A stretch of 64,000 nucleotides of DNA from an uncultured Alistipes sp. (GTDB lineage: Bacteria > Bacteroidota > Bacteroidia > Bacteroidales > Rikenellaceae), in assembly GCA_948736885.1 (NCBI GenBank), contig CAPXWY010000005.1, positions 1-64,000 of the forward strand, given 5' to 3'. Under the pieces are notes generated by a model. The model saw only the letters and a list, made by a program, of their open reading frames with translations, had not been told where the DNA came from and searched no databases. This document shows positions 1 to 64,000 of this stretch, one piece after another. How positions within the stretch are numbered: the stretch's first letter is position 1; each line of letters starts with the position of its first letter. A program made the position numbers and the translations under genes.

Positions 1-179
1 TATCAAAACCAGGCGACTGCGAATTACAAAACCGCAGAACGAGAAAAACCGGCGCGAAACAACCGTCCGCAAACAACTATTCCTTATCAATCCTCCTGCG
101 CCATTACGCCGCCAGCGGATTGCTGAATCTGCATTGCCGCGCTGGTGCGAACCATGATCCGCACCACTCCGGGCGAAAG
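1..179 (-). repeat. Partial copy D of the dispersed repeat R (head end)
   Basis: Read on the minus strand, this stretch begins near base 179 with CTTTCGCCCGGAGTG and continues with the same 'head' and early body found at 7724 and 10551 (shared blocks include CAGATTCAGCAATCCGCTGG and TTCGCAGTCGCCTGGTTTTG). The copy runs off the left edge of the window. Its polarity (head on the right, running left) means that any cassette like those at 8549 or 11373 would lie outside the window. No open frame is conserved between copies, so it is not called as a gene. Confidence 0.85.
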
Positions 180-190
180 CGGCCGCTTCG

Positions 191-1096
191 TTATCGGGAG
201 ATGAAATAGTCGTAGATGCGCCGCGATATGCGGGCGATGACGGCAGCATCGGTGGCGTCGTCCTCGGCGGATGCGGCGATGAAAACGGCAACGGAATAGC
301 TGCGTCCGTCGGGCAGGAAGACGATGCCGATGTCGTTGTCGGCGGCTGCGATGCCCTGAGCATCGCGGAACCCGCTGCCGGTCTTGTGGGCGACCGTCGT
401 CCCGGCGGGCAGGGCCCCTTTGAGCTTGTCGGGACCGGTCGCCGTGGAGATCATCGTACGCATCAGCAGGTCGCCGCAGGCAGCCCCGAGCACTTCGCCG
501 CGGCGGAAACGCTCCAACAGCCGCACGGCTTCGAGCGGCGAGGTGGTGTTGGCGTGTTGGGTGGCGGGATCGCGGTGCATGGTTGCTTCGTCGGCTCCGA
601 TGCAGGTGTGCGTGGCTCCCAGCCGGCGTACGTGGCGCTCGACGGCTGCCGGTCCTCCCACGAACCGGAACAGCAGATCGCAGGCATTGTTGTCGCTCAG
701 GGCTACGCTGTACCGGAGCAGTTCGGCTGCCGACAGCGAATATCCGCCTTCGGGCCGGGCGTCGCGCAGGGGCGACCAGGTGTCAGGAAGCAGGTCGGAA
801 GAGCGGACGGGCAGTCGGAAGTCGGGCGTCAGCCGGGCCCGTTCGAGCGAATCGAGCACCGCCAGCGCTTGGTGGAACTTGCAGACGCTCGCCATCGGAT
901 AGTCGGGCCGGTCGTTGAGCGTCAGCGTGTCGCCTTCGCCCAGCACTACGGCCGCACCGACGGTCGCGCGCACGGAGTCGGCCAGCATGCGCAGGTCGCG
1001 TTCGAGCGCCGCCCGCCGTGCCGCCTGTCGGGCTGCCGGCGACGAACATCCCCAAAGAATCCCGCCGCAGAGCAGGAATGCCAACGTGCGCAGCAT
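191..1096 (-). CDS. Class A (subclass A2-like) beta-lactamase, lipoprotein
   Basis: A 301-residue serine beta-lactamase that hydrolyses beta-lactams through an acyl-enzyme. All class A motifs are visible: SVCK at 70-73 (nucleophile Ser70, Lys73), SDN at 134-136, Glu170 in DEATMH (the Omega-loop general base) and HKTG at 237-240. The EATMH-type Omega loop resembles the Bacteroidales CfxA/CepA/PER group (subclass A2). The N-terminus has a short hydrophobic segment ending in LWGC (Cys17), a lipobox, so the enzyme is probably a membrane-anchored lipoprotein rather than freely periplasmic. It sits 10 bp downstream of the DUF3575 gene at the end of a minus-strand run. Nothing suggests it is on a mobile element, although repeat copy D starts 12 bp beyond its stop. 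Substrate range cannot be read from the sequence. Confidence 0.93.
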   Translation of the reverse strand: MLRTLAFLLCGGILWGCSSPAARQAARRAALERDLRMLADSVRATVGAAVVLGEGDTLTLNDRPDYPMASVCKFHQALAVLDSLERARLTPDFRLPVRSSDLLPDTWSPLRDARPEGGYSLSAAELLRYSVALSDNNACDLLFRFVGGPAAVERHVRRLGATHTCIGADEATMHRDPATQHANTTSPLEAVRLLERFRRGEVLGAACGDLLMRTMISTATGPDKLKGALPAGTTVAHKTGSGFRDAQGIAAADNDIGIVFLPDGRSYSVAVFIAASAEDDATDAAVIARISRRIYDYFISR

Positions 1097-1106
1097 CGAA
1101 TCGGGA

Positions 1107-1724
1107 CTAATTCCGGGGTTTGATGATGCGGTAGCCGATCGAGATGCCCACCTTGTTGGGGTACCACTCCGACGAACCGTTGAACGGGTCGGGATATTTC
1201 GGGTCCACGGGCCGGTGGGGATACATGTCGATCTCGCCGTCCATGCTGTAGCCGTTGTAGAAGCTGCTCATCCAGGCCCAGCCGAGGAAGACGTCGAGCA
1301 GCCAGCGCTCGGCGAAGCGGTATTCGTAGCCTGCGCAGGCGCCGATCATCATGCCGTAGCCCTTGCAGTAGCGGTTTTCGAACTTCAGCTTGCCGTCGTA
1401 GATGAAAGGTTTCGACATGTCGAAAGCCATCATGCCGAGGTTGCCGCCCACGTACCAGCCGGTGTTGTGCTGCCTGAAGTAGTAGCGGTATTCGCCCATC
1501 ATGATGGCGAACGTCATGTGTTTGCCGCGGATCGATTCCCAGGGCGAGATGACGAACTCGGTCTGAACGGTCGATTTGGGCGAGACGGCGAATTCGACGG
1601 CGGGGTTGACCACGCCGGCCAGGGCGTATAGGCCGTTGAGCTTGACGTATCCTTGGGCTGCGGCATCGCGGATGCCGGCGACGGCAGACAAAAACAGCGC
1701 CGCCAGGAGGATGGTTCTTTTCAT
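1107..1724 (-). CDS. DUF3575-like outer-membrane beta-barrel protein
   Basis: A 205-residue protein with a clear signal peptide (MKRTILLAALFLSAVAG, cleaved near AAAQ) followed by alternating aromatic/hydrophobic strands and a C-terminal GISIGYRIIK-type beta-strand. This matches the DUF3575 family of small Bacteroidetes outer-membrane proteins, whose function is unknown. A longer frame opens upstream at 1775, but the ATG at 1724 directly precedes the signal peptide, so that start is chosen. It follows frr by 69 bp and precedes the beta-lactamase by 10 bp, so it could be co-transcribed with either. The family call rests on overall pattern, not on a catalytic motif. Confidence 0.75.
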   Translation of the reverse strand: MKRTILLAALFLSAVAGIRDAAAQGYVKLNGLYALAGVVNPAVEFAVSPKSTVQTEFVISPWESIRGKHMTFAIMMGEYRYYFRQHNTGWYVGGNLGMMAFDMSKPFIYDGKLKFENRYCKGYGMMIGACAGYEYRFAERWLLDVFLGWAWMSSFYNGYSMDGEIDMYPHRPVDPKYPDPFNGSSEWYPNKVGISIGYRIIKPRN

Positions 1725-1793
1725 GGGGTTGGCTTTATCGGAAAAACGGGCGGAACACAAGGATTCCGCCCGCAAAATGATTGTCGGAGCGAC

Positions 1794-2351
1794 CTATACG
1801 GTCATGATCTCCTTCTCTTTCTTGTCGAGGATTTCGTCGAGCGACTTGGTGAACTTCTCCAGCAGTTTCTGCGAACGGGTTTCGCCGTCCTTGGCCTCGT
1901 CTTCGGGCATGCCCTCCTTCTGGGCCTTCTTGAAAGCGTCGACTGCGTCGCGGCGGGCGTTGCGCAGGCTGATGCGGGCCGTCTCGGCTTCGGAGCGCAC
2001 CTGCTTCACCAGCTCCTTGCGGCGCTCCTCGGTCAGCGGCGGAATCGAGAGGCGGATCTGCTCGCCGTTGTTCGAGGGAGTGAGTCCGATGTTGGAGTCG
2101 ATGATCGCCTTTTCGATGGTGCGGATCATGTTTTTGTCCCACGGCTGGATCAGAATGGTCTTGGCGTCGGGAACGGTGACGCTGGCGGCTCCCGTGACGG
2201 GCACCTGCGAGCCGAAGTAGTCGACCATCACGCCGTTGAGCACGTTGGGCGAGGCTTTGCCTGCGCGTACGTTGAGCAGCTCTTCCTCGAGGTGGTCGAT
2301 GGCTTTCTGCATGCGCGCCGAGGCGTCGTTGAGAATGGTGTTGGTATCCAT
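1794..2351 (-). CDS. frr: Ribosome recycling factor
   Basis: A 185-residue protein of the usual RRF length. RRF works with EF-G to split post-termination ribosomes into subunits. The family pattern is clear: an N-terminal helix with LLNVRAGKASPNVLNG, the domain II segment PVTGAASVTVPDAKTILIQPWDK, and the long C-terminal helix with RLSIPPLTEERRKELVKQ (given here in pieces as read). It lies 13 bp downstream of the tlpA-like gene and on the same strand as pyrH; the pyrH-frr pairing is common in bacteria, here with the redox gene inserted between. Confidence 0.97.
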   Translation of the reverse strand: MDTNTILNDASARMQKAIDHLEEELLNVRAGKASPNVLNGVMVDYFGSQVPVTGAASVTVPDAKTILIQPWDKNMIRTIEKAIIDSNIGLTPSNNGEQIRLSIPPLTEERRKELVKQVRSEAETARISLRNARRDAVDAFKKAQKEGMPEDEAKDGETRSQKLLEKFTKSLDEILDKKEKEIMTV

Positions 2352-2364
2352 GATTCTTAGTGTG

Positions 2365-2943
2365 TTATTGTTCGGTTGCGAGGGTTCGTTCGATGGTCGC
2401 CGTCAGCGCGTCGAATTCCTCGGCTTCGTAGCCTGCAGTGGCCATCACCACCTTGCCGTCGGCGTCGATGAGGAAGTTGCGCGGGATGTAGTTGGAGGCA
2501 TAGAGGTCGTAGATGCGCTGTTCGGGGTCGAGTCCCATGGGGAAAGCGTAGCCCTGTTTTTCGCGGAACGCCGCCACGGCCGCGCGGTCTTCGCCGCGCG
2601 AGACGGGCAGAAAGACGAAGTCGCGGCCTTCGAAGCGGTCGATCAGATCGCTCTGCACGCGGGTCATCTCCTGGCGGCAGGGCGGGCACCAGGTGGCCCA
2701 GAAGTTGAGCAGCACCTCCTTGCCGCGCAGGGACGAGAGGGTGATTTTCTCTCCGTCGAGCATCTCCGCCGTGAAGTCGGGGGCCGTGTCGCCGGCCTTG
2801 ACCAGGGTGGTCGCTTCGATTTCCTGGTCGGCGTTCTTTTTCGTGCGGTTGCCGCATCCGGGCAGCAGCAGGATCAGGGCGGCGATGATGCCGATGAGCG
2901 CCAGCAGGATCCAGAGTTGCTTGTTGCTTTTCTTGGTAGCCAT
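2365..2943 (-). CDS. TlpA/ResA-like thioredoxin-fold lipoprotein
   Basis: A 192-residue redoxin. An N-terminal hydrophobic segment (residues 10-30) ends in LLPGC (Cys30), which fits a lipobox, so the protein is probably anchored facing the periplasm. The thioredoxin-like domain follows APDFTAEMLDG, and the active site is WCPPC with Cys86 and Cys89. The later YIPRNFLIDADG supplies the conserved cis-Pro region. Such proteins reduce disulfides in periplasmic partners such as cytochrome c apoproteins; the partner here is unknown. It lies between pyrH (63 bp upstream) and frr (13 bp downstream), suggesting co-transcription. Confidence 0.88.
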   Translation of the reverse strand: MATKKSNKQLWILLALIGIIAALILLLPGCGNRTKKNADQEIEATTLVKAGDTAPDFTAEMLDGEKITLSSLRGKEVLLNFWATWCPPCRQEMTRVQSDLIDRFEGRDFVFLPVSRGEDRAAVAAFREKQGYAFPMGLDPEQRIYDLYASNYIPRNFLIDADGKVVMATAGYEAEEFDALTATIERTLATEQ

Positions 2944-3006
2944 TTCGTAGAGGTGAAAGGTGAAAAGTGAAAGGTGCGGGGCTGTCGCAGATGCCGCACG
3001 CGGGGG

Positions 3007-3714
3007 TCAGGGTTTCACCCGCGTACCGATCTTTTCGCCGGCAAGGAGCCTGCCCAGATTGCCCGGGGTGTCCATGTCGAAGACGACGATGCCCAGCCCG
3101 TTCTCGCGGCAGAGCGTGAAGGCCGTGAGGTCCATCACTTTGAGCCGGCGGTCGAGCACCTCCTCGAACGTGATTTCGTCGAACTTCACGGCGGCCGGGT
3201 CCTTCTCCGGGTCGGCCGTGTAGATGCCGTCGACGCGCGTGCCCTTGAGCAGTACGTCGGCTTCGATCTCGATGCCGCGCAGGGCCGCCGCCGAGTCGGT
3301 CGTGAAGTAGGGGTTCGACGTGCCGCCGCCGATGATGACCACATACCCCGCTTCGAGGTATTCGATGGCTTTGGCTTTCGAGAAGTATTCGCCGACGGGC
3401 TCCATGCGGATGGAGGTCAGCACCTTGGCTTTCACGCCGTTGTCTTCCAGCGCCGACTGGAGCGCCAGCGAGTTGATGATCGTGGCCAGCATGCCCATCT
3501 GGTCGCCCTTCACGCGGTCGAAGCCCTTTTTGGCGCCGGTCATGCCGCGGAAGATGTTGCCGCCGCCGATGACGATGCCGATCTGCACGCCCGCGGCGGC
3601 CGCCGCACCGATCTGCTCGGCATAGGAGCGGAGCACTTCGGGCCAAAGCCCATACTTCTGTTCGCCCTGGAGCGATTCGCCGCTCAGTTTCAGCAATATG
3701 CGTTGGTATGCCAT
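3007..3714 (-). CDS. pyrH: UMP kinase
   Basis: A 235-residue amino-acid-kinase-fold enzyme that phosphorylates UMP to UDP in pyrimidine synthesis. Diagnostic segments are LLKLSGESL at the N-terminus, GIVIGGGNIFRG, MGMLATIINSLALQ and GGGTSNPYFTTDSAAALR, followed by the LKGTRVDGIYTADP segment. Length is typical. It is the first gene of the pyrH-tlpA-frr group; upstream on the minus strand a TATCTTCG box (plus-strand CGAAGATA near 3736) may be its -7 element. Confidence 0.97.
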   Translation of the reverse strand: MAYQRILLKLSGESLQGEQKYGLWPEVLRSYAEQIGAAAAAGVQIGIVIGGGNIFRGMTGAKKGFDRVKGDQMGMLATIINSLALQSALEDNGVKAKVLTSIRMEPVGEYFSKAKAIEYLEAGYVVIIGGGTSNPYFTTDSAAALRGIEIEADVLLKGTRVDGIYTADPEKDPAAVKFDEITFEEVLDRRLKVMDLTAFTLCRENGLGIVVFDMDTPGNLGRLLAGEKIGTRVKP

Positions 3715-3769
3715 CTTTCTGTTGCGTTTGGTTACGCGAAGATACGAATTTTTATCGAATTGTCAATCT

Positions 3770-4642
3770 TCAGGGGAGACGGAAGGTGAGGACCACGGGG
3801 TAGTGGTCGGAGATGAAGGGCGCGCCGTAGTCGCCGCGCAGCACGCGGAGCGACGTCTTGCCGGCGTTGCGGCAGAAAATGTGGTCGATGACGATGTTGT
3901 TGGGCGCCGCGCCGAATCCGTTGTAGGTGCCCTTGCGGTCGGTGGGGTCGGCGATGTCGCGCGCGACGTCGAGCGCGGCTCTCAGCGGTTCGAGCGCCGG
4001 ATCGGCGATGTCGGAGTTGAAGTCGCCGCCCACGATCACCGTGGCGCCGGCGGGCACCTCGCGGCGGATGTATTCGGCAAGCTGGCGGGCCGATTCGCGG
4101 CGGGCCGTCTCGCCCACATGGTCGAAGTGGGTGTTGAAGTAGTAGAATTCCCTGCCCGTGGTTTTTTCGCGCAGAAGCGCCCAGGTCACCGTGCGGTTGC
4201 AGGCGGCATCCCAGCCCCGCGACACCCGGTCGGGCGTCGCGCTCAGCCAGAAAGTACCCGAGGCCGGAGCTTCGAAACGGTCGTTGCGGTAGAACAGGGC
4301 CATGATCTCGCCGCCCTCGGCGCCGTCGTCGCGGCCCACGCCGATGCGGGTGTATTGCGGGCAGCGTTTCTCGATCCGGCGCACCTGGTCGATGAGTCCT
4401 TCCTGGAGTCCGATGACGGCGGGATTCTCCGTGTCGATCATGGCGAGCACCGCCTTGCGCCGCTTTTCCCAGCGGTCGGGGCCGTCCGTACGGGCCATGC
4501 CGCTCTGGCGGATGTTGAAACTCATGAGTGCGACATCGTCCGCAGGGGGTGCGGGAGCCACGGTGCGGCGGTTCGGAGCGCACGAAACGGTGCCGATCAG
4601 CAGGGCCAGCACGAGGAGCGGCCGCAAAAACTCTCTTGTCAT
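3770..4642 (-). CDS. Endonuclease/exonuclease/phosphatase-family lipoprotein
   Basis: A 290-residue protein of the DNase I-like EEP superfamily. Visible motifs include MSFNIRQSG (Asn), GLQEG (metal-binding Glu), YYFNTHFDHVG (catalytic His), IVGGDFNSD (Asp/Asn pair) and the final ISDHYPV (catalytic His). The N-terminal LLIGTVSC (Cys21) is a lipobox, so it is probably exported and lipid-anchored. In Bacteroidetes such proteins are secreted nucleases or phosphodiesterases; the substrate cannot be deduced. A TATATTTG box on the minus strand (plus CAAATATA near 4670) sits about 27 bp upstream of the ATG, so it has its own promoter, divergent from dxs. Confidence 0.85.
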   Translation of the reverse strand: MTREFLRPLLVLALLIGTVSCAPNRRTVAPAPPADDVALMSFNIRQSGMARTDGPDRWEKRRKAVLAMIDTENPAVIGLQEGLIDQVRRIEKRCPQYTRIGVGRDDGAEGGEIMALFYRNDRFEAPASGTFWLSATPDRVSRGWDAACNRTVTWALLREKTTGREFYYFNTHFDHVGETARRESARQLAEYIRREVPAGATVIVGGDFNSDIADPALEPLRAALDVARDIADPTDRKGTYNGFGAAPNNIVIDHIFCRNAGKTSLRVLRGDYGAPFISDHYPVVLTFRLP

Positions 4643-4669
4643 GGATGCGAAAGCGTTTGGTTTACGGAC

Positions 4670-4677
4670 AAATATAG
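4670..4677 (-). promoter_or_regulatory. Bacteroidetes -7 box of the EEP gene
   Basis: Minus-strand TATATTTG matches TAnnTTTG and lies 27 bp from the ATG at 4642. It is divergent from the dxs promoter cluster. Confidence 0.55.
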
Positions 4678-4740
4678 GATATTTTTTCGAGGCGGCAGCC
4701 TTTTCGTTCCGGAAACTGCGGCCGCGGCGATATGCGCGGC

Positions 4741-4950
4741 GGGAAAATGCAAATAAATTTGCTTTTGCGTTCGCTTATTCGTATTTTGGCTTTGCCCAAG
4801 ATACTCTTGCTCGGCAAAATGCAAGCAACCAATTCTTTGTTGCGGCTTATCCGTATCTTTGGCTGGCGCCCAAGATACTCTCGCTCGGCAAAATGCAAGC
4901 AAGCTTGCTTTTGCCCTCGCTTATCCGTATCTTTGTCCCGCAATGGCATC
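4741..4950 (+). repeat. Three tandem ~73-bp units, each with a -7 box, upstream of dxs
   Basis: Units run roughly 4741-4811, 4812-4885 and 4886-4950. Each starts with (C/G)GGCAAAATGCAA-like sequence, carries an imperfect or perfect short palindrome (GCAAGCAAGCTTGC in unit 3) and ends with a TTATCCGTATCTTTG-type sequence. The -7-like boxes are TATTTTGG at 4782, TATCTTTG at 4854 and TATCTTTG at 4928, spaced 72 and 74 bp. Units 1 and 2 share CCCAAGATACTCT after the box; unit 3 runs into the dxs start instead. Confidence 0.85.
4928..4935 (+). promoter_or_regulatory. Proximal -7 box of dxs
   Basis: TATCTTTG ends 7 bp before the dxs ATG at 4943, with TTG at 4905-4907 spaced 20 bp upstream. A transcript from this box would be leaderless or nearly so; transcripts from the boxes at 4782 and 4854 would have leaders of roughly 80-150 nt. 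Confidence 0.55.
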
Positions 4951-6820
4951 CGAAGTCTACAAGGTACTCCCGCTGGTCGATTCGCCGCGCGAGCTTAAAA
5001 AGCTCTCGCAGGAGGAGTTGCGCACCTATTGCGACGAACTGCGCCGCTACATCATCGAGGAGTGCTCGGTCAACCCCGGCCACCTGGCGTCGAGCCTCGG
5101 CGCCGTGGAACTGGCGGCGGCCGTCCACTATGTTTACGATACGCCCGAAGACAAGGTCGTGTGGGACGTGGGCCATCAGACCTATCCCCACAAGATCATC
5201 ACCGGGCGCCGCGAAGCCTTTCGCAACAAACGCAAGCTGGGCGGCATCAGCGGCTTCCCGCGCATGGCCGAGAGCGAATACGACGCTTTCGGCGGCGGCC
5301 ACGCCTCGGTCTCGATCTCGGCGGCGTTCGGCATGGCCAAGGCGGCCGAACTGCGGGGCGAAAAACACAAGGTGGTGGCCGTCATCGGCGACGGCTCGAT
5401 GACGGGGGGGCTGGCTTTCGAGGGGCTCAACAATGCCGGTGCGAGCCGCAACACCGATCTGCTGGTGATCCTCAACGACAACAACATGGCCATCGACCAG
5501 GTGACCGGCGCGCTGAAGAACTGCCTGCTCAAGATGTCGACTTCGGTGCACTACAACCGCATGAAACGGTGGGTGTGGCGCCTTCTGTCGCCTGCGCCGT
5601 GGCTGCTGCGGCTGTGTCAGAAGACGGGCAACGCCGTGAAGCAGGGGGTGCTCAACAACAGCAATCTTTTCGAGAGTCTCAATTTCCGATATTTCGGTCC
5701 TGTCGACGGCCACAGCCTGCCCGAGCTGGTGCGGACGCTGCGCGCGCTGCGCGGCATTCCGGGACCGAAACTCCTGCACGTCATCACCGACAAGGGCAAG
5801 GGATATCTGCCCGCCGAGCACGATAAGTCGGTGTGGCATGCTCCCGGGTGCTTCAATCCCGATACGGGCGAGCGCATCCGCCCGCAGGGCGCCGCGGCGC
5901 GCTACCAGGATGTCTTCGGGCGTACGCTGCTCGATCTGGCGCGCATGGACAGCCGCGTGGTGGGCGTCACGCCGGCCATGCCTTCGGGCTGTTCGATGAA
6001 CATTCTGATGCAGGCGATGCCCGAGCGTTGTTTCGACGTCGGCATCGCCGAGGGACATGCCGTCACTTTCTCGGCCGGACTGGCCGCTGCGGGGATGGTG
6101 CCTTTCTGCAACATCTATTCGTCGTTCATGCAGCGGGCCTACGACAATGTGATCCACGATGTTGCGATTCAGAACCTGCCCGTCGTGCTCTGTCTCGACC
6201 GTGGCGGACTGGTGGGCGAGGACGGCGTAACGCACCACGGACTTTTCGACATGGCGGCCTTCGCCACGGTGCCGTCGCTCATCGTCGCGGCGCCGATGGA
6301 CGAACGCGAACTGCGCAACATGATGTATTCGGCCCTCCAGGCCGGAACTCCCTATATGATCCGTTATCCTCGCGGCAACGGAGCCGGCGCGGCCTGGCAG
6401 GACGAGCCGTTCGAGTTGCTGCCTGCGGGCGAGGGGCGGTGCCTGCGCGAGGGCGACGAGGTGGCATTGCTGACCATCGGCACGGTGGGCAATGCGGCGG
6501 CCCGGGCCGCCGAAAGAGCCGCCGCCGAGGGGATGAGCGTCGCCCATTACGATCTGCGTTTCGTCAAACCGCTCGACGAGGCGATTCTGGCCGAAGTCGG
6601 GGCGCGTTTCAAGCGTGTGGTGACCGTCGAGGACGGTTCGCTCCGCGGAGGCGTGGGCGAAGCAATCGCGGCATGGTTCAACAGCCATGGCTTCGGGCCC
6701 TCGGTCTGCTCGCTGGGTGTCGGCGACATGTGGGTCGAGCACGGCACTCCGGCCCAACTCCAGGCTCTCTGCGGCTACGATGAAGAGAGCATCTATCGAA
6801 AATTGAAAGAGATGAAGTGA
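4943..6820 (+). CDS. dxs: 1-deoxy-D-xylulose-5-phosphate synthase
   Basis: A 625-residue thiamine-diphosphate enzyme that condenses pyruvate and glyceraldehyde 3-phosphate, the first step of the MEP isoprenoid pathway; ispG of the same pathway lies at 46261. The ThDP-binding GDGSMTGG is at 149-156 with NNMAID downstream, NPGHLASSLG (His47) lies near the N-terminus, and the transketolase pyrimidine domain has DRGGLVGEDGVTHHG. Length is normal. A longer frame opens at 4859, but MASEVYKVLPLVD at 4943 matches the family N-terminus, and the upstream extension is repeat sequence. It is transcribed from a triplicated promoter-like region. Confidence 0.96.
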   Translation: MASEVYKVLPLVDSPRELKKLSQEELRTYCDELRRYIIEECSVNPGHLASSLGAVELAAAVHYVYDTPEDKVVWDVGHQTYPHKIITGRREAFRNKRKLGGISGFPRMAESEYDAFGGGHASVSISAAFGMAKAAELRGEKHKVVAVIGDGSMTGGLAFEGLNNAGASRNTDLLVILNDNNMAIDQVTGALKNCLLKMSTSVHYNRMKRWVWRLLSPAPWLLRLCQKTGNAVKQGVLNNSNLFESLNFRYFGPVDGHSLPELVRTLRALRGIPGPKLLHVITDKGKGYLPAEHDKSVWHAPGCFNPDTGERIRPQGAAARYQDVFGRTLLDLARMDSRVVGVTPAMPSGCSMNILMQAMPERCFDVGIAEGHAVTFSAGLAAAGMVPFCNIYSSFMQRAYDNVIHDVAIQNLPVVLCLDRGGLVGEDGVTHHGLFDMAAFATVPSLIVAAPMDERELRNMMYSALQAGTPYMIRYPRGNGAGAAWQDEPFELLPAGEGRCLREGDEVALLTIGTVGNAAARAAERAAAEGMSVAHYDLRFVKPLDEAILAEVGARFKRVVTVEDGSLRGGVGEAIAAWFNSHGFGPSVCSLGVGDMWVEHGTPAQLQALCGYDEESIYRKLKEMK

Positions 6821-6880
6821 CGGCCGGCATCTGCGGCTCTCTTTTCGATGTTCCGCGACGGGGAACCGAAGCCTGAGCCC

Positions 6881-7654
6881 TCAGGCGACCGAACAGGGAA
6901 TGCCCAGGGCCTCGACGCGTGCGGCGATCGCCTGCAGCTCCTCGCGCGGGACCTTCTCGAGCGTGGGGCAGGGCGTATCGCGGTCGAGCGAATAGACCAT
7001 CACCTGCCGGGGCCGGATTTCGTCGACCAGACGCAGCCAGGCCGCGACCTCCTCTTCGACGGTGTTGTCGATGGGCGTGCCGTCGCACATACCGCGCAGG
7101 AACATGGTTTGCAGGATCATGCGTCCGTCGAACCGCTTCATCTGTTCGACGATGCCGCACACGTTGTAGTCCGGATTCTGCGGGTTGTTCATGCGGCGCG
7201 CCGTGGCGTCGAGCGCCGAATCGAGTTTCAGGATGTTGTTGTCGACGCGCAGCAAGGCGCGGCGGACGTCGTCGCGGTGGAGCTGGGTGGCGTTCGAGAG
7301 CACAGAGACCTTGGCCGCAGGCGACAGCGAATCGCGCAGGGCGAGGGTGTCGCCGATGATGGCTTCGAATTCGGGGTGCAGGGTGGGCTCGCCGTTGCCG
7401 GCGAAGGTGATGACATCGGGCGGCGTGCCGTCGGCCGCCATGCGCCGCAGGGCGGCTTCGAGCTGAGTGCGTACGTCGGCCCTGGCATTGAAGCGCCGGG
7501 CGCCGGGATGCTCGGCGTTCCAACCGCATTCGCAGTAGATGCAGTCGAACGAACAGAGTTTCGATTCGGTGGGCAGGAGGTTGACGCCCAGCGACAGACC
7601 CAGGCGCCGCGAACGGACGGGTCCGAAAATGATGTCGTGGAAAAGCGAGGTCAT
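6881..7654 (-). CDS. Radical SAM protein (COG0731/MoaA-like)
   Basis: A 257-residue radical SAM protein. The cluster-binding motif is CSFDCIYC (Cys34, Cys38, Cys41) and the SAM-binding GNGEPTLHP follows. The opening GPVRSRRLGLSLGVNLLP is typical of a family of stand-alone radical SAM proteins widespread in anaerobes, whose substrate is not established. No additional Fe-S domain is visible. The start at 7654 is chosen because it begins the conserved block; a frame to 7723 adds unrelated sequence. It is convergent with dxs (60 bp between stops) and its upstream side abuts repeat element A. Confidence 0.82.
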   Translation of the reverse strand: MTSLFHDIIFGPVRSRRLGLSLGVNLLPTESKLCSFDCIYCECGWNAEHPGARRFNARADVRTQLEAALRRMAADGTPPDVITFAGNGEPTLHPEFEAIIGDTLALRDSLSPAAKVSVLSNATQLHRDDVRRALLRVDNNILKLDSALDATARRMNNPQNPDYNVCGIVEQMKRFDGRMILQTMFLRGMCDGTPIDNTVEEEVAAWLRLVDEIRPRQVMVYSLDRDTPCPTLEKVPREELQAIAARVEALGIPCSVA

Positions 7655-7723
7655 GGCGCGAAAATAACAATTAAAAATGAAACGGCAATCATCCGCAGGC
7701 CCCGTCCGGATGAAAGGCAGCAT

Positions 7724-8097
7724 CTTTCGCCCGGAGTGACAAGGGTTACGGCTCTTTGTCAGTGTGGTTTGTAGATTCAGCAGTCCGCTGGCGGCGTAAT
7801 GGCGCGGTGGGTTTAAGGAATTGTTTGTTTTGTCGGGCGGTTTTTGCGCCGGTTTCTGTGGTTCTGCGGTTTTTGCAATTCGCAGTCGCCTGGTTTTGAT
7901 AAAGGTGGCGCAAATATTTTCGTGCCGAAGCCAGCGGAGCGAGTTTTGCGAGCCTCCGCAGGGCGGGGCTTCGGCTCGCCCGGCTGAAGCCGGATTCTAT
8001 CTCTACAAGCCGCGGCCGCCCCGAACATCTTTTCCCTCCACCTTTCCGTGTTGCCGCCAGTTGCATATTCCAGTCTGCCGCGGAGTTTGCGAACAAT
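7724..8097 (+). repeat. Dispersed repeat R, copy A (about 370 bp)
   Basis: Nearly the same sequence recurs at 10551-10920 and, truncated and inverted, at 1-179. It begins CTTTCGCCCGGAGTGAC and ends GCGGAGTTTGCGAACAAT. The middle is rich in nested inverted repeats: GCCGAAGCC pairs with GGCTTCGGC and, inside it, GCGGAG with CTCCGC, so a transcript would fold strongly. Open frames in it are not conserved between copies. Confidence 0.9.
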
Positions 8098-8112
8098 ATG
8101 TAATGGGCATTT

Positions 8113-8186
8113 CAAGGTCTTTGACCTTGCGCCCGGGGCCGGCTCGCGCCCATAGGCGCGACCCCCGCAGCCGGCCCGGGCGAGCA
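8113..8186 (+). repeat. Double-hairpin REP-like repeat, copy 1
   Basis: The first hairpin is CAAGGTC/GACCTTG; the second pairs GCCCGGGGCCGGCT with AGCCGGCCCGGGC around a variable loop preceding GCGACCCCCGC. Related copies lie at 11184-11256 (plus), 41157-41227 (minus) and, as a core hairpin only, 39685-39736. The loop sequences differ while the stems are kept. Confidence 0.85.
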
Positions 8187-8233
8187 CTTGAATGAGTCCC
8201 CGAAAGGAAATGATTCAATGCAAAGACAGCATT

Positions 8234-8387
8234 GTCATTCTGAGGAGCATAGCGACGAAGAATCTGTCGCGTCAGTATACAGATGTTTGACTGCACTTCG
8301 TTTGTCTTTCTCCTCCTTGCTCGGCATAGTCCGTCCGCGGCCTTTGGTTCGCAAGGGAAAAAGATTCTTCACTTCGTTCAGAATGAC
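8234..8387 (+). repeat. Inverted-repeat block (TCATTCTGA...AGAATCT ends), element A
   Basis: GTCATTCTGAGGAGCATAGC with the following GACGAAGAATCTGT at 8234-8267 is the inverted partner of AGATTCTTCACTTCG...AGAATGAC at 8362-8387. The interior (GCACTTCGTTTGTCTTTCTC and onward) is shared with the block at 10971-11090. This is a MITE-like arrangement with no gene inside. Confidence 0.8.
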
Positions 8388-8548
8388 AAGTAGGGCTTGG
8401 GATTCGGACGCAGCCGCGGGGCACGCCCGGCGACAACCGGATGTTTGCGGGCCTGCGCCGGCCAAGGCTGCGGCCCGCACGGCTCAAAAGAGCCGAAGAA
8501 CGACGCAACGACATTCGTACAGAAACCATTGTTCCGCACCCTCCGCCG

Positions 8549-8772
8549 CATTCCTCATAGCGATTGCTCCACAGCGCCTGCTGCAGGCTACCGCAACACG
8601 ACGTCGGGAGCCTTGGGGAACGTCGGCACGCACGGTTGGTACTGGGCTTCGTCGCCTTTCTTTTCCGGCGATGAGCAGGCAGGACACTTGTGGCTCCACG
8701 CCGGGGCGGTGAAGCCTTTGGACGACAGCCAACGCGCCAATGCGCTCTCCGTGCGCTGCGTCCAGCATCTGC
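8549..8772 (+). pseudogene. Orphan FISUMP/C-type-lectin-like cassette A
   Basis: In one frame this encodes AAGYRNTTSGALGNVG, then WYWASSP, a variable stretch, GAVKPLDDSQR and LSVRCVQ: the C-terminal part of a Fibrobacter succinogenes major paralogous (FISUMP) domain. The rest of the domain, a signal peptide and a start codon are absent, and there is no stop shared with the other two copies. A conserved 5' flank (CAT...AGCGATTGCTCC) and a 3' flank (GTCCAGCATCTGC) frame it. It is either a gene remnant or a silent cassette; see findings. Confidence 0.75.
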
Positions 8773-8885
8773 GGCTGCTTTTCATCCGCCTGCCGGGGCC
8801 GTGGCCGGAAGAAAAGCCCGACGATCTCCGGGAGGGTGCAAATTAAGTATAAATGCGTATCGGTGCGCAATAAAAAACGGCTACC

Positions 8886-8920
8886 TTTGATTGACCGAAT
8901 GTGTTTTATTTATACTTTTG
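8886..8920 (+). promoter_or_regulatory. Promoter of the SPT-like gene
   Basis: TACTTTTG at 8913-8920 fits the -7 consensus, with TTG at 8891-8893 spaced 19 bp upstream. The ATG follows at 8982, giving a leader of about 55 nt. Confidence 0.6.
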
Positions 8921-8981
8921 CGTCACCGATTCCCGCATCGGAACCAAGAGAACTCAGTAAATCTTAAATAAAGGAAAAACA

Positions 8982-10253
8982 ATGGTTGATATTTTTGCAC
9001 GCCTTGAGAAAAACGCAGGCGGACCGATCGGTCAGTACATGGGTTATGCCCACGGTTACTATGCCTTCCCCAAGCTGGAGGGCGAAATCGGTCCCCGCAT
9101 GGTGTTCCGTGGCAAGAAGGTGCTCAACTGGAGCCTGAACAACTACCTCGGTCTGGCCAATCTGCCCGAGGTGCGCCAGGCCGACGCCGAGGGTGCCGCC
9201 AAGTTCGGCATGGCCGCCCCGATGGGCGCCCGCATGATGAGCGGTCAGACCGTTTATCACGAGCAGCTGGAGCGCGAGCTCGCCGAGTTCGTGGGCAAGG
9301 AGGATGCCTTCCTGCTGAATTTCGGTTACCAGGGCATGATCTCGATCATCGACTGCCTGCTCACGCCGCGCGACGTGGTGGTCTACGATGCCGAGGCTCA
9401 CGCCTGCATCATCGACGGTCTGCGCATGCACAAGGGCAAGCGTTTCGTATTCGGACACAACGACATGGAGTCGCTGCGCCTCCAGCTTCAGCATGCTACC
9501 GACCTGGCCGAGGAGCAGAACGGCGGTGTGCTGGTCATCACCGAGGGTGTGTTCGGCATGAAGGGCGACCTGGGCAAGCTCGACGAGATCGTGGCGCTGA
9601 AGAAGGATTTCCAGTTCCGCCTGCTGGTCGACGACGCCCACGGTTTCGGTACGATGGGCGAGGGCGGCCGCGGTACGGCTTCGCATTTCGGCGTGGTCGA
9701 CGGTGTGGACGTGTTGTTCAATACCTTTGCCAAGTCGATGGCCGGCATCGGCGCTTTCGTGAGCGGCCCGCGCTGGCTGATCAACCTTTTCCGTTACAAC
9801 ATGCGCTCGCAGCTCTACGCCAAGTCGCTCCCCATGCCGATGGTTATCGGCGCGCTGAAGCGTCTGGACCTTATCCGCAAGCACCCCGAGTATCAGCAGA
9901 AGCTGTGGGAGATCGTCCGCGCTCTGCAGAGCAGCCTCAAGGAGAACGGTTTCGACATCGGCGTCACCAATTCGCCCGTGACCCCCGTCTTCCTCAAGGG
10001 CGGTGTGCCGGAGGCTACCAACCTGGTGGTCGACCTGCGCGAGAACCACGGTATCTTCTGCTCGATCGTGATCTATCCCGTCATCCCGAAGGGCGAGATC
10101 ATCCTGCGCGTCATTCCCACGGCGGCTCATACGCTCGAGGATGTCAAGGAGACGATCGAAGCTTTCAAGTCCGTGCGCGAGAAGCTCGAGAGCGGTTACT
10201 ACGCCAAGCTGCCCATTCCCGTCCGCGCCGACGAGGGATTCAAGGTGCGTTAG
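8982..10253 (+). CDS. AONS/serine-palmitoyltransferase-family PLP enzyme (sphingo- or sulfonolipid synthesis candidate)
   Basis: A 423-residue alpha-oxoamine synthase: PLP-dependent condensation of an amino acid with an acyl thioester. Visible are VDDAHGFGTMG (Asp-Asp-Ala-His at 217-220) and the PLP lysine Lys251 in NTFAKSMAGIGAF. The N-terminal AHGYYAFPKLEGEI and GMAAPMGARMMSG differ from the KBL and BioF pattern and resemble a group widespread in Bacteroidetes that make sphingolipids or sulfonolipids. From memory of the families, candidates are serine palmitoyltransferase or cysteate acyltransferase (first step of capnine/sulfobacin synthesis); 2-amino-3-ketobutyrate ligase is less likely because no threonine dehydrogenase gene is adjacent. 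It is a single-gene unit with its own promoter and terminator, bracketed by repeat elements A and B. Confidence 0.75.
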   Translation: MVDIFARLEKNAGGPIGQYMGYAHGYYAFPKLEGEIGPRMVFRGKKVLNWSLNNYLGLANLPEVRQADAEGAAKFGMAAPMGARMMSGQTVYHEQLERELAEFVGKEDAFLLNFGYQGMISIIDCLLTPRDVVVYDAEAHACIIDGLRMHKGKRFVFGHNDMESLRLQLQHATDLAEEQNGGVLVITEGVFGMKGDLGKLDEIVALKKDFQFRLLVDDAHGFGTMGEGGRGTASHFGVVDGVDVLFNTFAKSMAGIGAFVSGPRWLINLFRYNMRSQLYAKSLPMPMVIGALKRLDLIRKHPEYQQKLWEIVRALQSSLKENGFDIGVTNSPVTPVFLKGGVPEATNLVVDLRENHGIFCSIVIYPVIPKGEIILRVIPTAAHTLEDVKETIEAFKSVREKLESGYYAKLPIPVRADEGFKVR

Positions 10254-10271
10254 TCCGTTTTGCATAGAGAG

Positions 10272-10303
10272 ATGCCGGCCCTTTACTTGGGGCCGGCATT
10301 TTT
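10272..10303 (+). terminator. Rho-independent terminator of the SPT-like gene
   Basis: ATGCCGGCC/GGCCGGCAT stem with a 10-nt loop followed by a run of T, starting 18 bp after the stop. Confidence 0.85.
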
Positions 10304-10550
10304 CGTTTCGGTGCGGCGGTTTCGCTTTCTCTTTGCGTTGTGGGTTTTGTCCCGTTCGGGGCGTGGTCGGATTCTTCTCGTTTTCTTTTGTTCAACTGTT
10401 TTGCTTTATGTCATTCTCCGGGCAGCCATTTCTAAGCCGCTTGCTTTGATTTCGGGCCGGGTCACCCCTCGATCCCGTCCCTCCTCCAGCCGTTCCGGCG
10501 GACTTTTCCGTGTAAATAATTTTTGTTTTATCTTCGTTCCCGGCAACTTC

Positions 10551-10920
10551 ACACCCGGAGTGACAGGGGCTACGGCTTCTGTCAGCGTGGTTAGTAGATT
10601 CAGCAGTCCGCTGGCGGCGTAATGGCGCGGGTGGTTAAGGGATTGTTTGTTTTGTCGGGCGTTTTTTTTGCGCCGGTTTTTCTCGTTCTGCGGTTTTGTA
10701 ATTCGCAGTCGCCTGGTTTTGATAGAGGTGGCGCAAATGTTCTCGTGCCGAAGCCCGCGGGGCGAGTTTTGCGAGCCTCCGCAGGGCGGGGCTTCGGCTC
10801 GCACGGCTGAAGCCGGTGTTTAGCTCTGCAAGCCGCGGCCGCCCCGAACATCTTTTCCTTCCACCTTTCCGCGTTGCCGCCAGTTGCTTATTCCAGTCTG
10901 CTGCGGAGTTTGCGAACAAT
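10551..10920 (+). repeat. Dispersed repeat R, copy B
   Basis: Near-identical to copy A from CCCGGAGTGAC to GCGGAGTTTGCGAACAAT and in the same orientation. Small differences (for example GCCCGCGGGGCGAG against GCCAGCGGAGCGAG) largely keep the predicted stems. Confidence 0.9.
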
Positions 10921-10970
10921 GAAATAGTACGGTCCCAACGCGTCGTGCGGATCTCAGTTCTTCCCGTTTT

Positions 10971-11314
10971 GTCATTCTGAGGAGCAGAGCGACGAAGAAT
11001 CTGTATCAAGTATACGTAGACAGATTCTTGATTGCACTTCGTTTGTCTTTCTCCTCCTTGCAAGGCATAGTCCGCAAGAGGCCTCTGCACTCGCTGCGTT
11101 CGTCGATCCGCTTCGCTCAACATGACGTTGCGGCAAGCATGCCCCACATTGCGGCTATTTCTCTGGTGCGGAAGAGCCGATGCCAAGGTTGCAGACCTTG
11201 CGCCCGGGCCGGCTCGCATCGAAGATGCGACCCCCGCAGCCGACCCGGGCGAGCACATGAAGAATAAATACTGCTGATTAATAGATTCTTCGTCGCTATG
11301 CTCCTCAGAATGAC
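10971..11314 (+). repeat. Inverted-repeat block of element B
   Basis: GTCATTCTGAGGAGCAGAGC... at 10971-11004 pairs with ...GCTCCTCAGAATGAC at 11283-11314, enclosing the sequence shared with element A and the double-hairpin repeat. A degraded partner (CGCTTCGCTCAACATGAC) lies near 11110-11126. Confidence 0.8.
11184..11256 (+). repeat. Double-hairpin REP-like repeat, copy 2
   Basis: Same stem design as 8113-8186: CAAGGTTGCAGACCTTG, then GCCCGGGCCGGCT paired with the later AGCCGACCCGGGC, with a different loop (CGCATCGAAGATGCG). Confidence 0.85.
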
Positions 11315-11372
11315 AAATTATTTCACAATTTTGCATTGTGAATTCTGAATTGAACTTGTTCCCTCTCCGCGG

Positions 11373-11605
11373 CATCCATTCCAGCGATTGCTCCCTAATC
11401 CCGGGCCTGCTGCGGGCAACCGCTCCGGCGGAACGGGAGACTTGGGCAATGTCGGCACGAATGGCTATTCGTGGGCCTCGTCGCCCATGGTCTCGGACAA
11501 TCATAACGGGGGCCTGCTGTGGTTCCACGGCTCCCTTGTGAATCCGCTGACCGGAAGCGATCGGTCCAATGCCTTTACCGTGCGCTGCGTCCAAGCATCT
11601 GCACG
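11373..11605 (+). pseudogene. Orphan FISUMP/C-type-lectin-like cassette B
   Basis: Encodes PAAGNRSGGTGDLGNVGTNG, then SWASSP, a variable stretch, LVNPLTGSDR and FTVRCVQ, aligning residue for residue with cassettes A and C. It has no start codon or upstream domain. The 5' flank is CATCCATTCCAGCGATTGCT. The 3' flank has one extra base (GTCCAAGCATCTGC) relative to A and C. A terminator follows at 11618. Confidence 0.75.
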
Positions 11606-11617
11606 GCTGCCTCGGCC

Positions 11618-11645
11618 CGGCGGTTCTCCGGAACCGCCGTTTTTC
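11618..11645 (+). terminator. Rho-independent terminator after cassette B
   Basis: CGGCGGTTC/GAACCGCCG stem with a short loop and a T-rich tail, 13 bp past the cassette end. It reads as the 3' end of a former transcription unit or of the element. Confidence 0.8.
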
Positions 11646-11707
11646 TTTGCGCCTGCCCGACAAGTTCCCCGAGCAGCCCTCCCCGACCGGACGTACGAGA
11701 CAAAAAA

Positions 11708-11737
11708 CTTCCGGCCTGCCCGAAAGGCAGACCGGAA
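11708..11737 (-). terminator. Terminator of pckA
   Basis: CTTCCGGCCTGCC/GGCAGACCGGAAG inverted repeat; on the minus strand it is followed by a T run (plus-strand CAAAAAA). It lies about 35 bp beyond the pckA stop. Confidence 0.8.
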
Positions 11738-11771
11738 GCCATCAACTCATATTTAACTCAAACGAAAAAAC

Positions 11772-13385
<1,614 letters not shown>

Positions 13386-13855
13386 ACTATTTTTAAATTA
13401 AACCTCTTCTGTTCGCGCGGCGGCGGCCCGGCGGGCGCACCGCATTTTTTCCGACGCAAAGTTAGAAAAACTTTCCTTTTTGTGAAAAATATAACAACGA
13501 ATTTTCCGAAAAAATTTATTATTTTTCCTCAACGGCTTATGCGCTTCATTCATAGCTTGTTCGACCGGCAGCCCTACGGGTCCAACAATCGTTCCATCTC
13601 TGCCGGCGGCTTTCCGGCCGCCGTTGTCCGCAGAGCATGCAGCACGTGCTTGTTCAACCGCGCCGGGCATCTTCGTCGGAGCTGCTTCCGCAGAGGCATC
13701 CGGCGATTACCGAACACCCTCCGCAGGCCGCGTTCCGCCGCCGGCCGACCAACTGAACAACAGAACCGACAAGAGAAAGTATTTTTGCGGACAAGCACAA
13801 AAAATCGCCGCAGCCCTTTCACTTTCCGCCTACTTTTCGTATCTTCGAATTCACC
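13386..13855. other. Intergenic region between pckA and hemW
   Basis: 470 bp with no convincing gene. It holds the pckA -7 box (minus, 13457-13464) and a TATCTTCG box at 13840-13847 just before hemW. The 13540-13800 part shows nothing recognisable. Confidence 0.6.
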
Positions 13856-14971
13856 ATGGCCGGACTCTATTTCCATATCCCGTTCTGCAAGCGCGTGTGC
13901 GCTTACTGCGACTTCTTCAAGAGCGCCGACCTGCGCCGCATGGACGACGTGCTGAAAGCCATGCACGACGAGCTCGAACATCAGCGCGGCTACCTGGGCG
14001 GCGAAGCCGTCCGCACGCGTTACTTCGGCGGAGGCACTCCATCGCTCTGCACGCCGCAACAGATAGGAGGCCTGCTCGCCCGGGCGGCCGACCTTTTCGA
14101 CTGCACGGCCGTGGAGGAAACCACCCTCGAAGCCAATCCCGACGACCTCGACGGTGCGTATCTCGACGCACTGCGCCGCGCAGGCATCGACCGGCTCTCG
14201 ATCGGCATCCAGTCGCTCGACGACGCCTGCCTGCGCTCGATGAACCGCCGCCACACCGCCGCACAGGCCGTCGATGCGGTGAAAAGAGCCCGCGCTGCCG
14301 GATTCGGCAACCTCACCGTCGACCTGATATTCGGCGTTCCCGGTTTCGGGGGCGACTCGCTGCAACGCTCGCTCGACGCCATTATCGCCCTGGAGCCCGA
14401 GCATGTTTCGGCATACCATTTGACCGTCGAACCCGGCACGGCGTTCGGACGTCGGGCCGCACGGGGCGACTTCGCGCCCGTCGACGAAGAGACCAGCCGG
14501 GCGGAGTTTCTGACCGTGCACCGTGTGCTGACACAAGCCGGATACGAACACTACGAAGTCTCGAACTTCGCGCTGCCGGGGCGGCGGGCGCGGCACAACG
14601 CCGCCTATTGGCACGGCGAGAAATACCTGGGCACGGGACCCGCGGCCCACTCCTACGACGGACGCGAGCGCCATTGGAACGCAGCCTCGATCGAACGCTA
14701 CATCGCCGGCCGACCGCCCGAGCACGAAGTGCTGAGCGACCGCGACCGATACAACGAATACCTGATGACGCGGCTGCGCACGGCCGAGGGGATCGACCTC
14801 GGGGAGCTGGAATGCCGCTTCGGAGCTGCAAGTGCGGAACGGACACTCCGGGAGGCTGAGCGCTTCGTAGCCGCCGGAACACTCGTCGCCATGGAAAAAC
14901 GGCTGGCGATCCCGGCCGAGCAATGGCTGGTCTCCGACGCCGTGATCGGCGCGCTGTTCGAAAGCGAATAG
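13856..14971 (+). CDS. hemW: Heme chaperone HemW (radical SAM, coproporphyrinogen-oxidase-like)
   Basis: A 371-residue protein opening MAGLYFHIPFCKRVCAYCDF, with cluster cysteines at 11, 15 and 18. It then has YFGGGTPS, LEANPDDL, RLSIGIQSLDD and NLTVDLIFGVPG in the order seen in HemW/HemN-like proteins, and a C-terminal winged-helix region (RLRTAEGIDLGELE). HemW inserts heme into respiratory proteins and lacks the extra motif of true HemN; the N-terminal HIPFC without the HemN extension fits HemW. The TATCTTCG box ends only 8 bp before the ATG, so the leader is very short. Confidence 0.93.
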   Translation: MAGLYFHIPFCKRVCAYCDFFKSADLRRMDDVLKAMHDELEHQRGYLGGEAVRTRYFGGGTPSLCTPQQIGGLLARAADLFDCTAVEETTLEANPDDLDGAYLDALRRAGIDRLSIGIQSLDDACLRSMNRRHTAAQAVDAVKRARAAGFGNLTVDLIFGVPGFGGDSLQRSLDAIIALEPEHVSAYHLTVEPGTAFGRRAARGDFAPVDEETSRAEFLTVHRVLTQAGYEHYEVSNFALPGRRARHNAAYWHGEKYLGTGPAAHSYDGRERHWNAASIERYIAGRPPEHEVLSDRDRYNEYLMTRLRTAEGIDLGELECRFGAASAERTLREAERFVAAGTLVAMEKRLAIPAEQWLVSDAVIGALFESE

Positions 14972-15300
14972 AAAGCCGGCGATGTCCGGACAAGCCGGTC
15001 GCTCCGCCCGTTTCCGGGTTTCGCCGGACGGGCGTCCGCGCTTCTGCCCAGCGATGCCGCCGGAGAAGGCGCCGCACGGACCGACCGAAGGAACAAACTG
15101 CGAAACGGAAGAAACGGCAATGTTAAATTATTCTTAAATTTTTTAAAGAATTCCCGCCCGGGAGGCCTCCGGCGGCCCTGCAACGGCGCCGTGAGTACCC
15201 GCACAGGACCGGACGGATTGCCCAATATAAATATATGTATTAACTTTGCGCCCGAGTTTACGCCTCAGCATCAAGTAGATTACAAACGAAAACATAAATT
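14972..15300. other. Intergenic region upstream of the glycogen operon
   Basis: 329 bp. The only clear signal is the promoter at 15218-15248. No small gene or terminator with a T tract is evident. Confidence 0.6.
15218..15248 (+). promoter_or_regulatory. Promoter of the glycogen operon
   Basis: TTG at 15218-15220 and TAACTTTG at 15241-15248, spaced 20 bp: a good Bacteroidetes -33/-7 pair. The ATG is 53 bp downstream. Confidence 0.7.
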
Positions 15301-18300
15301 ATGAGCAACGCAAAACTGACCCCTGACTATCTGTTCGAAGTGAGCTGGGAGGTGTGCAACAAGATCGGCGGCATCCACACCGTCGTTTCGACCAAGGCAC
15401 AGACCGCGACCCGCAAATTCGGCGACCGCTACCTGCTGATCGGTCCCGACCTCTCGCACGAAGGCCTCAATCCCGAGTTCGAGGAAGACCCCAACCTGCT
15501 CCGCAACTGGCGTCAGAGCGTCTACGGCGACGGCATCCGCATCCGCGTGGGCCGCTGGAAGATCAAGGGCGAACCCACGGCGATCCTCATCGACTTCACC
15601 TCGCTTTTTCCCCGCAAGGACGAGATTCTGAAGAAACTGTGGGAAGACTACCACGTCGATTCGATCTCGGGCCAGTGGGACTACATCGAGCCCGTGCTGT
15701 TCGGCTACGCCGCCGGCAAGGTCATCGCCTCCTACGTCGACACCTTCTGCACCGCCACGGAGAAGGTCGCCGCCCACTTCCACGAGTGGATGACGGCCGC
15801 CGGCGGGCTCTACCTGCGCCGCAACGCCCCCTACGTTGCCACGCTCTTCACCACGCACGCCACCGTCATGGGCCGCTGCATCGCCGGCAACCGCCTGCCG
15901 CTCTACAACGACCTGACGAAGTTCAACGCCGACGAGCTGGCGCGCCAGTTCAACGTTGTGGCCAAACATTCGATCGAGAAGATGGCCGCCACCTACCACG
16001 ACGCGTTCCTCACCGTGAGCGACATCACGGCCAACGAGTGCAAGTATCTGCTGAGCCGCGAGGTCGACTGCGTGACGCCCAACGGCTTCGAGAACGACTT
16101 CGTTTGGCAGGGCGCCGAGTACGACGCCAAGCGTGCCGCGGCCCGCAAGTCGATGATCGAAGTGGCCGAAGCCTGCCTGGGCACGAAGTTCGCGACCGAC
16201 CCGCTGATCGTCGGCACGAGCGGCCGCTACGAATTCCGCAACAAGGGCCTCGACGTCTTCGTCGAGTCGCTCAAGACGCTGGCCGCCTCCCGGCAGCTCG
16301 ACCGCGACGTGCTGGTCTACATCACCGTGCCGGCCGGCAACCGCGGCCCGCGCCCCGACCTCCAGGCCCATCTGGCCGACCCGTCGAAACCCATCGACGG
16401 CAGCCGCTACAAATATTCGACCCACCAGCTGGAGTATCCCGACACCGACCCGATCGTCCACGCGCTGAACGGCTCGGTACTCACCACCGACGACTCGAAG
16501 GTGAAGGTGATCTTCGTGCCGACCTACCTCAACCGCAACGACGGCATCTTCGGCAAGGACTACTACGAACTTCTGGTGGGCATGGACCTCACGGTCTTCC
16601 CCTCGTATTACGAGCCGTGGGGCTACACGCCGCTGGAGTCGGTGGCTTTCTCCGTGCCGACCATCACCACGACGCTTGCCGGCTTCGGCCTGTGGGTGGG
16701 CAAGCAGCCCGAGCACGACGGCGTGGAGGTGATCCGCCGCGACGACTACAACGACAGCGAGGTCGTCGGGCGCATTGCTGACGCAATGCTGCGCTTCGCA
16801 CGCCTCGACGACAAGGAGGTGGCCAAGAAGCGCCGGTCGGCCCTCGAAATCTCGAAATCGGCCCTCTGGGAGCATTTTTACGCCGCCTACGAGAACGCCT
16901 ACGCCGAAGCGATCGAAAGTTCCATCGTGCGCACCAACCGCGCCGTGCTGGACGACGGCGGCTCGAAGACCGAGCAGATCAACTTCGTGCGTCAGCAGCT
17001 CTTCGTCGAGAAGCCCAACTGGAACCGCATGATGGTCGACAAGACCCTGCCGGCCCGTCTCCACGCTCTGGAAGAACTCTCGCGCAACCTGTGGTGGTGC
17101 TGGAATCCCGGCGCCCGCGACCTTTTCGAGAACATCGACCCCGCGTTGTGGGCCGAGTGCGACCGCAACCCCATCGCGTTCCTCGACAAGCTGAGCATCG
17201 AGCGCTTCAAGGAACTCGAACAGGACGCCCAGTTCCTCGCCCAGCTCGACGCCGTGCATGCGCAGTTCCTCGCCTACATGGACGAGAAACCCGACCCGAA
17301 AACCACGACGGTTTCCTACTTCTCGATGGAGTACGGTCTGCACTCGTCGCTCAAAATCTACTCGGGCGGTCTGGGCATCCTGGCCGGCGACTACCTCAAG
17401 GAGGCGTCGGACAAGAACGTGCCGATGGCCGCCGTGGGTCTCTTGTACCGCTACGGCTACTTCACCCAGCGTCTCTCGGCGCAGGGCGCACAGGAAGCCA
17501 CCTACGAGGCACAGAACTTCTACAAGCTGCCCATCTCGCCCGTGCGCGACGAGGAGGGCAACTGGCTCACGGTCACCATCGCCTTCCCGGGCCGCACGCT
17601 CTCGGCGCGCGTCTGGAAGTGCCAGGTGGGCCGCACCGACCTCTTCCTGCTCGACACCGACTTCGAAGATAACCTTGAAGAGGACCGCCAGATCACCCAC
17701 TACCTCTACGGCGGCGACTGGGAAAACCGCCTCAAGCAGGAGATCCTGCTGGGCATCGGCGGCATCCGCGCCCTGCGCAAGCTGGGCGTCAAGCACCAAG
17801 TGTTCCACTGCAACGAGGGTCACGCCGCCTTCATCGGCATCGAGCGCATCCGCGAGATGGTCAACCACAAGAAGCTCTCGTTCTCCGAGGCGCTGGAGGT
17901 GGTCCGCTCGTCGTCGCTCTTCACCACCCACACCCCCGTGCCGGCCGGCCACGACGCCTTCCCCGAGCACATGATCCGTCAGTACATGTCGCACTACCCC
18001 GACGTGCTGGGCATCACGTGGGAGCAGTACATCAACCTCGGCAAGACCAACCCCAACGACCCCAACGAGAAGTTCTCGATGTCGGTGCTGGCCTGCAACC
18101 TCTCGCAGGAGGTCAACGGCGTGTCGTGGCTCCACGGCGAGGTGTCGAAGGACATCCTGGGCAACATGTGGCCCGGCTACTTCAAGAACGAGCTGCACAT
18201 CGGCTACGTGACCAACGGCGTGCACTTCCCCACGTGGATCGCTACGTCGCTGCGCCGCCTCTACGCCCGCTACTTCGGCGACGGCTTCGAGGGCCACTCC

Positions 18301-19551
18301 TACGACATCCCCGCCTGGCAGAAGGTGCACAACATACCCGACGAGGAGCTGTGGAACGAGCGCATGTACCTCAAGAACCGCCTCATCAAGCACATCCGCC
18401 GTCGTTTCAGCGACCCCAACCAGGTGCGTCTCGACTCGCCGCGCCAGATGATCCAGATCATCGAGGGCATCAAGCCCGACGTGCTGACCATCGGCTTCGC
18501 GCGCCGCTTCGCCACCTACAAGCGCGCCTACCTGCTCTTCACCAACCTCGACCGGCTGGCGGCCATCGTCAACAACAAGGAGCGCCCCGTGCAGTTCATC
18601 TTCGCGGGCAAGGCCCATCCCAACGACAAGCCGGGCCAGGACCTCATCAAGCGCATCGTCGAAGTGTCGGCCATGCCGCAGTTCGTGGGCAAGATTCTCT
18701 TCCTGCAGAACTACGACATGGAGCTGGCCCGCCGCATGGTGCAGGGCGTCGACGTATGGCTCAACACCCCGACCCGTCCGCTGGAGGCGTCGGGTACGTC
18801 GGGCGAGAAGTGCGTCATGAACGGCGTCATGCAGTTCTCCGTGCTCGACGGCTGGTGGGTCGAGGGCTACAAGGAGGGCGCCGGCTGGATGCTTCCCATG
18901 GAACGCACCTTCGCCGACCAGCACTACCAGGACGAACTCGACGCCGAGATGATCTACAACACCATCGAGGAGCAGATCGCCCCGCTCTACTACCAGCGCG
19001 AACAGGACGGCATTCCCCACGCGTGGGTCGCTTCGGTCAAGCGCTGCGTGGCCGACATCGCCTCCAACTTCACCACCAACCGCATGCTCACCGACTACGA
19101 GGAACGTTTCTACAACAAGCTCGCGGCACGCAAGCAGCAGATCGTCGAGGGCGGCTACCGGCTGGCCCGCGAGATCGCGGCCTGGAAGCGCAAGGTCTCG
19201 GCAGCCTGGGACCAGGTGCGCGTGGTCGACGTGCAGCGCGTGAAGATCGAGAAGGAAGCCGTCTTCGTAGGCGAGACCTACCATTTCGAAGTAAAGCTCG
19301 ACATCGCCAACCTCCGGCCCGAAGACCTGGGCGTGGAGATGGTGATCGCCCGGCAGATCGTCGGCGGCGAAGCGGTCAACGTCACCCGCACCGTAGGCCT
19401 CGCATGTTCGAAGGTCGAAGGCAGTCTGGTGACCTACACGCTCGACTACACGCCCGACGAAACGGGCACCTACGACGTGGCGCTGCGTGTCTTCCCGCGC
19501 AACGAGCACCTGCCCCACCGCATGGACTTCGCGCTGGTGAAGTGGGCCTGA
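15301..19551 (+). CDS. GT3 glycogen synthase fused to GT35 alpha-glucan phosphorylase
   Basis: A 1416-residue two-enzyme protein. Residues ~1-550 are a GT3 (eukaryote/yeast-like) glycogen synthase: SWEVCNKIGGIHTVVSTKA at the N-terminus and VFPSYYEPWGYTPLES in the donor site. Residues ~577-1270 begin with a DUF3417-like segment (LHALEELSRNLWWCWNPGA) and continue as an alpha-glucan phosphorylase (SMEYGLHSSLKIYSGGLG, HCNEGHAAF), with the PLP lysine Lys1170 in EASGTSGEKCVMNG. The last ~120 residues look like a beta-sandwich. Synthesis (glucosyl transfer to glycogen) and phosphorolysis (release of glucose 1-phosphate) thus lie in one chain. It is the first gene of the glycogen operon. This fusion is known from other Bacteroidetes. 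Confidence 0.93.
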   Translation: MSNAKLTPDYLFEVSWEVCNKIGGIHTVVSTKAQTATRKFGDRYLLIGPDLSHEGLNPEFEEDPNLLRNWRQSVYGDGIRIRVGRWKIKGEPTAILIDFTSLFPRKDEILKKLWEDYHVDSISGQWDYIEPVLFGYAAGKVIASYVDTFCTATEKVAAHFHEWMTAAGGLYLRRNAPYVATLFTTHATVMGRCIAGNRLPLYNDLTKFNADELARQFNVVAKHSIEKMAATYHDAFLTVSDITANECKYLLSREVDCVTPNGFENDFVWQGAEYDAKRAAARKSMIEVAEACLGTKFATDPLIVGTSGRYEFRNKGLDVFVESLKTLAASRQLDRDVLVYITVPAGNRGPRPDLQAHLADPSKPIDGSRYKYSTHQLEYPDTDPIVHALNGSVLTTDDSKVKVIFVPTYLNRNDGIFGKDYYELLVGMDLTVFPSYYEPWGYTPLESVAFSVPTITTTLAGFGLWVGKQPEHDGVEVIRRDDYNDSEVVGRIADAMLRFARLDDKEVAKKRRSALEISKSALWEHFYAAYENAYAEAIESSIVRTNRAVLDDGGSKTEQINFVRQQLFVEKPNWNRMMVDKTLPARLHALEELSRNLWWCWNPGARDLFENIDPALWAECDRNPIAFLDKLSIERFKELEQDAQFLAQLDAVHAQFLAYMDEKPDPKTTTVSYFSMEYGLHSSLKIYSGGLGILAGDYLKEASDKNVPMAAVGLLYRYGYFTQRLSAQGAQEATYEAQNFYKLPISPVRDEEGNWLTVTIAFPGRTLSARVWKCQVGRTDLFLLDTDFEDNLEEDRQITHYLYGGDWENRLKQEILLGIGGIRALRKLGVKHQVFHCNEGHAAFIGIERIREMVNHKKLSFSEALEVVRSSSLFTTHTPVPAGHDAFPEHMIRQYMSHYPDVLGITWEQYINLGKTNPNDPNEKFSMSVLACNLSQEVNGVSWLHGEVSKDILGNMWPGYFKNELHIGYVTNGVHFPTWIATSLRRLYARYFGDGFEGHSYDIPAWQKVHNIPDEELWNERMYLKNRLIKHIRRRFSDPNQVRLDSPRQMIQIIEGIKPDVLTIGFARRFATYKRAYLLFTNLDRLAAIVNNKERPVQFIFAGKAHPNDKPGQDLIKRIVEVSAMPQFVGKILFLQNYDMELARRMVQGVDVWLNTPTRPLEASGTSGEKCVMNGVMQFSVLDGWWVEGYKEGAGWMLPMERTFADQHYQDELDAEMIYNTIEEQIAPLYYQREQDGIPHAWVASVKRCVADIASNFTTNRMLTDYEERFYNKLAARKQQIVEGGYRLAREIAAWKRKVSAAWDQVRVVDVQRVKIEKEAVFVGETYHFEVKLDIANLRPEDLGVEMVIARQIVGGEAVNVTRTVGLACSKVEGSLVTYTLDYTPDETGTYDVALRVFPRNEHLPHRMDFALVKWA

Positions 19552-19921
19552 TCGGGAAACGGAATTCCGCGTCATGCTCCGGGCCGAAACCCGGAGCATG
19601 ACGTTCGGAGCCGCGACCGCGAAACCGCACCCCAGCGCGGCACCTCTCGAAGCAGCGGTTCCGCAGCCGGAAACAACGGCTTGCCGCCGAACCTCCCGCC
19701 CTTTGCGGACCGCAGCCCGTGGAACAACCAACATAGAGAAAACCCTGCTCCCGGCAGGGTCGGCGGCCGGGTAAAACAGGTTTCCGACCGCCGTTCTTGT
19801 TCCCGGAAGCTGAAAACACGACCGAAACTGTCCGAAAAAAGAAATTTTTTCGTAATCCGGGAACAAAATGGCGAAAAAATCGCTATCTTCATAACACGAA
19901 AACAACATCATCCACAGCGAT
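19552..19921. other. Intergenic region with strong hairpin in the glycogen operon
   Basis: 370 bp. CGTCATGCTCCGGG (19570-19583) pairs perfectly with CCCGGAGCATGACG (19590-19603) around a 6-nt loop, but no T tract follows on the plus strand, so it may act as a processing or attenuation hairpin rather than a plain terminator. TATCTTCA near 19881 may be a weak -7 box for the next gene. Confidence 0.6.
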
Positions 19922-21862
19922 ATGTCTGCATTAACCTTCGACAAAAGCGAATTGGGCAACCTGGAGTATTCGCTCCAGCGGGAGATGCTCGCCACCGACC
20001 GCATCGGCGGCTACATGAGCACCACCATCGTCTGCTGCAATACGCGCCGCTACCATGGTCTGATCGTGGCACCCATCGACGACAGCGACCGCACCTGCCT
20101 GCTGCTGTCGTCGCTCGACGAGACGATCGTGCAGCACGACCAGAGCTTCAACCTGGCGCTGCATCGTTTCAAGGGGGTCTACGAGCCGCGCGGCCACAAA
20201 TACATCACCGACTTCCAGTATACGCCCACCCCGACGATCACCTACCGCGTGGGCGGCGTCATCCTGAAGAAAGAGATGCTGTGGATCCACAAGCGCACGC
20301 AGCTGATGATCCGCTACACGCTCGTCGACGCCCACTCCGAGACGCACCTGCGGCTGCGGCCTTTCCTGGCGTTCCGCGACAAGCATGCCCTGACGAAGGC
20401 CAACATGCAGGCCAACGGCCACTCCTACCCCGCCGTCAACGGCGTGAAGTGCCGTCTCTACGAGTCGTTCCCGTGGCTCTACCTCCAGACTTCGAAGCCC
20501 GGCACGGAGTTCGTACCGGCACCCGACTGGTACTACAATTTCGAGTACCAGCAGGACCTCGCCCGCGGCTACGAGGGACACGAGGACCTCATGACCACCG
20601 GCTACTTCGAGACCGAGCTGAAGAAAGGCGAAAGCATCATCTTCTCGGCGTCGCTCGACGAAATGGGGTCCACCAAGACCATCGAGGAGATGTTCGAGGC
20701 CTCCATCGCCCGGCGCACCCACAAGATCGACTTCATCAGCTGCCTGGAGCACTCGGCCCGGCAGTTCGTCATCCGCCGGCCCGGCAACCGCACCGAGGTC
20801 ATCGCCGGTTATCCGTGGTACGGCGTACTGGCCCGGCAGACCTTCATCGCGCTGCCCGGACTGACCCTGGCCCAGGACCACAAGGAAGACTGCATCGACG
20901 CCCTCGACACGCAGGTGCGCGCCATGCAGCAGGGCATGTTCACCGGCTCGGCATCGGCCGCGGCGGCCGTCGACGCACCGCTGTGGTTCTTCTGGACGCT
21001 CCAGCAGCTCGAACGCAAACTCGACGGACAGAGCATCTGGCGCCGCTACGGACAAGCCATGAAAGAGCTGCTCGAAAGCTATCGGCGCGGCATTGCCGGC
21101 ACCGTCGTGATGAACGACAACGGGCTGATTTGGGCCGCTTCCGACGAAGCGCACCCGCTCACGTGGATGGATTCGGTGATCGACGGACGCGCCGTGACCC
21201 CGCGCAACGGCTACCAGGTCGAAGTCAACGCTTTGTGGTACAACGCCGTATGCTATGCGCTGCGGCTCGCGTCCGAAAACGGCGATACGGAGTTCGTCAA
21301 GGCGTGGGAGGAGATTCCCGCACGCACGGCCGCTTCGTTCAACAAGCTGTTCCGCCTGCCGCAGGGCTACCTGGCCGATTACGTGGGCGACGGCGGGGCC
21401 GACGACACCATCCGGCCCAACATGATCGTCGCATGCGGCCTGCCCTACAAGATGCCCGACATCGAGACGCAGATCGACATCCTGCGCATCGTCCGCCAAC
21501 ACCTGCTGACGCCCAAGGGCCTGCGCTCGCTCACCCCGCGCAATCCGCTCTACAAGGGTACGTGCGACGGAACCCCCGCCGAGCGCGATTTCGCGGCCCA
21601 AAACGGCTCGGTGTGGCCGTGGCTGCTGCAATTCTTCGTGCAGGCTTCGTTCGACATCGACGGCGACGCCTTCCTGCCGCAGGCCGAGGAGATGCTCGCT
21701 TCGTTCGAAGAAGACATCCAGGTCTACGGCATCGGTTCGATCAACGACCTCTACGACGCCGACCCGCCCTACACTCACCGCGGGGCCATCTCGCAGGCGT
21801 GGAGCGTCGGAGCCGTGCTGAATATCTACCGCATGATCCGCGAACGGAAAGCGGGAGCATAA
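19922..21862 (+). CDS. Glycogen debranching enzyme (amylo-alpha-1,6-glucosidase, GH133-like)
   Basis: A 646-residue protein with the bacterial/archaeal debranching layout: an N-terminal sugar-binding domain (LATDRIGGYMSTTIVCCNTR, about residues 20-40) and a C-terminal (alpha/alpha)6 barrel with TWMDSVIDGRAVTPRNGY and VEVNALWYNAVCYAL, where the conserved Asp and Glu of the active site fall. It removes alpha-1,6 branch stubs so that phosphorylase can continue. It lies downstream of the synthase/phosphorylase fusion on the same strand but with a 370-bp gap, so it may have its own promoter. Confidence 0.92.
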   Translation: MSALTFDKSELGNLEYSLQREMLATDRIGGYMSTTIVCCNTRRYHGLIVAPIDDSDRTCLLLSSLDETIVQHDQSFNLALHRFKGVYEPRGHKYITDFQYTPTPTITYRVGGVILKKEMLWIHKRTQLMIRYTLVDAHSETHLRLRPFLAFRDKHALTKANMQANGHSYPAVNGVKCRLYESFPWLYLQTSKPGTEFVPAPDWYYNFEYQQDLARGYEGHEDLMTTGYFETELKKGESIIFSASLDEMGSTKTIEEMFEASIARRTHKIDFISCLEHSARQFVIRRPGNRTEVIAGYPWYGVLARQTFIALPGLTLAQDHKEDCIDALDTQVRAMQQGMFTGSASAAAAVDAPLWFFWTLQQLERKLDGQSIWRRYGQAMKELLESYRRGIAGTVVMNDNGLIWAASDEAHPLTWMDSVIDGRAVTPRNGYQVEVNALWYNAVCYALRLASENGDTEFVKAWEEIPARTAASFNKLFRLPQGYLADYVGDGGADDTIRPNMIVACGLPYKMPDIETQIDILRIVRQHLLTPKGLRSLTPRNPLYKGTCDGTPAERDFAAQNGSVWPWLLQFFVQASFDIDGDAFLPQAEEMLASFEEDIQVYGIGSINDLYDADPPYTHRGAISQAWSVGAVLNIYRMIRERKAGA

Positions 21863-22200
21863 GTCGGAGACCATCGGCCGTCGATGCCTTTCAGGGTTTT
21901 CAGGCATGCGGCTGTCACTCCCGGGGGGGGTAAGTCCGGGCTGCTTTCGATACCGAAAGCGAGATGCAACCGGAGGTGCGCCTGCCCGGACGGTCCGGTG
22001 ATCGGAAGACGGTTTGCATCGCTGCCCTACGGCTTCGGCCCGCACCGCCCTCCCTGCGGCAAAGCCGCACGGCACCGGACCGACAAGATGCGATGAATAA
22101 TAAACAGAGCCGTCTCCCGGCAGAATCAACGGTTCGAGCCCGGACGAGAGACAAAATCGGACGGAAGACGAAACAAAGTTATAAAGAAAGGAATACGATT
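21863..22200. other. Intergenic region upstream of the GT4 gene
   Basis: 338 bp with no gene. Includes a G8 run at 21923-21930. No clear promoter box could be picked with confidence. Confidence 0.5.
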
Positions 22201-23514
22201 ATGAGAGTTTTAATGTTCGGCTGGGAGTTTCCTCCTCACATCGCCGGCGGTCTGGGCACTGCCTGCTACGGCATGACCCGCGGATTGGCGCGCAACGGCG
22301 TCGAAGTGACGTTCGTCGTGCCCCACGCCTACGGCGACGAGGATCAGCGTTTCACCCATGTGCTGAACGCCAGCGAAGTAGAGGCGCTCTACGGATCGAC
22401 CGGCAGCGGGGCCGACGACATCCTCGGCAGCATGTCGTTCATCCGCATCGATTCCAACATGGTGCCCTACCTCTCGCCCGAGGAGTACGACGTCTACCAC
22501 GAGCAGTTCGTGCAGAGCGGCCGCACCGCCTGGTCGACCACCGACGCCTGGAAGCAGCGCTACACCTTCTCCGGCAAGTACGGCGCCAACCTCATGGAGG
22601 AGGTCGCCCGCTATGCCGTCGTCGCCGCACAGGTGGCCCGCGACCTCGAAGGGCAGTTCGACGTCATCCACGCCCACGACTGGCTCACCTACTACGCCGG
22701 CATCGCCGCCAAACGCGTCTCGGGCAAGCCGCTGGTCGTGCACATGCACGCCACGGAGTTCGACCGCAGCGGCGAGAACATCAACACGCAGGTCTACGCC
22801 ATCGAGCGCGCCGGCATGCAGGCCGCCGACCGTGTCATGGCCGTCTCGAACCTCACGCGCAACATCGTCATCAACCGCTACGGCATCCCCGCCGAGCGCG
22901 TCGTGACGATGCACAACGCCGTGCGTTTCGCCGAGAACTCCTCGGCGGCTCCCGAGCGCGGCGTCGACGACAAGATCATCACCTTCCTGGGCCGCATCAC
23001 CTACCAGAAGGGCCCCGACTACTTTGTCGAGGCGGCCGCCAAGGTACTCAAACGCATGCCCAACGTGCGCTTCGTCATGGCCGGCTCGGGCGACATGATG
23101 AACCATGTCATCCGCCGCGTCGCCCGTCTCGGCATCGCCGACCGCTTCCACTTCACCGGATTCCTGCGCGGCGAAGACGTCCACAAGATGTTCCAGCTCT
23201 CCGACGTCTACGTCATGCCGTCGGTCTCGGAGCCGTTCGGCATCTCGCCTCTCGAAGCCATGCGCTCCAACGTGCCGGTCATCATCTCCAAACAGAGCGG
23301 CGTGGCCGAAGTGCTCGACTATGCCGTGAAGGTCGACTACTGGGACGTCGACGCCATGGCCGACGCCATGTACGGCCTGGTCAAGTACCCCGCTCTGGCC
23401 AACATGTTCGCCGAGAAGGGACTGGAAGAGGTCACCAACCTCAAGTGGAACAACGTGGCCGCCAAGATCAAGGGCGTCTACGAGGAAGTGATCGCAGAAG
23501 CAAAAAACAAATAA
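22201..23514 (+). CDS. GT4-family glycosyltransferase, glycogen-operon type
   Basis: A 437-residue GT-B glycosyltransferase. The opening MRVLMFGWEFPPHIAGGLGT is the acceptor-side loop typical of GT4/GT5 synthases. HAHDWLTYYAGI, VMAVSNLTRN, a FLGRITYQKGPDYFVEA donor-domain start and PSVSEPFGISPLEAM (the E-x7-E motif) follow in order. It likely transfers glucose from a nucleotide sugar to an alpha-glucan or makes a maltose-type primer, given the neighbouring GH57 and debranching genes; the exact donor is unknown. A longer frame opens at 21964, but the ATG at 22201 begins the conserved block. GH57 follows after 13 bp, so they are co-transcribed. Confidence 0.88.
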   Translation: MRVLMFGWEFPPHIAGGLGTACYGMTRGLARNGVEVTFVVPHAYGDEDQRFTHVLNASEVEALYGSTGSGADDILGSMSFIRIDSNMVPYLSPEEYDVYHEQFVQSGRTAWSTTDAWKQRYTFSGKYGANLMEEVARYAVVAAQVARDLEGQFDVIHAHDWLTYYAGIAAKRVSGKPLVVHMHATEFDRSGENINTQVYAIERAGMQAADRVMAVSNLTRNIVINRYGIPAERVVTMHNAVRFAENSSAAPERGVDDKIITFLGRITYQKGPDYFVEAAAKVLKRMPNVRFVMAGSGDMMNHVIRRVARLGIADRFHFTGFLRGEDVHKMFQLSDVYVMPSVSEPFGISPLEAMRSNVPVIISKQSGVAEVLDYAVKVDYWDVDAMADAMYGLVKYPALANMFAEKGLEEVTNLKWNNVAAKIKGVYEEVIAEAKNK

Positions 23515-23527
23515 AAAATAACCCCCG

Positions 23528-24733
23528 ATGAAAACCGTCTGCCTGTACTTTCAGGTCCACCAGCCCTGGCGTCTGAAGAAATACCGTTTCTTCAACATGG
23601 GCAAGGACCACAACTACCTCGACGATCTGCTCAATCGTTCGATCATGCAGAAAGTCGCCCGCCAGTGCTACCTGCCGATGAACGCCCTGCTCCTGAAGCT
23701 CATCCGCGAGAACGAAGGGCGTTTCCGCTGTTCGTTCTCCATCACCGGCACCGCCATCGAGCAGTTCCGCACCTTCGCACCCGAGGTGCTCGCTTCATTC
23801 AAGGAGCTGGCGGCCACGGGCTGTGTCGAGTTCCTGGCCGAAACCTACTCCCACTCCCTCGCGTCGCTCGCCTCGAAAGAGGACTTCGCCGCGCAGGTGC
23901 AGCTCCATGTCGCAACCATCGAGAAGGAGTTCGGCGTCAAACCCGCCGCTTTCCGCAACACCGAACTGATCTACTCCGACCAGATCGGCGCCATGGTCTC
24001 CGAAATGGGCTTCCGCACCATGCTGGCCGAGGGTGCCAAGCACGTGCTGGGCTGGAAGTCGCCCAACTTCGTCTATGCCAACGCCATCGACCAGCGCATG
24101 CGTCTTCTGCTGCGCAACTACAAGCTCTCGGACGACATCGCCTTCCGGTTCTCCGACCGCGGCTGGGACCAGTGGCCGCTGACCGCCGCGAAATTCGCCG
24201 AGTGGCTGGCTTCGGACCAGACGCCGGGTGAGGTCATCAACCTTTTCATGGACTACGAGACCTTCGGCGAGCACCAAACCGCCGACACCGGGATTTTCGA
24301 ATTCATGAAGGAGCTGCCCCGGACCCTCACGGCCACCGGGTACCTGGAATTCGCCACCGTAAGCGAGGCGGCCGACAGATACCAGCCCGTTGCGGTGCTC
24401 CACTGCCCCCACACCATGTCGTGGGCCGACGAGGAGCGCGACGTCACGGCCTGGCTCGGCAACGAGTTGCAGAACGAGGCTTTCTCCAAGCTCTACGGCC
24501 TCAAGGAGAAGATCGCCCGGCTCGGCAACCCCGACTTCGACTACGTGTGGAACTTCCTCCAGACCTCCGACCATTTCTACTACATGGCCACCAAATGGTT
24601 GTCGGACGGCGATGTCCACTCCTACTTCAACCCCTACGACTCGGCCTACGACGCTTTCATCAACTACATGAACGTGTTGGCCGACTTCATCATCGAGGTC
24701 GACAAGGCCCTTGCCGCCAAAGAAGAGGCATAG
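23528..24733 (+). CDS. GH57-family alpha-amylase/glucanotransferase
   Basis: A 401-residue GH57 protein. The family signatures are VCLYFQVHQPWRL at the N-terminus, SFSITGTAIEQ, AFRNTELIYSD with the nucleophile Glu146, and FMDYETFGEHQ with the acid/base Asp242. It has the compact catalytic domain only and no signal peptide, so it is intracellular and acts on stored glycogen or maltodextrin rather than dietary starch. It ends the glycogen operon; a strong terminator follows 50 bp later. Confidence 0.92.
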   Translation: MKTVCLYFQVHQPWRLKKYRFFNMGKDHNYLDDLLNRSIMQKVARQCYLPMNALLLKLIRENEGRFRCSFSITGTAIEQFRTFAPEVLASFKELAATGCVEFLAETYSHSLASLASKEDFAAQVQLHVATIEKEFGVKPAAFRNTELIYSDQIGAMVSEMGFRTMLAEGAKHVLGWKSPNFVYANAIDQRMRLLLRNYKLSDDIAFRFSDRGWDQWPLTAAKFAEWLASDQTPGEVINLFMDYETFGEHQTADTGIFEFMKELPRTLTATGYLEFATVSEAADRYQPVAVLHCPHTMSWADEERDVTAWLGNELQNEAFSKLYGLKEKIARLGNPDFDYVWNFLQTSDHFYYMATKWLSDGDVHSYFNPYDSAYDAFINYMNVLADFIIEVDKALAAKEEA

Positions 24734-24783
24734 AAACCTCGGGCGAGGGCGATTCGGCCGTTCGCTTCGATGTCCCGACAGAT

Positions 24784-24829
24784 CCATGAAAAACGCGCAC
24801 GACAAATATATCGTGCGCATTTTTCATGG
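24784..24829 (+). terminator. Terminator of the glycogen operon
   Basis: CCATGAAAAACGCGCACGA pairs with TCGTGCGCATTTTTCATGG around an 8-nt loop. The A/T outer arms make it able to work in both directions. Confidence 0.85.
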
Positions 24830-24980
24830 CAGGTCCTGCATTATGCAGCCAACCTCCCCGCCGACCGGCATCCGGTCGTTTCCCGTCGTCATCTATCCGA
24901 CGACCGATGCAAGCCGTATGATTGCAGCTTCAATACCCAGGACTTCTGAAATAACAAACAAGGTAAAAGCGGTTTCCGAC

Positions 24981-25044
24981 CCTGAGTGGCACGGACCAAG
25001 GTTTGTACCAGCGCGGTATGCAGATTCAGGCAATCCACTGACAG
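24981..25044 (+). repeat. Diverged head of repeat R, copy C
   Basis: CCTGAGTGG...CCAGCGCGGTATGCAGATTCAGGCAATCC aligns with the head of the copy at 1-179 (GGAGTGG...CCAGCGCGGCAATGCAGATTCAGCAATCCGC on its strand, given in parts). The long body of R is missing; cassette C starts 65 bp later. Confidence 0.65.
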
Positions 25045-25108
25045 ACAACAGAGTCGATCAGTTATAAAAACGTTTGACACGGTGTTTTTCTCCGAACATC
25101 CGCCGCGC

Positions 25109-25334
25109 CATCCATCCAGCGATTGCTACGGCGCCTGCTTCGGGCTACCGCAACAATACGACGGGAGCCTTGGGTGAAGTCGGCACAACGGGGCGCTATT
25201 GGTCGTCATCGACCTATGCTTCGGGCAATTACAATGGTGCGTTCCTGCGGCTCGACGCCGGACTGGTCAACCCGTTGGATAACGGGAATCGAACCACCGG
25301 CCGCGCCGTGCGCTGCGTCCAGCATCTGCACGGA
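25109..25334 (+). pseudogene. Orphan FISUMP/C-type-lectin-like cassette C
   Basis: Encodes ASGYRNNTTGALGEVGTTG, then RYWSSSTYASG, a variable stretch, GLVNPLDNGNR and RAVRCVQ, aligned with cassettes A and B. No start codon, signal peptide or N-terminal domain precedes it. Flanks CATCCATCCAGCGATTGCTA and GTCCAGCATCTGCACGG match the other cassettes. Confidence 0.75.
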
Positions 25335-25498
25335 CCGCTTTTACCTTTCTTTCGTCTGACTTGCCGCCGCATCCGGCGACTCTGCAATCTCCGCACCGCC
25401 TTTCCGTTCGCACCCTGTGCAGGATACAGACACGCTGACCGTCGCCGCCCGATACCCTACTGTGTTCCGCCAGTAGATACGACGGACTGCATATAAAA

Positions 25499-25527
25499 AA
25501 GCCCCGAATCTTCCGATCCGGGGCCCC
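25499..25527 (-). terminator. Terminator of the OmpA/TPR gene
   Basis: GCCCCGAATC/GATCCGGGGC stem; on the minus strand it is followed by a T run (plus-strand AAAAAAG). It lies about 43 bp beyond the stop. Confidence 0.8.
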
Positions 25528-25569
25528 TATGATGCACGGGAGACTCTTTTTCAGCCCCCCCTGCAAGGT

Positions 25570-27297
25570 TTAGCGCAGAGCCTTGAGGTTTACGTCCTTG
25601 GCAGCCTTCTCAGCGAGAGCGGGGTTCTTGGCCACAGCGCTCTTGAGCTGAGCATTGGCGGTGTTGAGGTCGCCCTCCTTGGCAGCGATCACGGCGCGCA
25701 GGTAGTCGGCATCGGCCGAGTTGTCCTTGGCGATGGCTTTCTTGGCAGCGGCGAGATCGTTGTTCATAACCGAAGCAACAGCGGCGTTGTAACCCTCCAG
25801 CGTGTTGGCGGCAGCCTTGTAGTCGCCCTGAGCGGCAGCCATGGCAGCCTTAGCCTCGGCGTCGGCCGACTGAGCGTACTTCTTGGCCTCGGCGGTCCGG
25901 CCGTTGGCGAGGTTCGAGAGGAGGAGGTTCTTGTTGAGCTCCTTCGACGAATCCAGCTTGGCAGCTTTCTCGAACGACTGCAGAGCCGAAGCTTTCTGAC
26001 CGGCCTTGGTCTGAGCGACACCGAGGTTGTTGTAAACGCGGGCGTCGTTGTACTTCTTGGCGGCAGCGGCGAGGATCGAAACCTGCTCGTTGGCACCGTT
26101 GGCGAGCTTGTCGGCAGCGTAGAGGTACTCCTCGACGGTCAGCGCGTCGCCGTTGCGGTAAGCGGCCATGATCTCGGCGTCGGTCTTGCCCTGGATGTCG
26201 GTGCTGTTGACGATCTGCGAACGACGCAGCTCGGGAAGGATGTCGCTCTTAAGCTCGTTGAATACCGACGACATGTTCTTGATCTCGGCCTCGCGCTGTG
26301 CGGGCGAGTTGTAGAGGCCCAGCACCTGGAGAATCAGGTTCTTGTCCTTGATGTCGGACTTCTCGACGAGCTCCTTGAAGCCTTCCCAGTCCTCGCCGTA
26401 GGCGGCAGCGTCGATGTCGAGACCCGAGTTCTTCAGCAGCTTGGCAACGACCTTCTTGCCCGACTCGCTGCGAGCCTTCGAAAGCTTGTCGTTGAACTTC
26501 TCGGGACCATCGGGCGAAGCGTAACCCTTGACGGCGATGTTCTGCGTGGCGCGGTCGTTCTCGAGGTTCTTATCGACGTTGTTCTTGAACTCGCCGAGGT
26601 CGGCCTTACGCTCGTTCTTCTTCGTCACGACCGACGAATTGATGGCGTAGAGCAGATCGGTCTTGTCGACAACGGTGGTCACGCGCTTGTAGTTGTTGGC
26701 CATGGGCTCCATCAGATCGCCATACTTGAGATCCTTCTGCAGGGTGTTGAGACCGTAGGCGACCGTCAGACCGAACTCCTTGGCAAGAGCAGCCTTGGCA
26801 GCCTCGTCGCTGCCGGCCAGAACGGCAGCCTGCTCTTTGGTGGGGATGGCGCCGTCGTTGAGGTTCACCAGCGTGAACTCCTTGCAGCTACCGCTGGGGC
26901 ACTTGATCTCAGCGCGGAGCTGGAGCTCGCACTGGTCCATGCGGGGATCGTAGGGGAACTCGACGTGCTGGGTGTAGCTGCCGCCGTTGTTGTCGATCAT
27001 GGCATAGTTGTCGTCGACGCTCGAACCCTGGTAGAACTTGGGCGTACCGGCAACCTCACCGCCCTCGAACACGATGACGGGAGTCACCTTGACAACGGCC
27101 TTCTTGTTGAAGTAATCCTCGGGGAAAGTGACGGTGATGTCGGCGGCAACGATGCCGTTGTTCAACGTCAGAACCTCGGGATTGACGGTCAGGTTCACCT
27201 CGTCGCGGTTCTTGGCCATCTTCTTGAAGCAGTTGCAGCTCGAGAATGCCAATGCGGCAGCAACGAGCACGATGCTCAATTTCATTACGTTTTTCAT
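25570..27297 (-). CDS. Lipoprotein with OmpA-like and TPR domains
   Basis: A 575-residue protein. The signal peptide ends in ALAFSSC, a lipobox. Around residues 210-300 an OmpA/MotB-like peptidoglycan-associating domain is visible (NIAVKGYASPDGPEKFNDKL followed by SKARSE), and the last ~175 residues are alanine-rich TPR-like helical repeats (YNDARVYNNLGVAQTKAG, ALQSFEKAAKLD). It probably sits in the outer membrane, binds peptidoglycan and scaffolds partners. The frame extends to 27777, but the ATG at 27297 begins the signal peptide and a minus-strand TACATTTG box at 27424-27431 lies upstream. Codon use is strongly biased, suggesting high expression. Confidence 0.85.
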   Translation of the reverse strand: MKNVMKLSIVLVAAALAFSSCNCFKKMAKNRDEVNLTVNPEVLTLNNGIVAADITVTFPEDYFNKKAVVKVTPVIVFEGGEVAGTPKFYQGSSVDDNYAMIDNNGGSYTQHVEFPYDPRMDQCELQLRAEIKCPSGSCKEFTLVNLNDGAIPTKEQAAVLAGSDEAAKAALAKEFGLTVAYGLNTLQKDLKYGDLMEPMANNYKRVTTVVDKTDLLYAINSSVVTKKNERKADLGEFKNNVDKNLENDRATQNIAVKGYASPDGPEKFNDKLSKARSESGKKVVAKLLKNSGLDIDAAAYGEDWEGFKELVEKSDIKDKNLILQVLGLYNSPAQREAEIKNMSSVFNELKSDILPELRRSQIVNSTDIQGKTDAEIMAAYRNGDALTVEEYLYAADKLANGANEQVSILAAAAKKYNDARVYNNLGVAQTKAGQKASALQSFEKAAKLDSSKELNKNLLLSNLANGRTAEAKKYAQSADAEAKAAMAAAQGDYKAAANTLEGYNAAVASVMNNDLAAAKKAIAKDNSADADYLRAVIAAKEGDLNTANAQLKSAVAKNPALAEKAAKDVNLKALR

Positions 27298-27640
27298 GGT
27301 CTTGCTTTTAAAAGTGTTTATTTTGTTTGCCTCTTGTTCCTTGGTTGCCTTGCCGGACGCTTCCCTGCCCGCTCCGGTTGCCCGGACTTCCGCGAGAGGT
27401 CGTACAGAGAGAGCCCAACAGCGCAAATGTAGAAAACTTTCGCTGAACGTGCAATACTTCAGGCAGAAATTGTTCATTGTCATGCTGGTTTTCTCGCCTC
27501 GGCAAAGCCCGCACCCTTCGCACCCCCGGCAAACCCTTCGCCAAGCTCGGGGAACACCCGGGAGCCGCTCGGCCGCCGACTCTGCTCTCGGTTCAAGAAA
27601 ACCTCGGACAGCTTCCGTCCGAAACGTTGCGGCGACCGCT
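27298..27640. other. Intergenic region between pnp and the OmpA/TPR gene
   Basis: 343 bp. Contains the OmpA/TPR promoter (-7 box on minus, 27424-27431) and its ~120-nt leader. No gene seen. Confidence 0.6.
27424..27431 (-). promoter_or_regulatory. -7 box of the OmpA/TPR gene
   Basis: Minus-strand TACATTTG fits TAnnTTTG; about 120 nt of leader separates it from the ATG. Confidence 0.6.
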
Positions 27641-29854
27641 CTATTCGTCGCGGTCCGAACGTTCGCGGCGCTCACGGCGCTCGGGACGCGGACGGCGCTC
27701 GCGCTCAACATAACCTTCGGGCTTGGGCAGCAGCACCTTGCGCGAAAGTTTGAGCTTGCCGGTCTTGGCATCGACACCGATAAGTTTCACATCGATCTCG
27801 TCGCCCTCCTTGAGACCCGTTTCGTCCATGGTCTCGAAGCGCTTGTAGTCGATCTCCGAGATGTGGAGCAGGGCATCCTTGCCGGGCATGATCTCGACGA
27901 AGGCGCCGAAGGCCACGATCGAACGGATCTTGCCATGGTAGGTCTCGCCCACCTCGGGCACGGCGACGATCGCCTTGATGCGGGACAGGGCGCCGTCCAA
28001 AGCGGCCTTGTCGACGCCGAAGATGTCGACGATACCCTTCTGGTCCACCTCGGTGATGGTGATGGTCGTACCGGTGGTCTTCTGGATGTCCTGGATCACC
28101 TTGCCGCCCGGGCCGATGACGGCACCGATCATATCCTGCGGGATGGTGATCTGGACGATGCGCGGCACGAACGGACGGTAGTCGGCGCGCGGCTCGGCGA
28201 TGCACTCGGTGAGCTTGCCGAGGATGTGCATGCGGCCCTTGCGTGCCTGCTCCAGAGCGGCGGCGAGCACCTCGTAGGAGAGGCCGTCGACCTTGATGTC
28301 CATCTGCGTGGCGGTGATACCGTCGGCGGTACCCGTCACCTTGAAGTCCATGTCGCCCAGGTGGTCCTCATCGCCCAGGATGTCCGACAGCACGGCCCAC
28401 TTGCCCGTGGCCGAATCGGAGATCAGCCCCATGGCGATGCCCGACACGGGCTTCTTGAGCTTCACGCCGGCATCCATCAGCGCCAGCGTACCGGCGCAGA
28501 CCGTGGCCATCGACGACGAACCGTTCGACTCCAGGATGTCCGACACCACGCGCACGGCGTAGGGGTTCTCCTCGCCCAGCGGAATCATGGGCTTCAGCGC
28601 ACGCCATGCGAGGTGGCCGTGGCCGATCTCGCGACGGCTCAGACCGCGTGCGGCCTTGGCTTCGCCGGTGGAGAAGGGCGGGAAGTTGTAGTGGAGCACG
28701 AACTGCTCGGTGCCCTGTACCAACACTTCGTCCTTGACCTTCTCATCAAGTTTCGTACCGAGCGTAACGGTCGTGAGCGACTGCGTTTCGCCGCGGGTGA
28801 AGATGGCCGAACCGTGGGCGGCGGGCAGGTAGCCCACTTCGCACCAGATGGGGCGGATTTCGTCCGTGCGGCGGCCGTCGAGACGCTTGCCCTCGTCGAG
28901 GATCATGTTGCGCATGGCCTTCTTCTGCACGTCGTCGTGGAAGTACTTGTGGATCAGCGGAGCCTTCTCCACGAGCTCCTCCTCGGTGTAGCGCGAGGCG
29001 AATTCGGCCTCCAGCGCATCGAACATGTCGCTGCGCTCGTGCTTCATGGTGCCGCTCGTAGCGATGGCGTAGGCCTTGTCGTAGAGTTCGCGGATGATGG
29101 TCTGGCGCAGCTCCTCGTCGTTGACCTCGTGGCAATAGGTGCGTTTCACGTCCTTGCCCAGCTCCTTCGAGAGTTCGATCTGTACGGCGCAGTGCTTCTT
29201 GATCTCCTCGTGGGCGAACTTGATGGCGCCGAGCATCACTTCCTCGGAAACCTCCTTCATCTCGCCCTCGACCATCAGGATGTTGTCGATCGTACCGCCG
29301 ACCATGATGTCGAGATCGCACTCGGCCATCTCCGAGAAACCGGGGTTGATGGCATACCGGCCGTTCTTGCGGACGACGCGGACCTCCGAAATGGGACCGC
29401 CGAACGGAATGTCCGACACGGCCAGGGCGGCCGAAGCGGCCAGACCGGCCAGAGCGTCGGGCTGGATGTCCTTGTCGGCCGAAATGAGGTTCACCGTGAC
29501 GTAGACCTCGGCATGGTAATCCGAGGGGAACAGCGGACGCAGCGCGCGGTCGATCAGACGCGCCGTGAGCACCTCCGAGTCGTTGGCCTTGCCTTCGCGC
29601 TTCATGAAACCGCCAGGATAACGGCCGCAGGAGGCGTATTTCTCCTTGTATTCTACCTGCAAGGGCATGAAATCGGTGTCGGGTTTGGCGTCTTTGGCCG
29701 CAACGACGGTACCGAGCAGCATGGTGTTGCCCATCTTGACAACGACCGAGCCGTCGGCCTGCTTGGCCAGTTTGCCCGTTTCGATCTCGATCTCGCGGCC
29801 GTCGGCCAGCGTGATGATCTTACGGACTGCATTGTACAGCTTCTTCTCTTCCAT
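27641..29854 (-). CDS. pnp: Polynucleotide phosphorylase
   Basis: A 737-residue 3'-to-5' phosphorolytic exoribonuclease, a core part of RNA decay. Two RNase PH domains (about 10-145 and 325-460) carry [12 protein letters not shown] and [23 protein letters not shown] segments; the KH domain has [19 protein letters not shown] near 575-590 and the S1 domain [20 protein letters not shown] near 640-660. The C-terminus ends in a short Arg/Glu-rich tail. It is downstream of rpsO on the same strand, the arrangement found in many bacteria, here with a 313-bp gap that contains a hairpin. Confidence 0.97.
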
Positions 29855-30167
29855 AAAAAATATTAACCTGTTGTTGTGTAATCTTGAAATGCTTCGAACG
29901 GATTCACGATTCTATCATCCCGCCCGGCCGTCCTCCCGCCCTTGTCGGAATCGGAAACGTCCTGCCGCGGCTTCATCTTCGGCTGCTGCCGGAGTCGCAT
30001 TTGGCGCAAGCCGGCCGAAGAGGCAACGCCCGGAGCGGCGGGGTTCGCTGCCGGCCGGCCGAAAAAAAACGGGGCTCCGGACCGCGGACCGTGAATCTCT
30101 GATCGGTTTCACTACGAAAATGAAGGCAACCCCTCGCGGGAATTGCCCTCATTTCTTCCCCAGCGGA
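29855..30167. other. rpsO-pnp spacer
   Basis: 313 bp with no gene. On the minus strand a hairpin (GGCAATTCCC/GGGGTTGCC, 30125-30147) lies just after the rpsO stop and is followed by a weak T-rich stretch, so it may be an attenuating terminator. Confidence 0.5.
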
Positions 30168-30440
30168 CTACTTGCGGAGGTTGAGCGTCTTGACGATGGC
30201 GCGGTAGCGCTCGATGTCGACCTCCTTGAGGTACTCCAGCAACTGGCGGCGCTTACCTACCAGGCGCAGCAGTGCGCGCTGGGTGCCGAAGTCGTGCTTG
30301 TTGCTCTTGAGGTGGTTCGTAAGGTGGCTGATACGGTACGAGAACAGCGCGATCTGGCTCTCGGGAGAACCCGTGTCGGTGTTGGACTTGCCGTACTGGC
30401 CGAAAAGCTCCTGCTTTTTCTCTGCTGTTAAATAAGCCAT
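30168..30440 (-). CDS. rpsO: 30S ribosomal protein S15
   Basis: A 90-residue protein with the complete S15 pattern: YGKSNTDTGSPESQIALF, ISHLTNHLKSNKHDFGTQRA and LLRLVGKRRQLLEYLK. It binds the central domain of 16S rRNA early in 30S assembly. Length is normal. Confidence 0.98.
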   Translation of the reverse strand: MAYLTAEKKQELFGQYGKSNTDTGSPESQIALFSYRISHLTNHLKSNKHDFGTQRALLRLVGKRRQLLEYLKEVDIERYRAIVKTLNLRK

Positions 30441-30604
30441 TTGTAATTGATTTATTCAAGTTCCACTCTACGACGCATCCTCCTTACTGCGAATAACGCC
30501 AGAGCGTTCTGCAAAGGTACGAATAAATTCACAATTCATGATTCACAACACACAATTATTTTCATTTTCGGGCGGAAATAACGGGAAGTTCTAAGAGAAA
30601 ATCG

Positions 30605-30612
30605 TATTTTTG
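30605..30612 (+). promoter_or_regulatory. -7 box of the apbE operon
   Basis: TATTTTTG, 21 bp before the ATG at 30634. Its position rules out a start at 30610 for apbE. Confidence 0.6.
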
Positions 30613-30633
30613 CACGACAAAAGTGCGAATTTT

Positions 30634-31641
30634 ATGCTGAAATGGTGCATGATCGCCGCCGCGGTTCTCGGAACGGCGACGGCTTGTACGCCCCGCAAAG
30701 TCTCCTATACGACGCTCGACGGCACGATGCTGGGCACGACGCTACACGTCATCGCCGACGTGCGCGGCATCGGGCCGCAGGAGCTCCGCGACTCGGTCAT
30801 GGCCCTGGACCGCGAGGCCAAGGCGTCGATGTCCATTTTCGACGAGACCTCGCTGCTGAGCCGTCTGAACCGCAACGAGACCGACAGCGTCGACCGCCAC
30901 ATCGCCCGCTGCCTGGCGCTGGCCGACAGCATCGGCGCGCTGAGCGGCGGCCGCTACGACGTGACGGTCAAACCGCTGGTCGAAGCGTGGGGATTCGCCG
31001 GCAAGGAACGCACGGACGAACCGAACGTGGACTCGCTGCTGGAGTTCGTGGGCCGCGAAAAGGTCGCGATACGCAGCGGACGGCTGGTGAAAAGCGACCC
31101 GCGCGTGCAGCTCGACTTCAACTCGGTGGCCAAAGGCTACACGGTCGACCTGCTGGCCGATCTGGTCGAGCGGGCCGGAGCGCGCAACTACATCGTCGAC
31201 ATCGGCGGCGAGGTGCGCTGCAAAGGCGTCAACCCCCGCGGCGATGCGTGGCGGATCGGGGTCGAAACCCCGTTCGACGGCAACATGACCGAAGGACAAT
31301 ATCTCCAGAAACGCCTGCAGACGACCGACTGCGGCGTGGCCACCTCGGGCAACTACCGCCGCTACTACCTCGACGGGCAGGGCCGCAAGGTGGCCCACAC
31401 GATCGACCCGCGCACGGGCCGCAGCGCCTTGTCGCGCCTGCTGTCGGTGACCGTGGCGGCCCCCACCTGCGCCGAGGCCGACGCCCTGGGCACGATGTTC
31501 CTCGCCATGGGCGCCGACGAAGCCCTGCGGACCGCCGAGCGGATGCCCGGCCTGCGGGTCTATTTCATCCTGGCCGCCGAAGAGGGCGACGATTACGAAG
31601 AGTATGTTTCGCCTGCCATGCAGGCGTCGATAATGAAGTGA
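30634..31641 (+). CDS. apbE: FAD:protein FMN transferase (ApbE)
   Basis: A 335-residue periplasmic flavin transferase that attaches FMN to Thr of targets such as Na+-NQR and Rnf subunits. Conserved segments are DGTMLGTTLHV, SGGRYDVTVKPLVEAWGF, QLDFNSVAKGYTVD, IVDIGGEVRCKG and, at the metal/flavin site, HTIDPRTGR with CAEADALGTMFLAMG. The N-terminus has a lipobox (LGTATAC), so it is lipid-anchored. The start is set at 30634 because the -7 box overlaps the earlier candidate. Six bp separate it from the lipid kinase gene. Confidence 0.94.
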   Translation: MLKWCMIAAAVLGTATACTPRKVSYTTLDGTMLGTTLHVIADVRGIGPQELRDSVMALDREAKASMSIFDETSLLSRLNRNETDSVDRHIARCLALADSIGALSGGRYDVTVKPLVEAWGFAGKERTDEPNVDSLLEFVGREKVAIRSGRLVKSDPRVQLDFNSVAKGYTVDLLADLVERAGARNYIVDIGGEVRCKGVNPRGDAWRIGVETPFDGNMTEGQYLQKRLQTTDCGVATSGNYRRYYLDGQGRKVAHTIDPRTGRSALSRLLSVTVAAPTCAEADALGTMFLAMGADEALRTAERMPGLRVYFILAAEEGDDYEEYVSPAMQASIMK

Positions 31642-31647
31642 CGACCC

Positions 31648-32565
31648 ATGAAACGAGCCGTTTTTCTCTACAATGCCCAGTCCGGCAAAGGACGCATCAA
31701 GCGCAACGTCGAACGGATCTGCGACATCTTCCGCGAAGCGGAGTACGACCTGGAGCCCGTGCCCATCGATTTCGACGCCAACCCTTTCGACGGCCGCGAA
31801 GAGATCGGGCTAATGGTGGTGGCGGGCGGCGACGGCACGGTCAACTTTGCGGTCAACGCCATGAAACAGAAAGGACTGGACATCCCGATCGGCATCATTC
31901 CGGCCGGCACGGCCAACGACTTCGCCCGGGCGCTCGGCATGTCGGACAAACCGCTCGAAGCGGCCCGGCAGATCGCATTCGGAAGCATCGACCGCGTCGA
32001 CTGCGGCCGCGTGAACGGCCAGTATTTCGTCAACGTGCTTTCGTTCGGCATCTTCACCACCACCTCGCAGCACACCTCCAACACGAGCAAGCACCTGATC
32101 GGCAAGCTGGCCTATCTGATCGAGGGCGCCAAGGAGTTCCGCTCGCTGCATGCCGTGCCGCTCGAAGTGGTGGCCGACAGCCAGGCGTTCGACCTCGATT
32201 CGCTGATGGTGCTGGTCTTCAACGGTGAAACGGCCGGCGGCTTCCGCCTGGCGCGCCGCGCCTCGATCAAGGACGGGCTCTTCGACTGCCTGATGCTCGA
32301 AAAGAAGAACTTCTTCCGCTCCACGATGGCCATGTGGCGCTATCTGCTGGGCGGCAGTCCCCGGATCATCCGCCAGTTGCAGGTGCGCGAACTCGACATC
32401 CGCTCGACGCTCAACGAACCCACCGACGTCGACGGACAGAAAGGCGCCGAATTCCCGCTGCACATCGAGTGTCTGCCCGGCGGACTGCAGGTAATGTGCG
32501 AACGGGAAAATGCGCAAGGCACCATGCCGAACCCACAATTTCCCGACGAGCCGGCCAACCTTTAG
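31648..32565 (+). CDS. Diacylglycerol/lipid kinase (YegS/DgkB-type)
   Basis: A 305-residue protein with the diacylglycerol-kinase catalytic domain: YNAQSGKG at the N-terminus, the nucleotide-binding VVAGGDGTVNFAVNA and GIIPAGTANDFARALG, then NVLSFGIFTT. Family members phosphorylate diacylglycerol or related lipids at the membrane. In Bacteroidetes that make sphingolipids, homologues could act on sphingoid lipids, but nothing in the sequence decides this. It is co-transcribed with apbE (6-bp gap). Confidence 0.9.
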   Translation: MKRAVFLYNAQSGKGRIKRNVERICDIFREAEYDLEPVPIDFDANPFDGREEIGLMVVAGGDGTVNFAVNAMKQKGLDIPIGIIPAGTANDFARALGMSDKPLEAARQIAFGSIDRVDCGRVNGQYFVNVLSFGIFTTTSQHTSNTSKHLIGKLAYLIEGAKEFRSLHAVPLEVVADSQAFDLDSLMVLVFNGETAGGFRLARRASIKDGLFDCLMLEKKNFFRSTMAMWRYLLGGSPRIIRQLQVRELDIRSTLNEPTDVDGQKGAEFPLHIECLPGGLQVMCERENAQGTMPNPQFPDEPANL

Positions 32566-32631
32566 ACCGTCCGCCGGCAACCCGGCCGGCAGCGACCGAA
32601 ACTTCGGAAACCCGTTCAAGAATTGCGGATC

Positions 32632-33540
32632 ATGAATCCAACCAAAAACAAACAAGTCCCGGGCGCGAACCTCAAGAAGGTGTCGATCTCGCGCATCAAA
32701 CAGGAGATGGGCGACGTCTCCTACCTCTCCGACGATCTGGTCATCACGTCGCTCGACGCCCGGCACAACACCACGGCCGAATACCCTGTGGCCATCGACG
32801 GATTCTCGGTCATCATCATGATCGCGGGCGAAGCCGTCGTCTCCATCGACATGAAGGAGCACCAGGTGCGCACCAACGACATCGTCTTCTTCAACTCGGG
32901 CAGCATCATCCGCACGGTCGGAAGCTCGGACAACGCCGCGGCGTTCGTGCTGACCTTCTCGGAATCGTTCATCAACGAAGTGCAGATCGACCTCTCGGCC
33001 TCGCTGCCGGTCTACATGCGTTTCGGCCGCTCCCCCGTGCTGCAGGCCTCGGCGCAGGACGTGGCCGAGATACGCCAGCTTTTCCAGGTTGTCAAAACCA
33101 TGCTGCAGAGCGACAAGGAGCGCTACCGACACGAAATCATCCGCTCGCTCTTCACCACGGCCTTCTACCTGATCATCGAAATCAACCAGCGCGAAACGCA
33201 CACCGAACAGAAGCGCGGACGCAGCGAAGTGCTCTTCAGCGAATTCACCAAACTGCTGGAACAATACAGCAAGTCGCAGCGCAACGTGGGGTTCTACGCC
33301 CGCCAGCTCAACATCACGCCCAAATACCTCTCGTCGGCCGTCAAGGAGGTGAGCGGCAAGACGGCGGCGCGCTGGATCGACGAATCGGTGATCCTCGAAG
33401 CCAAGGCCCTGCTCAAATACTCGGGCATGAGCATCCAGGAGATCGCCTACCGCCTCAACTTCTCCACGCAGTCGTTCTTCGGCAAATATTTCAAGCAGCA
33501 CACCGGCACCTCGCCCTCGCGCTACAAGAGAAAGGGATAG
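32632..33540 (+). CDS. AraC-family transcriptional regulator
   Basis: A 302-residue regulator. The first ~170 residues form a cupin-like sensing domain (EYPVAIDGFSVIIMIAGEA, HQVRTNDIVFFNSGS) and the last ~100 the AraC DNA-binding domain with two helix-turn-helix units (RQLNITPKYLSSAVKEVSG; MSIQEIAYRLNFSTQSFFGK and a YFKQHTGTSPSRYK ending). A TTG start at 32623 is possible; the ATG at 32632 is preferred. It is 66 bp downstream of the lipid kinase. Target genes are unknown. Confidence 0.92.
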   Translation: MNPTKNKQVPGANLKKVSISRIKQEMGDVSYLSDDLVITSLDARHNTTAEYPVAIDGFSVIIMIAGEAVVSIDMKEHQVRTNDIVFFNSGSIIRTVGSSDNAAAFVLTFSESFINEVQIDLSASLPVYMRFGRSPVLQASAQDVAEIRQLFQVVKTMLQSDKERYRHEIIRSLFTTAFYLIIEINQRETHTEQKRGRSEVLFSEFTKLLEQYSKSQRNVGFYARQLNITPKYLSSAVKEVSGKTAARWIDESVILEAKALLKYSGMSIQEIAYRLNFSTQSFFGKYFKQHTGTSPSRYKRKG

Positions 33541-34084
33541 GCGGGCTTATTTTGCAATCCTCGGCTATGCGCTCATTCAAGACGCTGTCGAAGTCAACCC
33601 CCGCCGGAATCAGCAGCGTAAAAAAGCACAACCCCGTCGCTCGGGCGGGCCGAAGCCTTCCCCACTGGAAACCCGCAACCGTCCGGCTGGCACCGGGCAT
33701 GCCCCGCAGGCTGCCGCCCGAATTTCCGAAAACCCATCACAGCAAGGAGACCGCCAACCCGTTTCGTCCTCGCAAGGAGCACAATGCAGCCAGGAGTCCG
33801 TATTTACCTATTATACAGATTTTTCGGTTCGCTCGATACGACATTTGCCGCCGGCATCCGTATTCCCTCCCGGGCTGGGGGGGGGTGAAAGGGAGTTGAA
33901 GGTCGGAACCGGCAACGGAGAAGAGTGGAAGTTATAAGCCCGGCCCCGGACGCCGGAACTTTTCGATGCAAAATGACACGCGGATTCCGATATTCGGGCG
34001 CTTTTTTTGCAGTCGGCAAAGAAAATTGAGGCCGTTGGCCTGCCGAACCGATTTTTTGTGTATTTTTGTAAAAACAACCATACC
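33541..34084. other. 544-bp intergenic region before deoC
   Basis: No gene recognised. It has a G9 run at 33877-33885, and TATTTTTG at 34061-34068 as the probable deoC -7 box. The rest shows nothing I can assign. Confidence 0.55.
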
Positions 34085-34963
34085 ATGGAGTACGCAAACC
34101 AACTCAACGAATACGCTCCCGCATGGAGCGCCGCCGAAGTCGACGAACGCGTCGCCCGGATGCGCAAACTCGCCGAGCGCAACCACAACGTCGAAGTCTA
34201 CAAATTCTGCTACTCGGCCATCGACCTCACGACCCTGTCGTGCAACGACTCCGTCGCATCGGTGACGGAGTTCGCCCGCAAGGCGGCCGAATTCTACCAG
34301 AAATACCCCGCCGTCCCCAACGTGGCGTCGATCTGCATCTACCCCTCGTTCGTCGAGACGGTGGGCCTGGCCGTCGACGGCACGCCCATGCGCATCACGT
34401 CGGTGGCCGGAGGATTCCCCGCCGCGCAGACCTTCCTGGAGGTCAAGGCGCTGGAGGTGGCCATGGCCATCGAGAACGGCGCCGACGAAGTGGACATCGT
34501 GCTCAACGTGGGACGCATGCTCACGGGCGAATACGACGAAGCCGCCAACGAAGTGGAGGTGATCCGTTCGGAGATGGACCGCGACGTGGTGCTGAAGGTC
34601 ATCATCGAATCGGGTGCGCTCAAGACTCCCGAGCTCATCCGCAAGGCTTCGCTGCTCTCGATGCTCGCGGGCGCCGACTTCATCAAGACCTCGACCGGCA
34701 AGATCGACGTGGCGGCCACGCCCGAAGCCGCCGTGGTGATGTGCGAGGCCATCCGCGACTACTACAAGAAAACCGGCCGCAAGGTGGGCTTCAAGGCCGC
34801 CGGCGGTGTCCGTACGGCCGAAGATGCCGCCCTCTACTACACCATCGTCGAAGAAATCCTGGGCAAGGAGTGGCTCACCGTCGACCTCTTCCGCATCGGC
34901 GCTTCGTCGGCCGCCAACAACATCCTCTCGGCCATCGAAGGCAAGGAAGTGAAATACTATTAG
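34085..34963 (+). CDS. deoC: Deoxyribose-phosphate aldolase
   Basis: A 292-residue class I aldolase splitting 2-deoxyribose 5-phosphate into glyceraldehyde 3-phosphate and acetaldehyde in nucleoside breakdown. The Schiff-base lysine is in GADFIKTSTGK, the second active-site lysine in VGFKAAGGVR, and VDIVLNVGR precedes them. A frame extends upstream to 34007, but the ATG at 34085 lies 16 bp after the -7 box. It is monocistronic, with a strong terminator. Confidence 0.95.
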   Translation: MEYANQLNEYAPAWSAAEVDERVARMRKLAERNHNVEVYKFCYSAIDLTTLSCNDSVASVTEFARKAAEFYQKYPAVPNVASICIYPSFVETVGLAVDGTPMRITSVAGGFPAAQTFLEVKALEVAMAIENGADEVDIVLNVGRMLTGEYDEAANEVEVIRSEMDRDVVLKVIIESGALKTPELIRKASLLSMLAGADFIKTSTGKIDVAATPEAAVVMCEAIRDYYKKTGRKVGFKAAGGVRTAEDAALYYTIVEEILGKEWLTVDLFRIGASSAANNILSAIEGKEVKYY

Positions 34964-34990
34964 ACGGTTGCCCGGCGGGCTGCCGCCAAC

Positions 34991-35030
34991 AGTAAAACGC
35001 TCTTCGGAAAATTCCGAAGATCGTTTTACT
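34991..35030 (+). terminator. Terminator of deoC (possibly bidirectional)
   Basis: AGTAAAACG and TCTTCGGAA pair with TTCCGAAGA and CGTTTTACT through one mismatch, giving a stem of about 18 bp with T-rich outer arms. Confidence 0.85.
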
Positions 35031-35452
35031 ATAAAATACTACGATTATATACCTTGTTGTACCAACGATGCTGTAAATTCGTTTCTTTCGGATTTCCGTC
35101 AGAATCCCCTGCCTGAGACGGGGCTTGGGGGTGGGTCGGAACTTGAATCCGCGGCCATAGCCGCGAGTTGCGGCGGTCGGATTCAGGATGCCGGTCCAAA
35201 GACGCCGGTACACCAAAGTATATAGATGGGTAAAAATAGGTCTGCCGACTGCGGGCGGACCTGCGAAGCGACCCTTTGCAAGGCCGTACCGGTTCCGGCA
35301 GGGAGACAACACCGCCCGGCACGAGTCGCTTACGAAATGGGGTACCCGTCGGGCTATGTTTCACGGCATGGAGGATCGCCCCGACTCCGGCCGCTCCGAA
35401 AGAAGCTGTCCGGAAGCGTCCCGGTCCGGATCAAGCCCGAATCAAGCCCGGA
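35031..35452. other. Intergenic region between deoC terminator and the small membrane gene
   Basis: About 420 bp with no gene or clear repeat. Several short open frames are present on both strands but none has a recognisable feature. Confidence 0.5.
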
Positions 35453-35761
35453 TCAATAATCGCTCTCCATGAAAAGATCGGACGGCAGGTCGTCTTCGGC
35501 ATCCTCGAAATAGTCGGCCTGGACATCCTCTGTCTGCGACTGCGACCGGTCTGCACGGGCAGGAGCCTCGTTCCGTGCGGGAACCGTCTCCTGCACGGGC
35601 TCCGAAGCAGCGGCGGGCCGTGCGTCGCGCCGCATGAGATGCGACCACTCGAAACCGTCGGGCCACACCAGCGACCGGTAGCGTCCGCTGCCCATAACGG
35701 CAAACACGATCGTGGCGAGCGTCGCCAGCGCAAACAGAATTCCGATAAGTTTCTTAATCAT
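35453..35761 (-). CDS. Small single-span membrane protein, function unknown
   Basis: A 102-residue protein with one N-terminal membrane segment (KLIGILFALATLATIVFAVM, about 3-23) and a hydrophilic C-terminal half rich in Ala, Glu and Asp, ending in an acidic stretch (YFEDAEDDLPSDLF). I do not recognise a family. Its ATG overlaps the stop of the S41 protease gene by 8 bp, so translation is coupled and it may be an accessory of that protease. Confidence 0.65.
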   Translation of the reverse strand: MIKKLIGILFALATLATIVFAVMGSGRYRSLVWPDGFEWSHLMRRDARPAAASEPVQETVPARNEAPARADRSQSQTEDVQADYFEDAEDDLPSDLFMESDY

Positions 35762-37397
35762 CTTGCTGGGTGTCGTTTAAGATTTCGATGGCCCGCACGA
35801 TCACGTTGTCCACCGGATAGATGTTGGCATAGAATCCCGTATCCTCCAGCCTGGTGTTGCGGCCGATGTAGGCCTTGAGCTGGGCTTCGATGAGCCGGCG
35901 CGAACGGGCGATGTCGGCGCGGCGCGGCGCCACGCCCTGCCGGGCCGCATAGGCGATGAAGTTCTCCACCAGCCGCGTGTCGCCGGCCAGCAGGGCCTGC
36001 AATTCTTCGAGCGTCTCCACCGAGTTGAGCGCCTCGCGGTGGCGGTCGGCATACTCGATGGTATAGCGGTAGAGGATGTTGCGGCCCGCGACCTCCACGA
36101 AATAAGGAGTCACATCGGTCGTGTCGGCCGGAATGAAGATGTCGGGCATGATGCCCCCGCCGCCGTAGACCACCTTGCCGCCGGGCGTCACGAAACGCAG
36201 CGAATCGGCGAAACGGATGCTGTCGGCCGAGAAAAATTCGTTGTTGCGGTAACGCTCCCACAACTCCTCCTCGTAGCCGGCACCGTCGCCGTTGGTGTAG
36301 GGTTTCTGGATCGAGCGGCCCGTGGGCGTATAATAACGCGCCGTGGTCAGCCGCAGGGCCGAACCGTCCATGAACGGTATCTGCTGCTGCACCAGGCCCT
36401 TGCCGAACGAACGGCGGCCGATGATCGTGCCGCGGTCGTTGTCCTGCAGGGCGCCGGCCAGAATCTCGCTCGACGAAGCGCTGCCCTCGTCGATGAGCAC
36501 CGCCACCTCCATCTCCTGGGCCGAACCGGCGCCGGTGGCGTATTCGCGCAGCTGCTCGCCGTTGCGGTCCTCGGTGTAGACGATCAGCTGGCCCTCGTGC
36601 AGAAATTCATTGGCCACGGCGATCGCCTGGTCGAGGTAGCCGCCCGCGTTGCCGCGCAGGTCGAATATCAACCGGTCGACGCCCTGGCTGCGCAACATGG
36701 CAAGCGCCTGCGCCATCTCGGCCGAGGTCGTGCGGGCGAACTGACCCAGCTTGATGTAGCCCGTGGTTCCGGTGATGCGGAAAGCCGACTCGATGCTCCG
36801 GATGGGAATGGCGCCGCGCACCACTTCGACGTGCACCTTGCCGTCGATCCCCTGCCGCTTCAGGCCGAGACGAACGGTAGTGCCGCGCGGACCGCGCAGC
36901 CGTCTGACGATGCGGTCCTGCGGAATGCCGCGCCCGGCGACCAGCGAATCGTCGATCTCCACGATGCGGTCGCCGGCCCGCACGCCCGCCTTGTCGCTCG
37001 GACCCCGCGGGATGACATTGAGGACGATGACCGTGTCGGTAGCCATGTTGAACATCACGCCGATGCCGTCGAACTCGCCCTCCAACGGCTCGTTCATGGC
37101 GGCCATCTCCTCGGCCGGCACATAGACCGAATGGGGATCGAGCTCGCCGATGAGCAGCGGGATGACATGCTCCGCGAGCGAATCCATCGACACCGGATCG
37201 ACATAGCGGCTCTCGATGAGCGAGAGGGTCTGCGTGAGCTTGTTGTCGGGCTCCGCGAGCCGTTCCATCAGCAGGTCGCGCAGCTGCGTCCCGGCCGTGT
37301 TGCGGCCCACATAGACGCCGAAAAGCGCCCCCGCGGCCACGCCGAGGGCCAGCACCAGCGGAAAGAGTACGGCCCGTTTGGAATTGTTGTACATCAC
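35754..37397 (-). CDS. S41-family C-terminal processing peptidase
   Basis: A 547-residue serine protease. An N-terminal anchor (AVLFPLVLALGVAAGALFGV) is followed by a helical segment, a PDZ domain (GIGVMFNMATDTVIVLNVIP, GVRAGDRIVEIDD), and the S41 core with LIFDLRGNAGGYL, the catalytic Ser in LIDEGSASSSEILAGAL and the Lys in GRRSFGKGLVQQ. Such proteases trim or degrade envelope proteins. It overlaps the DUF3078 gene upstream by 4 bp and the small membrane gene downstream by 8 bp, making a three-gene unit. Confidence 0.93.
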   Translation of the reverse strand: MMYNNSKRAVLFPLVLALGVAAGALFGVYVGRNTAGTQLRDLLMERLAEPDNKLTQTLSLIESRYVDPVSMDSLAEHVIPLLIGELDPHSVYVPAEEMAAMNEPLEGEFDGIGVMFNMATDTVIVLNVIPRGPSDKAGVRAGDRIVEIDDSLVAGRGIPQDRIVRRLRGPRGTTVRLGLKRQGIDGKVHVEVVRGAIPIRSIESAFRITGTTGYIKLGQFARTTSAEMAQALAMLRSQGVDRLIFDLRGNAGGYLDQAIAVANEFLHEGQLIVYTEDRNGEQLREYATGAGSAQEMEVAVLIDEGSASSSEILAGALQDNDRGTIIGRRSFGKGLVQQQIPFMDGSALRLTTARYYTPTGRSIQKPYTNGDGAGYEEELWERYRNNEFFSADSIRFADSLRFVTPGGKVVYGGGGIMPDIFIPADTTDVTPYFVEVAGRNILYRYTIEYADRHREALNSVETLEELQALLAGDTRLVENFIAYAARQGVAPRRADIARSRRLIEAQLKAYIGRNTRLEDTGFYANIYPVDNVIVRAIEILNDTQQDD

Positions 37398-38572
37398 TTG
37401 TTCTTGAAGGTATAGGTCAGACCCACGCTGAGCAGCGTCTTGGTCTGCACATCCACATTCTGTGCCCGGTTGTAGTAGAGTTCGAAATTCAGCGTCGTGG
37501 AGAGGTATTTCGTAGCCTTGATGTCGACGGTGTTGGTCCAGCGCACGGTCGGGTGGATCGGCAGGTTGGGCTTGTCGGTGAGTTCATGGCCCACGGAGGT
37601 GTTCTCCTTGTCGTTCCACGCTTCGAGCGCCCGGAGGTAGTCGCCGTAGGAGGAGATTTTGTTGCGCTGGCCGATGTCGGTGATCCAACCGTAGAACGAG
37701 AAGATCGAGGTGCGGTAACGGAAAATGCCTTTCTTGCCGAAGGTGCGGTCGAAGTCGACCTGCACCGAAGAACCGCCCTCGTACTTCGAAGTCTTGTCGG
37801 GTCCGGCCAGGCCGTAGGTCTGCCAGCCGGGCTTCTTGTCCCAGATGTTCTCGCGGATCCGCCCGCTCTCCACGAAGACGGCGCTCAAGGCGATGGGCGA
37901 GATGTTGACCACGATGGGGAACTTCTCCTTGGGACACTTGTAGGTGATACCGAGCGAGATGTCGAGGTAGCCCGGCGCCATGAAGGCGCTCTTGCGCTCG
38001 ATCTCCCCCTGCTGCGTACGCGAAATGTAGCCGTTGGCGAACTGGCTGCGGAACTTGAAGATGGCACCGTAGGACCAGTTTTTCGACATCTTGAACGACG
38101 GTGCCACCGAGATGTCGAACTCGTCCTGGTTCTTGAACCACACGCCCTCGCTGCTGGTGCCGTCGTCGGTCTTGGTCTCGACCTTCATGCGGTTGTAGCC
38201 GAACTTGGCGATGAACTTGGTCTCGACCGAGAAGAGGTTCTTCGTGAAGGTGTGGTTCAGAAAAAGACTGGCCATCAGCGCGATGGAGTTGTCGCCGCCC
38301 GACACCTTGATCCACGAATCGTTGTGCGAGGTGAGCGCTCCCTGCAAACCGCCGCCGAACTCCAGCTTGTTGCGCTCCTTGCGGATGGCGGCGCGCTCGG
38401 CACGGTAGCGGGCGCGGTTGAAATACTCCACCTCCACGGGGATCGACCGGACCGGATCGTGGAAAGCCACCTCGTCCTGCCGCACGTCGACCTCGTCGAC
38501 CGAAAACTGGGCCGAAGCAACGGAAGCAGCCAGAAGGGCCGGCAAAAGCAAGAACAACGAACGATATTTCAT
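37394..38572 (-). CDS. DUF3078-family outer-membrane protein
   Basis: A 392-residue exported protein (signal [21 protein letters not shown]). After an Arg/Glu-rich helix ([17 protein letters not shown]) come repeated amphipathic strands ending in [11 protein letters not shown], an outer-membrane barrel signature typical of Bacteroidetes DUF3078 proteins, whose role is unknown. It leads the operon with the S41 protease. The minus-strand TAAATTTG box at 38607-38614 is a plausible -7 element, divergent from nfo. Confidence 0.82.
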
Positions 38573-38606
38573 AATGCAGAAATTTTGTGATGAAGGAATT
38601 GCGATG

Positions 38607-38643
38607 CAAATTTATGAAATAATTCAGAGATTCCGTAACTTTG
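38607..38643. promoter_or_regulatory. Divergent -7 boxes for DUF3078 and nfo
   Basis: TAAATTTG on the minus strand (38607-38614) and TAACTTTG on the plus strand (38636-38643) face opposite ways within 40 bp. Confidence 0.55.
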
Positions 38644-38700
38644 CCGCAAGGTTGAACCCCGAACTTTCGGTTTCGGCCTTTCACTTTCATCTTGCGGAAA

Positions 38701-39545
38701 TGAAATATTTCGGAGCACACGTCAGCGCCTCGGGCGGCGTAGTCAACGCCCCGGCCAACGCCCGCGCCATCGGCGCCACGGGCTTCGCCCTCTTCACCAA
38801 GAACCAGCGCCAATGGACGGCCAGGCCGCTCACGGCCGGTGAGATCGACGATTTCCGCCGGGCCTGCGAACAATTCGGCTACGCTCCGGCCCAGATCCTG
38901 CCCCACGACTCCTATCTGATCAACCTGGGTCACCCCGAAGCCGAGGGTCTGGCCAAGTCGCGCGAGGCTTTCTTCGACGAGATGCACCGCTGCGAAGAAC
39001 TGGGACTCGACCGGCTCAATTTCCATCCCGGGAGCCACCTGCGGCAGATCGGCGAAGCCGAGAGCCTCGACCGCATCGCCGAGTCGATCAACCTGGCGCT
39101 CGACCGCACGCACGGCGTGACGGCCGTCATCGAAAACACCGCCGGACAGGGTTCCAACCTCGGATTCCGGTTCGAACAGCTGGCCTACATCATCGAACGC
39201 GTCGAGGAGAAGTCGCGCGTAGGCTGCTGCATCGACACCTGCCACGCTTTCGCCGCCGGCTACGACCTGCGCACCGCCGCGGCGTGCGACGCCACGTTCG
39301 CCGAATTCGACCGCATCGTGGGTTGGAACTATCTGCGCGGCATGCACCTCAACGACGCCATGAAGCCCCTCGGCAGCCGTGTCGACCGCCATGCCCCGCT
39401 GGGCGACGGCGAAATAGGCTGGGAGTGTTTCCGTTACATCGCCCGCGACCGCCGCTTCGACGGCATGCCGCTGATTCTCGAAACGCCCGACGAAAGCCGC
39501 TGGCCGGCCGAAATCGAAACATTGAAACAGTTCGCAGAAGAATAA
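38701..39545 (+). CDS. nfo: Deoxyribonuclease IV (endonuclease IV)
   Basis: A 281-residue AP endonuclease that cuts at abasic sites in base excision repair. The start [14 protein letters not shown] matches the family; three-zinc-site segments are visible: [48 protein letters not shown] and ILETPDE. A longer frame from 38418 overlaps the divergent promoter region and is rejected. Endonuclease III (nth) lies elsewhere in the window. Confidence 0.96.
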
Positions 39546-39898
39546 GGTGCCAGCATACGAATACTGTTTGCGGCAATAAACCCCATCTTAGCGGGGCGAA
39601 AAGCGGCAGTAGGGACCCAACCGGAACAGACGGACGGGACGGAGAATGCGGGCTTGGCTCTGCTCCCGGCTTGCAAAAAACTTCATCGGGGCGGCTGCGG
39701 GGGGGGGTCGCACCTCCGATGCGAGCCGCCCCGATGATGAAATATGGCTGCTTCGACACCCGATCGTCAATTCCGGGCGCACGGATGTTTCGCTTCGCTC
39801 AACATGACGGGTTATCGGGCTTCGGGCAGAAGCCTGCAGGGACGCCCCTCACAATGACGGCGCGAAAACCCATGCAGAGACGGTTTTCTGCCCGACCA
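39546..39898. other. Intergenic region with REP core hairpin
   Basis: 353 bp between convergent nfo and the aminotransferase gene. At 39685-39736, CATCGGGGCGGCT pairs with AGCCGCCCCGATG, the core of the double-hairpin repeat family, with a G9 run (39699-39707) in the loop. A degraded TTCGCTCAACATGACG motif lies near 39790. Confidence 0.7.
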
Positions 39899-41098
39899 TT
39901 ATTTCAATTCATCCAGACACCGCCGGATCAAGGCGGCGCTGTCGCGGATCTCGTCGTCGGAGATCGTGAGCGGCGGCGAGATGCGGAACGCCGTGTCGCA
40001 GTAGAGGAACCAGTCGCTCATGATGCCGGCGTCCTTGAAGAGCTCCATGATGCGGTAGAGCGGCTCCGAAGACCCCAGTTCGACCGCCAGAAGCAGTCCT
40101 GCGCGGCGGATTCCGCGTACGGCCGGATGATCGCCGAGCAACTCCTCGTAGAGCGCACCCTTGCGCTCCGCCTCCTCCACGACGCGATGCTCCAACAGAT
40201 AGTCGAGCGCCGCCAGCCCGGCCGCACAGCAGACCGGATGGCCGCCGAACGTGGTGATGTGGCCCAGCACCGGATCGGTCTGCAAGGTGTCCATGATTTC
40301 GTGACGCGAAACGAAAGCCCCCAGCGGCATGCCGCCGCCGAACGCCTTGGCCAGACACACGATGTCGGGCACGATGCCGTATTTCTGCATGGCGAACATG
40401 GCGCCCGTACGTCCCATGCCGGTCTGTATCTCGTCGAAAATCAGCAAGGCCCCCACCTCGTCGCAACGCCTGCGCAGCGCTTCGAGGTAACCCGCCGCGG
40501 GCGGACGGACGCCGGCCTCGCCCTGCACCGGTTCGGCCAGGACGCAGGCCGTGCGGTGCGTGATGCGCTCCAGTTCGCCGAAATCGTTGAATTCGATGGC
40601 CTGCACGTCGGGCAGCAGCGGCCGGAAGGCATTTTTCCACTCCTCGCCCTCGGGAGCGCCCATCATGCTCATGGCCCCGTGCGTCGAACCGTGGTAGGCG
40701 CGGCGCATGGAGATCAGCTCGGTGCGGCCGGTGAACCGTTTGGCCAGTTTCAGCGCACCCTCCACCGCTTCGGCGCCCGAATTGACAAAATAGACGCTCT
40801 CCAGCCCGCCGGGCAGCAGCGACGCCAGCCGGGCGGCATACGTCACCTGCGGCGTCTCGACCAGCTCGCCGTAGACCATCACGTGCATGTAGCGCGCAGC
40901 CTGCTCCTGCACGGCGCGCACCACGGCCGGATTGGCATGGCCCACGTTGCTCACCGACACGCCGGCGACCAGATCATAATAACGCTTGCCCTCGGGCGTA
41001 TAAAAACACGAACCCTCGGCCCGTGCGACCTCGACCAGCATGGGCGAAGGCGACGTCTGTGCGACGTGGGAGAGGAATTGTTTGCGGAGTATGTTCAT
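39899..41098 (-). CDS. Class III aminotransferase (acetylornithine/ornithine-type)
   Basis: A 399-residue PLP enzyme of fold type I. Visible are FVNSGAEAVEGALKLA, the YHGSTHG loop, LIFDEIQTGMGRTG and the PLP lysine in LAKAFGGGMPLGAF, then TFGGHPV. It resembles acetylornithine, ornithine or 4-aminobutyrate aminotransferases; the substrate cannot be fixed because no arginine-pathway genes are adjacent. It has no signal peptide. A REP-like repeat lies between it and the TrmH gene upstream. Confidence 0.88.
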   Translation of the reverse strand: MNILRKQFLSHVAQTSPSPMLVEVARAEGSCFYTPEGKRYYDLVAGVSVSNVGHANPAVVRAVQEQAARYMHVMVYGELVETPQVTYAARLASLLPGGLESVYFVNSGAEAVEGALKLAKRFTGRTELISMRRAYHGSTHGAMSMMGAPEGEEWKNAFRPLLPDVQAIEFNDFGELERITHRTACVLAEPVQGEAGVRPPAAGYLEALRRRCDEVGALLIFDEIQTGMGRTGAMFAMQKYGIVPDIVCLAKAFGGGMPLGAFVSRHEIMDTLQTDPVLGHITTFGGHPVCCAAGLAALDYLLEHRVVEEAERKGALYEELLGDHPAVRGIRRAGLLLAVELGSSEPLYRIMELFKDAGIMSDWFLYCDTAFRISPPLTISDDEIRDSAALIRRCLDELK

Positions 41099-41156
41099 TT
41101 ACAAGAAGTGAAAAGTTTCGTATTGCGGCTCGCGGAACCGGACGGCCCCGCTGCAT

Positions 41157-41227
41157 TCGCCCGGGCCGGCTGCGGGGGTCGCGCTTTCAGTGCGAGCCGG
41201 CCCCGGGCGCAAGGTCTGTGACCTTGC
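41157..41227 (-). repeat. Double-hairpin REP-like repeat, copy 3 (inverted)
   Basis: On the minus strand reads CAAGGTCACAGACCTTG followed by GCCCGGGGCCGGCT, a variable loop and AGCCGGCCCGGGC. It overlaps the end of the intergenic gap between two minus-strand genes, just beyond the TrmH stop. Confidence 0.85.
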
Positions 41228-41230
41228 ACT

Positions 41231-41962
41231 TTATGATCGCACCAAGGAAACCGGTGCTTCCGAAGCTCCATCCTGCAACTCGTCGCCGAACCGCCGGTTG
41301 AGAATGCGCGGGGCATCGGCCACGCTGCGGTACATCCAGCGGTAGAGCGTTTCGGTCTGCTGTTCGGGCGTCAGGGCCCATTCCCCGACCTGCCGGCGCA
41401 CCCGCTGCGACAACATATAGATAAGGATGGCGGCCGACGCCGAGACGTTGAGACTCTCGACCATGCCGCACATGGGGATGCGCAGGAATTCGTCGGCCGC
41501 GGCGACCGCCTCGTCGGAGATGCCCGCATGCTCGGTGCCGAAAACCAGGGCGAAAGGTCCGCGCGCGACGTCGAACGTCTCGGGCGTCGTCTCTTCGCGG
41601 TGGGGTGTAGTGGCCACAATGCGGTAGCCCCCGGCCTTGAGCACCCGCAGCGCGTCGGCCGTCGAAGCATGGCGGCAGACGTCGACCCACCGGTCGGTGC
41701 CCCGCACCACGGCCGCGGCCGGGCGGAACTCGCAGCGGTCCTCGACGGTGTGCATGCGCTGCACTCCGAAGGCCTCGCAATGGCGGATCAGCGCGGCGGC
41801 ATTCTGCGGATGGAACGTATTTTCGGCCAGCACGGTCATGTAACGCGTGCGCTGCGCCACGGTCCGGCGGAAGAGTTCCGTACGTTCTTCGGTCATGAAC
41901 TCCGCCAGACAAGCGATGCGCTCCTCGTACCACGCGCGGTCCCTATTTGCGGTATTTGTCAT
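41231..41962 (-). CDS. TrmH/SpoU-family RNA 2'-O-methyltransferase
   Basis: A 243-residue SPOUT methyltransferase that methylates ribose 2'-OH in tRNA or rRNA. The three SpoU motifs are visible: ENTFHPQNAAALIRHCEAFG, FALVFGTEHAGISDE and IPMCGMVESLNVSASAAI. The C-terminal tail contains a YRWMYRS segment. The exact nucleotide target (tRNA Gm18 or another) is not decided. Its start overlaps the rsgA stop by 20 bp. Confidence 0.9.
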   Translation of the reverse strand: MTNTANRDRAWYEERIACLAEFMTEERTELFRRTVAQRTRYMTVLAENTFHPQNAAALIRHCEAFGVQRMHTVEDRCEFRPAAAVVRGTDRWVDVCRHASTADALRVLKAGGYRIVATTPHREETTPETFDVARGPFALVFGTEHAGISDEAVAAADEFLRIPMCGMVESLNVSASAAILIYMLSQRVRRQVGEWALTPEQQTETLYRWMYRSVADAPRILNRRFGDELQDGASEAPVSLVRS

Positions 41963-42875
41963 CGTCGTCCAACATTTTCAGATAGCTTTCGTAGCGCATC
42001 GGCGCGATCTCGCCCCGCATCACCGCTTCGGTCACGGCGCAGCCCGGTTCGTGGGTGTGGGTGCAGTTGTAGAAGCGGCAGTCGCGGCCCGTGCGCATCA
42101 TTTCGGGGAAGTAGTGCCACAACTCGCCCTCGCCGATGTCGATCAGACCGAACCCCTTGATGCCCGGCGTGTCGATCACGGCGCCCCCGCCGGCCAGCGG
42201 ATACATGGTCGAAAAGGTGGTCGTGTGGCGCCCCTTGCCGTGGCTCTCGGAGAGTTCGCCCGTGCGGATGTCGAGCGTCGGATCGATGGTTCCCACCAGC
42301 GTCGACTTGCCCACGCCCGAGTTGCCCGAAACGAGCGTCGTGCGGCCCCGCAGCAGCTCCCCGACCGCTTCCATCCCCTCGCCTGTCGCGGCCGAGACCG
42401 TCAGCACCGGGTAGCCGGCCCCTTCGTAGACGGCGCGGAACGCCGCCAGCTCCCCGGGATCCTGCAAGTCGGACTTCGACAGCAGGATCGTAGCGGGCAC
42501 CTTGTAGGCCTCGCAGGTCACCAGAAAGCGGTCGACGAACTCGGGGGCCGTTTCGGGATGGCGCAGCGTCACCATCAGCAGCGCCTGGTCGACGTTGGCC
42601 GCAATGATGTGCGACTCCTTCGAGAGGTTCGACGCGCGGCGGATGACATAGTTGCGGCGGGGCTCCACGGCCACGATGGCATGGTCGCCGTTGGCGTCGC
42701 TCTCGCAGCTCACCCGGTCGCCCACCACCACGGGGCTGGTCGACCGCACCCCCTTGAGCCGCAGGCGGCCCCGGATGCGGCAGCGCAGACGCCCGCCCCC
42801 GGCGAGCACCTCGTACCAGCTGCCCGTCGCGCGGACCACCACTCCCGAAAACACGCTTTCCATGGTTCTATTCAT
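41943..42875 (-). CDS. rsgA: Ribosome small-subunit GTPase A
   Basis: A 310-residue circularly permuted GTPase that checks late 30S assembly. An N-terminal OB fold (GSWYEVLAGGGRLRCRIRGR) is followed by the permuted G motifs (LLSKSDL, then GNSGVGKSTLVGTI, then DTPGIKGFG) and a zinc-binding tail (CRFYNCTHTHEPGC). MESVFSG at 42863 is an alternative start. It overlaps cvpA by 8 bp upstream and the TrmH gene by 20 bp downstream. Confidence 0.96.
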   Translation of the reverse strand: MNRTMESVFSGVVVRATGSWYEVLAGGGRLRCRIRGRLRLKGVRSTSPVVVGDRVSCESDANGDHAIVAVEPRRNYVIRRASNLSKESHIIAANVDQALLMVTLRHPETAPEFVDRFLVTCEAYKVPATILLSKSDLQDPGELAAFRAVYEGAGYPVLTVSAATGEGMEAVGELLRGRTTLVSGNSGVGKSTLVGTIDPTLDIRTGELSESHGKGRHTTTFSTMYPLAGGGAVIDTPGIKGFGLIDIGEGELWHYFPEMMRTGRDCRFYNCTHTHEPGCAVTEAVMRGEIAPMRYESYLKMLDDDDKYRK

Positions 42876-43371
42876 CGGTTTGCTCCTGCGACACCCGGTC
42901 GCCCAACCTCTCCACGAAGGGGAAGATCAGTTCCGAAAGCCGCAATACGGGTTTGTAACACTTCGACGAAGCGAGGGTGGACTCCTCGACCAGCGAACGG
43001 TCGGCATTGAATTTGTCGAACGCCGCAAAGAGGGCGCTCACCACCAACAGGTATTTCAGCACCGACACGGCGATGCCCAGCACAAGGTCGAGCATGCCCA
43101 GTCCGGCAAAGCGGAACAGCCCCCGCATCGCCCGCGCCGCCACGGCGACGGCCAGTACGGCGCCCAACAACACCGCAACGAAACCTCCGGCCGTACGCAC
43201 CGAGGCGTCGAGGTGCAGCGCTTCGCCCACCGCACGGCCGTAGTGCGCGGCGCACCAAAGTCCGGCGATGACGGCGACGAGCGAACACGCCTGCACAATG
43301 AAACCCTTGCGCCAGCCGTTCCATACGGCAACGGCCAGAACCAGCAGGACGATCAGATCGATGGCATTCAA
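42868..43371 (-). CDS. CvpA-family membrane protein
   Basis: A 167-residue protein with four hydrophobic segments and the family opening AIDLIVLLVLAVAVWNGWRKGF. CvpA proteins are inner-membrane proteins linked to envelope homeostasis and colicin V production in enterobacteria; the role here is unknown. It is the first gene of a cvpA-rsgA-trmH unit, with a minus-strand TACCTTCG box (43414-43421) upstream. Confidence 0.85.
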   Translation of the reverse strand: MNAIDLIVLLVLAVAVWNGWRKGFIVQACSLVAVIAGLWCAAHYGRAVGEALHLDASVRTAGGFVAVLLGAVLAVAVAARAMRGLFRFAGLGMLDLVLGIAVSVLKYLLVVSALFAAFDKFNADRSLVEESTLASSKCYKPVLRLSELIFPFVERLGDRVSQEQTDE

Positions 43372-43452
43372 GACGAAGTCGGATAAATTGTCGACAAGGC
43401 GAAATATCGAAGACGAAGGTACGAAGTTTTATCGGGAATTCCGAATTTTCCC

Positions 43453-43460
43453 TATCTTTG
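43453..43460 (+). promoter_or_regulatory. -7 box of the GH2 gene
   Basis: TATCTTTG, about 100 bp before the ATG at 43564, divergent from the cvpA promoter. Confidence 0.55.
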
Positions 43461-43563
43461 CAGAAGATAAGCTCCGCTCCGGCAACCGCAATTCCACCGC
43501 CCTGCCGGCGCCGCGCACCGCGGCGGCCTCAACGCAACAACAACAGCGAAAACCAGTTCCGTC

Positions 43564-45579
43564 ATGAAACGTTATCTTCTGCTCTGCCTGCTCCTGGCGC
43601 TCGCAGCTCCGCTCCGGGCCCGCGAAATCCACCCGCTGAACGAAGGCTGGCGCTTCTTTTTCCGGTCGGAGACGTCGAGCGACAACGCCCGCTACGTGAC
43701 CCTGCCCCACAGCTGGAACAACGATCCGACCCTCGAAGGGGTGCTGATCGAAACGTCGGGCAACTACCAGAACGACCTCTATATCCCGGCCGAATGGGCC
43801 TCGAAGCGGGTATTCATCCGCTTCTACGGCGCACAGAACGTGGCCGACCTCTTCGTCAACGGCTACTTCGCCGGCTGCCACCGCGGCGGTGCCACGGCTT
43901 TCACCTTCGAGATCACCGACCGCCTGCACTTCGGCGCCGACAACATCCTGCTGATGCGTGTGAGCAACGCAGCGCGCAACGACGTGCTGCCCACGTCGGC
44001 CGACATGAACTTCTACGGCGGACTCTATCGCGAAGCCGAGCTGATCGTCACCGAGCGCACGGCCGTATCGCCCCTCTACCTGGGCACCGAAGGGGTGCTG
44101 GTGCACCAGCGAAGCGCCACCAAGGCCAAGGCCGAAGGCGAAATCGAAGTGCACCTCACCTCCCTCTCCGACGGCAGCTGCCCGCTGACGCTCACCATCG
44201 CGGCGCCCGACGGCCGCACGGTGCTGACCAAGAATCTCCATGTCAAGGTCGACGGCAAACCGGTGCGGATCGCCTACAACATCGCGTCGCCCGAGCTGTG
44301 GCGCCCCGGCCGGCCGGCGCTCTACACCGTGACGATAAAAGTCGGCGAGGGCCCGCACAGCGACCGCGTGTCGGTACGCACCGGATTCCGCGAGATCAAG
44401 GCCCTACCGAGCGCCCTGCTGCTCAACGGCGACAGCATGAAGCTGCACGGCGTGACGCTCTACCACGACAACGCCGTATCGGCCGGCACGCTGACCGCCG
44501 CCGACTACCGCACCGACTTGCACGAGATACGCACGCTGGGAGCCAACGCTCTGCGCTCGGCCGTGATGCCCCATGCGCATGCCCTCTACGACCTCTGCGA
44601 CGAACAGGGGATGCTGGTGTGGATCGACACTCCGCTGCGGCAGGCGCCCTTTCTGAGCGACGCGGGCTACTTCGCCACGCCGACCTTCGAACAGAACGGG
44701 CTGGAACAGCTGCGCGAGATCGTGGCCCAGAACCTCAACCACCCCTCGGTGGTGATGTGGGGCATCTTCTCGCGGATGCGCACCACGGGCGACGACGTGA
44801 CGCCCTACATCCGGCAGCTGCACCGCGCGGCCCGCGAACTCGACCCCTCGCGCCCGACGGTGGCGGTGAGCGAGCGCAACGGCGGCATCAACTTCATCAC
44901 CGATCTGATCGTCTGGCGCAAGGAGGAGGGCTGGAACAAGGGCCGGCCCGACAATCTGACCGTATGGCTCGACGGACTGCGCAAGGAGTGGTCGCACCTG
45001 CGCTCGGCGATCGAATACGGCGGCGAAGGATTCCTCGACCACCGCAACTACACCGCTCAGCCGCGCCATGCGGCCGGACGGATGCCCGAAGAACGCCAGG
45101 CCCGTTTCCACGAAGAGTACGCCCGCCTGCTGGAGCACGACTCGCTGCTGTGGGGCATCTGGCTGGAGAACATGTTCGACTACGGCTCGGCCCGCAGGCG
45201 CTACGGGATCAACGGATGCGGTCTGGTGACGCTCGACCGCCGCAGCCGCAAGGATGCCTTCTATCTCTACAAGGCGCTGTGGAACAAACAAGAACCCACG
45301 CTGCACATAGCCGACAAACGCACGACGCCGCGCACCGACTCGAGACAGAGTTTCCGCGTCTACTCGTCGGCCGGCGAACCCGTGCTGACGATCGGCCGCG
45401 ACACGGTGGCCATGAAGCGCTACGCCCGCTGCCAGTATCGCTCGGACACGGTGAGTCTGTCGGGCCGCGTGACGGTGAAAGTGAAGGCCGGTGCGCTGAG
45501 CGACAGCGTCACCCTGCAGATAAACTGCGCCTCAAAACCGAAAGGCTATCCGGCCCCTCGGCGAACAACAGGTCGATGA
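43564..45579 (+). CDS. GH2-family glycoside hydrolase homologue lacking the acid/base residue
   Basis: A 671-residue exported protein (signal peptide about 1-20) with the GH2 order: jelly-roll sugar-binding domain (PHSWNNDPTLEG, VFIRFYGAQNVADLFVNG), Ig-like domain, then a TIM barrel. In active GH2 enzymes the sequence after NHPSVVMWG ends in Asn-Glu, where Glu is the proton donor; here it reads NHPSVVMWGIFSRM, with Ser403 and Arg404 in those places. The nucleophile Glu484 in AIEYGGEG is kept. The protein may be a non-hydrolytic binder or use a different mechanism. Its 3' end overlaps the WbqC gene by 71 bp. Confidence 0.85.
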   Translation: MKRYLLLCLLLALAAPLRAREIHPLNEGWRFFFRSETSSDNARYVTLPHSWNNDPTLEGVLIETSGNYQNDLYIPAEWASKRVFIRFYGAQNVADLFVNGYFAGCHRGGATAFTFEITDRLHFGADNILLMRVSNAARNDVLPTSADMNFYGGLYREAELIVTERTAVSPLYLGTEGVLVHQRSATKAKAEGEIEVHLTSLSDGSCPLTLTIAAPDGRTVLTKNLHVKVDGKPVRIAYNIASPELWRPGRPALYTVTIKVGEGPHSDRVSVRTGFREIKALPSALLLNGDSMKLHGVTLYHDNAVSAGTLTAADYRTDLHEIRTLGANALRSAVMPHAHALYDLCDEQGMLVWIDTPLRQAPFLSDAGYFATPTFEQNGLEQLREIVAQNLNHPSVVMWGIFSRMRTTGDDVTPYIRQLHRAARELDPSRPTVAVSERNGGINFITDLIVWRKEEGWNKGRPDNLTVWLDGLRKEWSHLRSAIEYGGEGFLDHRNYTAQPRHAAGRMPEERQARFHEEYARLLEHDSLLWGIWLENMFDYGSARRRYGINGCGLVTLDRRSRKDAFYLYKALWNKQEPTLHIADKRTTPRTDSRQSFRVYSSAGEPVLTIGRDTVAMKRYARCQYRSDTVSLSGRVTVKVKAGALSDSVTLQINCASKPKGYPAPRRTTGR

Positions 45580-46114
45580 ACGAAAGGCCGGGAGCGAAAG
45601 GCTGCCGGTCGGCGAATACTTGCACGTAAGGCTCGGCGCACCACGCCGGGTCTTGCGCATTTTTGGGGCGCAGGTCGAGATCGCCGGTCCCGGCGGCGAC
45701 GTAGGTTTCGCTCACGGCGGGCATGGCGACGCGGGCCAGCGAGCAGAGCGTTTCGAGCAGCTGCAGATTGTAGTCGGCGAGGAACCCGAACGGCCGCCGG
45801 TAGAAAGGCTCCAGCTCGGGAGCATAGAAATCGAAGTAGGGCGACGCCTTGTAGGCGGCCACCAAAGCTCCCCAATGCTGGTGCTGCCAACGTTTGGAGT
45901 AGTCGAGCCGCATGTCGCGCATGGGGCTGCGCGGCCTGTCGGCACGGACGGCATGGGCCGTCAGCGTCATCGGTCCGTCGGCCGCCAGGATGCAGGCCCG
46001 GTTGCGCTCCGAGCGCTTGATGAAATGCTCGCCGAGGTCGACGACGCAGCCGCCGCGCACCAGTTCGGCGAAATAGCGCACCGAAGGCAGATAGGCACAA
46101 GGGAGAAGAATCAT
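45509..46114 (-). CDS. WbqC-family protein
   Basis: A 201-residue protein. LPCAYLPSVRYFAELVRGG near the N-terminus, RACILAADGPMTLTAHAV and the WQHQHWGALVAAYKASPYF/FDFYAPELEPF segments match the WbqC family (a DUF found in polysaccharide clusters and in Bacteroidetes genomes), whose biochemical role is not settled. The ATG at 46114 is chosen over a longer frame to 46174 because it begins the family N-terminus. The last 71 bp overlap the end of the GH2 gene on the other strand. Confidence 0.78.
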   Translation of the reverse strand: MILLPCAYLPSVRYFAELVRGGCVVDLGEHFIKRSERNRACILAADGPMTLTAHAVRADRPRSPMRDMRLDYSKRWQHQHWGALVAAYKASPYFDFYAPELEPFYRRPFGFLADYNLQLLETLCSLARVAMPAVSETYVAAGTGDLDLRPKNAQDPAWCAEPYVQVFADRQPFAPGLSFIDLLFAEGPDSLSVLRRSLSAG

Positions 46115-46260
46115 TTTGCTAAGAAAAAGGCGGTAGGTGAAAAGCGAACGGGAAGAACGCGAACGGACGGTCATCCTCCGTCCGAATCACGCTTCGCGGC
46201 CCGCAAATATCAGACTGCTCCGAATGTCAGACTGCTCCGAAGGACTCCGAAAAACGATTT

Positions 46261-47781
46261 TTATACCGACCGGAAGCTTTCGGTTTTCGGACGGTCCTCC
46301 GGCTCCGCCCACTTGCCGTCGGCCTTGATGACCTCGACAAGGCGGTCGAGGGCCTCCTGCTGCGGGATGTTGCGGGCGACGATCGTACGGCCCCGGTAGA
46401 GCGTGATGCAGCCGGGCGCCGCGCCGACATAGCCGTAGTCGGCGTCGGCCATCTCGCCGGGCCCGTTGACGATGCAGCCCATGACGCCGATCTTGAGGTT
46501 GCTCAGGTGCGACGTGCGGGCCTTGATGGCGGCCAGCGTCCGCTCGATGTCGTAGAGCGTCCGGCCGCAGGAGGGGCAGGCGATGTATTCGGTGTGGGAG
46601 AAGCGCGCGCGGGCTGCCTGCAAGATCATCAGTTCCACTTCGCGGATGTCGGCCGCGGCGTGACCCGGAGCGTCGATCCAGAGACCGTCGGCCAGACCGT
46701 CGAGCACCAGCGGACCCAGATCGGCCGCCGCCTTGACGGCCAGCGTCTCCAGCGATGCCTCGTCGTAGCGGCGTTTCACCACCACCGGCTCGTCGGGCTG
46801 CTCCAGGTTGAGGATCGCGGCCCGCAGTTCGGCCGTCGGATTGCCCGACAAGGCCTCGATGACGCGGAAACCCTCCATCGGCTCGTCGTGGACGATGGGC
46901 ACGGCGATGCGGCTGCGGCGCCGGTACTCCGTGGGTGAATAACGCTCGGGATGGCGCACCTCGAAGCGGCCGGGCCGCTCGGCGAAGTGCGCGGCCAGCA
47001 GCTGCGCCACCGGAATCTCGTTTTCGGGAGCTTCGGTCAGCGAAACACGGATCGTGTCGCCGATGCCGTCGGCCAGCAGAGCCCCGATGCCCACGGCGCT
47101 CTTCACGCGCCCTTCCAGCCCGTTGCCGGCCTCGGTGACCCCCAGATGGACAGGATAGCTCATCCCCTCGGCCTCCATCGCTTCGACCAGCAGGCGGTAG
47201 GCCGCCACCATCACGCGCGTGTTGCTCGACTTCATCGAAACGACCACCCGGTCGAACCGCTCCCGCCGGCAGACGCGCAGGAACTCCATGGCCGAGACGA
47301 CCATCCCCTGCGGCGTGTCGCCCCACTCGTCGAAAACGCGCTTGGCCAACGAACCGTGGTTGACCCCGATGCGCAGGGCGACGCCCCGTTCGCGGCATTG
47401 CGCGATCAGAGCTTCGAGCTGACCGTGGTCCGTGCGGTAGTTGCCCGGATTGATGCGCACCTTGTCGACGTATCGGGCGGCGATGGACGCCGCCTCGGGC
47501 AGGAAGTGGATGTCGGCGACCAGCGCGGCGTCGATGCCCTCCTCGCGCACGCGGCGGGCGATGGATTGCAGGTTTTCGGCCTCGCGCCGCCCCTGCGCCG
47601 TGAGACGCACGATGCGGCCGCCGGCCGCGGCGATGCGGGCGATCTGCCCCACGCACGCTTCGGTGTCGTTGGTATCGGTGTTGGTCATCGACTGCACCGC
47701 CACCGGATTCGTTCCGCCGATCTTCACGCTGCCGACGGTGACCTCGTGCGACTCGCGCCGCACAAATTCGTTGAGATTCAT
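46261..47781 (-). CDS. ispG: 4-hydroxy-3-methylbut-2-enyl-diphosphate synthase (IspG)
   Basis: A 506-residue [4Fe-4S] enzyme converting MEcPP to HMBPP, the penultimate MEP step. The N-terminal TIM barrel has VAVQSMTNTDTND, DIHFLPEAA, RINPGNYR and LRIGVNHGSL. The C-terminal cluster domain has CPSCGRTLYDIE and GVMGCIVNGPGEM, which together provide the three ligand cysteines and the Glu. It is longer than the E. coli enzyme (about 370) because of an insertion between these parts, as in plants, Chlamydia and Bacteroidetes. The ATG at 47781 is preferred over the frame to 47859, which overlaps the DUF3108 gene end. Confidence 0.95.
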   Translation of the reverse strand: MNLNEFVRRESHEVTVGSVKIGGTNPVAVQSMTNTDTNDTEACVGQIARIAAAGGRIVRLTAQGRREAENLQSIARRVREEGIDAALVADIHFLPEAASIAARYVDKVRINPGNYRTDHGQLEALIAQCRERGVALRIGVNHGSLAKRVFDEWGDTPQGMVVSAMEFLRVCRRERFDRVVVSMKSSNTRVMVAAYRLLVEAMEAEGMSYPVHLGVTEAGNGLEGRVKSAVGIGALLADGIGDTIRVSLTEAPENEIPVAQLLAAHFAERPGRFEVRHPERYSPTEYRRRSRIAVPIVHDEPMEGFRVIEALSGNPTAELRAAILNLEQPDEPVVVKRRYDEASLETLAVKAAADLGPLVLDGLADGLWIDAPGHAAADIREVELMILQAARARFSHTEYIACPSCGRTLYDIERTLAAIKARTSHLSNLKIGVMGCIVNGPGEMADADYGYVGAAPGCITLYRGRTIVARNIPQQEALDRLVEVIKADGKWAEPEDRPKTESFRSV

Positions 47782-47855
47782 TGGAGTTCGGGATAGTTTT
47801 CCGTCCGACCGGCATCCTGCGGCCCCGCACGGGAGCGGACCGGGTGCCGGACAGG

Positions 47856-48659
47856 TCACTTGATGAGACTGGAGAGCGGATATTTCAGATTCTTGTAACC
47901 GGAGATGTAGGCGTTGATCGAGCCGATGCGCACGGGCGACTCGATGTAGAGCGGTATTTTGTTGTCATCGTCGGAAATCCAGATGGTGAAGACCGTGCCG
48001 TCGGTGAACGAATACCCCTCGGTGGTGCCCATCTGGCAGTCGAACTTCAGGGTGTTGAACTTGCCTATGTTGCGTATCTTCTTCACCTCGCGGCCCAAAA
48101 ACCGATAGCGGATGTTGCGCACCGTATCCTGCAGCACCATGCGCATCAGGCGGGGTTCGCCCTCCTTGAAATCGCCGCCCTCGGCCGTACGCATGTTGAA
48201 AAAGAGCGAAATGGCATCCATGCACTCGGGCGTGACGGGCATCTCTTTTTCGGAATAGGGGTTCTGACGGCGGCGCCAGCGGGTTTTCACCACGCCGCGC
48301 TCCCAATCGTAGTCGTAATAGCTCTGAAACGTATAGTCGCTCTCGTGGAGGTCGCTCTCGAAATACTCGGTGCGCAGGGTGGCCGGATCGATCCATATCT
48401 TGTAGGTGTCCTTCAGATTGTAGAACCACCGGTAGGTGGGCAGCGTGCGGCCCACGGCCTCGACCAGGTAATATTCGCGGCCGTCGCGCTCGGTTTCGGT
48501 CGTCTTCACCTCCACGGCGCCCGCCTCGGTGTTGGGAAACATCTTGGCGCGGTAGCTGACGCGGTACTCGAGCACCTCGCCCGGATGGTAGAGCTGCGCC
48601 GAGAGCGGCAGGGCGGCTGCGAGGGCCAGTATGATTGACAAAATCTTTTTCATGGACAA
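47856..48659 (-). CDS. DUF3108-family exported protein
   Basis: A 267-residue protein with a signal peptide (KKILSIILALAAALPLSA) and a beta-rich body matching DUF3108: YHPGEVLEYRVSYRAKMFP near the N-terminus and TDGTVFTIWISDDDNKIPLY near the end. Members are periplasmic or outer-membrane associated with no known activity. An internal ATG at 48653 (MKK) is an equally good start. It is 39 bp downstream of recG. Confidence 0.8.
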   Translation of the reverse strand: MSMKKILSIILALAAALPLSAQLYHPGEVLEYRVSYRAKMFPNTEAGAVEVKTTETERDGREYYLVEAVGRTLPTYRWFYNLKDTYKIWIDPATLRTEYFESDLHESDYTFQSYYDYDWERGVVKTRWRRRQNPYSEKEMPVTPECMDAISLFFNMRTAEGGDFKEGEPRLMRMVLQDTVRNIRYRFLGREVKKIRNIGKFNTLKFDCQMGTTEGYSFTDGTVFTIWISDDDNKIPLYIESPVRIGSINAYISGYKNLKYPLSSLIK

Positions 48660-48698
48660 TGGATTTCGGATGAATGAACGTTGCGGAAAAAGGCTTTA

Positions 48699-50807
48699 TT
48701 ACGAAATGCGCGAAAAATCGGTCTCGCGGCGCCCCGAATAGTTGTGCCGCAGGAGGGCCAGACCGCGGTGTTCGGGCCGCGAAAGGCCGGGGTCGTCGTT
48801 CAGCAACGCGATGGCCACTTCGCGCGAAAGGGTCAGAATCTGCACGTCGGCCGTGGGGTTGGCGATGCGCAGATCGAGCGAAATGCCGCTCTGCAGGGTG
48901 CCGTTGACATCGCCGGCACCGCGCAGCTTGAGGTCGAGTTCGGCCAGGCGGAAACCGTCGTTGGTCTCGCACATGGCTTCGAGGCGCGCACGGCCCTCCT
49001 TCGAGAGCTTGACGCCCGACATCAGAATGCAGTAGGACTGCTCGGCGCCGCGCCCCACGCGGCCGCGCAGCTGGTGGAGCTGCGAAAGCCCGAAACGCTC
49101 GGCCGACTCGATGACCATGACCGTGGCGTTGGGCACGTCGACCCCCACTTCGATGACCGACGTGGCGACCATGATGTGCGCCTCGCCGGCCTTGAACTGG
49201 CGCATCGACTCCTCCTTGTCGGCCGGCTTCATCTTGCCGTGGCAGATGGTGGTGACGTACTCGGGCAGCGGAAAGTCGCGCGAGATGGAGGCATAGCCGT
49301 CCGTGAGGTCCTTGTAGTCCATCGACTCCGACTCCTGGATGAGCGGATAGACCACGTAGACCTGGCGCCCTTTCTTGATCTGCTGCTTCATGAAACCGAA
49401 GAGCCGCAGGCGGGCCGAATCGGTGTAGTGGAGCGTGCGGATGGGCTTGCGGCCCGGGGGCAGCTCGTCGATGACCGATACGTCGAGGTCGCCGTAGAGC
49501 GTCATGGCCAGCGTGCGCGGAATGGGCGTGGCGGTCATCACCAGCACATGGGGCGGACGCCGGTTCTTGGTCCAGAGCCGGGCGCGCTGCTCGACGCCGA
49601 AGCGATGCTGCTCGTCGATGACCACGAAGCCGAGGTTGTCGAACTGCACGCGGTCTTCGATCAGCGCATGGGTGCCGATCAGAATCTGCACCTCGCCCGA
49701 CGCGATGCCCAGAAGCGCCTTGCGCCGCTCGCGCTGTCGGGACGAACCGGTCAGCACGGCGACCCGCACGCCGAGACCGTCGAGCATCCTGGTGAAGGTG
49801 GCGAAATGCTGGCGCGCCAGAATCTCCGTAGGCGCCATCATGCAGGCCTGGTAACCGTTGTCGACGGCCAGAAGCATCGACATGAGCGCCACGAGGGTCT
49901 TGCCGCTGCCCACGTCGCCCTGCAGGAGACGGTTCATCTGGAAACCGGTGACCGTGTCGTTGCGGATCTCCCTGATGACGCGTTTCTGCGCACCGGTGAG
50001 AGGAAACGGAAGTTTCTGCGTGTAGAACGTATTGAAGACGCCGCCCACCTTCGGAAAAAGGAAGCCGTCGTTCTTGGCCAGGCGGGCCGAACGCCGCGAC
50101 TGGACGTTGAGCTGCACACCCAGGAGTTCGTCGAACTTCAGCCGGTACTGCGCCTTGCGCAGCGCCTCGGCCGACTGGGGAAAATGGATGTTGTAGATCG
50201 CCTCGCGCAAGGGCATCAGGCCGTAACGGGCCCGGAGTTCATCGGGCAGCAGCTCCTCGATATGGTCCCGGGCCAGCTCCCACGCATGGCAGATGATGCG
50301 ATACATGCCCTTGGTGCCGAGCACGTTGGATAGTTTCTCGGTCGAAGGATAGATGCCCTGCATGCCGCTCTCGGGCTTGCGCGAGAGGGCCTGTTCGATG
50401 GTCTCCAGCTCGGGATGGGCCATAGACAGTTCGCCGCGGAAGAACGACGGGCGCCCGAAGACGAGGTATTCGCGGCCCACCTCCACGCGCTTCTCGATCC
50501 ACTTGATGCCGCGGAACCAGATCAGCTCGGCCGCTCCCGACGCATCGCGCACATGGACCGAGAAACGCTGCTTGCGCCCCTCGCCGGCATAGGAGACCCC
50601 CACGACCCGGGCTCGGAACTGCACCAGGGCCGGGGCATCCTCGGCGATCTCGGCAATGCGGTAGACCTTCGTACGGTCGATATAGCGCGTGGGATAGTGC
50701 CGCAGCACGTCGCCCACGGTGCGGATGTTCAGCTCCCGGTCGAGGAGCTGCGCCCGCGCCTCGCCCACACCGGGTACGAACTGGATATTGCTCTCCAAGA
50801 TGTTCAC
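48699..50807 (-). CDS. recG: ATP-dependent DNA helicase RecG
   Basis: A 702-residue helicase that remodels stalled forks and Holliday junctions. The N-terminal wedge domain has VPGVGEARAQLLDREL, and the SF2 motifs follow: GDVGSGKTLVALM (Walker A), IDEQHRFG (Walker B), MTATPIPRTLAMTLYGDLD and QLRGRVGRG. The start appears to be GTG (plus-strand CAC at 50805-50807). Length is normal. Confidence 0.96.
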   Translation of the reverse strand: MNILESNIQFVPGVGEARAQLLDRELNIRTVGDVLRHYPTRYIDRTKVYRIAEIAEDAPALVQFRARVVGVSYAGEGRKQRFSVHVRDASGAAELIWFRGIKWIEKRVEVGREYLVFGRPSFFRGELSMAHPELETIEQALSRKPESGMQGIYPSTEKLSNVLGTKGMYRIICHAWELARDHIEELLPDELRARYGLMPLREAIYNIHFPQSAEALRKAQYRLKFDELLGVQLNVQSRRSARLAKNDGFLFPKVGGVFNTFYTQKLPFPLTGAQKRVIREIRNDTVTGFQMNRLLQGDVGSGKTLVALMSMLLAVDNGYQACMMAPTEILARQHFATFTRMLDGLGVRVAVLTGSSRQRERRKALLGIASGEVQILIGTHALIEDRVQFDNLGFVVIDEQHRFGVEQRARLWTKNRRPPHVLVMTATPIPRTLAMTLYGDLDVSVIDELPPGRKPIRTLHYTDSARLRLFGFMKQQIKKGRQVYVVYPLIQESESMDYKDLTDGYASISRDFPLPEYVTTICHGKMKPADKEESMRQFKAGEAHIMVATSVIEVGVDVPNATVMVIESAERFGLSQLHQLRGRVGRGAEQSYCILMSGVKLSKEGRARLEAMCETNDGFRLAELDLKLRGAGDVNGTLQSGISLDLRIANPTADVQILTLSREVAIALLNDDPGLSRPEHRGLALLRHNYSGRRETDFSRIS

Positions 50808-50869
50808 TGTTCAACCATAGTTTCGTATTGCGACCCGCAGCCGGCCGCGGATGGGAAAGCCGCAGGCTT

Positions 50870-52378
50870 TTATTCGCGGAAAACGAGCGAACCCTCGGAG
50901 TGACGGCGCGGCTTGACGATGTCGTCGGGCAGGGTCTCGATGCAGAGCGACCGGGTCGTTGCCGCCCGCCCGGACTTGATTTCGGGCTTGTTTCCGCTCT
51001 CGATCCACCGCGAAACGATGGAGAAGTAAGCGTCGTCCTGCGTGGCGAAATCGCCGGGATAGAAGTTGCTGTCGTCGTACGTCACGTCGGGCACGAAGCC
51101 GTCGGAATAGTCGCGGAAACCCTTGGCGTTCTCCGAATAGAAGGTGATGGGCATGAAGGTGTACTTCTCGCCGGCGACGTCATAGTCGACGAAACCCTCC
51201 ATACCGACATTCTTGCCGTTGGTGCGCGTGCCGACGAGCCGCACTTCGAGGTCGAAGCCGCGCAATCCGTTGACCAGCAGCTCGCTGGCCGAAGCGGTGT
51301 TTTCCGAACAGATCACATAGATACGCTTGAGCCCCAGCGCCTGCGAAAGTGCATCGGCGATGGGCTGGTAGATACCGCTGCCGTCGGGCACCAACTTGTC
51401 GCCGATGCGGTAGACACCCGGCTTGCTCGCAGCCATACGAGTGGCATTGTAAACCATGCGGCAGTAGGTTTCGCCCTTGTAGGCATCGCCCAGAATGAGC
51501 GTGGCGAGCAACGTGCTCGAGCGCACGGAGCCGCCGCCGTTGTAACGCAGGTCGACGACGAGTTCGTCGACATTGTTGTCGCGGAACGTACGGAAAACCT
51601 CCGCCAGCTCCCGGTCGGCCTCCGATTCGAAGCCCATGTAGAGCAGGTAGCCCACGCGCTTGCCGCCCACCGGGACCACCGTACTGCGATAGATGGCCGG
51701 ATCGACGAACGTCTCGGCCGAAATCGTCACCTCGGGCAGGGGCTCCAGACGATCGATGCCGTTTTCGTCCCACGTCACCCGATTGGGCAGCAGACGCACC
51801 CCGACCCCATAGTAGAGACGCTCCAGCATGCTGCGGTAGTTGGATGCCGTCACCTGCTCCCCGTTGACCTCCGTAATGAACATGCCGCGCCGCATGCCGG
51901 CGCGCGAAGCCGGCGAATCGGGCGTGACGACCTCGACGGCGATGCCGATCGAACCCGACGGAAGCTCCGTGGCCCGCAACATCCACAATCCCGTCTCGGT
52001 CACCTCGTCGCCGGCCCGGGACTTGATCTCGGGCCCCTTGACATAGGAATAGTAGTATTCGCGCCGGCCGTCGGTCCAATGCCCGTCGTCGTAGTTCAGC
52101 GCGCGGCCCCGGGCATCCTTGTGCTCCGCAACGCCGTCGAGCACCGACTGCAGGAATTTCTCGTAATCGAGGCTGTAATCGGTTTTCATGGTGGTCAGCG
52201 GATCGGGCCACAGGTAGTTCTGCAGCATGTAGGAATACATCCATTTGTTGACCGTGGCATACTTGCCGGCGGGTTTGGACGGAATCTTGCCGCCACCGTC
52301 GTCGGAAGTCTTGTCGTCGCCGCAGGCCCCGAGGACGAGCAGGGCCAGCAAAGTGCCGAGGAGTCGTTTCATAATCAA
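50870..52378 (-). CDS. S41-family peptidase, lipoprotein
   Basis: A 502-residue secreted S41 protease with a lipobox (LALLVLGAC, Cys19). A PDZ domain is visible (GIAVEVVTPDSPASRAGMRR, FITEVNGEQV), then the catalytic core with ELVVDLRYNGGGSVRSS, the likely nucleophile Ser in CSENTASASELL and a Lys in TRTNGKNVG. Compared with the protease at 35754 it lacks an operon partner and is lipid-anchored, so it is probably a surface or periplasmic processing enzyme of the type common in Bacteroidetes. MKRLL at 52372 is an alternative start. Confidence 0.88.
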   Translation of the reverse strand: MIMKRLLGTLLALLVLGACGDDKTSDDGGGKIPSKPAGKYATVNKWMYSYMLQNYLWPDPLTTMKTDYSLDYEKFLQSVLDGVAEHKDARGRALNYDDGHWTDGRREYYYSYVKGPEIKSRAGDEVTETGLWMLRATELPSGSIGIAVEVVTPDSPASRAGMRRGMFITEVNGEQVTASNYRSMLERLYYGVGVRLLPNRVTWDENGIDRLEPLPEVTISAETFVDPAIYRSTVVPVGGKRVGYLLYMGFESEADRELAEVFRTFRDNNVDELVVDLRYNGGGSVRSSTLLATLILGDAYKGETYCRMVYNATRMAASKPGVYRIGDKLVPDGSGIYQPIADALSQALGLKRIYVICSENTASASELLVNGLRGFDLEVRLVGTRTNGKNVGMEGFVDYDVAGEKYTFMPITFYSENAKGFRDYSDGFVPDVTYDDSNFYPGDFATQDDAYFSIVSRWIESGNKPEIKSGRAATTRSLCIETLPDDIVKPRRHSEGSLVFRE

Positions 52379-52437
52379 CCGTATTTAGGTTCGAACGGAC
52401 GGGCAGCAGCCCGCAACATCCGTCGAACGATATTAAA

Positions 52438-53109
52438 TCACTTTTTATGGCCCTGGCGGGGTTCCGGGTCCTTGCGGTCCTTCGCATACTTGCGGCACCA
52501 GGGTGCGATGCCGCACGAATCGCATTTGGGAGCGCGTGCCGTACAGACGTAGCGCCCGTGGAGAATGAGCCAGTGGTGCGCCACGGGCAGCAGGCGGCCG
52601 GGAATGTTCTTTTCGAGCGTCAGTTCGGTCTGCAGCGGCGTCCGGGAGCCGGTGGTGAGCCCGATGCGCTCCGAGACGCGGAAGACATGCGTGTCGACCG
52701 GCATCACCTCGCGCTGCCACAGCACGGCGCCCAGCACGTTGGCCGTCTTGCGGCCCACGCCGGGCAGGCGCTGCATCTGTTCGAGGTCGGAGGGCACCTC
52801 CCCGCCGAACTCCCCGCACAACATCCGGGCCATGCCGGCCAGATTCCGGGCCTTGTTGTTGGGATAGGAGATGCTCCGGATGTAGGGATAGATCTCCTCG
52901 GCCGAAGCTGCGGCCATCGCCTCGGGCGTGGGGAAACGCTCGAAAAGGGCCGGCGTGGTCATGTTGACCCGCTTGTCGGTGCACTGCGCCGAGAGAATGA
53001 CGGCCACGAGCAGCTGGTAGGGATTCTCGTAGTGCAGTTCGCTCTCGGCCACGGGCATGTGCTCCGCGAACCAGCCTATGATGCCGTCGTAACGCTGTCT
53101 GAGTGTCAT
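52438..53109 (-). CDS. nth: Endonuclease III
   Basis: A 223-residue DNA glycosylase/AP lyase for oxidised pyrimidines. The helix-hairpin-helix LPGVGRKTANVLGAVLW and catalytic Asp in MPVDTHVFRVSERIGL are present, with the [4Fe-4S] cysteines in CTARAPKCDSCGIAPWC. The larger frame to 53916 runs antiphase through the GT2 gene and is not the real start. Its ATG overlaps the GT2 stop (ATGA). It probably shares a transcript with GT2, uvrD and GH43. Confidence 0.95.
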   Translation of the reverse strand: MTLRQRYDGIIGWFAEHMPVAESELHYENPYQLLVAVILSAQCTDKRVNMTTPALFERFPTPEAMAAASAEEIYPYIRSISYPNNKARNLAGMARMLCGEFGGEVPSDLEQMQRLPGVGRKTANVLGAVLWQREVMPVDTHVFRVSERIGLTTGSRTPLQTELTLEKNIPGRLLPVAHHWLILHGRYVCTARAPKCDSCGIAPWCRKYAKDRKDPEPRQGHKK

Positions 53110-54044
53110 GGTTTCTTCGTTTTCTGACGCCGGAACAACACCTTTTTCACCAGCAGCCCCGCCGGATAGGGACTGAAAAAGAGCAGCGGAGTCTGCTTCA
53201 CGTCGCGCCGCCAGCGGGCAAGATATTCGCCTGCCGAACCGTGGAACGAAAGCACCCACAGCGCCACCGTACTGCGGCGATGGCGGATGCGGAGCCGGTT
53301 GCGGCCCGTGCCGTAGTGCGTGTCGAACCAAAGGCTTATGTCCATCAGCGAATCGCAGAAAGCGATGCGCTTGCGGTAGTCGGTATTGTGGCTGACGCTC
53401 ACGCTGAGGCGCCGGTGCACGGCCGTGAAGACGGGAATGAAGCGCACCTTGCTGCACGCCGCGAACCACAGCCACATGGGTGCATCGTCGGTCATCCACT
53501 CGGGATGGCGCTCGGGGTGCACTTCGTCGTAATAGCGGGCGATCAGCTCGCGCCGCGCCAGCGTGGCGCAGTTGCAGACGGTCAGGCGCAGCAGCAGCCG
53601 GTCGAAATCGGTGAAGTGCACCTCCTCGTCGGGGGTGAAGGTGTCGGTGTCCTGGTAATAATTCTTCGCCCGCGTGAAACACATGCCGCACGACGGGTCG
53701 CTCTCCAGCAGGTCGGCCTGCGTTTGCAGCTTGAGCGGGTCGTCCCACCAGTCGTCGCCGTCGCAATAAGCCACATACTTGCCGCGGCAGGCATCGAACG
53801 TGCGGCGGTAGTTGGCCCGCCACCCCACGTTGGCATCGGAAGTCACCAGACGCACCCGGTCGGGATAGCGTCCGGCATATTCGCGGCAGATGGCCGCCGT
53901 GGCATCGGAACTGCAATCCTCGCCCAACACGAGCTCCACCCCGAAGGATGTCACCTGTGCCAGCACGCTCTCGATGGCCTGGCGGAGGTAGGGCTCGTGA
54001 TTGTAGGCGGTCATGCAGACCGAAACAAGGGGGGGGGTGCTCAT
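53106..54044 (-). CDS. GT2-family glycosyltransferase with C9 tract at the start
   Basis: A 312-residue GT-A transferase: VSVCMTAYNHEPYLRQAIES at the N-terminus, LVLGEDCSSDATAAICREYA, and the metal-binding DGDDWWDD. It has no membrane segment. It likely adds a sugar to a surface polysaccharide or glycan. Codons 3-6 contain nine consecutive C residues (minus strand; plus-strand G run 54029-54037). Loss of one C would give a stop at codon 11; gain of one C would shift into the long open frame that continues into nth. Only 4 bp separate it from the uvrD stop. Confidence 0.88.
   Translation of the reverse strand: MSTPPLVSVCMTAYNHEPYLRQAIESVLAQVTSFGVELVLGEDCSSDATAAICREYAGRYPDRVRLVTSDANVGWRANYRRTFDACRGKYVAYCDGDDWWDDPLKLQTQADLLESDPSCGMCFTRAKNYYQDTDTFTPDEEVHFTDFDRLLLRLTVCNCATLARRELIARYYDEVHPERHPEWMTDDAPMWLWFAACSKVRFIPVFTAVHRRLSVSVSHNTDYRKRIAFCDSLMDISLWFDTHYGTGRNRLRIRHRRSTVALWVLSFHGSAGEYLARWRRDVKQTPLLFFSPYPAGLLVKKVLFRRQKTKKP
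54029..54037 (-). repeat. C9 homopolymer at codons 3-6 of the GT2 gene
   Basis: Nine G on the plus strand, nine C in the coding strand, starting 7 bases into the CDS. This is a potential slipped-strand switch. Confidence 0.9.
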
Positions 54045-54048
54045 CCGA

Positions 54049-56664
54049 TTACAATTTGGTCAATTTAGCGAATTTGGCCAACAGGGTCTTTTCGCCCGCA
54101 CCGTCGAAAGCGATGCTCAACTTGAGATCGCCGGCCAGCGTTTCGATGCGGCGGATAATGCCGACGCCGAACTTGGGATGCTCGACGCGCTGTCCCACAG
54201 CATATTCACCGGCCGACGACGGGGCGGGTGCAAACGATGCGGGGCGGGCATCCAGCCGCCGCATGCCCTCGGTGGAGGGGCGGGGCGTCCTCACCAGCGC
54301 CGGATCGGGCGCCGTGCGCGGCTTGGAAGCGTCGAAACGCTGGCTGCCCGCCGAAGCGCCGCCGAAGCGGGACCCGCCGGAAGAAGCACCGTAGCGCGAA
54401 GCGTTCCCCCGGCTGCCGGCCGACCGGTCGTCGCCGGCGGCACCGTATTTTCCGCCCGAAGAATAACCGCCCTGCGTCCGGCCGCTGCCTTGCGGCGTAC
54501 GGGAAGCATAACGATAGGCCGGGCCGCTTCCGTATCCGTGTTCGTCTTGGCGCCCCGCACCGTCCTTCTGTTTGAAACGGTAGTCGAACCGGCGGCGCAG
54601 CTCGTCGATGGCCGAACCGCCCTCCTCGCGGCTGCGGGGCTGCCCGTCGTCGGACTCGACGACGGTTTCGAGATACTGCGGGTCGATCTCGCGCAGGAAA
54701 CAGCTCGGACGCGAGAACTCCATGTTGCCCCACTTGAAACGCATCTCGGCGTAGGAGAGCGTAGCGGCGACCTTGGCACGGGTCAGCGCCACGTAGAACA
54801 AGCGCCGCTCCTCCTCGAAGCCGTCGGGCGACTCCATGGCGCGCTGCGAAGGGAACAGGTTCTCTTCGAGGCCGACGATATAGACATATTTGTATTCGAG
54901 CCCCTTGGCCGAATGGACGGTCATCAGGGTCACTTTGTTGCGGTCTTCGGGATCGTCCTTGTCCATGTCGGTCATGAGCATGACGTTCTGCAGCCACTCC
55001 TCAATGGTGGCCTCCTCGTCGGGCTTGCGTTCGCCGCCGCGGATTTCGGCGTCGCGCTGCTCCTTGAAGAGCTGCATGGAGTTCAAAAGCTCCTCGATAT
55101 TGTTCAAGGCCGAAGCCGCCTCGGGCGTATTTTCCTTCCGATAGACGGCAAGAATGCCCGACTTCGACGCAATCTCCAGCCCGAAGTCGTAGAGTCCCTT
55201 TTCGGTGCGGGCCAGCGAGAGCTGGCGGATCATGGCGACGAACTCCGCAACCTTGCGAACGATGGCTTTCTGCACGGGGTCGGCCGGCACTTCGGCCACC
55301 AAGGCGTCGACGGCCTCCCACATGGAGACGCCGCGCTCGGCGGCCAGCTGTGCGCTGCGCTGCACGGTGGTGTCGCCGATGCCGCGCACGGGATAGTTGA
55401 CGATGCGCCGGAACGCCTCGTCGTCGCGCGGATTGACGACCAGCCGGATGTAGGCCATCAGGTCCTTGATCTCCTTGTGGTCGTAGAACGACGAACCTTT
55501 GTATATTCTGTAAGGAATGCCGCGGCGGCGCAGGTTGTCCTCCAGCACGGCCGACTGGCTGTTGGTGCGGTAAAGGATGACCGACTCGGACCACTCGTCG
55601 CCGGCGGCCCGCACGCGGTCGCGCAGGTCGGAAACCACCTTTTCGGCCTCCTCGCGGTCGGTATAGGCCTTCAGTACGCGGATCTTCTCGCCCCGCTCGC
55701 CCTCGGAAAAGCAGTGCTTCTCCATGCGCCGGGAGTTGCGGACGATGACCGAATTGGCCGCATCGACGATCGTGCGGGTCGAACGGTAGTTCTGTTCGAG
55801 CTTGAAGACCTTGGCGTCGGGAAAATCTTTCTGGAACGAAAGGATGTTCTCGATCTTGGCGCCGCGGAACGAATAGATCGACTGCGCATCGTCGCCCACG
55901 ACGCACACCCGCGAATGGGTCTGCGACAGGCGCCGGATGATGATATACTGCGCATAGTTGGTGTCCTGGTACTCGTCGACCAATATATATTGGAACTGCT
56001 CCTGGTAACGGGCCAGCACGTCGGGACAATCGCGCAGCAGGATGTTGGTCTGCAGCAGCAGGTCGTCGAAATCCATGGCGCCGTTGTGCTTGCAGCGCTG
56101 GCAATAGATGTTGTAGATGTTGCCGAACTCGGGAATCTGCCCCTGACGGTCTTCGGCAGCATAGGTGGCGTTGGCCAGGTAGGCGCCCGGCGTCACCAGC
56201 GCGTTCTTGGCGAACGAGATGCGCGAAGCGAGGCGGGCCGGCTTGTACTTCTCGTCGTCGAGGTTGAGTTCGCGGACGATGGTTTTCAGCAGGTTCTTGC
56301 TGTCGGAGGGCTCGTAGATGGTGAACGACTGCGGGAAACCGATGCGGTCGGCGTTCTCGCGCAGGATGCGCGAAAAGACCGAATGGAAGGTTCCCATGCG
56401 GATGTAGCGGCTGCGGTTGTCGGGCATCATGGCGGCGATGCGCTCGCGCATCTGCTCGGCGGCCTTGTTGGTGAAGGTGAGGGCCAGGATGTTGAACGGC
56501 GCCACGCCCTGCCCGATCATGTAGGCGATGCGCGACGTCAAAACGCGCGTCTTGCCCGAGCCGGCGCCGGCGATGATGAGCGACGGCGAATCGTAGTTGA
56601 CGACGGCCGCGCGCTGGGCGTCGTTGAGTCCTTCCAGTATCTTCGATGCGGCATCCTGTTCCAT
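54049..56664 (-). CDS. UvrD/PcrA-type DNA helicase
   Basis: An 871-residue SF1 helicase for repair and replication-transcription conflicts. The motifs are in order: GLNDAQRAAVVNY, AGAGSGKTRVLTSRI, ILALTFTNKAAEQM, ILVDEYQDTNYAQY, LEQNYRSTRTI and VTLMTVHSAKGLEY, then FYVALTRAK. Residues about 690-815 are a Gly/Ser/Arg-rich linker, and the C-terminal ~50 residues (VGQRVEHPKFGVGII) match the Tudor-like domain that contacts RNA polymerase in PcrA. The ATG at 56664 is chosen over the frame to 56700. It lies 20 bp downstream of the GH43 gene. Confidence 0.95.
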   Translation of the reverse strand: MEQDAASKILEGLNDAQRAAVVNYDSPSLIIAGAGSGKTRVLTSRIAYMIGQGVAPFNILALTFTNKAAEQMRERIAAMMPDNRSRYIRMGTFHSVFSRILRENADRIGFPQSFTIYEPSDSKNLLKTIVRELNLDDEKYKPARLASRISFAKNALVTPGAYLANATYAAEDRQGQIPEFGNIYNIYCQRCKHNGAMDFDDLLLQTNILLRDCPDVLARYQEQFQYILVDEYQDTNYAQYIIIRRLSQTHSRVCVVGDDAQSIYSFRGAKIENILSFQKDFPDAKVFKLEQNYRSTRTIVDAANSVIVRNSRRMEKHCFSEGERGEKIRVLKAYTDREEAEKVVSDLRDRVRAAGDEWSESVILYRTNSQSAVLEDNLRRRGIPYRIYKGSSFYDHKEIKDLMAYIRLVVNPRDDEAFRRIVNYPVRGIGDTTVQRSAQLAAERGVSMWEAVDALVAEVPADPVQKAIVRKVAEFVAMIRQLSLARTEKGLYDFGLEIASKSGILAVYRKENTPEAASALNNIEELLNSMQLFKEQRDAEIRGGERKPDEEATIEEWLQNVMLMTDMDKDDPEDRNKVTLMTVHSAKGLEYKYVYIVGLEENLFPSQRAMESPDGFEEERRLFYVALTRAKVAATLSYAEMRFKWGNMEFSRPSCFLREIDPQYLETVVESDDGQPRSREEGGSAIDELRRRFDYRFKQKDGAGRQDEHGYGSGPAYRYASRTPQGSGRTQGGYSSGGKYGAAGDDRSAGSRGNASRYGASSGGSRFGGASAGSQRFDASKPRTAPDPALVRTPRPSTEGMRRLDARPASFAPAPSSAGEYAVGQRVEHPKFGVGIIRRIETLAGDLKLSIAFDGAGEKTLLAKFAKLTKL

Positions 56665-56683
56665 GCCGGCAAAATTACGATTT

Positions 56684-58372
56684 TTATTCGCCCGATGCAA
56701 ACATCGCGGCCGAAAGCCGCCCGGTGTAGAGTCCGACGATCACGCCATTGAAGCCGCGGGCCCGGACGGTGCTCAGATTGCGGGTGTCGACCCCTCGGGC
56801 CAACGCGACGAACGGCCCGTCGCCCCAGGCATATTCGAGATCGCAACGCCCGCCCGCGGTATGCACGCGGAGCCTCAGCGACCCAGCCGTATCGGGCCCG
56901 ATGGGCGCCGAAGCCAGCAGAGCGGTCGGCCCGTCGGCCCGCACGGCCACCACGGCGCTGTCGGTCCGGCCGAATAGCAGATAGTGTTTTTCGTTCTGGA
57001 AGAAGGCCAGGCCGCCGAAGCGCTCCCCGGCGACGGACGACGCCACCGTTGTCTCCACCGTGAAATCGGTGTGCTGCTGCCGCACGCCCACGAACGCAGG
57101 GTTGGCCGTGCAGCCGATCGTACGTCCGTTGTCTCGGAGCACGAGGCCCCGGCCGTCGGTGCGCAGCCACTCGCCGCGGGGCGTGCGGATCGTCAGCCAA
57201 CGTTCGTCGAGACCCTCGGCGAAATCGGTGCTCCAAGCAAAATTGCCCGTCATGGGGCGAAGCGCCGCATCGGGTTCCAACCCCTCCTTGCGCACGACGG
57301 CAGGCACCGCCCGGCCCTGCGGCAGAATGACGGGGAATCCCTCCTCCCATGCAACGGGCAGCAGGAAAGTTTCGCGCCCCGTGTTGTAGAAATCGTCGGC
57401 ATAGGGCCGGCATCCCAGGAAAAAGGCATACCACCGGCCGTCGGGCGTACGCACCATGTCTGCATGGCCCGTGCTGGACACCTTGTCGGAGCGGTCGGCC
57501 GGGAGGTCGCGCTGCGTAAGGACCGGATTGCGGGCGAAGGGCACGTAGGGGCCCTTCACGCACGACGATTTGAGCGCCACCTGCGAATGGCCCTCGTAGG
57601 TGCCGCCCTCGGCGGCCAGCAAGATGTAGTCGCCGTCGTGCTTGTAAAGATGCGGCCCCTCGATCCACTCGGGCTGCGCGGCGACGTCGATGCCGCCGTC
57701 GAGCAGCAGCACCCGATCGCCCGTCACGCGGTCGGCGGCCGTGTCGTACTCCCACAGCCACAGGGCGCGGTGACCGCTCCACTGCGGCCGGCCGGGAGGC
57801 ATATCGTTGTGCAGCAGATAGGCCTTGCCGTCGTCGTCGAAGAAGAGCGACGGATCGATGCCGCCGACCTCGGGCAGCGGAATCGGGTCGCTCCACTCTC
57901 CGTCGAACGGATTGCGGCTCTTGACCACGAAATTGCCGATGCCGTCCACGCAGGTATTGACGACGTAGAACGTATCGTTGTGGGGATTGTAGCTGATGTC
58001 GGGGGCGTAGATGCCGCGGTTGAAGCGCAGCGAGTCGAGCGGCACCTGCTCCGGGCGGTCGAGCACGAAGCCCAGCTGCCGCCAATGGACCAGGTCGCGG
58101 CTGTGGAAGATCGGGATCGAGGGATAGAACGCGAACGACGAATTGACCAGGAAGTAATCGTCGCCCTTGCGGCAAACGCTCGGATCGGGATGGAAACCGG
58201 CCAGCACGGGATTGAAATATTCATTGCGGGAGTCGATCTCCCGCTCGAAACGGGCGTCGCGGCCCTCGTAGGAGAACCCGGCGAAACGAACCTCGTCCGA
58301 GCCGAGCGAACGGCATCCGCCGAACAACGCGACGGCGCCGCACATCAGAAAAAATCTGCGAAATGCGATCAT
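56684..58372 (-). CDS. GH43-family glycosidase with C-terminal beta-sandwich, lipoprotein
   Basis: A 562-residue protein with a lipobox (LFGGC, Cys20). The five-bladed propeller carries the three GH43 acids: Asp63 in FHPDPSV, Asp173 in GGIDPSLF and Glu238 in IEGPHLY. The last ~200 residues (from FAWSTDFAEG on) form the concanavalin-like domain seen in xylosidase/arabinofuranosidase subfamilies. It probably removes xylose or arabinose from plant polysaccharide side chains outside or at the outer membrane. No SusC/D genes are adjacent. It is the first gene of a unit with uvrD, GT2 and nth. Confidence 0.92.
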   Translation of the reverse strand: MIAFRRFFLMCGAVALFGGCRSLGSDEVRFAGFSYEGRDARFEREIDSRNEYFNPVLAGFHPDPSVCRKGDDYFLVNSSFAFYPSIPIFHSRDLVHWRQLGFVLDRPEQVPLDSLRFNRGIYAPDISYNPHNDTFYVVNTCVDGIGNFVVKSRNPFDGEWSDPIPLPEVGGIDPSLFFDDDGKAYLLHNDMPPGRPQWSGHRALWLWEYDTAADRVTGDRVLLLDGGIDVAAQPEWIEGPHLYKHDGDYILLAAEGGTYEGHSQVALKSSCVKGPYVPFARNPVLTQRDLPADRSDKVSSTGHADMVRTPDGRWYAFFLGCRPYADDFYNTGRETFLLPVAWEEGFPVILPQGRAVPAVVRKEGLEPDAALRPMTGNFAWSTDFAEGLDERWLTIRTPRGEWLRTDGRGLVLRDNGRTIGCTANPAFVGVRQQHTDFTVETTVASSVAGERFGGLAFFQNEKHYLLFGRTDSAVVAVRADGPTALLASAPIGPDTAGSLRLRVHTAGGRCDLEYAWGDGPFVALARGVDTRNLSTVRARGFNGVIVGLYTGRLSAAMFASGE

Positions 58373-58584
58373 AAGGTCTGAAGGTACGAAAATTCGTTCG
58401 CAAAAACAAATTTCGGCCGTCCGATTTTGCCCCTCCGTTTCCGGCGGCGCACCTCGGGAAGCCGGCCCGGCCCGACGGCAGCGCACGCATCGCAAATCGT
58501 CCGCCGAATGCGGCCGCCGAGCCGAAGCCGCGGAAAAAACGCCGCACGAAGAAAAAACGGCGTCCGATTTTCGGAATTTTGCAA

Positions 58585-58592
58585 TATCTTTG
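58585..58592 (+). promoter_or_regulatory. -7 box of the Bat operon
   Basis: TATCTTTG, 65 bp before the moxR ATG; the 285-bp gap to the divergent GH43 gene contains nothing else recognisable. Confidence 0.6.
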
Positions 58593-58657
58593 TCTCTGCG
58601 TCCGTTAAACGCCATGCGGACGCGCCGTTCGACCGAACAAGTACAAACATACGCAAT

Positions 58658-59656
58658 ATGAGCGAAGTCATCAACATCAAGGAACTCAACGAACGCATCG
58701 AGCGCGAATCGGTCTTCGTCGACACGCTGCGCAGCGAAATGGGCAAGGTAATCGTGGGCCAGGGCCACCTGGTCGACACCCTGCTGATCGGCCTGCTCTC
58801 CAACGGCCACATCCTGCTGGAGGGCGTGCCGGGACTGGCCAAGACGCTGGCCATCACCACGCTGGCCAAGGCCGTCGACGCCGCTTTCTCGCGCATCCAG
58901 TTCACCCCCGACCTGCTGCCCGCCGACCTGCTGGGCACGCTGATCTACTCGCAGAAGAACGAGGATTTCGTGGTCCGCAAGGGACCGATCTTCGCCAACT
59001 TCGTGCTGGCCGACGAAATCAACCGCTCGCCGGCCAAGGTGCAGTCGGCGCTGCTCGAAGCCATGCAGGAGCGGCAGGTGACCATCGGCGAGGAGACCTA
59101 CGCCCTGCCCCGGCCCTTCCTGGTGCTGGCCACGCAGAACCCCCTGGAGCAGGAAGGCACCTACCCGCTGCCCGAAGCGCAGGTCGACCGTTTCATGCTC
59201 AAGGCCAAGATCTCCTACCCCAACAAGCAGGAGGAGCGCGACATCGTGCGCATGAACCTCTCGGGCGCCGGCATGCCGGAAGTGCGCAAGGTCGTCTCGC
59301 CCGAAGACATCGTCAAGGCCCGCAAGGTGGTCGAAGACGTCTACATGGACGAGAAGATCGAGAAATACATCATCGACATCATCTTCGCCACGCGCGAACC
59401 GGGCGAATACAGCCTGGGCAAACTGCAGAGCCTCATCGCCTACGGCGGTTCGCCCCGCGCGTCGATTTCGCTGGCCAAGGCCGCCCGGGCCTACGCCTTC
59501 ATCCGCCGCCGCGGCTACGTCATCCCCGAGGACGTGCGCGCCGTGTGCCACGACGTGCTGCGCCACCGCATCGGTCTGACCTACGAAGCCGAAGCCGAGA
59601 ACATCACCTCCGAGGAGATCGTGACCGAGATTCTGAACAACGTAATCGTACCCTAA
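58658..59656 (+). CDS. MoxR-family AAA+ ATPase
   Basis: A 332-residue MoxR ATPase. Walker A is GVPGLAKT (56-63), Walker B is FVLADEINR, and NPLEQEGTYPLPEAQVDRF is the sensor region. MoxR proteins act as chaperones for partner VWA-domain proteins; several such partners follow in this operon. The start is the ATG at 58658; a frame from 58427 is rejected because the promoter box lies inside it. Four bp separate it from the DUF58 gene. Confidence 0.95.
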   Translation: MSEVINIKELNERIERESVFVDTLRSEMGKVIVGQGHLVDTLLIGLLSNGHILLEGVPGLAKTLAITTLAKAVDAAFSRIQFTPDLLPADLLGTLIYSQKNEDFVVRKGPIFANFVLADEINRSPAKVQSALLEAMQERQVTIGEETYALPRPFLVLATQNPLEQEGTYPLPEAQVDRFMLKAKISYPNKQEERDIVRMNLSGAGMPEVRKVVSPEDIVKARKVVEDVYMDEKIEKYIIDIIFATREPGEYSLGKLQSLIAYGGSPRASISLAKAARAYAFIRRRGYVIPEDVRAVCHDVLRHRIGLTYEAEAENITSEEIVTEILNNVIVP

Positions 59657-59659
59657 GCG

Positions 59660-60619
59660 ATGCTGGAGAGCGAAAACCGTTTCGTGAGGCCGGGCGCCGC
59701 ATCCGACCCGTCCAGTCCCTGCCGCGACGAGAAGAGCAGCGCCGAAGCCAACGATCTGCTCCGGCGCGTCCGCAAGATCGAGATCAAGACCCGCGGTCTC
59801 TCCGACGAAATCTTCGCCGGCAAGTACCACACGGCCTTCCGCGGACGCGGCATGTCGTTCTCCGAAGTGAGAGAATACCGCGCCGGCGACGACATCCGCG
59901 ACATCGACTGGAACGTGACGGCCCGTTCGCGCAAGCCCCACATCAAGGTCTACGAGGAGGAGCGCGAGCTGACCATGATGCTCCTGGTCGACGTCTCGGC
60001 TTCGCGCGCCTTCGGGTCGACGGGCCGCCTCAAGCAGAACATCATTACGGAGATCGCCGCGGTGCTGGCCTTCTCGGCCTCGAAGAACAACGACAAGGTG
60101 GGCTGCATCTTCTTCTCGGACAGAGTGGAGAAGTTCATCCCGCCGAAAAAGGGACGCAGCCACATCCTCACGATCATCCGCGAACTCGTGGGCTTCCGGC
60201 CCCGGTCGCAGGGCACGAAGCTCTCCGAGCCGCTGCGGCTGCTGACCAACGTCAACAAGAAACGCTGCACGACCTTCATCCTATCCGACTTCCTCGACCC
60301 GGCGCATGACCGCGAAGCGCTGGAAGACGCCCTGAAGATCGCCGGCAGCAAACACGACCTGGCCGCCATCCGCATCTTCGATCCGCGCGAAGCCGTCATG
60401 CCCGACGTAGGGATCGTCGAACTGCAGGACGCCGAGAGCGGCTGCAAGGTGTGGGTCGACACCTCCTCGCGCGCCGTGCGCGTCCACTATGCCGAAGCGT
60501 GGCGCACCCGCAGCGCTGCCATCGAAGAACTGCTGCGCCACCACCGCATCGACACGGCGACCGTCGCCACCGACGGCGACTACGTGGCCGAACTGATCAA
60601 ACTTTTCAGACAACGATGA
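59660..60619 (+). CDS. DUF58 domain protein
   Basis: A 319-residue protein of the MoxR-associated DUF58 family. The conserved block YRAGDDIRDIDWNVTARS is followed by a VWA-like region with LLVDVSASRAFGS (a DxSxS MIDAS). No membrane segment is obvious. Its stop overlaps the next ATG (ATGA), so translation is coupled. It is likely a client or partner of the MoxR ATPase. Confidence 0.93.
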   Translation: MLESENRFVRPGAASDPSSPCRDEKSSAEANDLLRRVRKIEIKTRGLSDEIFAGKYHTAFRGRGMSFSEVREYRAGDDIRDIDWNVTARSRKPHIKVYEEERELTMMLLVDVSASRAFGSTGRLKQNIITEIAAVLAFSASKNNDKVGCIFFSDRVEKFIPPKKGRSHILTIIRELVGFRPRSQGTKLSEPLRLLTNVNKKRCTTFILSDFLDPAHDREALEDALKIAGSKHDLAAIRIFDPREAVMPDVGIVELQDAESGCKVWVDTSSRAVRVHYAEAWRTRSAAIEELLRHHRIDTATVATDGDYVAELIKLFRQR

Positions 60620-61584
60620 AACGACTCCCGCTCCTGGTTCTGCTTTTCGCAGCGTTCGGCGCCCGGGCTCAGAGCCCGAGGCCGGTCGTCACGGCCCGTG
60701 TCGAACCCGACAGCGTGATGATCGGCGACCGCTTCGACTACATCATCGAGGTGGAAAAAGATCTGGTGCAGGTGGTGCGCTTCCCGGTTTTCCAGCCCGG
60801 CGAAAACCCCGGCGCCCTGGTGCTGGTGGAGGAGGCGCCCGTCGACACGCTCCTGCGCGAGGGGCGCCGCATGAAACTGCGCAAACGCTACCGCATGGCC
60901 GTTTTCGAGGAGGGACACCACGATTTCGGCACGGCCGAAGTGTTCTATGCCGACAAGAACATCGTCGACACGCTCCGCTCCGAAAACGACCTCACGCTGG
61001 ATGTCGCCACCTTCCAAATCGACTCCACGTCGCAGTCGATCTACGACCTCAAGCCGCAGCGCACGCTGCCGTTCCGTCTGGGCGAAATCCGCGGCTATCT
61101 GCTGTGGGGGCTGCTGGCCGCCATCGGGCTGGCGCTGCTCGCAGCGGGCGTGCTCTGCTGGCTGCGCCGCCGCGGCTCGACGCTCGGAGGACTCTTCGCC
61201 GCGGTGCCGGCCCTGCCGCCCCACGTCGAGGCGATCCGGGCACTGGAAGAACTCCACAACCGGAAACTGTGGCAGAACAACCGCCATAAACAATACTACT
61301 CGGGACTGACGGACATCCTGCGCACCTACATTGCGCGCCGCTGGGAGATCGGCGCCATGGAGATGACCTCCGACGAGATCATCGCCGCCATGCGCAGCAT
61401 CGAACTGCCCGACAAGGCGCGTGCGGATCTCACGGCCATCCTGCGCGACGCCGATCTGGTGAAGTTCGCCAAGGCGACGCCCGACGCCGGGCAGAACGAA
61501 GCCGACTACCTGAAAGCCTACTATTTTGTGGAGGAGACCAAGCCGGCGACCGAGCAGGCGGAGGAGACTCCCGATAACCGATGA
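60616..61584 (+). CDS. BatD-like membrane protein of the aerotolerance operon
   Basis: A 322-residue protein with a signal peptide (1-19), an extracytoplasmic beta-rich domain, one membrane segment (about 160-180) and a cytoplasmic helical tail. The extracytoplasmic part opens VVTARVEPDSVMIGDRFDY, as in BatD-type or DUF4381-like proteins. It could contact the VWA proteins BatA/BatB in the membrane. The exact family name is less certain than the operon role. Confidence 0.75.
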   Translation: MKRLPLLVLLFAAFGARAQSPRPVVTARVEPDSVMIGDRFDYIIEVEKDLVQVVRFPVFQPGENPGALVLVEEAPVDTLLREGRRMKLRKRYRMAVFEEGHHDFGTAEVFYADKNIVDTLRSENDLTLDVATFQIDSTSQSIYDLKPQRTLPFRLGEIRGYLLWGLLAAIGLALLAAGVLCWLRRRGSTLGGLFAAVPALPPHVEAIRALEELHNRKLWQNNRHKQYYSGLTDILRTYIARRWEIGAMEMTSDEIIAAMRSIELPDKARADLTAILRDADLVKFAKATPDAGQNEADYLKAYYFVEETKPATEQAEETPDNR

Positions 61585-61588
61585 CACG

Positions 61589-62389
61589 ATGCAGCGACTG
61601 CTTTACATACTTCTTCTTTTCGCCGCCGCGGGCGCCCGGGCGCAGCAGATGCCCGAGCGCCGCGACGTGCGCCAAGGCAACCAACTCTACGACCGCAGCG
61701 ACTACCTGGGCGCCGCCGAACGCTACACGCAGGCCCTCGACAAGGACCCCGCATGCTACGAAGCGCTCTACAACCTGGGCAACGCCTTCAGCAAGGCCGG
61801 CATGCACGAAAAGGCCGAGCGCACCATAACCCGCGCCGCGGCCGACACGCTGCGCACCGACGCCGACCGGGCCCAAGCCTTCTACAACCTGGGCAACACC
61901 CAGTTCCAGCAAAAGAAATACAAGGAGGCGCTCGAAAGCTACCGCCGCTCGCTGCTGCTCGATCCGGACGACATGGAAGCCAAGTACAACTTCGCCTACA
62001 CCAAGAAACTCCTTGAACAGCAGCAGGATGACGACAACAACGGCGGCGGCAAGGGGAACGGCGGTGAAGGCGGCGGTCAGAACGACAACAACCAGAACAA
62101 CGACGACGAGCAGCAACAGGACGAAAACCAAGACCCGGAAAACGACGAACAACAGCCCGGCGACAACGGCGAGGAAGACCGGGATGAAACCCCGCAGGAC
62201 GAATCGTCCGACGGCAGCTCTCCCGACCCGGAAGACGAAACGAGCGACGACGGACGACCGCTCCCCGACGGTCTCTCCGAGCAGGAAGCCGAACAGATGC
62301 TCGACGCCATCCAGGCCCAGGAAGACCGGACCCAGGAAAAACTCAAGGAGAAACAGGGCCGCGTGGTCCGCGGCAGGAAGAACTGGTGA
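61589..62389 (+). CDS. TPR protein of the Bat operon (BatC/BatE-like)
   Basis: A 266-residue exported protein. The signal peptide (1-19) is followed by TPR repeats (RQGNQLYDRSDYLGAAERYT, ALYNLGNAFSKAGMHEKAER, AFYNLGNTQFQQKKYKEALE) and then a ~95-residue low-complexity tail rich in Gln, Asn, Asp, Glu and Gly from about residue 140. The ATG at 61589 starts at the signal peptide. After its stop the operon is interrupted by a ~400-bp insertion. Confidence 0.85.
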   Translation: MQRLLYILLLFAAAGARAQQMPERRDVRQGNQLYDRSDYLGAAERYTQALDKDPACYEALYNLGNAFSKAGMHEKAERTITRAAADTLRTDADRAQAFYNLGNTQFQQKKYKEALESYRRSLLLDPDDMEAKYNFAYTKKLLEQQQDDDNNGGGKGNGGEGGGQNDNNQNNDDEQQQDENQDPENDEQQPGDNGEEDRDETPQDESSDGSSPDPEDETSDDGRPLPDGLSEQEAEQMLDAIQAQEDRTQEKLKEKQGRVVRGRKNW

Positions 62390-62395
62390 TTTTTT

Positions 62396-62410
62396 GAATT
62401 CACAATTCAC
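62396..62410 (+). repeat. Left inverted end of the insertion in the Bat operon
   Basis: GAATTCACAATTCAC, perfect 15-bp inverted partner of 62781-62795. Confidence 0.75.
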
Positions 62411-62428
62411 GATTATGAATTCACAATT

Positions 62429-62777
62429 ATGAAAACCGACAACGTGGTTTCCGAAAAAAGCCTGACATTCGCCATTCGCAGTCCGGCTTTACCAGCATCT
62501 CACACGCGAGAAACACGAATATGTTCTCTCCAAACAGATGCTGAAAAGCGGAACCAGCGTCGGCGCCAATATCCGAGAAGCTCTGCGGGGACAACCTCGA
62601 CAAGATTTCGCCGCCAAAATGAATAAGATCAACGAAACGGAATATTGGCTCGAACTTTTATACAGAACGGATTATATTACGGACAAGGAATTCCGAAGCA
62701 TATTTGCGGATTGCAAGGAGCTGGTCAAAATACTGACCAGCATCGTCAAAACAACGAGGGAAAAAACCGAATTGTGA
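62429..62777 (+). pseudogene. Frameshifted four-helix-bundle (23S rRNA intervening-sequence / S23-like) protein
   Basis: Two frames give one protein when joined. Frame 1 from 62429 encodes MKTDNVVSEKSLTFAIR; after about 62480 the homologous frame continues VRLYQHLTREKHEYVLSKQM and then LKSGTSVGANIREALRGQ, matching the TIGR02436 four-helix-bundle family (23S rRNA-intervening-sequence proteins; the DGR accessory protein Avd has the same fold). The 3' part is open from 62538 to 62777 (79 residues). The shift looks like a 2-base loss or 1-base gain near ATTCGCAGTCCGG. It is probably inactive as read, unless frameshifting or sequencing error applies. Confidence 0.78.
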
Positions 62778-62780
62778 ATT

Positions 62781-62795
62781 GTGAATTGTGAATTC
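62781..62795 (+). repeat. Right inverted end of the insertion in the Bat operon
   Basis: GTGAATTGTGAATTC, inverted partner of 62396-62410. Further GAATTGTGAA direct copies lie on both sides. Confidence 0.75.
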
Positions 62796-62813
62796 CGAAT
62801 TGTGAACTGATAA

Positions 62814-63806
<993 letters not shown>

Positions 63807-63810
63807 AGCC

Positions 63811-64000
63811 ATGTTCCGATTCGCCGATCCCCATTTTCTTTGGCTGCTGACGGCCGTTCCGCTCTTCGCCGCGCTCTTCGGGCTCGCCGCGCGCAACCGG
63901 CGGCGGCGTCTGGCGCGCTTCGGATGCGTACGGACCCTGGGCGAACTGATGCCCGAGGTGTCGGCCGGGCGCATTCTGCTGAAATTCATCCTCTTCTGCA
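63811..64000 (+). CDS. batB: BatB-like VWA protein, N-terminal part (runs off the window)
   Basis: Starts MFRFADPHFLWLLTAVPLFA with a membrane segment, followed by basic residues and GRILLKFILF, the start of a second. The same layout as BatA and the position 4 bp after batA support BatB. Only 63 residues are in the window, so the VWA domain cannot be checked. Confidence 0.8.
   Translation, partial: MFRFADPHFLWLLTAVPLFAALFGLAARNRRRRLARFGCVRTLGELMPEVSAGRILLKFILFC

What the first reader, a model, noticed from the sequence alone, without database searches (positions are those of the whole stretch)
8549..25334. Three orphan C-terminal FISUMP/C-type-lectin-like cassettes with conserved flanks and clustered variability
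Seen: 8549-8772, 11373-11605 and 25109-25334 encode aligned C-terminal segments of a FISUMP domain without start codon, upstream domain or common stop. Fixed positions are G-x-R, G-x-L-G-x-V-G-T-x-G, W-[AS]-S-S, V-x-P-L, R and V-R-C-V-Q; differences cluster after YRN, around G-x-x-W, after WxSS and before VRCV. Flanks are shared (AGCGATTGCT on the left, GTCC-AGCATCTGC on the right). Known: DGR variable regions sit at the C-terminus of C-type-lectin-fold proteins and change at Asn/Ser/Tyr/Asp-type codons. Synonymous differences between the copies mean they are not simple adenine-mutagenised copies of one template. Inference: these are silent donor cassettes, dead VR remnants or passengers of the repeat; a donor role would be a new kind of antigen-variation store.
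Basis: partly seen in the sequence, partly recalled or inferred. Interest (0 to 1): 0.78.

Follow-up and report, generated by a model that had tools for sequence, protein, structure and literature searches.

The report
DGR with genome-wide template library
A gut bacterium related to Alistipes carries dozens of silent, slightly different copies of the end of one surface-protein gene, and sequence evidence indicates that a mutation-making reverse transcriptase copies them, with deliberate errors, into that single gene.

Summary
The three cassettes are real, but they are template repeats (TRs) of a diversity-generating retroelement (DGR), not remnants. The held genome has 89 such cassettes: one is the variable region (VR) ending a 792-aa fimbrillin-like gene; 88 are TR-type, 14 of them in an array between an Avd gene and a DGR-like reverse transcriptase (RT), 74 elsewhere. 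79 of 88 follow an RT-7-like RNA (RF03028, below Rfam's cut-off), and a 5'/3' stem encloses RNA and TR. VRs in hand trace to different donors: the own VR matches a TR on another contig with 6 of 6 mismatches at adenines, a relative's 22 of 22; TR-TR controls show 20-24%. A protein identical over 690 residues carries a VR explained by another TR (9 of 9 differences adenine-explainable). Close RT and large libraries co-occur in 4 of 61 congeneric genomes; the other 57 have 0-5 cassettes. Cassette choice and adenine mutagenesis thus appear combined: a new variant of a known kind. Not shown: activity, use of every TR, how the library grows, the C-lectin fold. 11 of 21 public VRs found no clean donor among held TRs.

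The parts
7707..7721 (+). Unit 1: 5' arm of the long-range closing stem (CGGATGAAAGGCAGC)
   Evidence: pairs with 8774-8788 (15 pairs, one G-U); formed in the minimum-energy fold of 7700-8795
7730..7835 (+). Unit 1: RT-7-like RNA (RF03028), followed by large inserts
   Evidence: Rfam match 42.7 bits, E 1.1e-6, below gathering 116.8
8559..8764 (+). Unit 1: left flank AGCGATTGCT (8559-8568) and template repeat up to the IMH-like GTGCGCTGCGTCCA (8751-8764)
8774..8788 (+). Unit 1: 3' arm of the closing stem
10529..10536 (+). Unit 2: Bacteroidetes -7-like box TATCTTCG (box name recalled) near the position conserved in units with inserts
   Evidence: 28 of 48 units with inserts carry TAnnTT[TC]G in the 60 nt before the RT-7 start; coordinates
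10554..10653 (+). Unit 2: RT-7-like RNA, followed by large inserts
   Evidence: Rfam match 50.1 bits, E 1.1e-8; the 5'/3' stem is weak here (GGCA 10542-10545 with TGCC 11608-11611)
11383..11593 (+). Unit 2: left flank (11383-11392) and template repeat up to GTGCGCTGCGTCCA (11580-11593)
24962..24973 (+). Unit 3: 5' arm of the closing stem (GGTAAAAGCGGT)
   Evidence: 12 perfect pairs with 25334-25345, formed in the minimum-energy fold
24980..25133 (+). Unit 3: RT-7-like RNA, compact form running into the TR
   Evidence: Rfam match 68.2 bits, E 1.3e-13, below gathering
25118..25321 (+). Unit 3: left flank (25118-25127) and template repeat up to GTGCGCTGCGTCCA (25308-25321)
25334..25345 (+). Unit 3: 3' arm of the closing stem (ACCGCTTTTACC)
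1..173 (-). Unit 4: RT-7-like RNA cut by the window edge; its TR would lie outside the window
   Evidence: Rfam match 45.5 bits, E 2e-7, cut at its 3' end

Best explanation
The cassettes are template repeats of one DGR whose templates form a genome-wide library. The recipient is a single VR, the last ~190 nt of a fimbrillin-like surface lipoprotein gene that lies upstream of avd, a TR array and the RT. A template unit is an RNA made of a 5' stem arm, an RT-7-like structure, the TR, the IMH-like end and a 3' stem arm; many units outside the array carry their own promoter-like box. Proposed cycle: RT with Avd copies one TR RNA into cDNA with random bases opposite adenines, and the cDNA replaces the VR from its 3' end. 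Use of different TRs swaps the ~63-residue surface and randomises its Asn-type codons at once. Shown by sequence: the library, its co-occurrence with the RT, the single recipient found, and adenine-only or adenine-biased TR-to-VR differences with different donors in different genomes and strains. Inferred: transcription of each unit, priming, 3'-anchored replacement, and the adhesive role of the target.
For: Library: 89 cassettes, no stops inside; 88 of 88 TR rows examined have a TR-type suffix and the VR does not (87 held-genome TRs plus the window's copy of one). DGR parts: Avd (PHROG 'Avd protein of DGR' E 1.4e-20; NCBIfam DivGenRetAVD E 1.2e-14, below cut-off) and RT (best PDB match 8ub7 E 1.2e-40; IGNLTSQ and YVDD). 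TR-to-VR by nucleotide: own genome 6 of 6 mismatches at A (P 2.5e-5); counted from the first 10-nt match, G007 22 of 22 (P 1.9e-18), G064 16 of 17 (P 3.7e-11), A. muris 17 of 21 (P 1.9e-10). The best donor lies outside the RT-side array in these four. Control: TR-TR mismatches at A 89 of 435, 85 of 430, 102 of 417. Switching: P0001 equals the own target over 690 of 690 residues but its VR fits array TR C1:62230, 9 of 9 differences adenine-explainable (background 0.15). Five A. muris-like proteins are 692-697 of 697-699 identical before the VR and 29-39 of 62 within it; P0095 fits an array TR 9 of 9, P0089 a non-array TR 7 of 9. Close RT in 4 of 61 genomes, which hold 20-89 cassettes; the other 57 hold 0-5. 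RT-7 match upstream of 79 of 88; closing stem true mean 24.4 versus permuted 18.2, SD 0.47, maximum 20.0, n=78. VR-specific 3' element: 1 copy in the genome, directly after the VR, in 0 of 88 TR rows.
Against: No activity is shown. Most TRs have no observed VR product: five donors of the own library are implicated by VRs in hand. 11 of the 21 public target proteins with a complete VR that I fetched had no clean donor among the TRs held; expected if their own libraries are not held, but untested. P0002 fits its donor with only 1 of 5 differences adenine-explainable, P0004 with 1 of 3. The A. muris VR has 4 non-adenine mismatches in its 5' part, read here as a chimera. Trimming matters: over the whole local alignments the counts are 17 of 22 (A. 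muris) and 20 of 26 with ambiguous bases (G064), and in the own genome 3 mismatches (2 at G) just 5' of the block were left out. The RT-7 matches are all below Rfam's gathering score. In the stem test the true partner is best or tied for only 11 of 78 units. TRs in units with inserts are adenine-poor (mean 14.3%). Nine of the 88 TRs lie in long stop-free frames, the longest 754 aa as re-read; none shows a fimbrillin-type domain, but I did not prove that these frames are silent.
Confidence: 0.88

Rival explanations
1. A few TRs (array and some others) work as donors; most of the 74 units outside the array are retrotransposed or duplicated passengers that no longer take part.
For: TRs in units with inserts are poorer in adenine (mean 14.3% versus 17.0% in the array), have 161-1280 nt between the RT-7 match and the TR, and most TRs have no observed VR product.
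Against: None of 89 cassettes has an in-frame stop, against 67 and 43 of 87 rows in the other two forward frames. Closing stems hold in units with inserts too (24.3 versus 19.2 mismatched, n=48), and 28 of 48 have the promoter-like box. TRs outside the array are the best donors of 4 genome VRs, and an adenine-poor one, C3:116384, matches P0004.
Confidence: 0.25
2. Ordinary RecA-type gene conversion from silent cassettes, as in pilin or vls systems (recalled), without reverse transcription.
For: Silent cassettes with shared flanks and one expressed copy look alike; the A. muris VR looks mosaic.
Against: Mismatches fall on template adenines 6 of 6, 22 of 22 and 16 of 17 times against 20-24% between TRs; Avd and a DGR-like RT flank the array.
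Confidence: 0.03
3. Each TR serves its own target gene, so this is a DGR with many targets.
For: DGRs with many VRs are published (PMC6642488, passages). Nine TRs lie in long stop-free frames.
Against: Among the 89 cassettes only C1:65482 was seen with the VR-type end, and the VR-type 3' element occurs once in the genome. The nine long frames show no fimbrillin-type Pfam domain; two run on into unrelated genes, greA and trigger factor. The held genome is 99.3% complete by its record.
Confidence: 0.02

Closest known systems
Canonical DGR (Bordetella phage BPP-1)
   Same: RT, Avd, TR and VR with adenine-specific changes, VR at the 3' end of the target gene, shared IMH-like block that diverges just downstream (mechanism from passages of PMC3240598)
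   Different: 88 TR-type cassettes for one VR found; most far from the RT; a structured RNA lies 5' of the TR and a stem encloses the TR. That BPP-1 has one TR and a downstream spacer RNA is recalled, not read.
DGRs with multiple VRs, several TRs, or TR variants between strains
   Same: More than one repeat per system. PMC6642488 (passages): 271 of 948 DGRs have multiple VRs, 216 of those with one TR, so some have several; one is said to have 6 unique TRs and 91 TR-VR pairs. PMC4891356 (passages): T. denticola strains differ in TR type.
   Different: Those are many VRs per TR, a handful of TRs, or between-strain differences. A library of dozens of TRs for one VR was not in the passages seen.
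Silent-cassette antigenic variation (pilE/pilS, vlsE; recalled)
   Same: Many silent partial copies, one expressed site, different donors in different strains
   Different: Here the transfer shows adenine mutagenesis and an RT is present; many donors carry a promoter-like box and an RNA structure
RT-7 RNA (RF03028)
   Same: Model positions 1-191 matched upstream of 79 of 88 TRs
   Different: All matches are below the gathering score of 116.8 bits (best own 94.0); the paper I recall as its source is not held, so whether it linked RT-7 to TRs is unknown to me
Retron ncRNA (recalled)
   Same: RNA whose 5' and 3' ends pair around the template
   Different: RT not retron-like by curated cut-off (55.1 versus 235 bits); no branching guanosine was sought

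Membership tests
DGR | TR/VR pair whose differences lie at TR adenines | tested here: met
   6/6, 22/22, 16/17, 17/21 versus 20-24% in TR-TR controls
DGR | Reverse transcriptase of the DGR clade | tested here: inconclusive
   best PDB match 8ub7 E 1.2e-40 (recalled as the Bordetella DGR RT), PHROG 1423 RT E 2.7e-93, motif IGNLTSQ (its meaning recalled); no RT tree was built and no DGR RT model is among the NCBIfam hits
DGR | Accessory Avd protein | tested here: met
   PHROG 3206 E 1.4e-20; DivGenRetAVD 54.4 bits, below cut-off 80; Pfam bAvd 38.8, below 40
DGR | VR at the 3' end of a target gene, IMH-like block shared with TR and diverging after it | tested here: met
   function of the block not testable here
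DGR | VR displayed on a C-type-lectin fold | tested here: inconclusive
   FISUMP domain hit 20.5 bits, below 41.65; most of the VR region of the model has pLDDT below 50
DGR | Hairpin/cruciform downstream of the VR | tested here: inconclusive
   GTGAGCGAGC-type element and a strong hairpin about 50 nt after the block in 7 of 7 VR flanks folded, one of them on a tangled contig; role unknown
DGR | Mutagenic retrohoming demonstrated | not testable with these tools
   needs culture
DGR | One or few TRs next to the RT (usual, not defining) | tested here: not met
   88 TR-type cassettes, 14 next to the RT
RT-7 RNA (RF03028) | Score at or above Rfam gathering 116.8 bits | tested here: not met
   93 own-genome matches at E<=10, best 94.0 bits; called RT-7-like here
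Retron | Retron RT family | tested here: not met
   NF038233 55.1 bits versus cut-off 235
Silent-cassette gene conversion (RecA type) | Transfer without base-specific mutagenesis | tested here: not met

The most novel reading that the evidence does not exclude
A bacterium runs a reverse-transcriptase-driven antigenic-variation system: close to 90 autonomous template RNAs, spread over the chromosome with their own promoters and closing stems, all feed one surface-protein site, so that cassette choice and targeted hypermutation multiply each other.
Probability: 0.65. Interest if true: 0.93.

Novelty: new variant of a known kind. Interest (0 to 1): 0.86.

Why it matters
DGRs are usually described as one template diversifying a target within a fixed scaffold. 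A many-to-one library joins that to cassette switching, the logic of antigenic variation, and gives a lineage a heritable stock of surfaces that can be installed and re-randomised. It would explain how gut Bacteroidales change an adhesin wholesale, and it offers RNA units with defined ends for studying how a DGR RT chooses its template. Surveys that look for repeats only around the RT (as the PMC8144416 pipeline does, passage) would see the array at best. The prediction is testable in a cultured strain: A. muris DSM 112343 has a smaller library (22 TRs extracted).

Tried and rejected
Dead VR remnants: rejected for lack of in-frame stops, the TR-type suffix and the adenine-only VR matches. Other targets: a FISUMP Pfam search of the genome gave one partial hit, C2:297479, not pursued beyond fetching; nine TRs in long stop-free frames were scanned with Pfam and showed no fimbrillin-type domain. 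TR-to-TR homing (the library mutating itself): looked for in close TR pairs and between genomes; no clear adenine bias, so not claimed. One pair, C9:8667 and C4:167011, shares an identical 114-nt 3' part, a single hint of 3'-anchored conversion. Codon-position entropy over TRs: first and third positions are about equally variable (67 versus 70 bits summed), not the pattern of ordinary purifying selection, but this does not by itself show adenine mutagenesis. C-lectin fold: model too weak in the VR. Survey of the order with RF03028: 12 of 295 genomes, own included, but only 8 candidates per genome were scored, so this gives presence only. Literature: searches listed nothing that I recognised as a many-TR library; the collection holds open-licence PMC papers only, so absence from print is not claimed.
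Full report
OBSERVATION. The window carries three open segments at the stated places that align with shared flanks. They are three members of a much larger set. In the genome in which the window lies (held as G000, 2.22 Mb, 22 contigs, 99.3% complete by its record) a blastn search gives 49 matches, the right-flank pattern 44 (control 0), and a protein search 89 cassettes, none with a stop inside.

THE CORE LOCUS. On contig C1, minus strand, the order is: a 792-aa gene, an Avd-like gene (136 aa), an array of 14 cassettes spaced roughly 400 bp (one gap is larger), and a 397-aa RT that starts just after the last cassette. A 494-aa frame without family hits overlaps the stretch before avd. The 792-aa protein has FimA and DUF4906 domains and ends in the same block as the cassettes, then stops. 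Avd is recognised by PHROGs (E 1.4e-20) and, below cut-off, by NCBIfam and Pfam. The RT's best solved-structure match is 8ub7 (E 1.2e-40), which I recall as the Bordetella DGR RT; it bears IGNLTSQ and YVDD (that IGxxxSQ marks DGR RTs is recalled). Relatives found by RT are named Alistipes (eight loci, 81-96% identity), then Rikenella, Parabacteroides and others.

ONE RECIPIENT, MANY TEMPLATES. Of 89 cassettes one is the VR (C1:65482, followed by AGAATTCTAG). The others end GTGCGCTGCGTCCA(A)GCATCTRC or close variants: 88 of 88 rows examined, which are 87 held-genome TRs plus the window's copy of one of them; the 88th held TR was cut by the end of my stretch. The left flank AGCGATTGC or a close form is in 89 of 89 non-VR rows (the 88 rows plus the cut one). 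A 27-nt element directly after the VR occurs once in the genome with up to 3 mismatches allowed, is in 0 of 88 TR rows, and has counterparts after the VR in the other six VR flanks looked at. Nine TRs lie in stop-free frames that the search listed at 380 aa or more; re-read to the ends of my stretches they are 279-754 aa. Seven have no Pfam domain; two run on into greA and trigger factor.

ADENINE SIGNATURE. Own VR versus TR C7:97131 (another contig): 6 mismatches in 187 nt, all at TR adenines (34 A; P 2.5e-5); three further mismatches (two at G, one at A) in the four bases just 5' of that block were left out. The next best TR is 78% identical with mixed differences. In relatives, counted from the first 10-nt match: G007 VR versus a TR on another contig, 22 of 22 at A (P 1.9e-18); G064, 16 of 17 (P 3.7e-11; 8 ambiguous bases set aside); A. 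muris (G061), 17 of 21 (P 1.9e-10), the other four in its 5' part, a stretch that resembles another TR (3 differences in 53 nt). Untrimmed, one search gives 22 of 22, 20 of 26 and 17 of 22. L156: 2 of 2 in a 57-nt fragment (too short once trimmed). G063: VR mostly Ns, last 40 nt identical to one TR. L168, with one TR in hand: 10 of 11 trimmed, 14 of 21 untrimmed. Controls: best TR-TR pairs between genomes have A at 89 of 435, 85 of 430 and 102 of 417 mismatches. I treat G007 and G062 (locus L153) as one genome because contig numbers and positions agree, and G012 with L151 and G009 with L155 likewise.

SWITCHING BETWEEN STRAINS. A protein search of the target's C-terminal part returned P0001, identical to the own target over its first 690 of 690 residues, but with a different VR that fits array TR C1:62230 with 9 of 9 differences reachable by changing adenines only. 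P0003 fits C1:58083 (9 of 9), P0005 fits C1:62230 (7 of 7), P0004 fits C3:116384 (1 of 3; the other two are at the 5' edge), P0002 fits C3:11227 (1 of 5). Random substitutions are adenine-explainable in 0.15 of cases. Five proteins (P0089, P0095, P0106, P0109, P0115), 674-675 of 693 identical to the A. muris target before the VR, are 692-697 of 697-699 identical to one another there and 29-39 of 62 in the VR; P0095 fits an array TR 9 of 9, P0089 a non-array TR 7 of 9, P0115 a non-array TR 2 of 4 with a tail that runs into a TR-type end; P0106 and P0109 found no clean donor. P0033, whose body is only 323 of 675 identical to A. muris, fits the A. muris TR L233 12 of 12; P0100 fits a TR of L157 6 of 7. 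Of the 23 target proteins fetched, P0006 and P0065 lack a complete VR; of the other 21, ten are those above with a donor and eleven had no clean donor: P0014, P0018, P0035, P0060, P0083, P0085, P0087, P0097, P0106, P0108, P0109. More distant proteins also scanned are not counted; that call timed out before finishing its list. Donors of the own library include adenine-rich and adenine-poor TRs (ranks 11, 20, 25, 51, 65 of 89 rows).

CO-OCCURRENCE. In 61 genomes drawn from the genus, the own included, the RT at 87% identity or more is in 4 (G000, G007, G009, G012), with 89, 20, 38 and 87 cassettes; the other 57 have 0-5. Ten of those 57 have more distant RT matches. G012's count is swollen by a repeated stretch on contig C85. 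In nine relatives reached through loci, RT-7-like matches number 23, 16, 40, 13, 3, 15, 11, 8 and 19, with 0 of 14 control genomes; in G063 they are spread over a 1.88-Mb scaffold. MAG contigs of G012 pass from target gene into TR flank and from array TR into VR end: assembly tangles, consistent with VR alleles close to two TRs, not proof.

ANATOMY OF A UNIT. Upstream of 79 of 88 TRs lies an RT-7-like match on the same strand within 1.5 kb. I entered 83 of the 93 matches; the ten left out pair with none of the nine TRs without a match. All matches are below the gathering score; the same search at E<=10 also rang in 6 of 14 control genomes, but in 0 of 14 at E<=0.001. In 30 units the match abuts the TR, in 49 there are 161-1280 nt between them. 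The 32 nt before the RNA pair with the 38 nt after the TR end: mean stem score 24.4 against 18.2 for permuted partners (SD 0.47, maximum of 2000 permutations 20.0; n=78), true partner best or tied in 11 of 78 and in the top five in 29, as related units share stems. Window unit 3 closes with 12 perfect pairs (z-score -2.47; 1 of 100 shuffles folds as well); unit 1 closes with 15 pairs across about 1.05 kb; unit 2's stem is weak. A Bacteroidetes -7-like box TAnnTT[TC]G (name recalled) lies in the 60 nt before the RNA in 28 of 48 units with inserts (22 of 30 occurrences start 24-25 nt before it), with 1.7 expected and 8 of 144 control windows inside units; in 0 of 16 compact units outside the array and 1 of 14 array units. 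So a promoter of its own is suggested for about half of the units outside the array, not for all. A run of four or more T follows in 40 of 78.

SELECTION ON TRs. Among 87 rows (85 TRs, the VR and the window duplicate) 0 have in-frame stops, against 67 and 43 in the other forward frames; AAA, AAG and AGA, which adenine changes could turn into stops, are 17 of 5216 codons against 379 AAC or AAT.

TARGET. A model of P0001 (mean pLDDT 69.4) is poor in the VR; its best structural matches are Bacteroidales fimbrial and adhesin-type proteins (4rdb E 7.8e-13, Mfa4 5dhm). So the target is probably a fimbrial adhesin with a variable end; the C-lectin fold is not confirmed.

WHAT IS KNOWN. Passages of PMC3240598 give the BPP-1 mechanism; PMC8144416, PMC6642488, PMC4891356 and PMC4159848 were read as passages only. 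PMC6642488 mentions DGRs with several TRs (one with 6); none of the passages described dozens of TRs for one VR. The paper that I recall as the RT-7 source is not held. Nine searches listed nothing that I recognised as such a system in the open-licence library.

VERDICT. A DGR by its signature and parts, in a new arrangement: a template library. Confidence that the cassettes are donor TRs as a class, 0.88; that nearly all are live donors, about 0.65.

Noticed in passing
window 1-173 (-): A fourth RT-7-like RNA cut by the window edge; its TR would lie outside.
   Followed up: partly
window 1-11084: The window overruns the end of held contig C1 (545982 bases); window 6581-11084 is 99.7% identical to C8:87170-91677, after which C8 carries another cassette (C8:91912). 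Repeats shared by the units may have made one assembly join wrongly.
   Followed up: partly
window 8233-8265, 10970-11003, 11287-11317: A repeat like TGTCATTCTGAGGAGCATAGCGACGAAGAATCT sits in the inserts of units 1 and 2, in both orientations.
   Followed up: no
window 4794-4935 and L062 about 12565-12837: Tandem repeats of unknown role: two 68-nt copies in the window, and about three copies of a ~75-nt unit beside the first array cassette.
   Followed up: no
G000:C5:150473-151300: A second reverse transcriptase (607-aa open frame) with a stronger RVT_1 match than the DGR RT.
   Followed up: no
L154 and L166, VR of the target gene: In two MAGs the VR is read as Ns while its surroundings are clean, as expected of a mixed population at this site.
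   Followed up: partly
L168: A record labelled Patescibacteria carries a relative of this RT with one TR in the stretch held and a VR gene (10 of 11 mismatches at A after trimming, 14 of 21 before): perhaps a simpler form of the system.
   Followed up: partly
G000 C9:8667 and C4:167011: Two TRs share an identical 114-nt 3' part and differ in the 5' part, a possible trace of 3'-anchored TR-to-TR conversion.
   Followed up: partly
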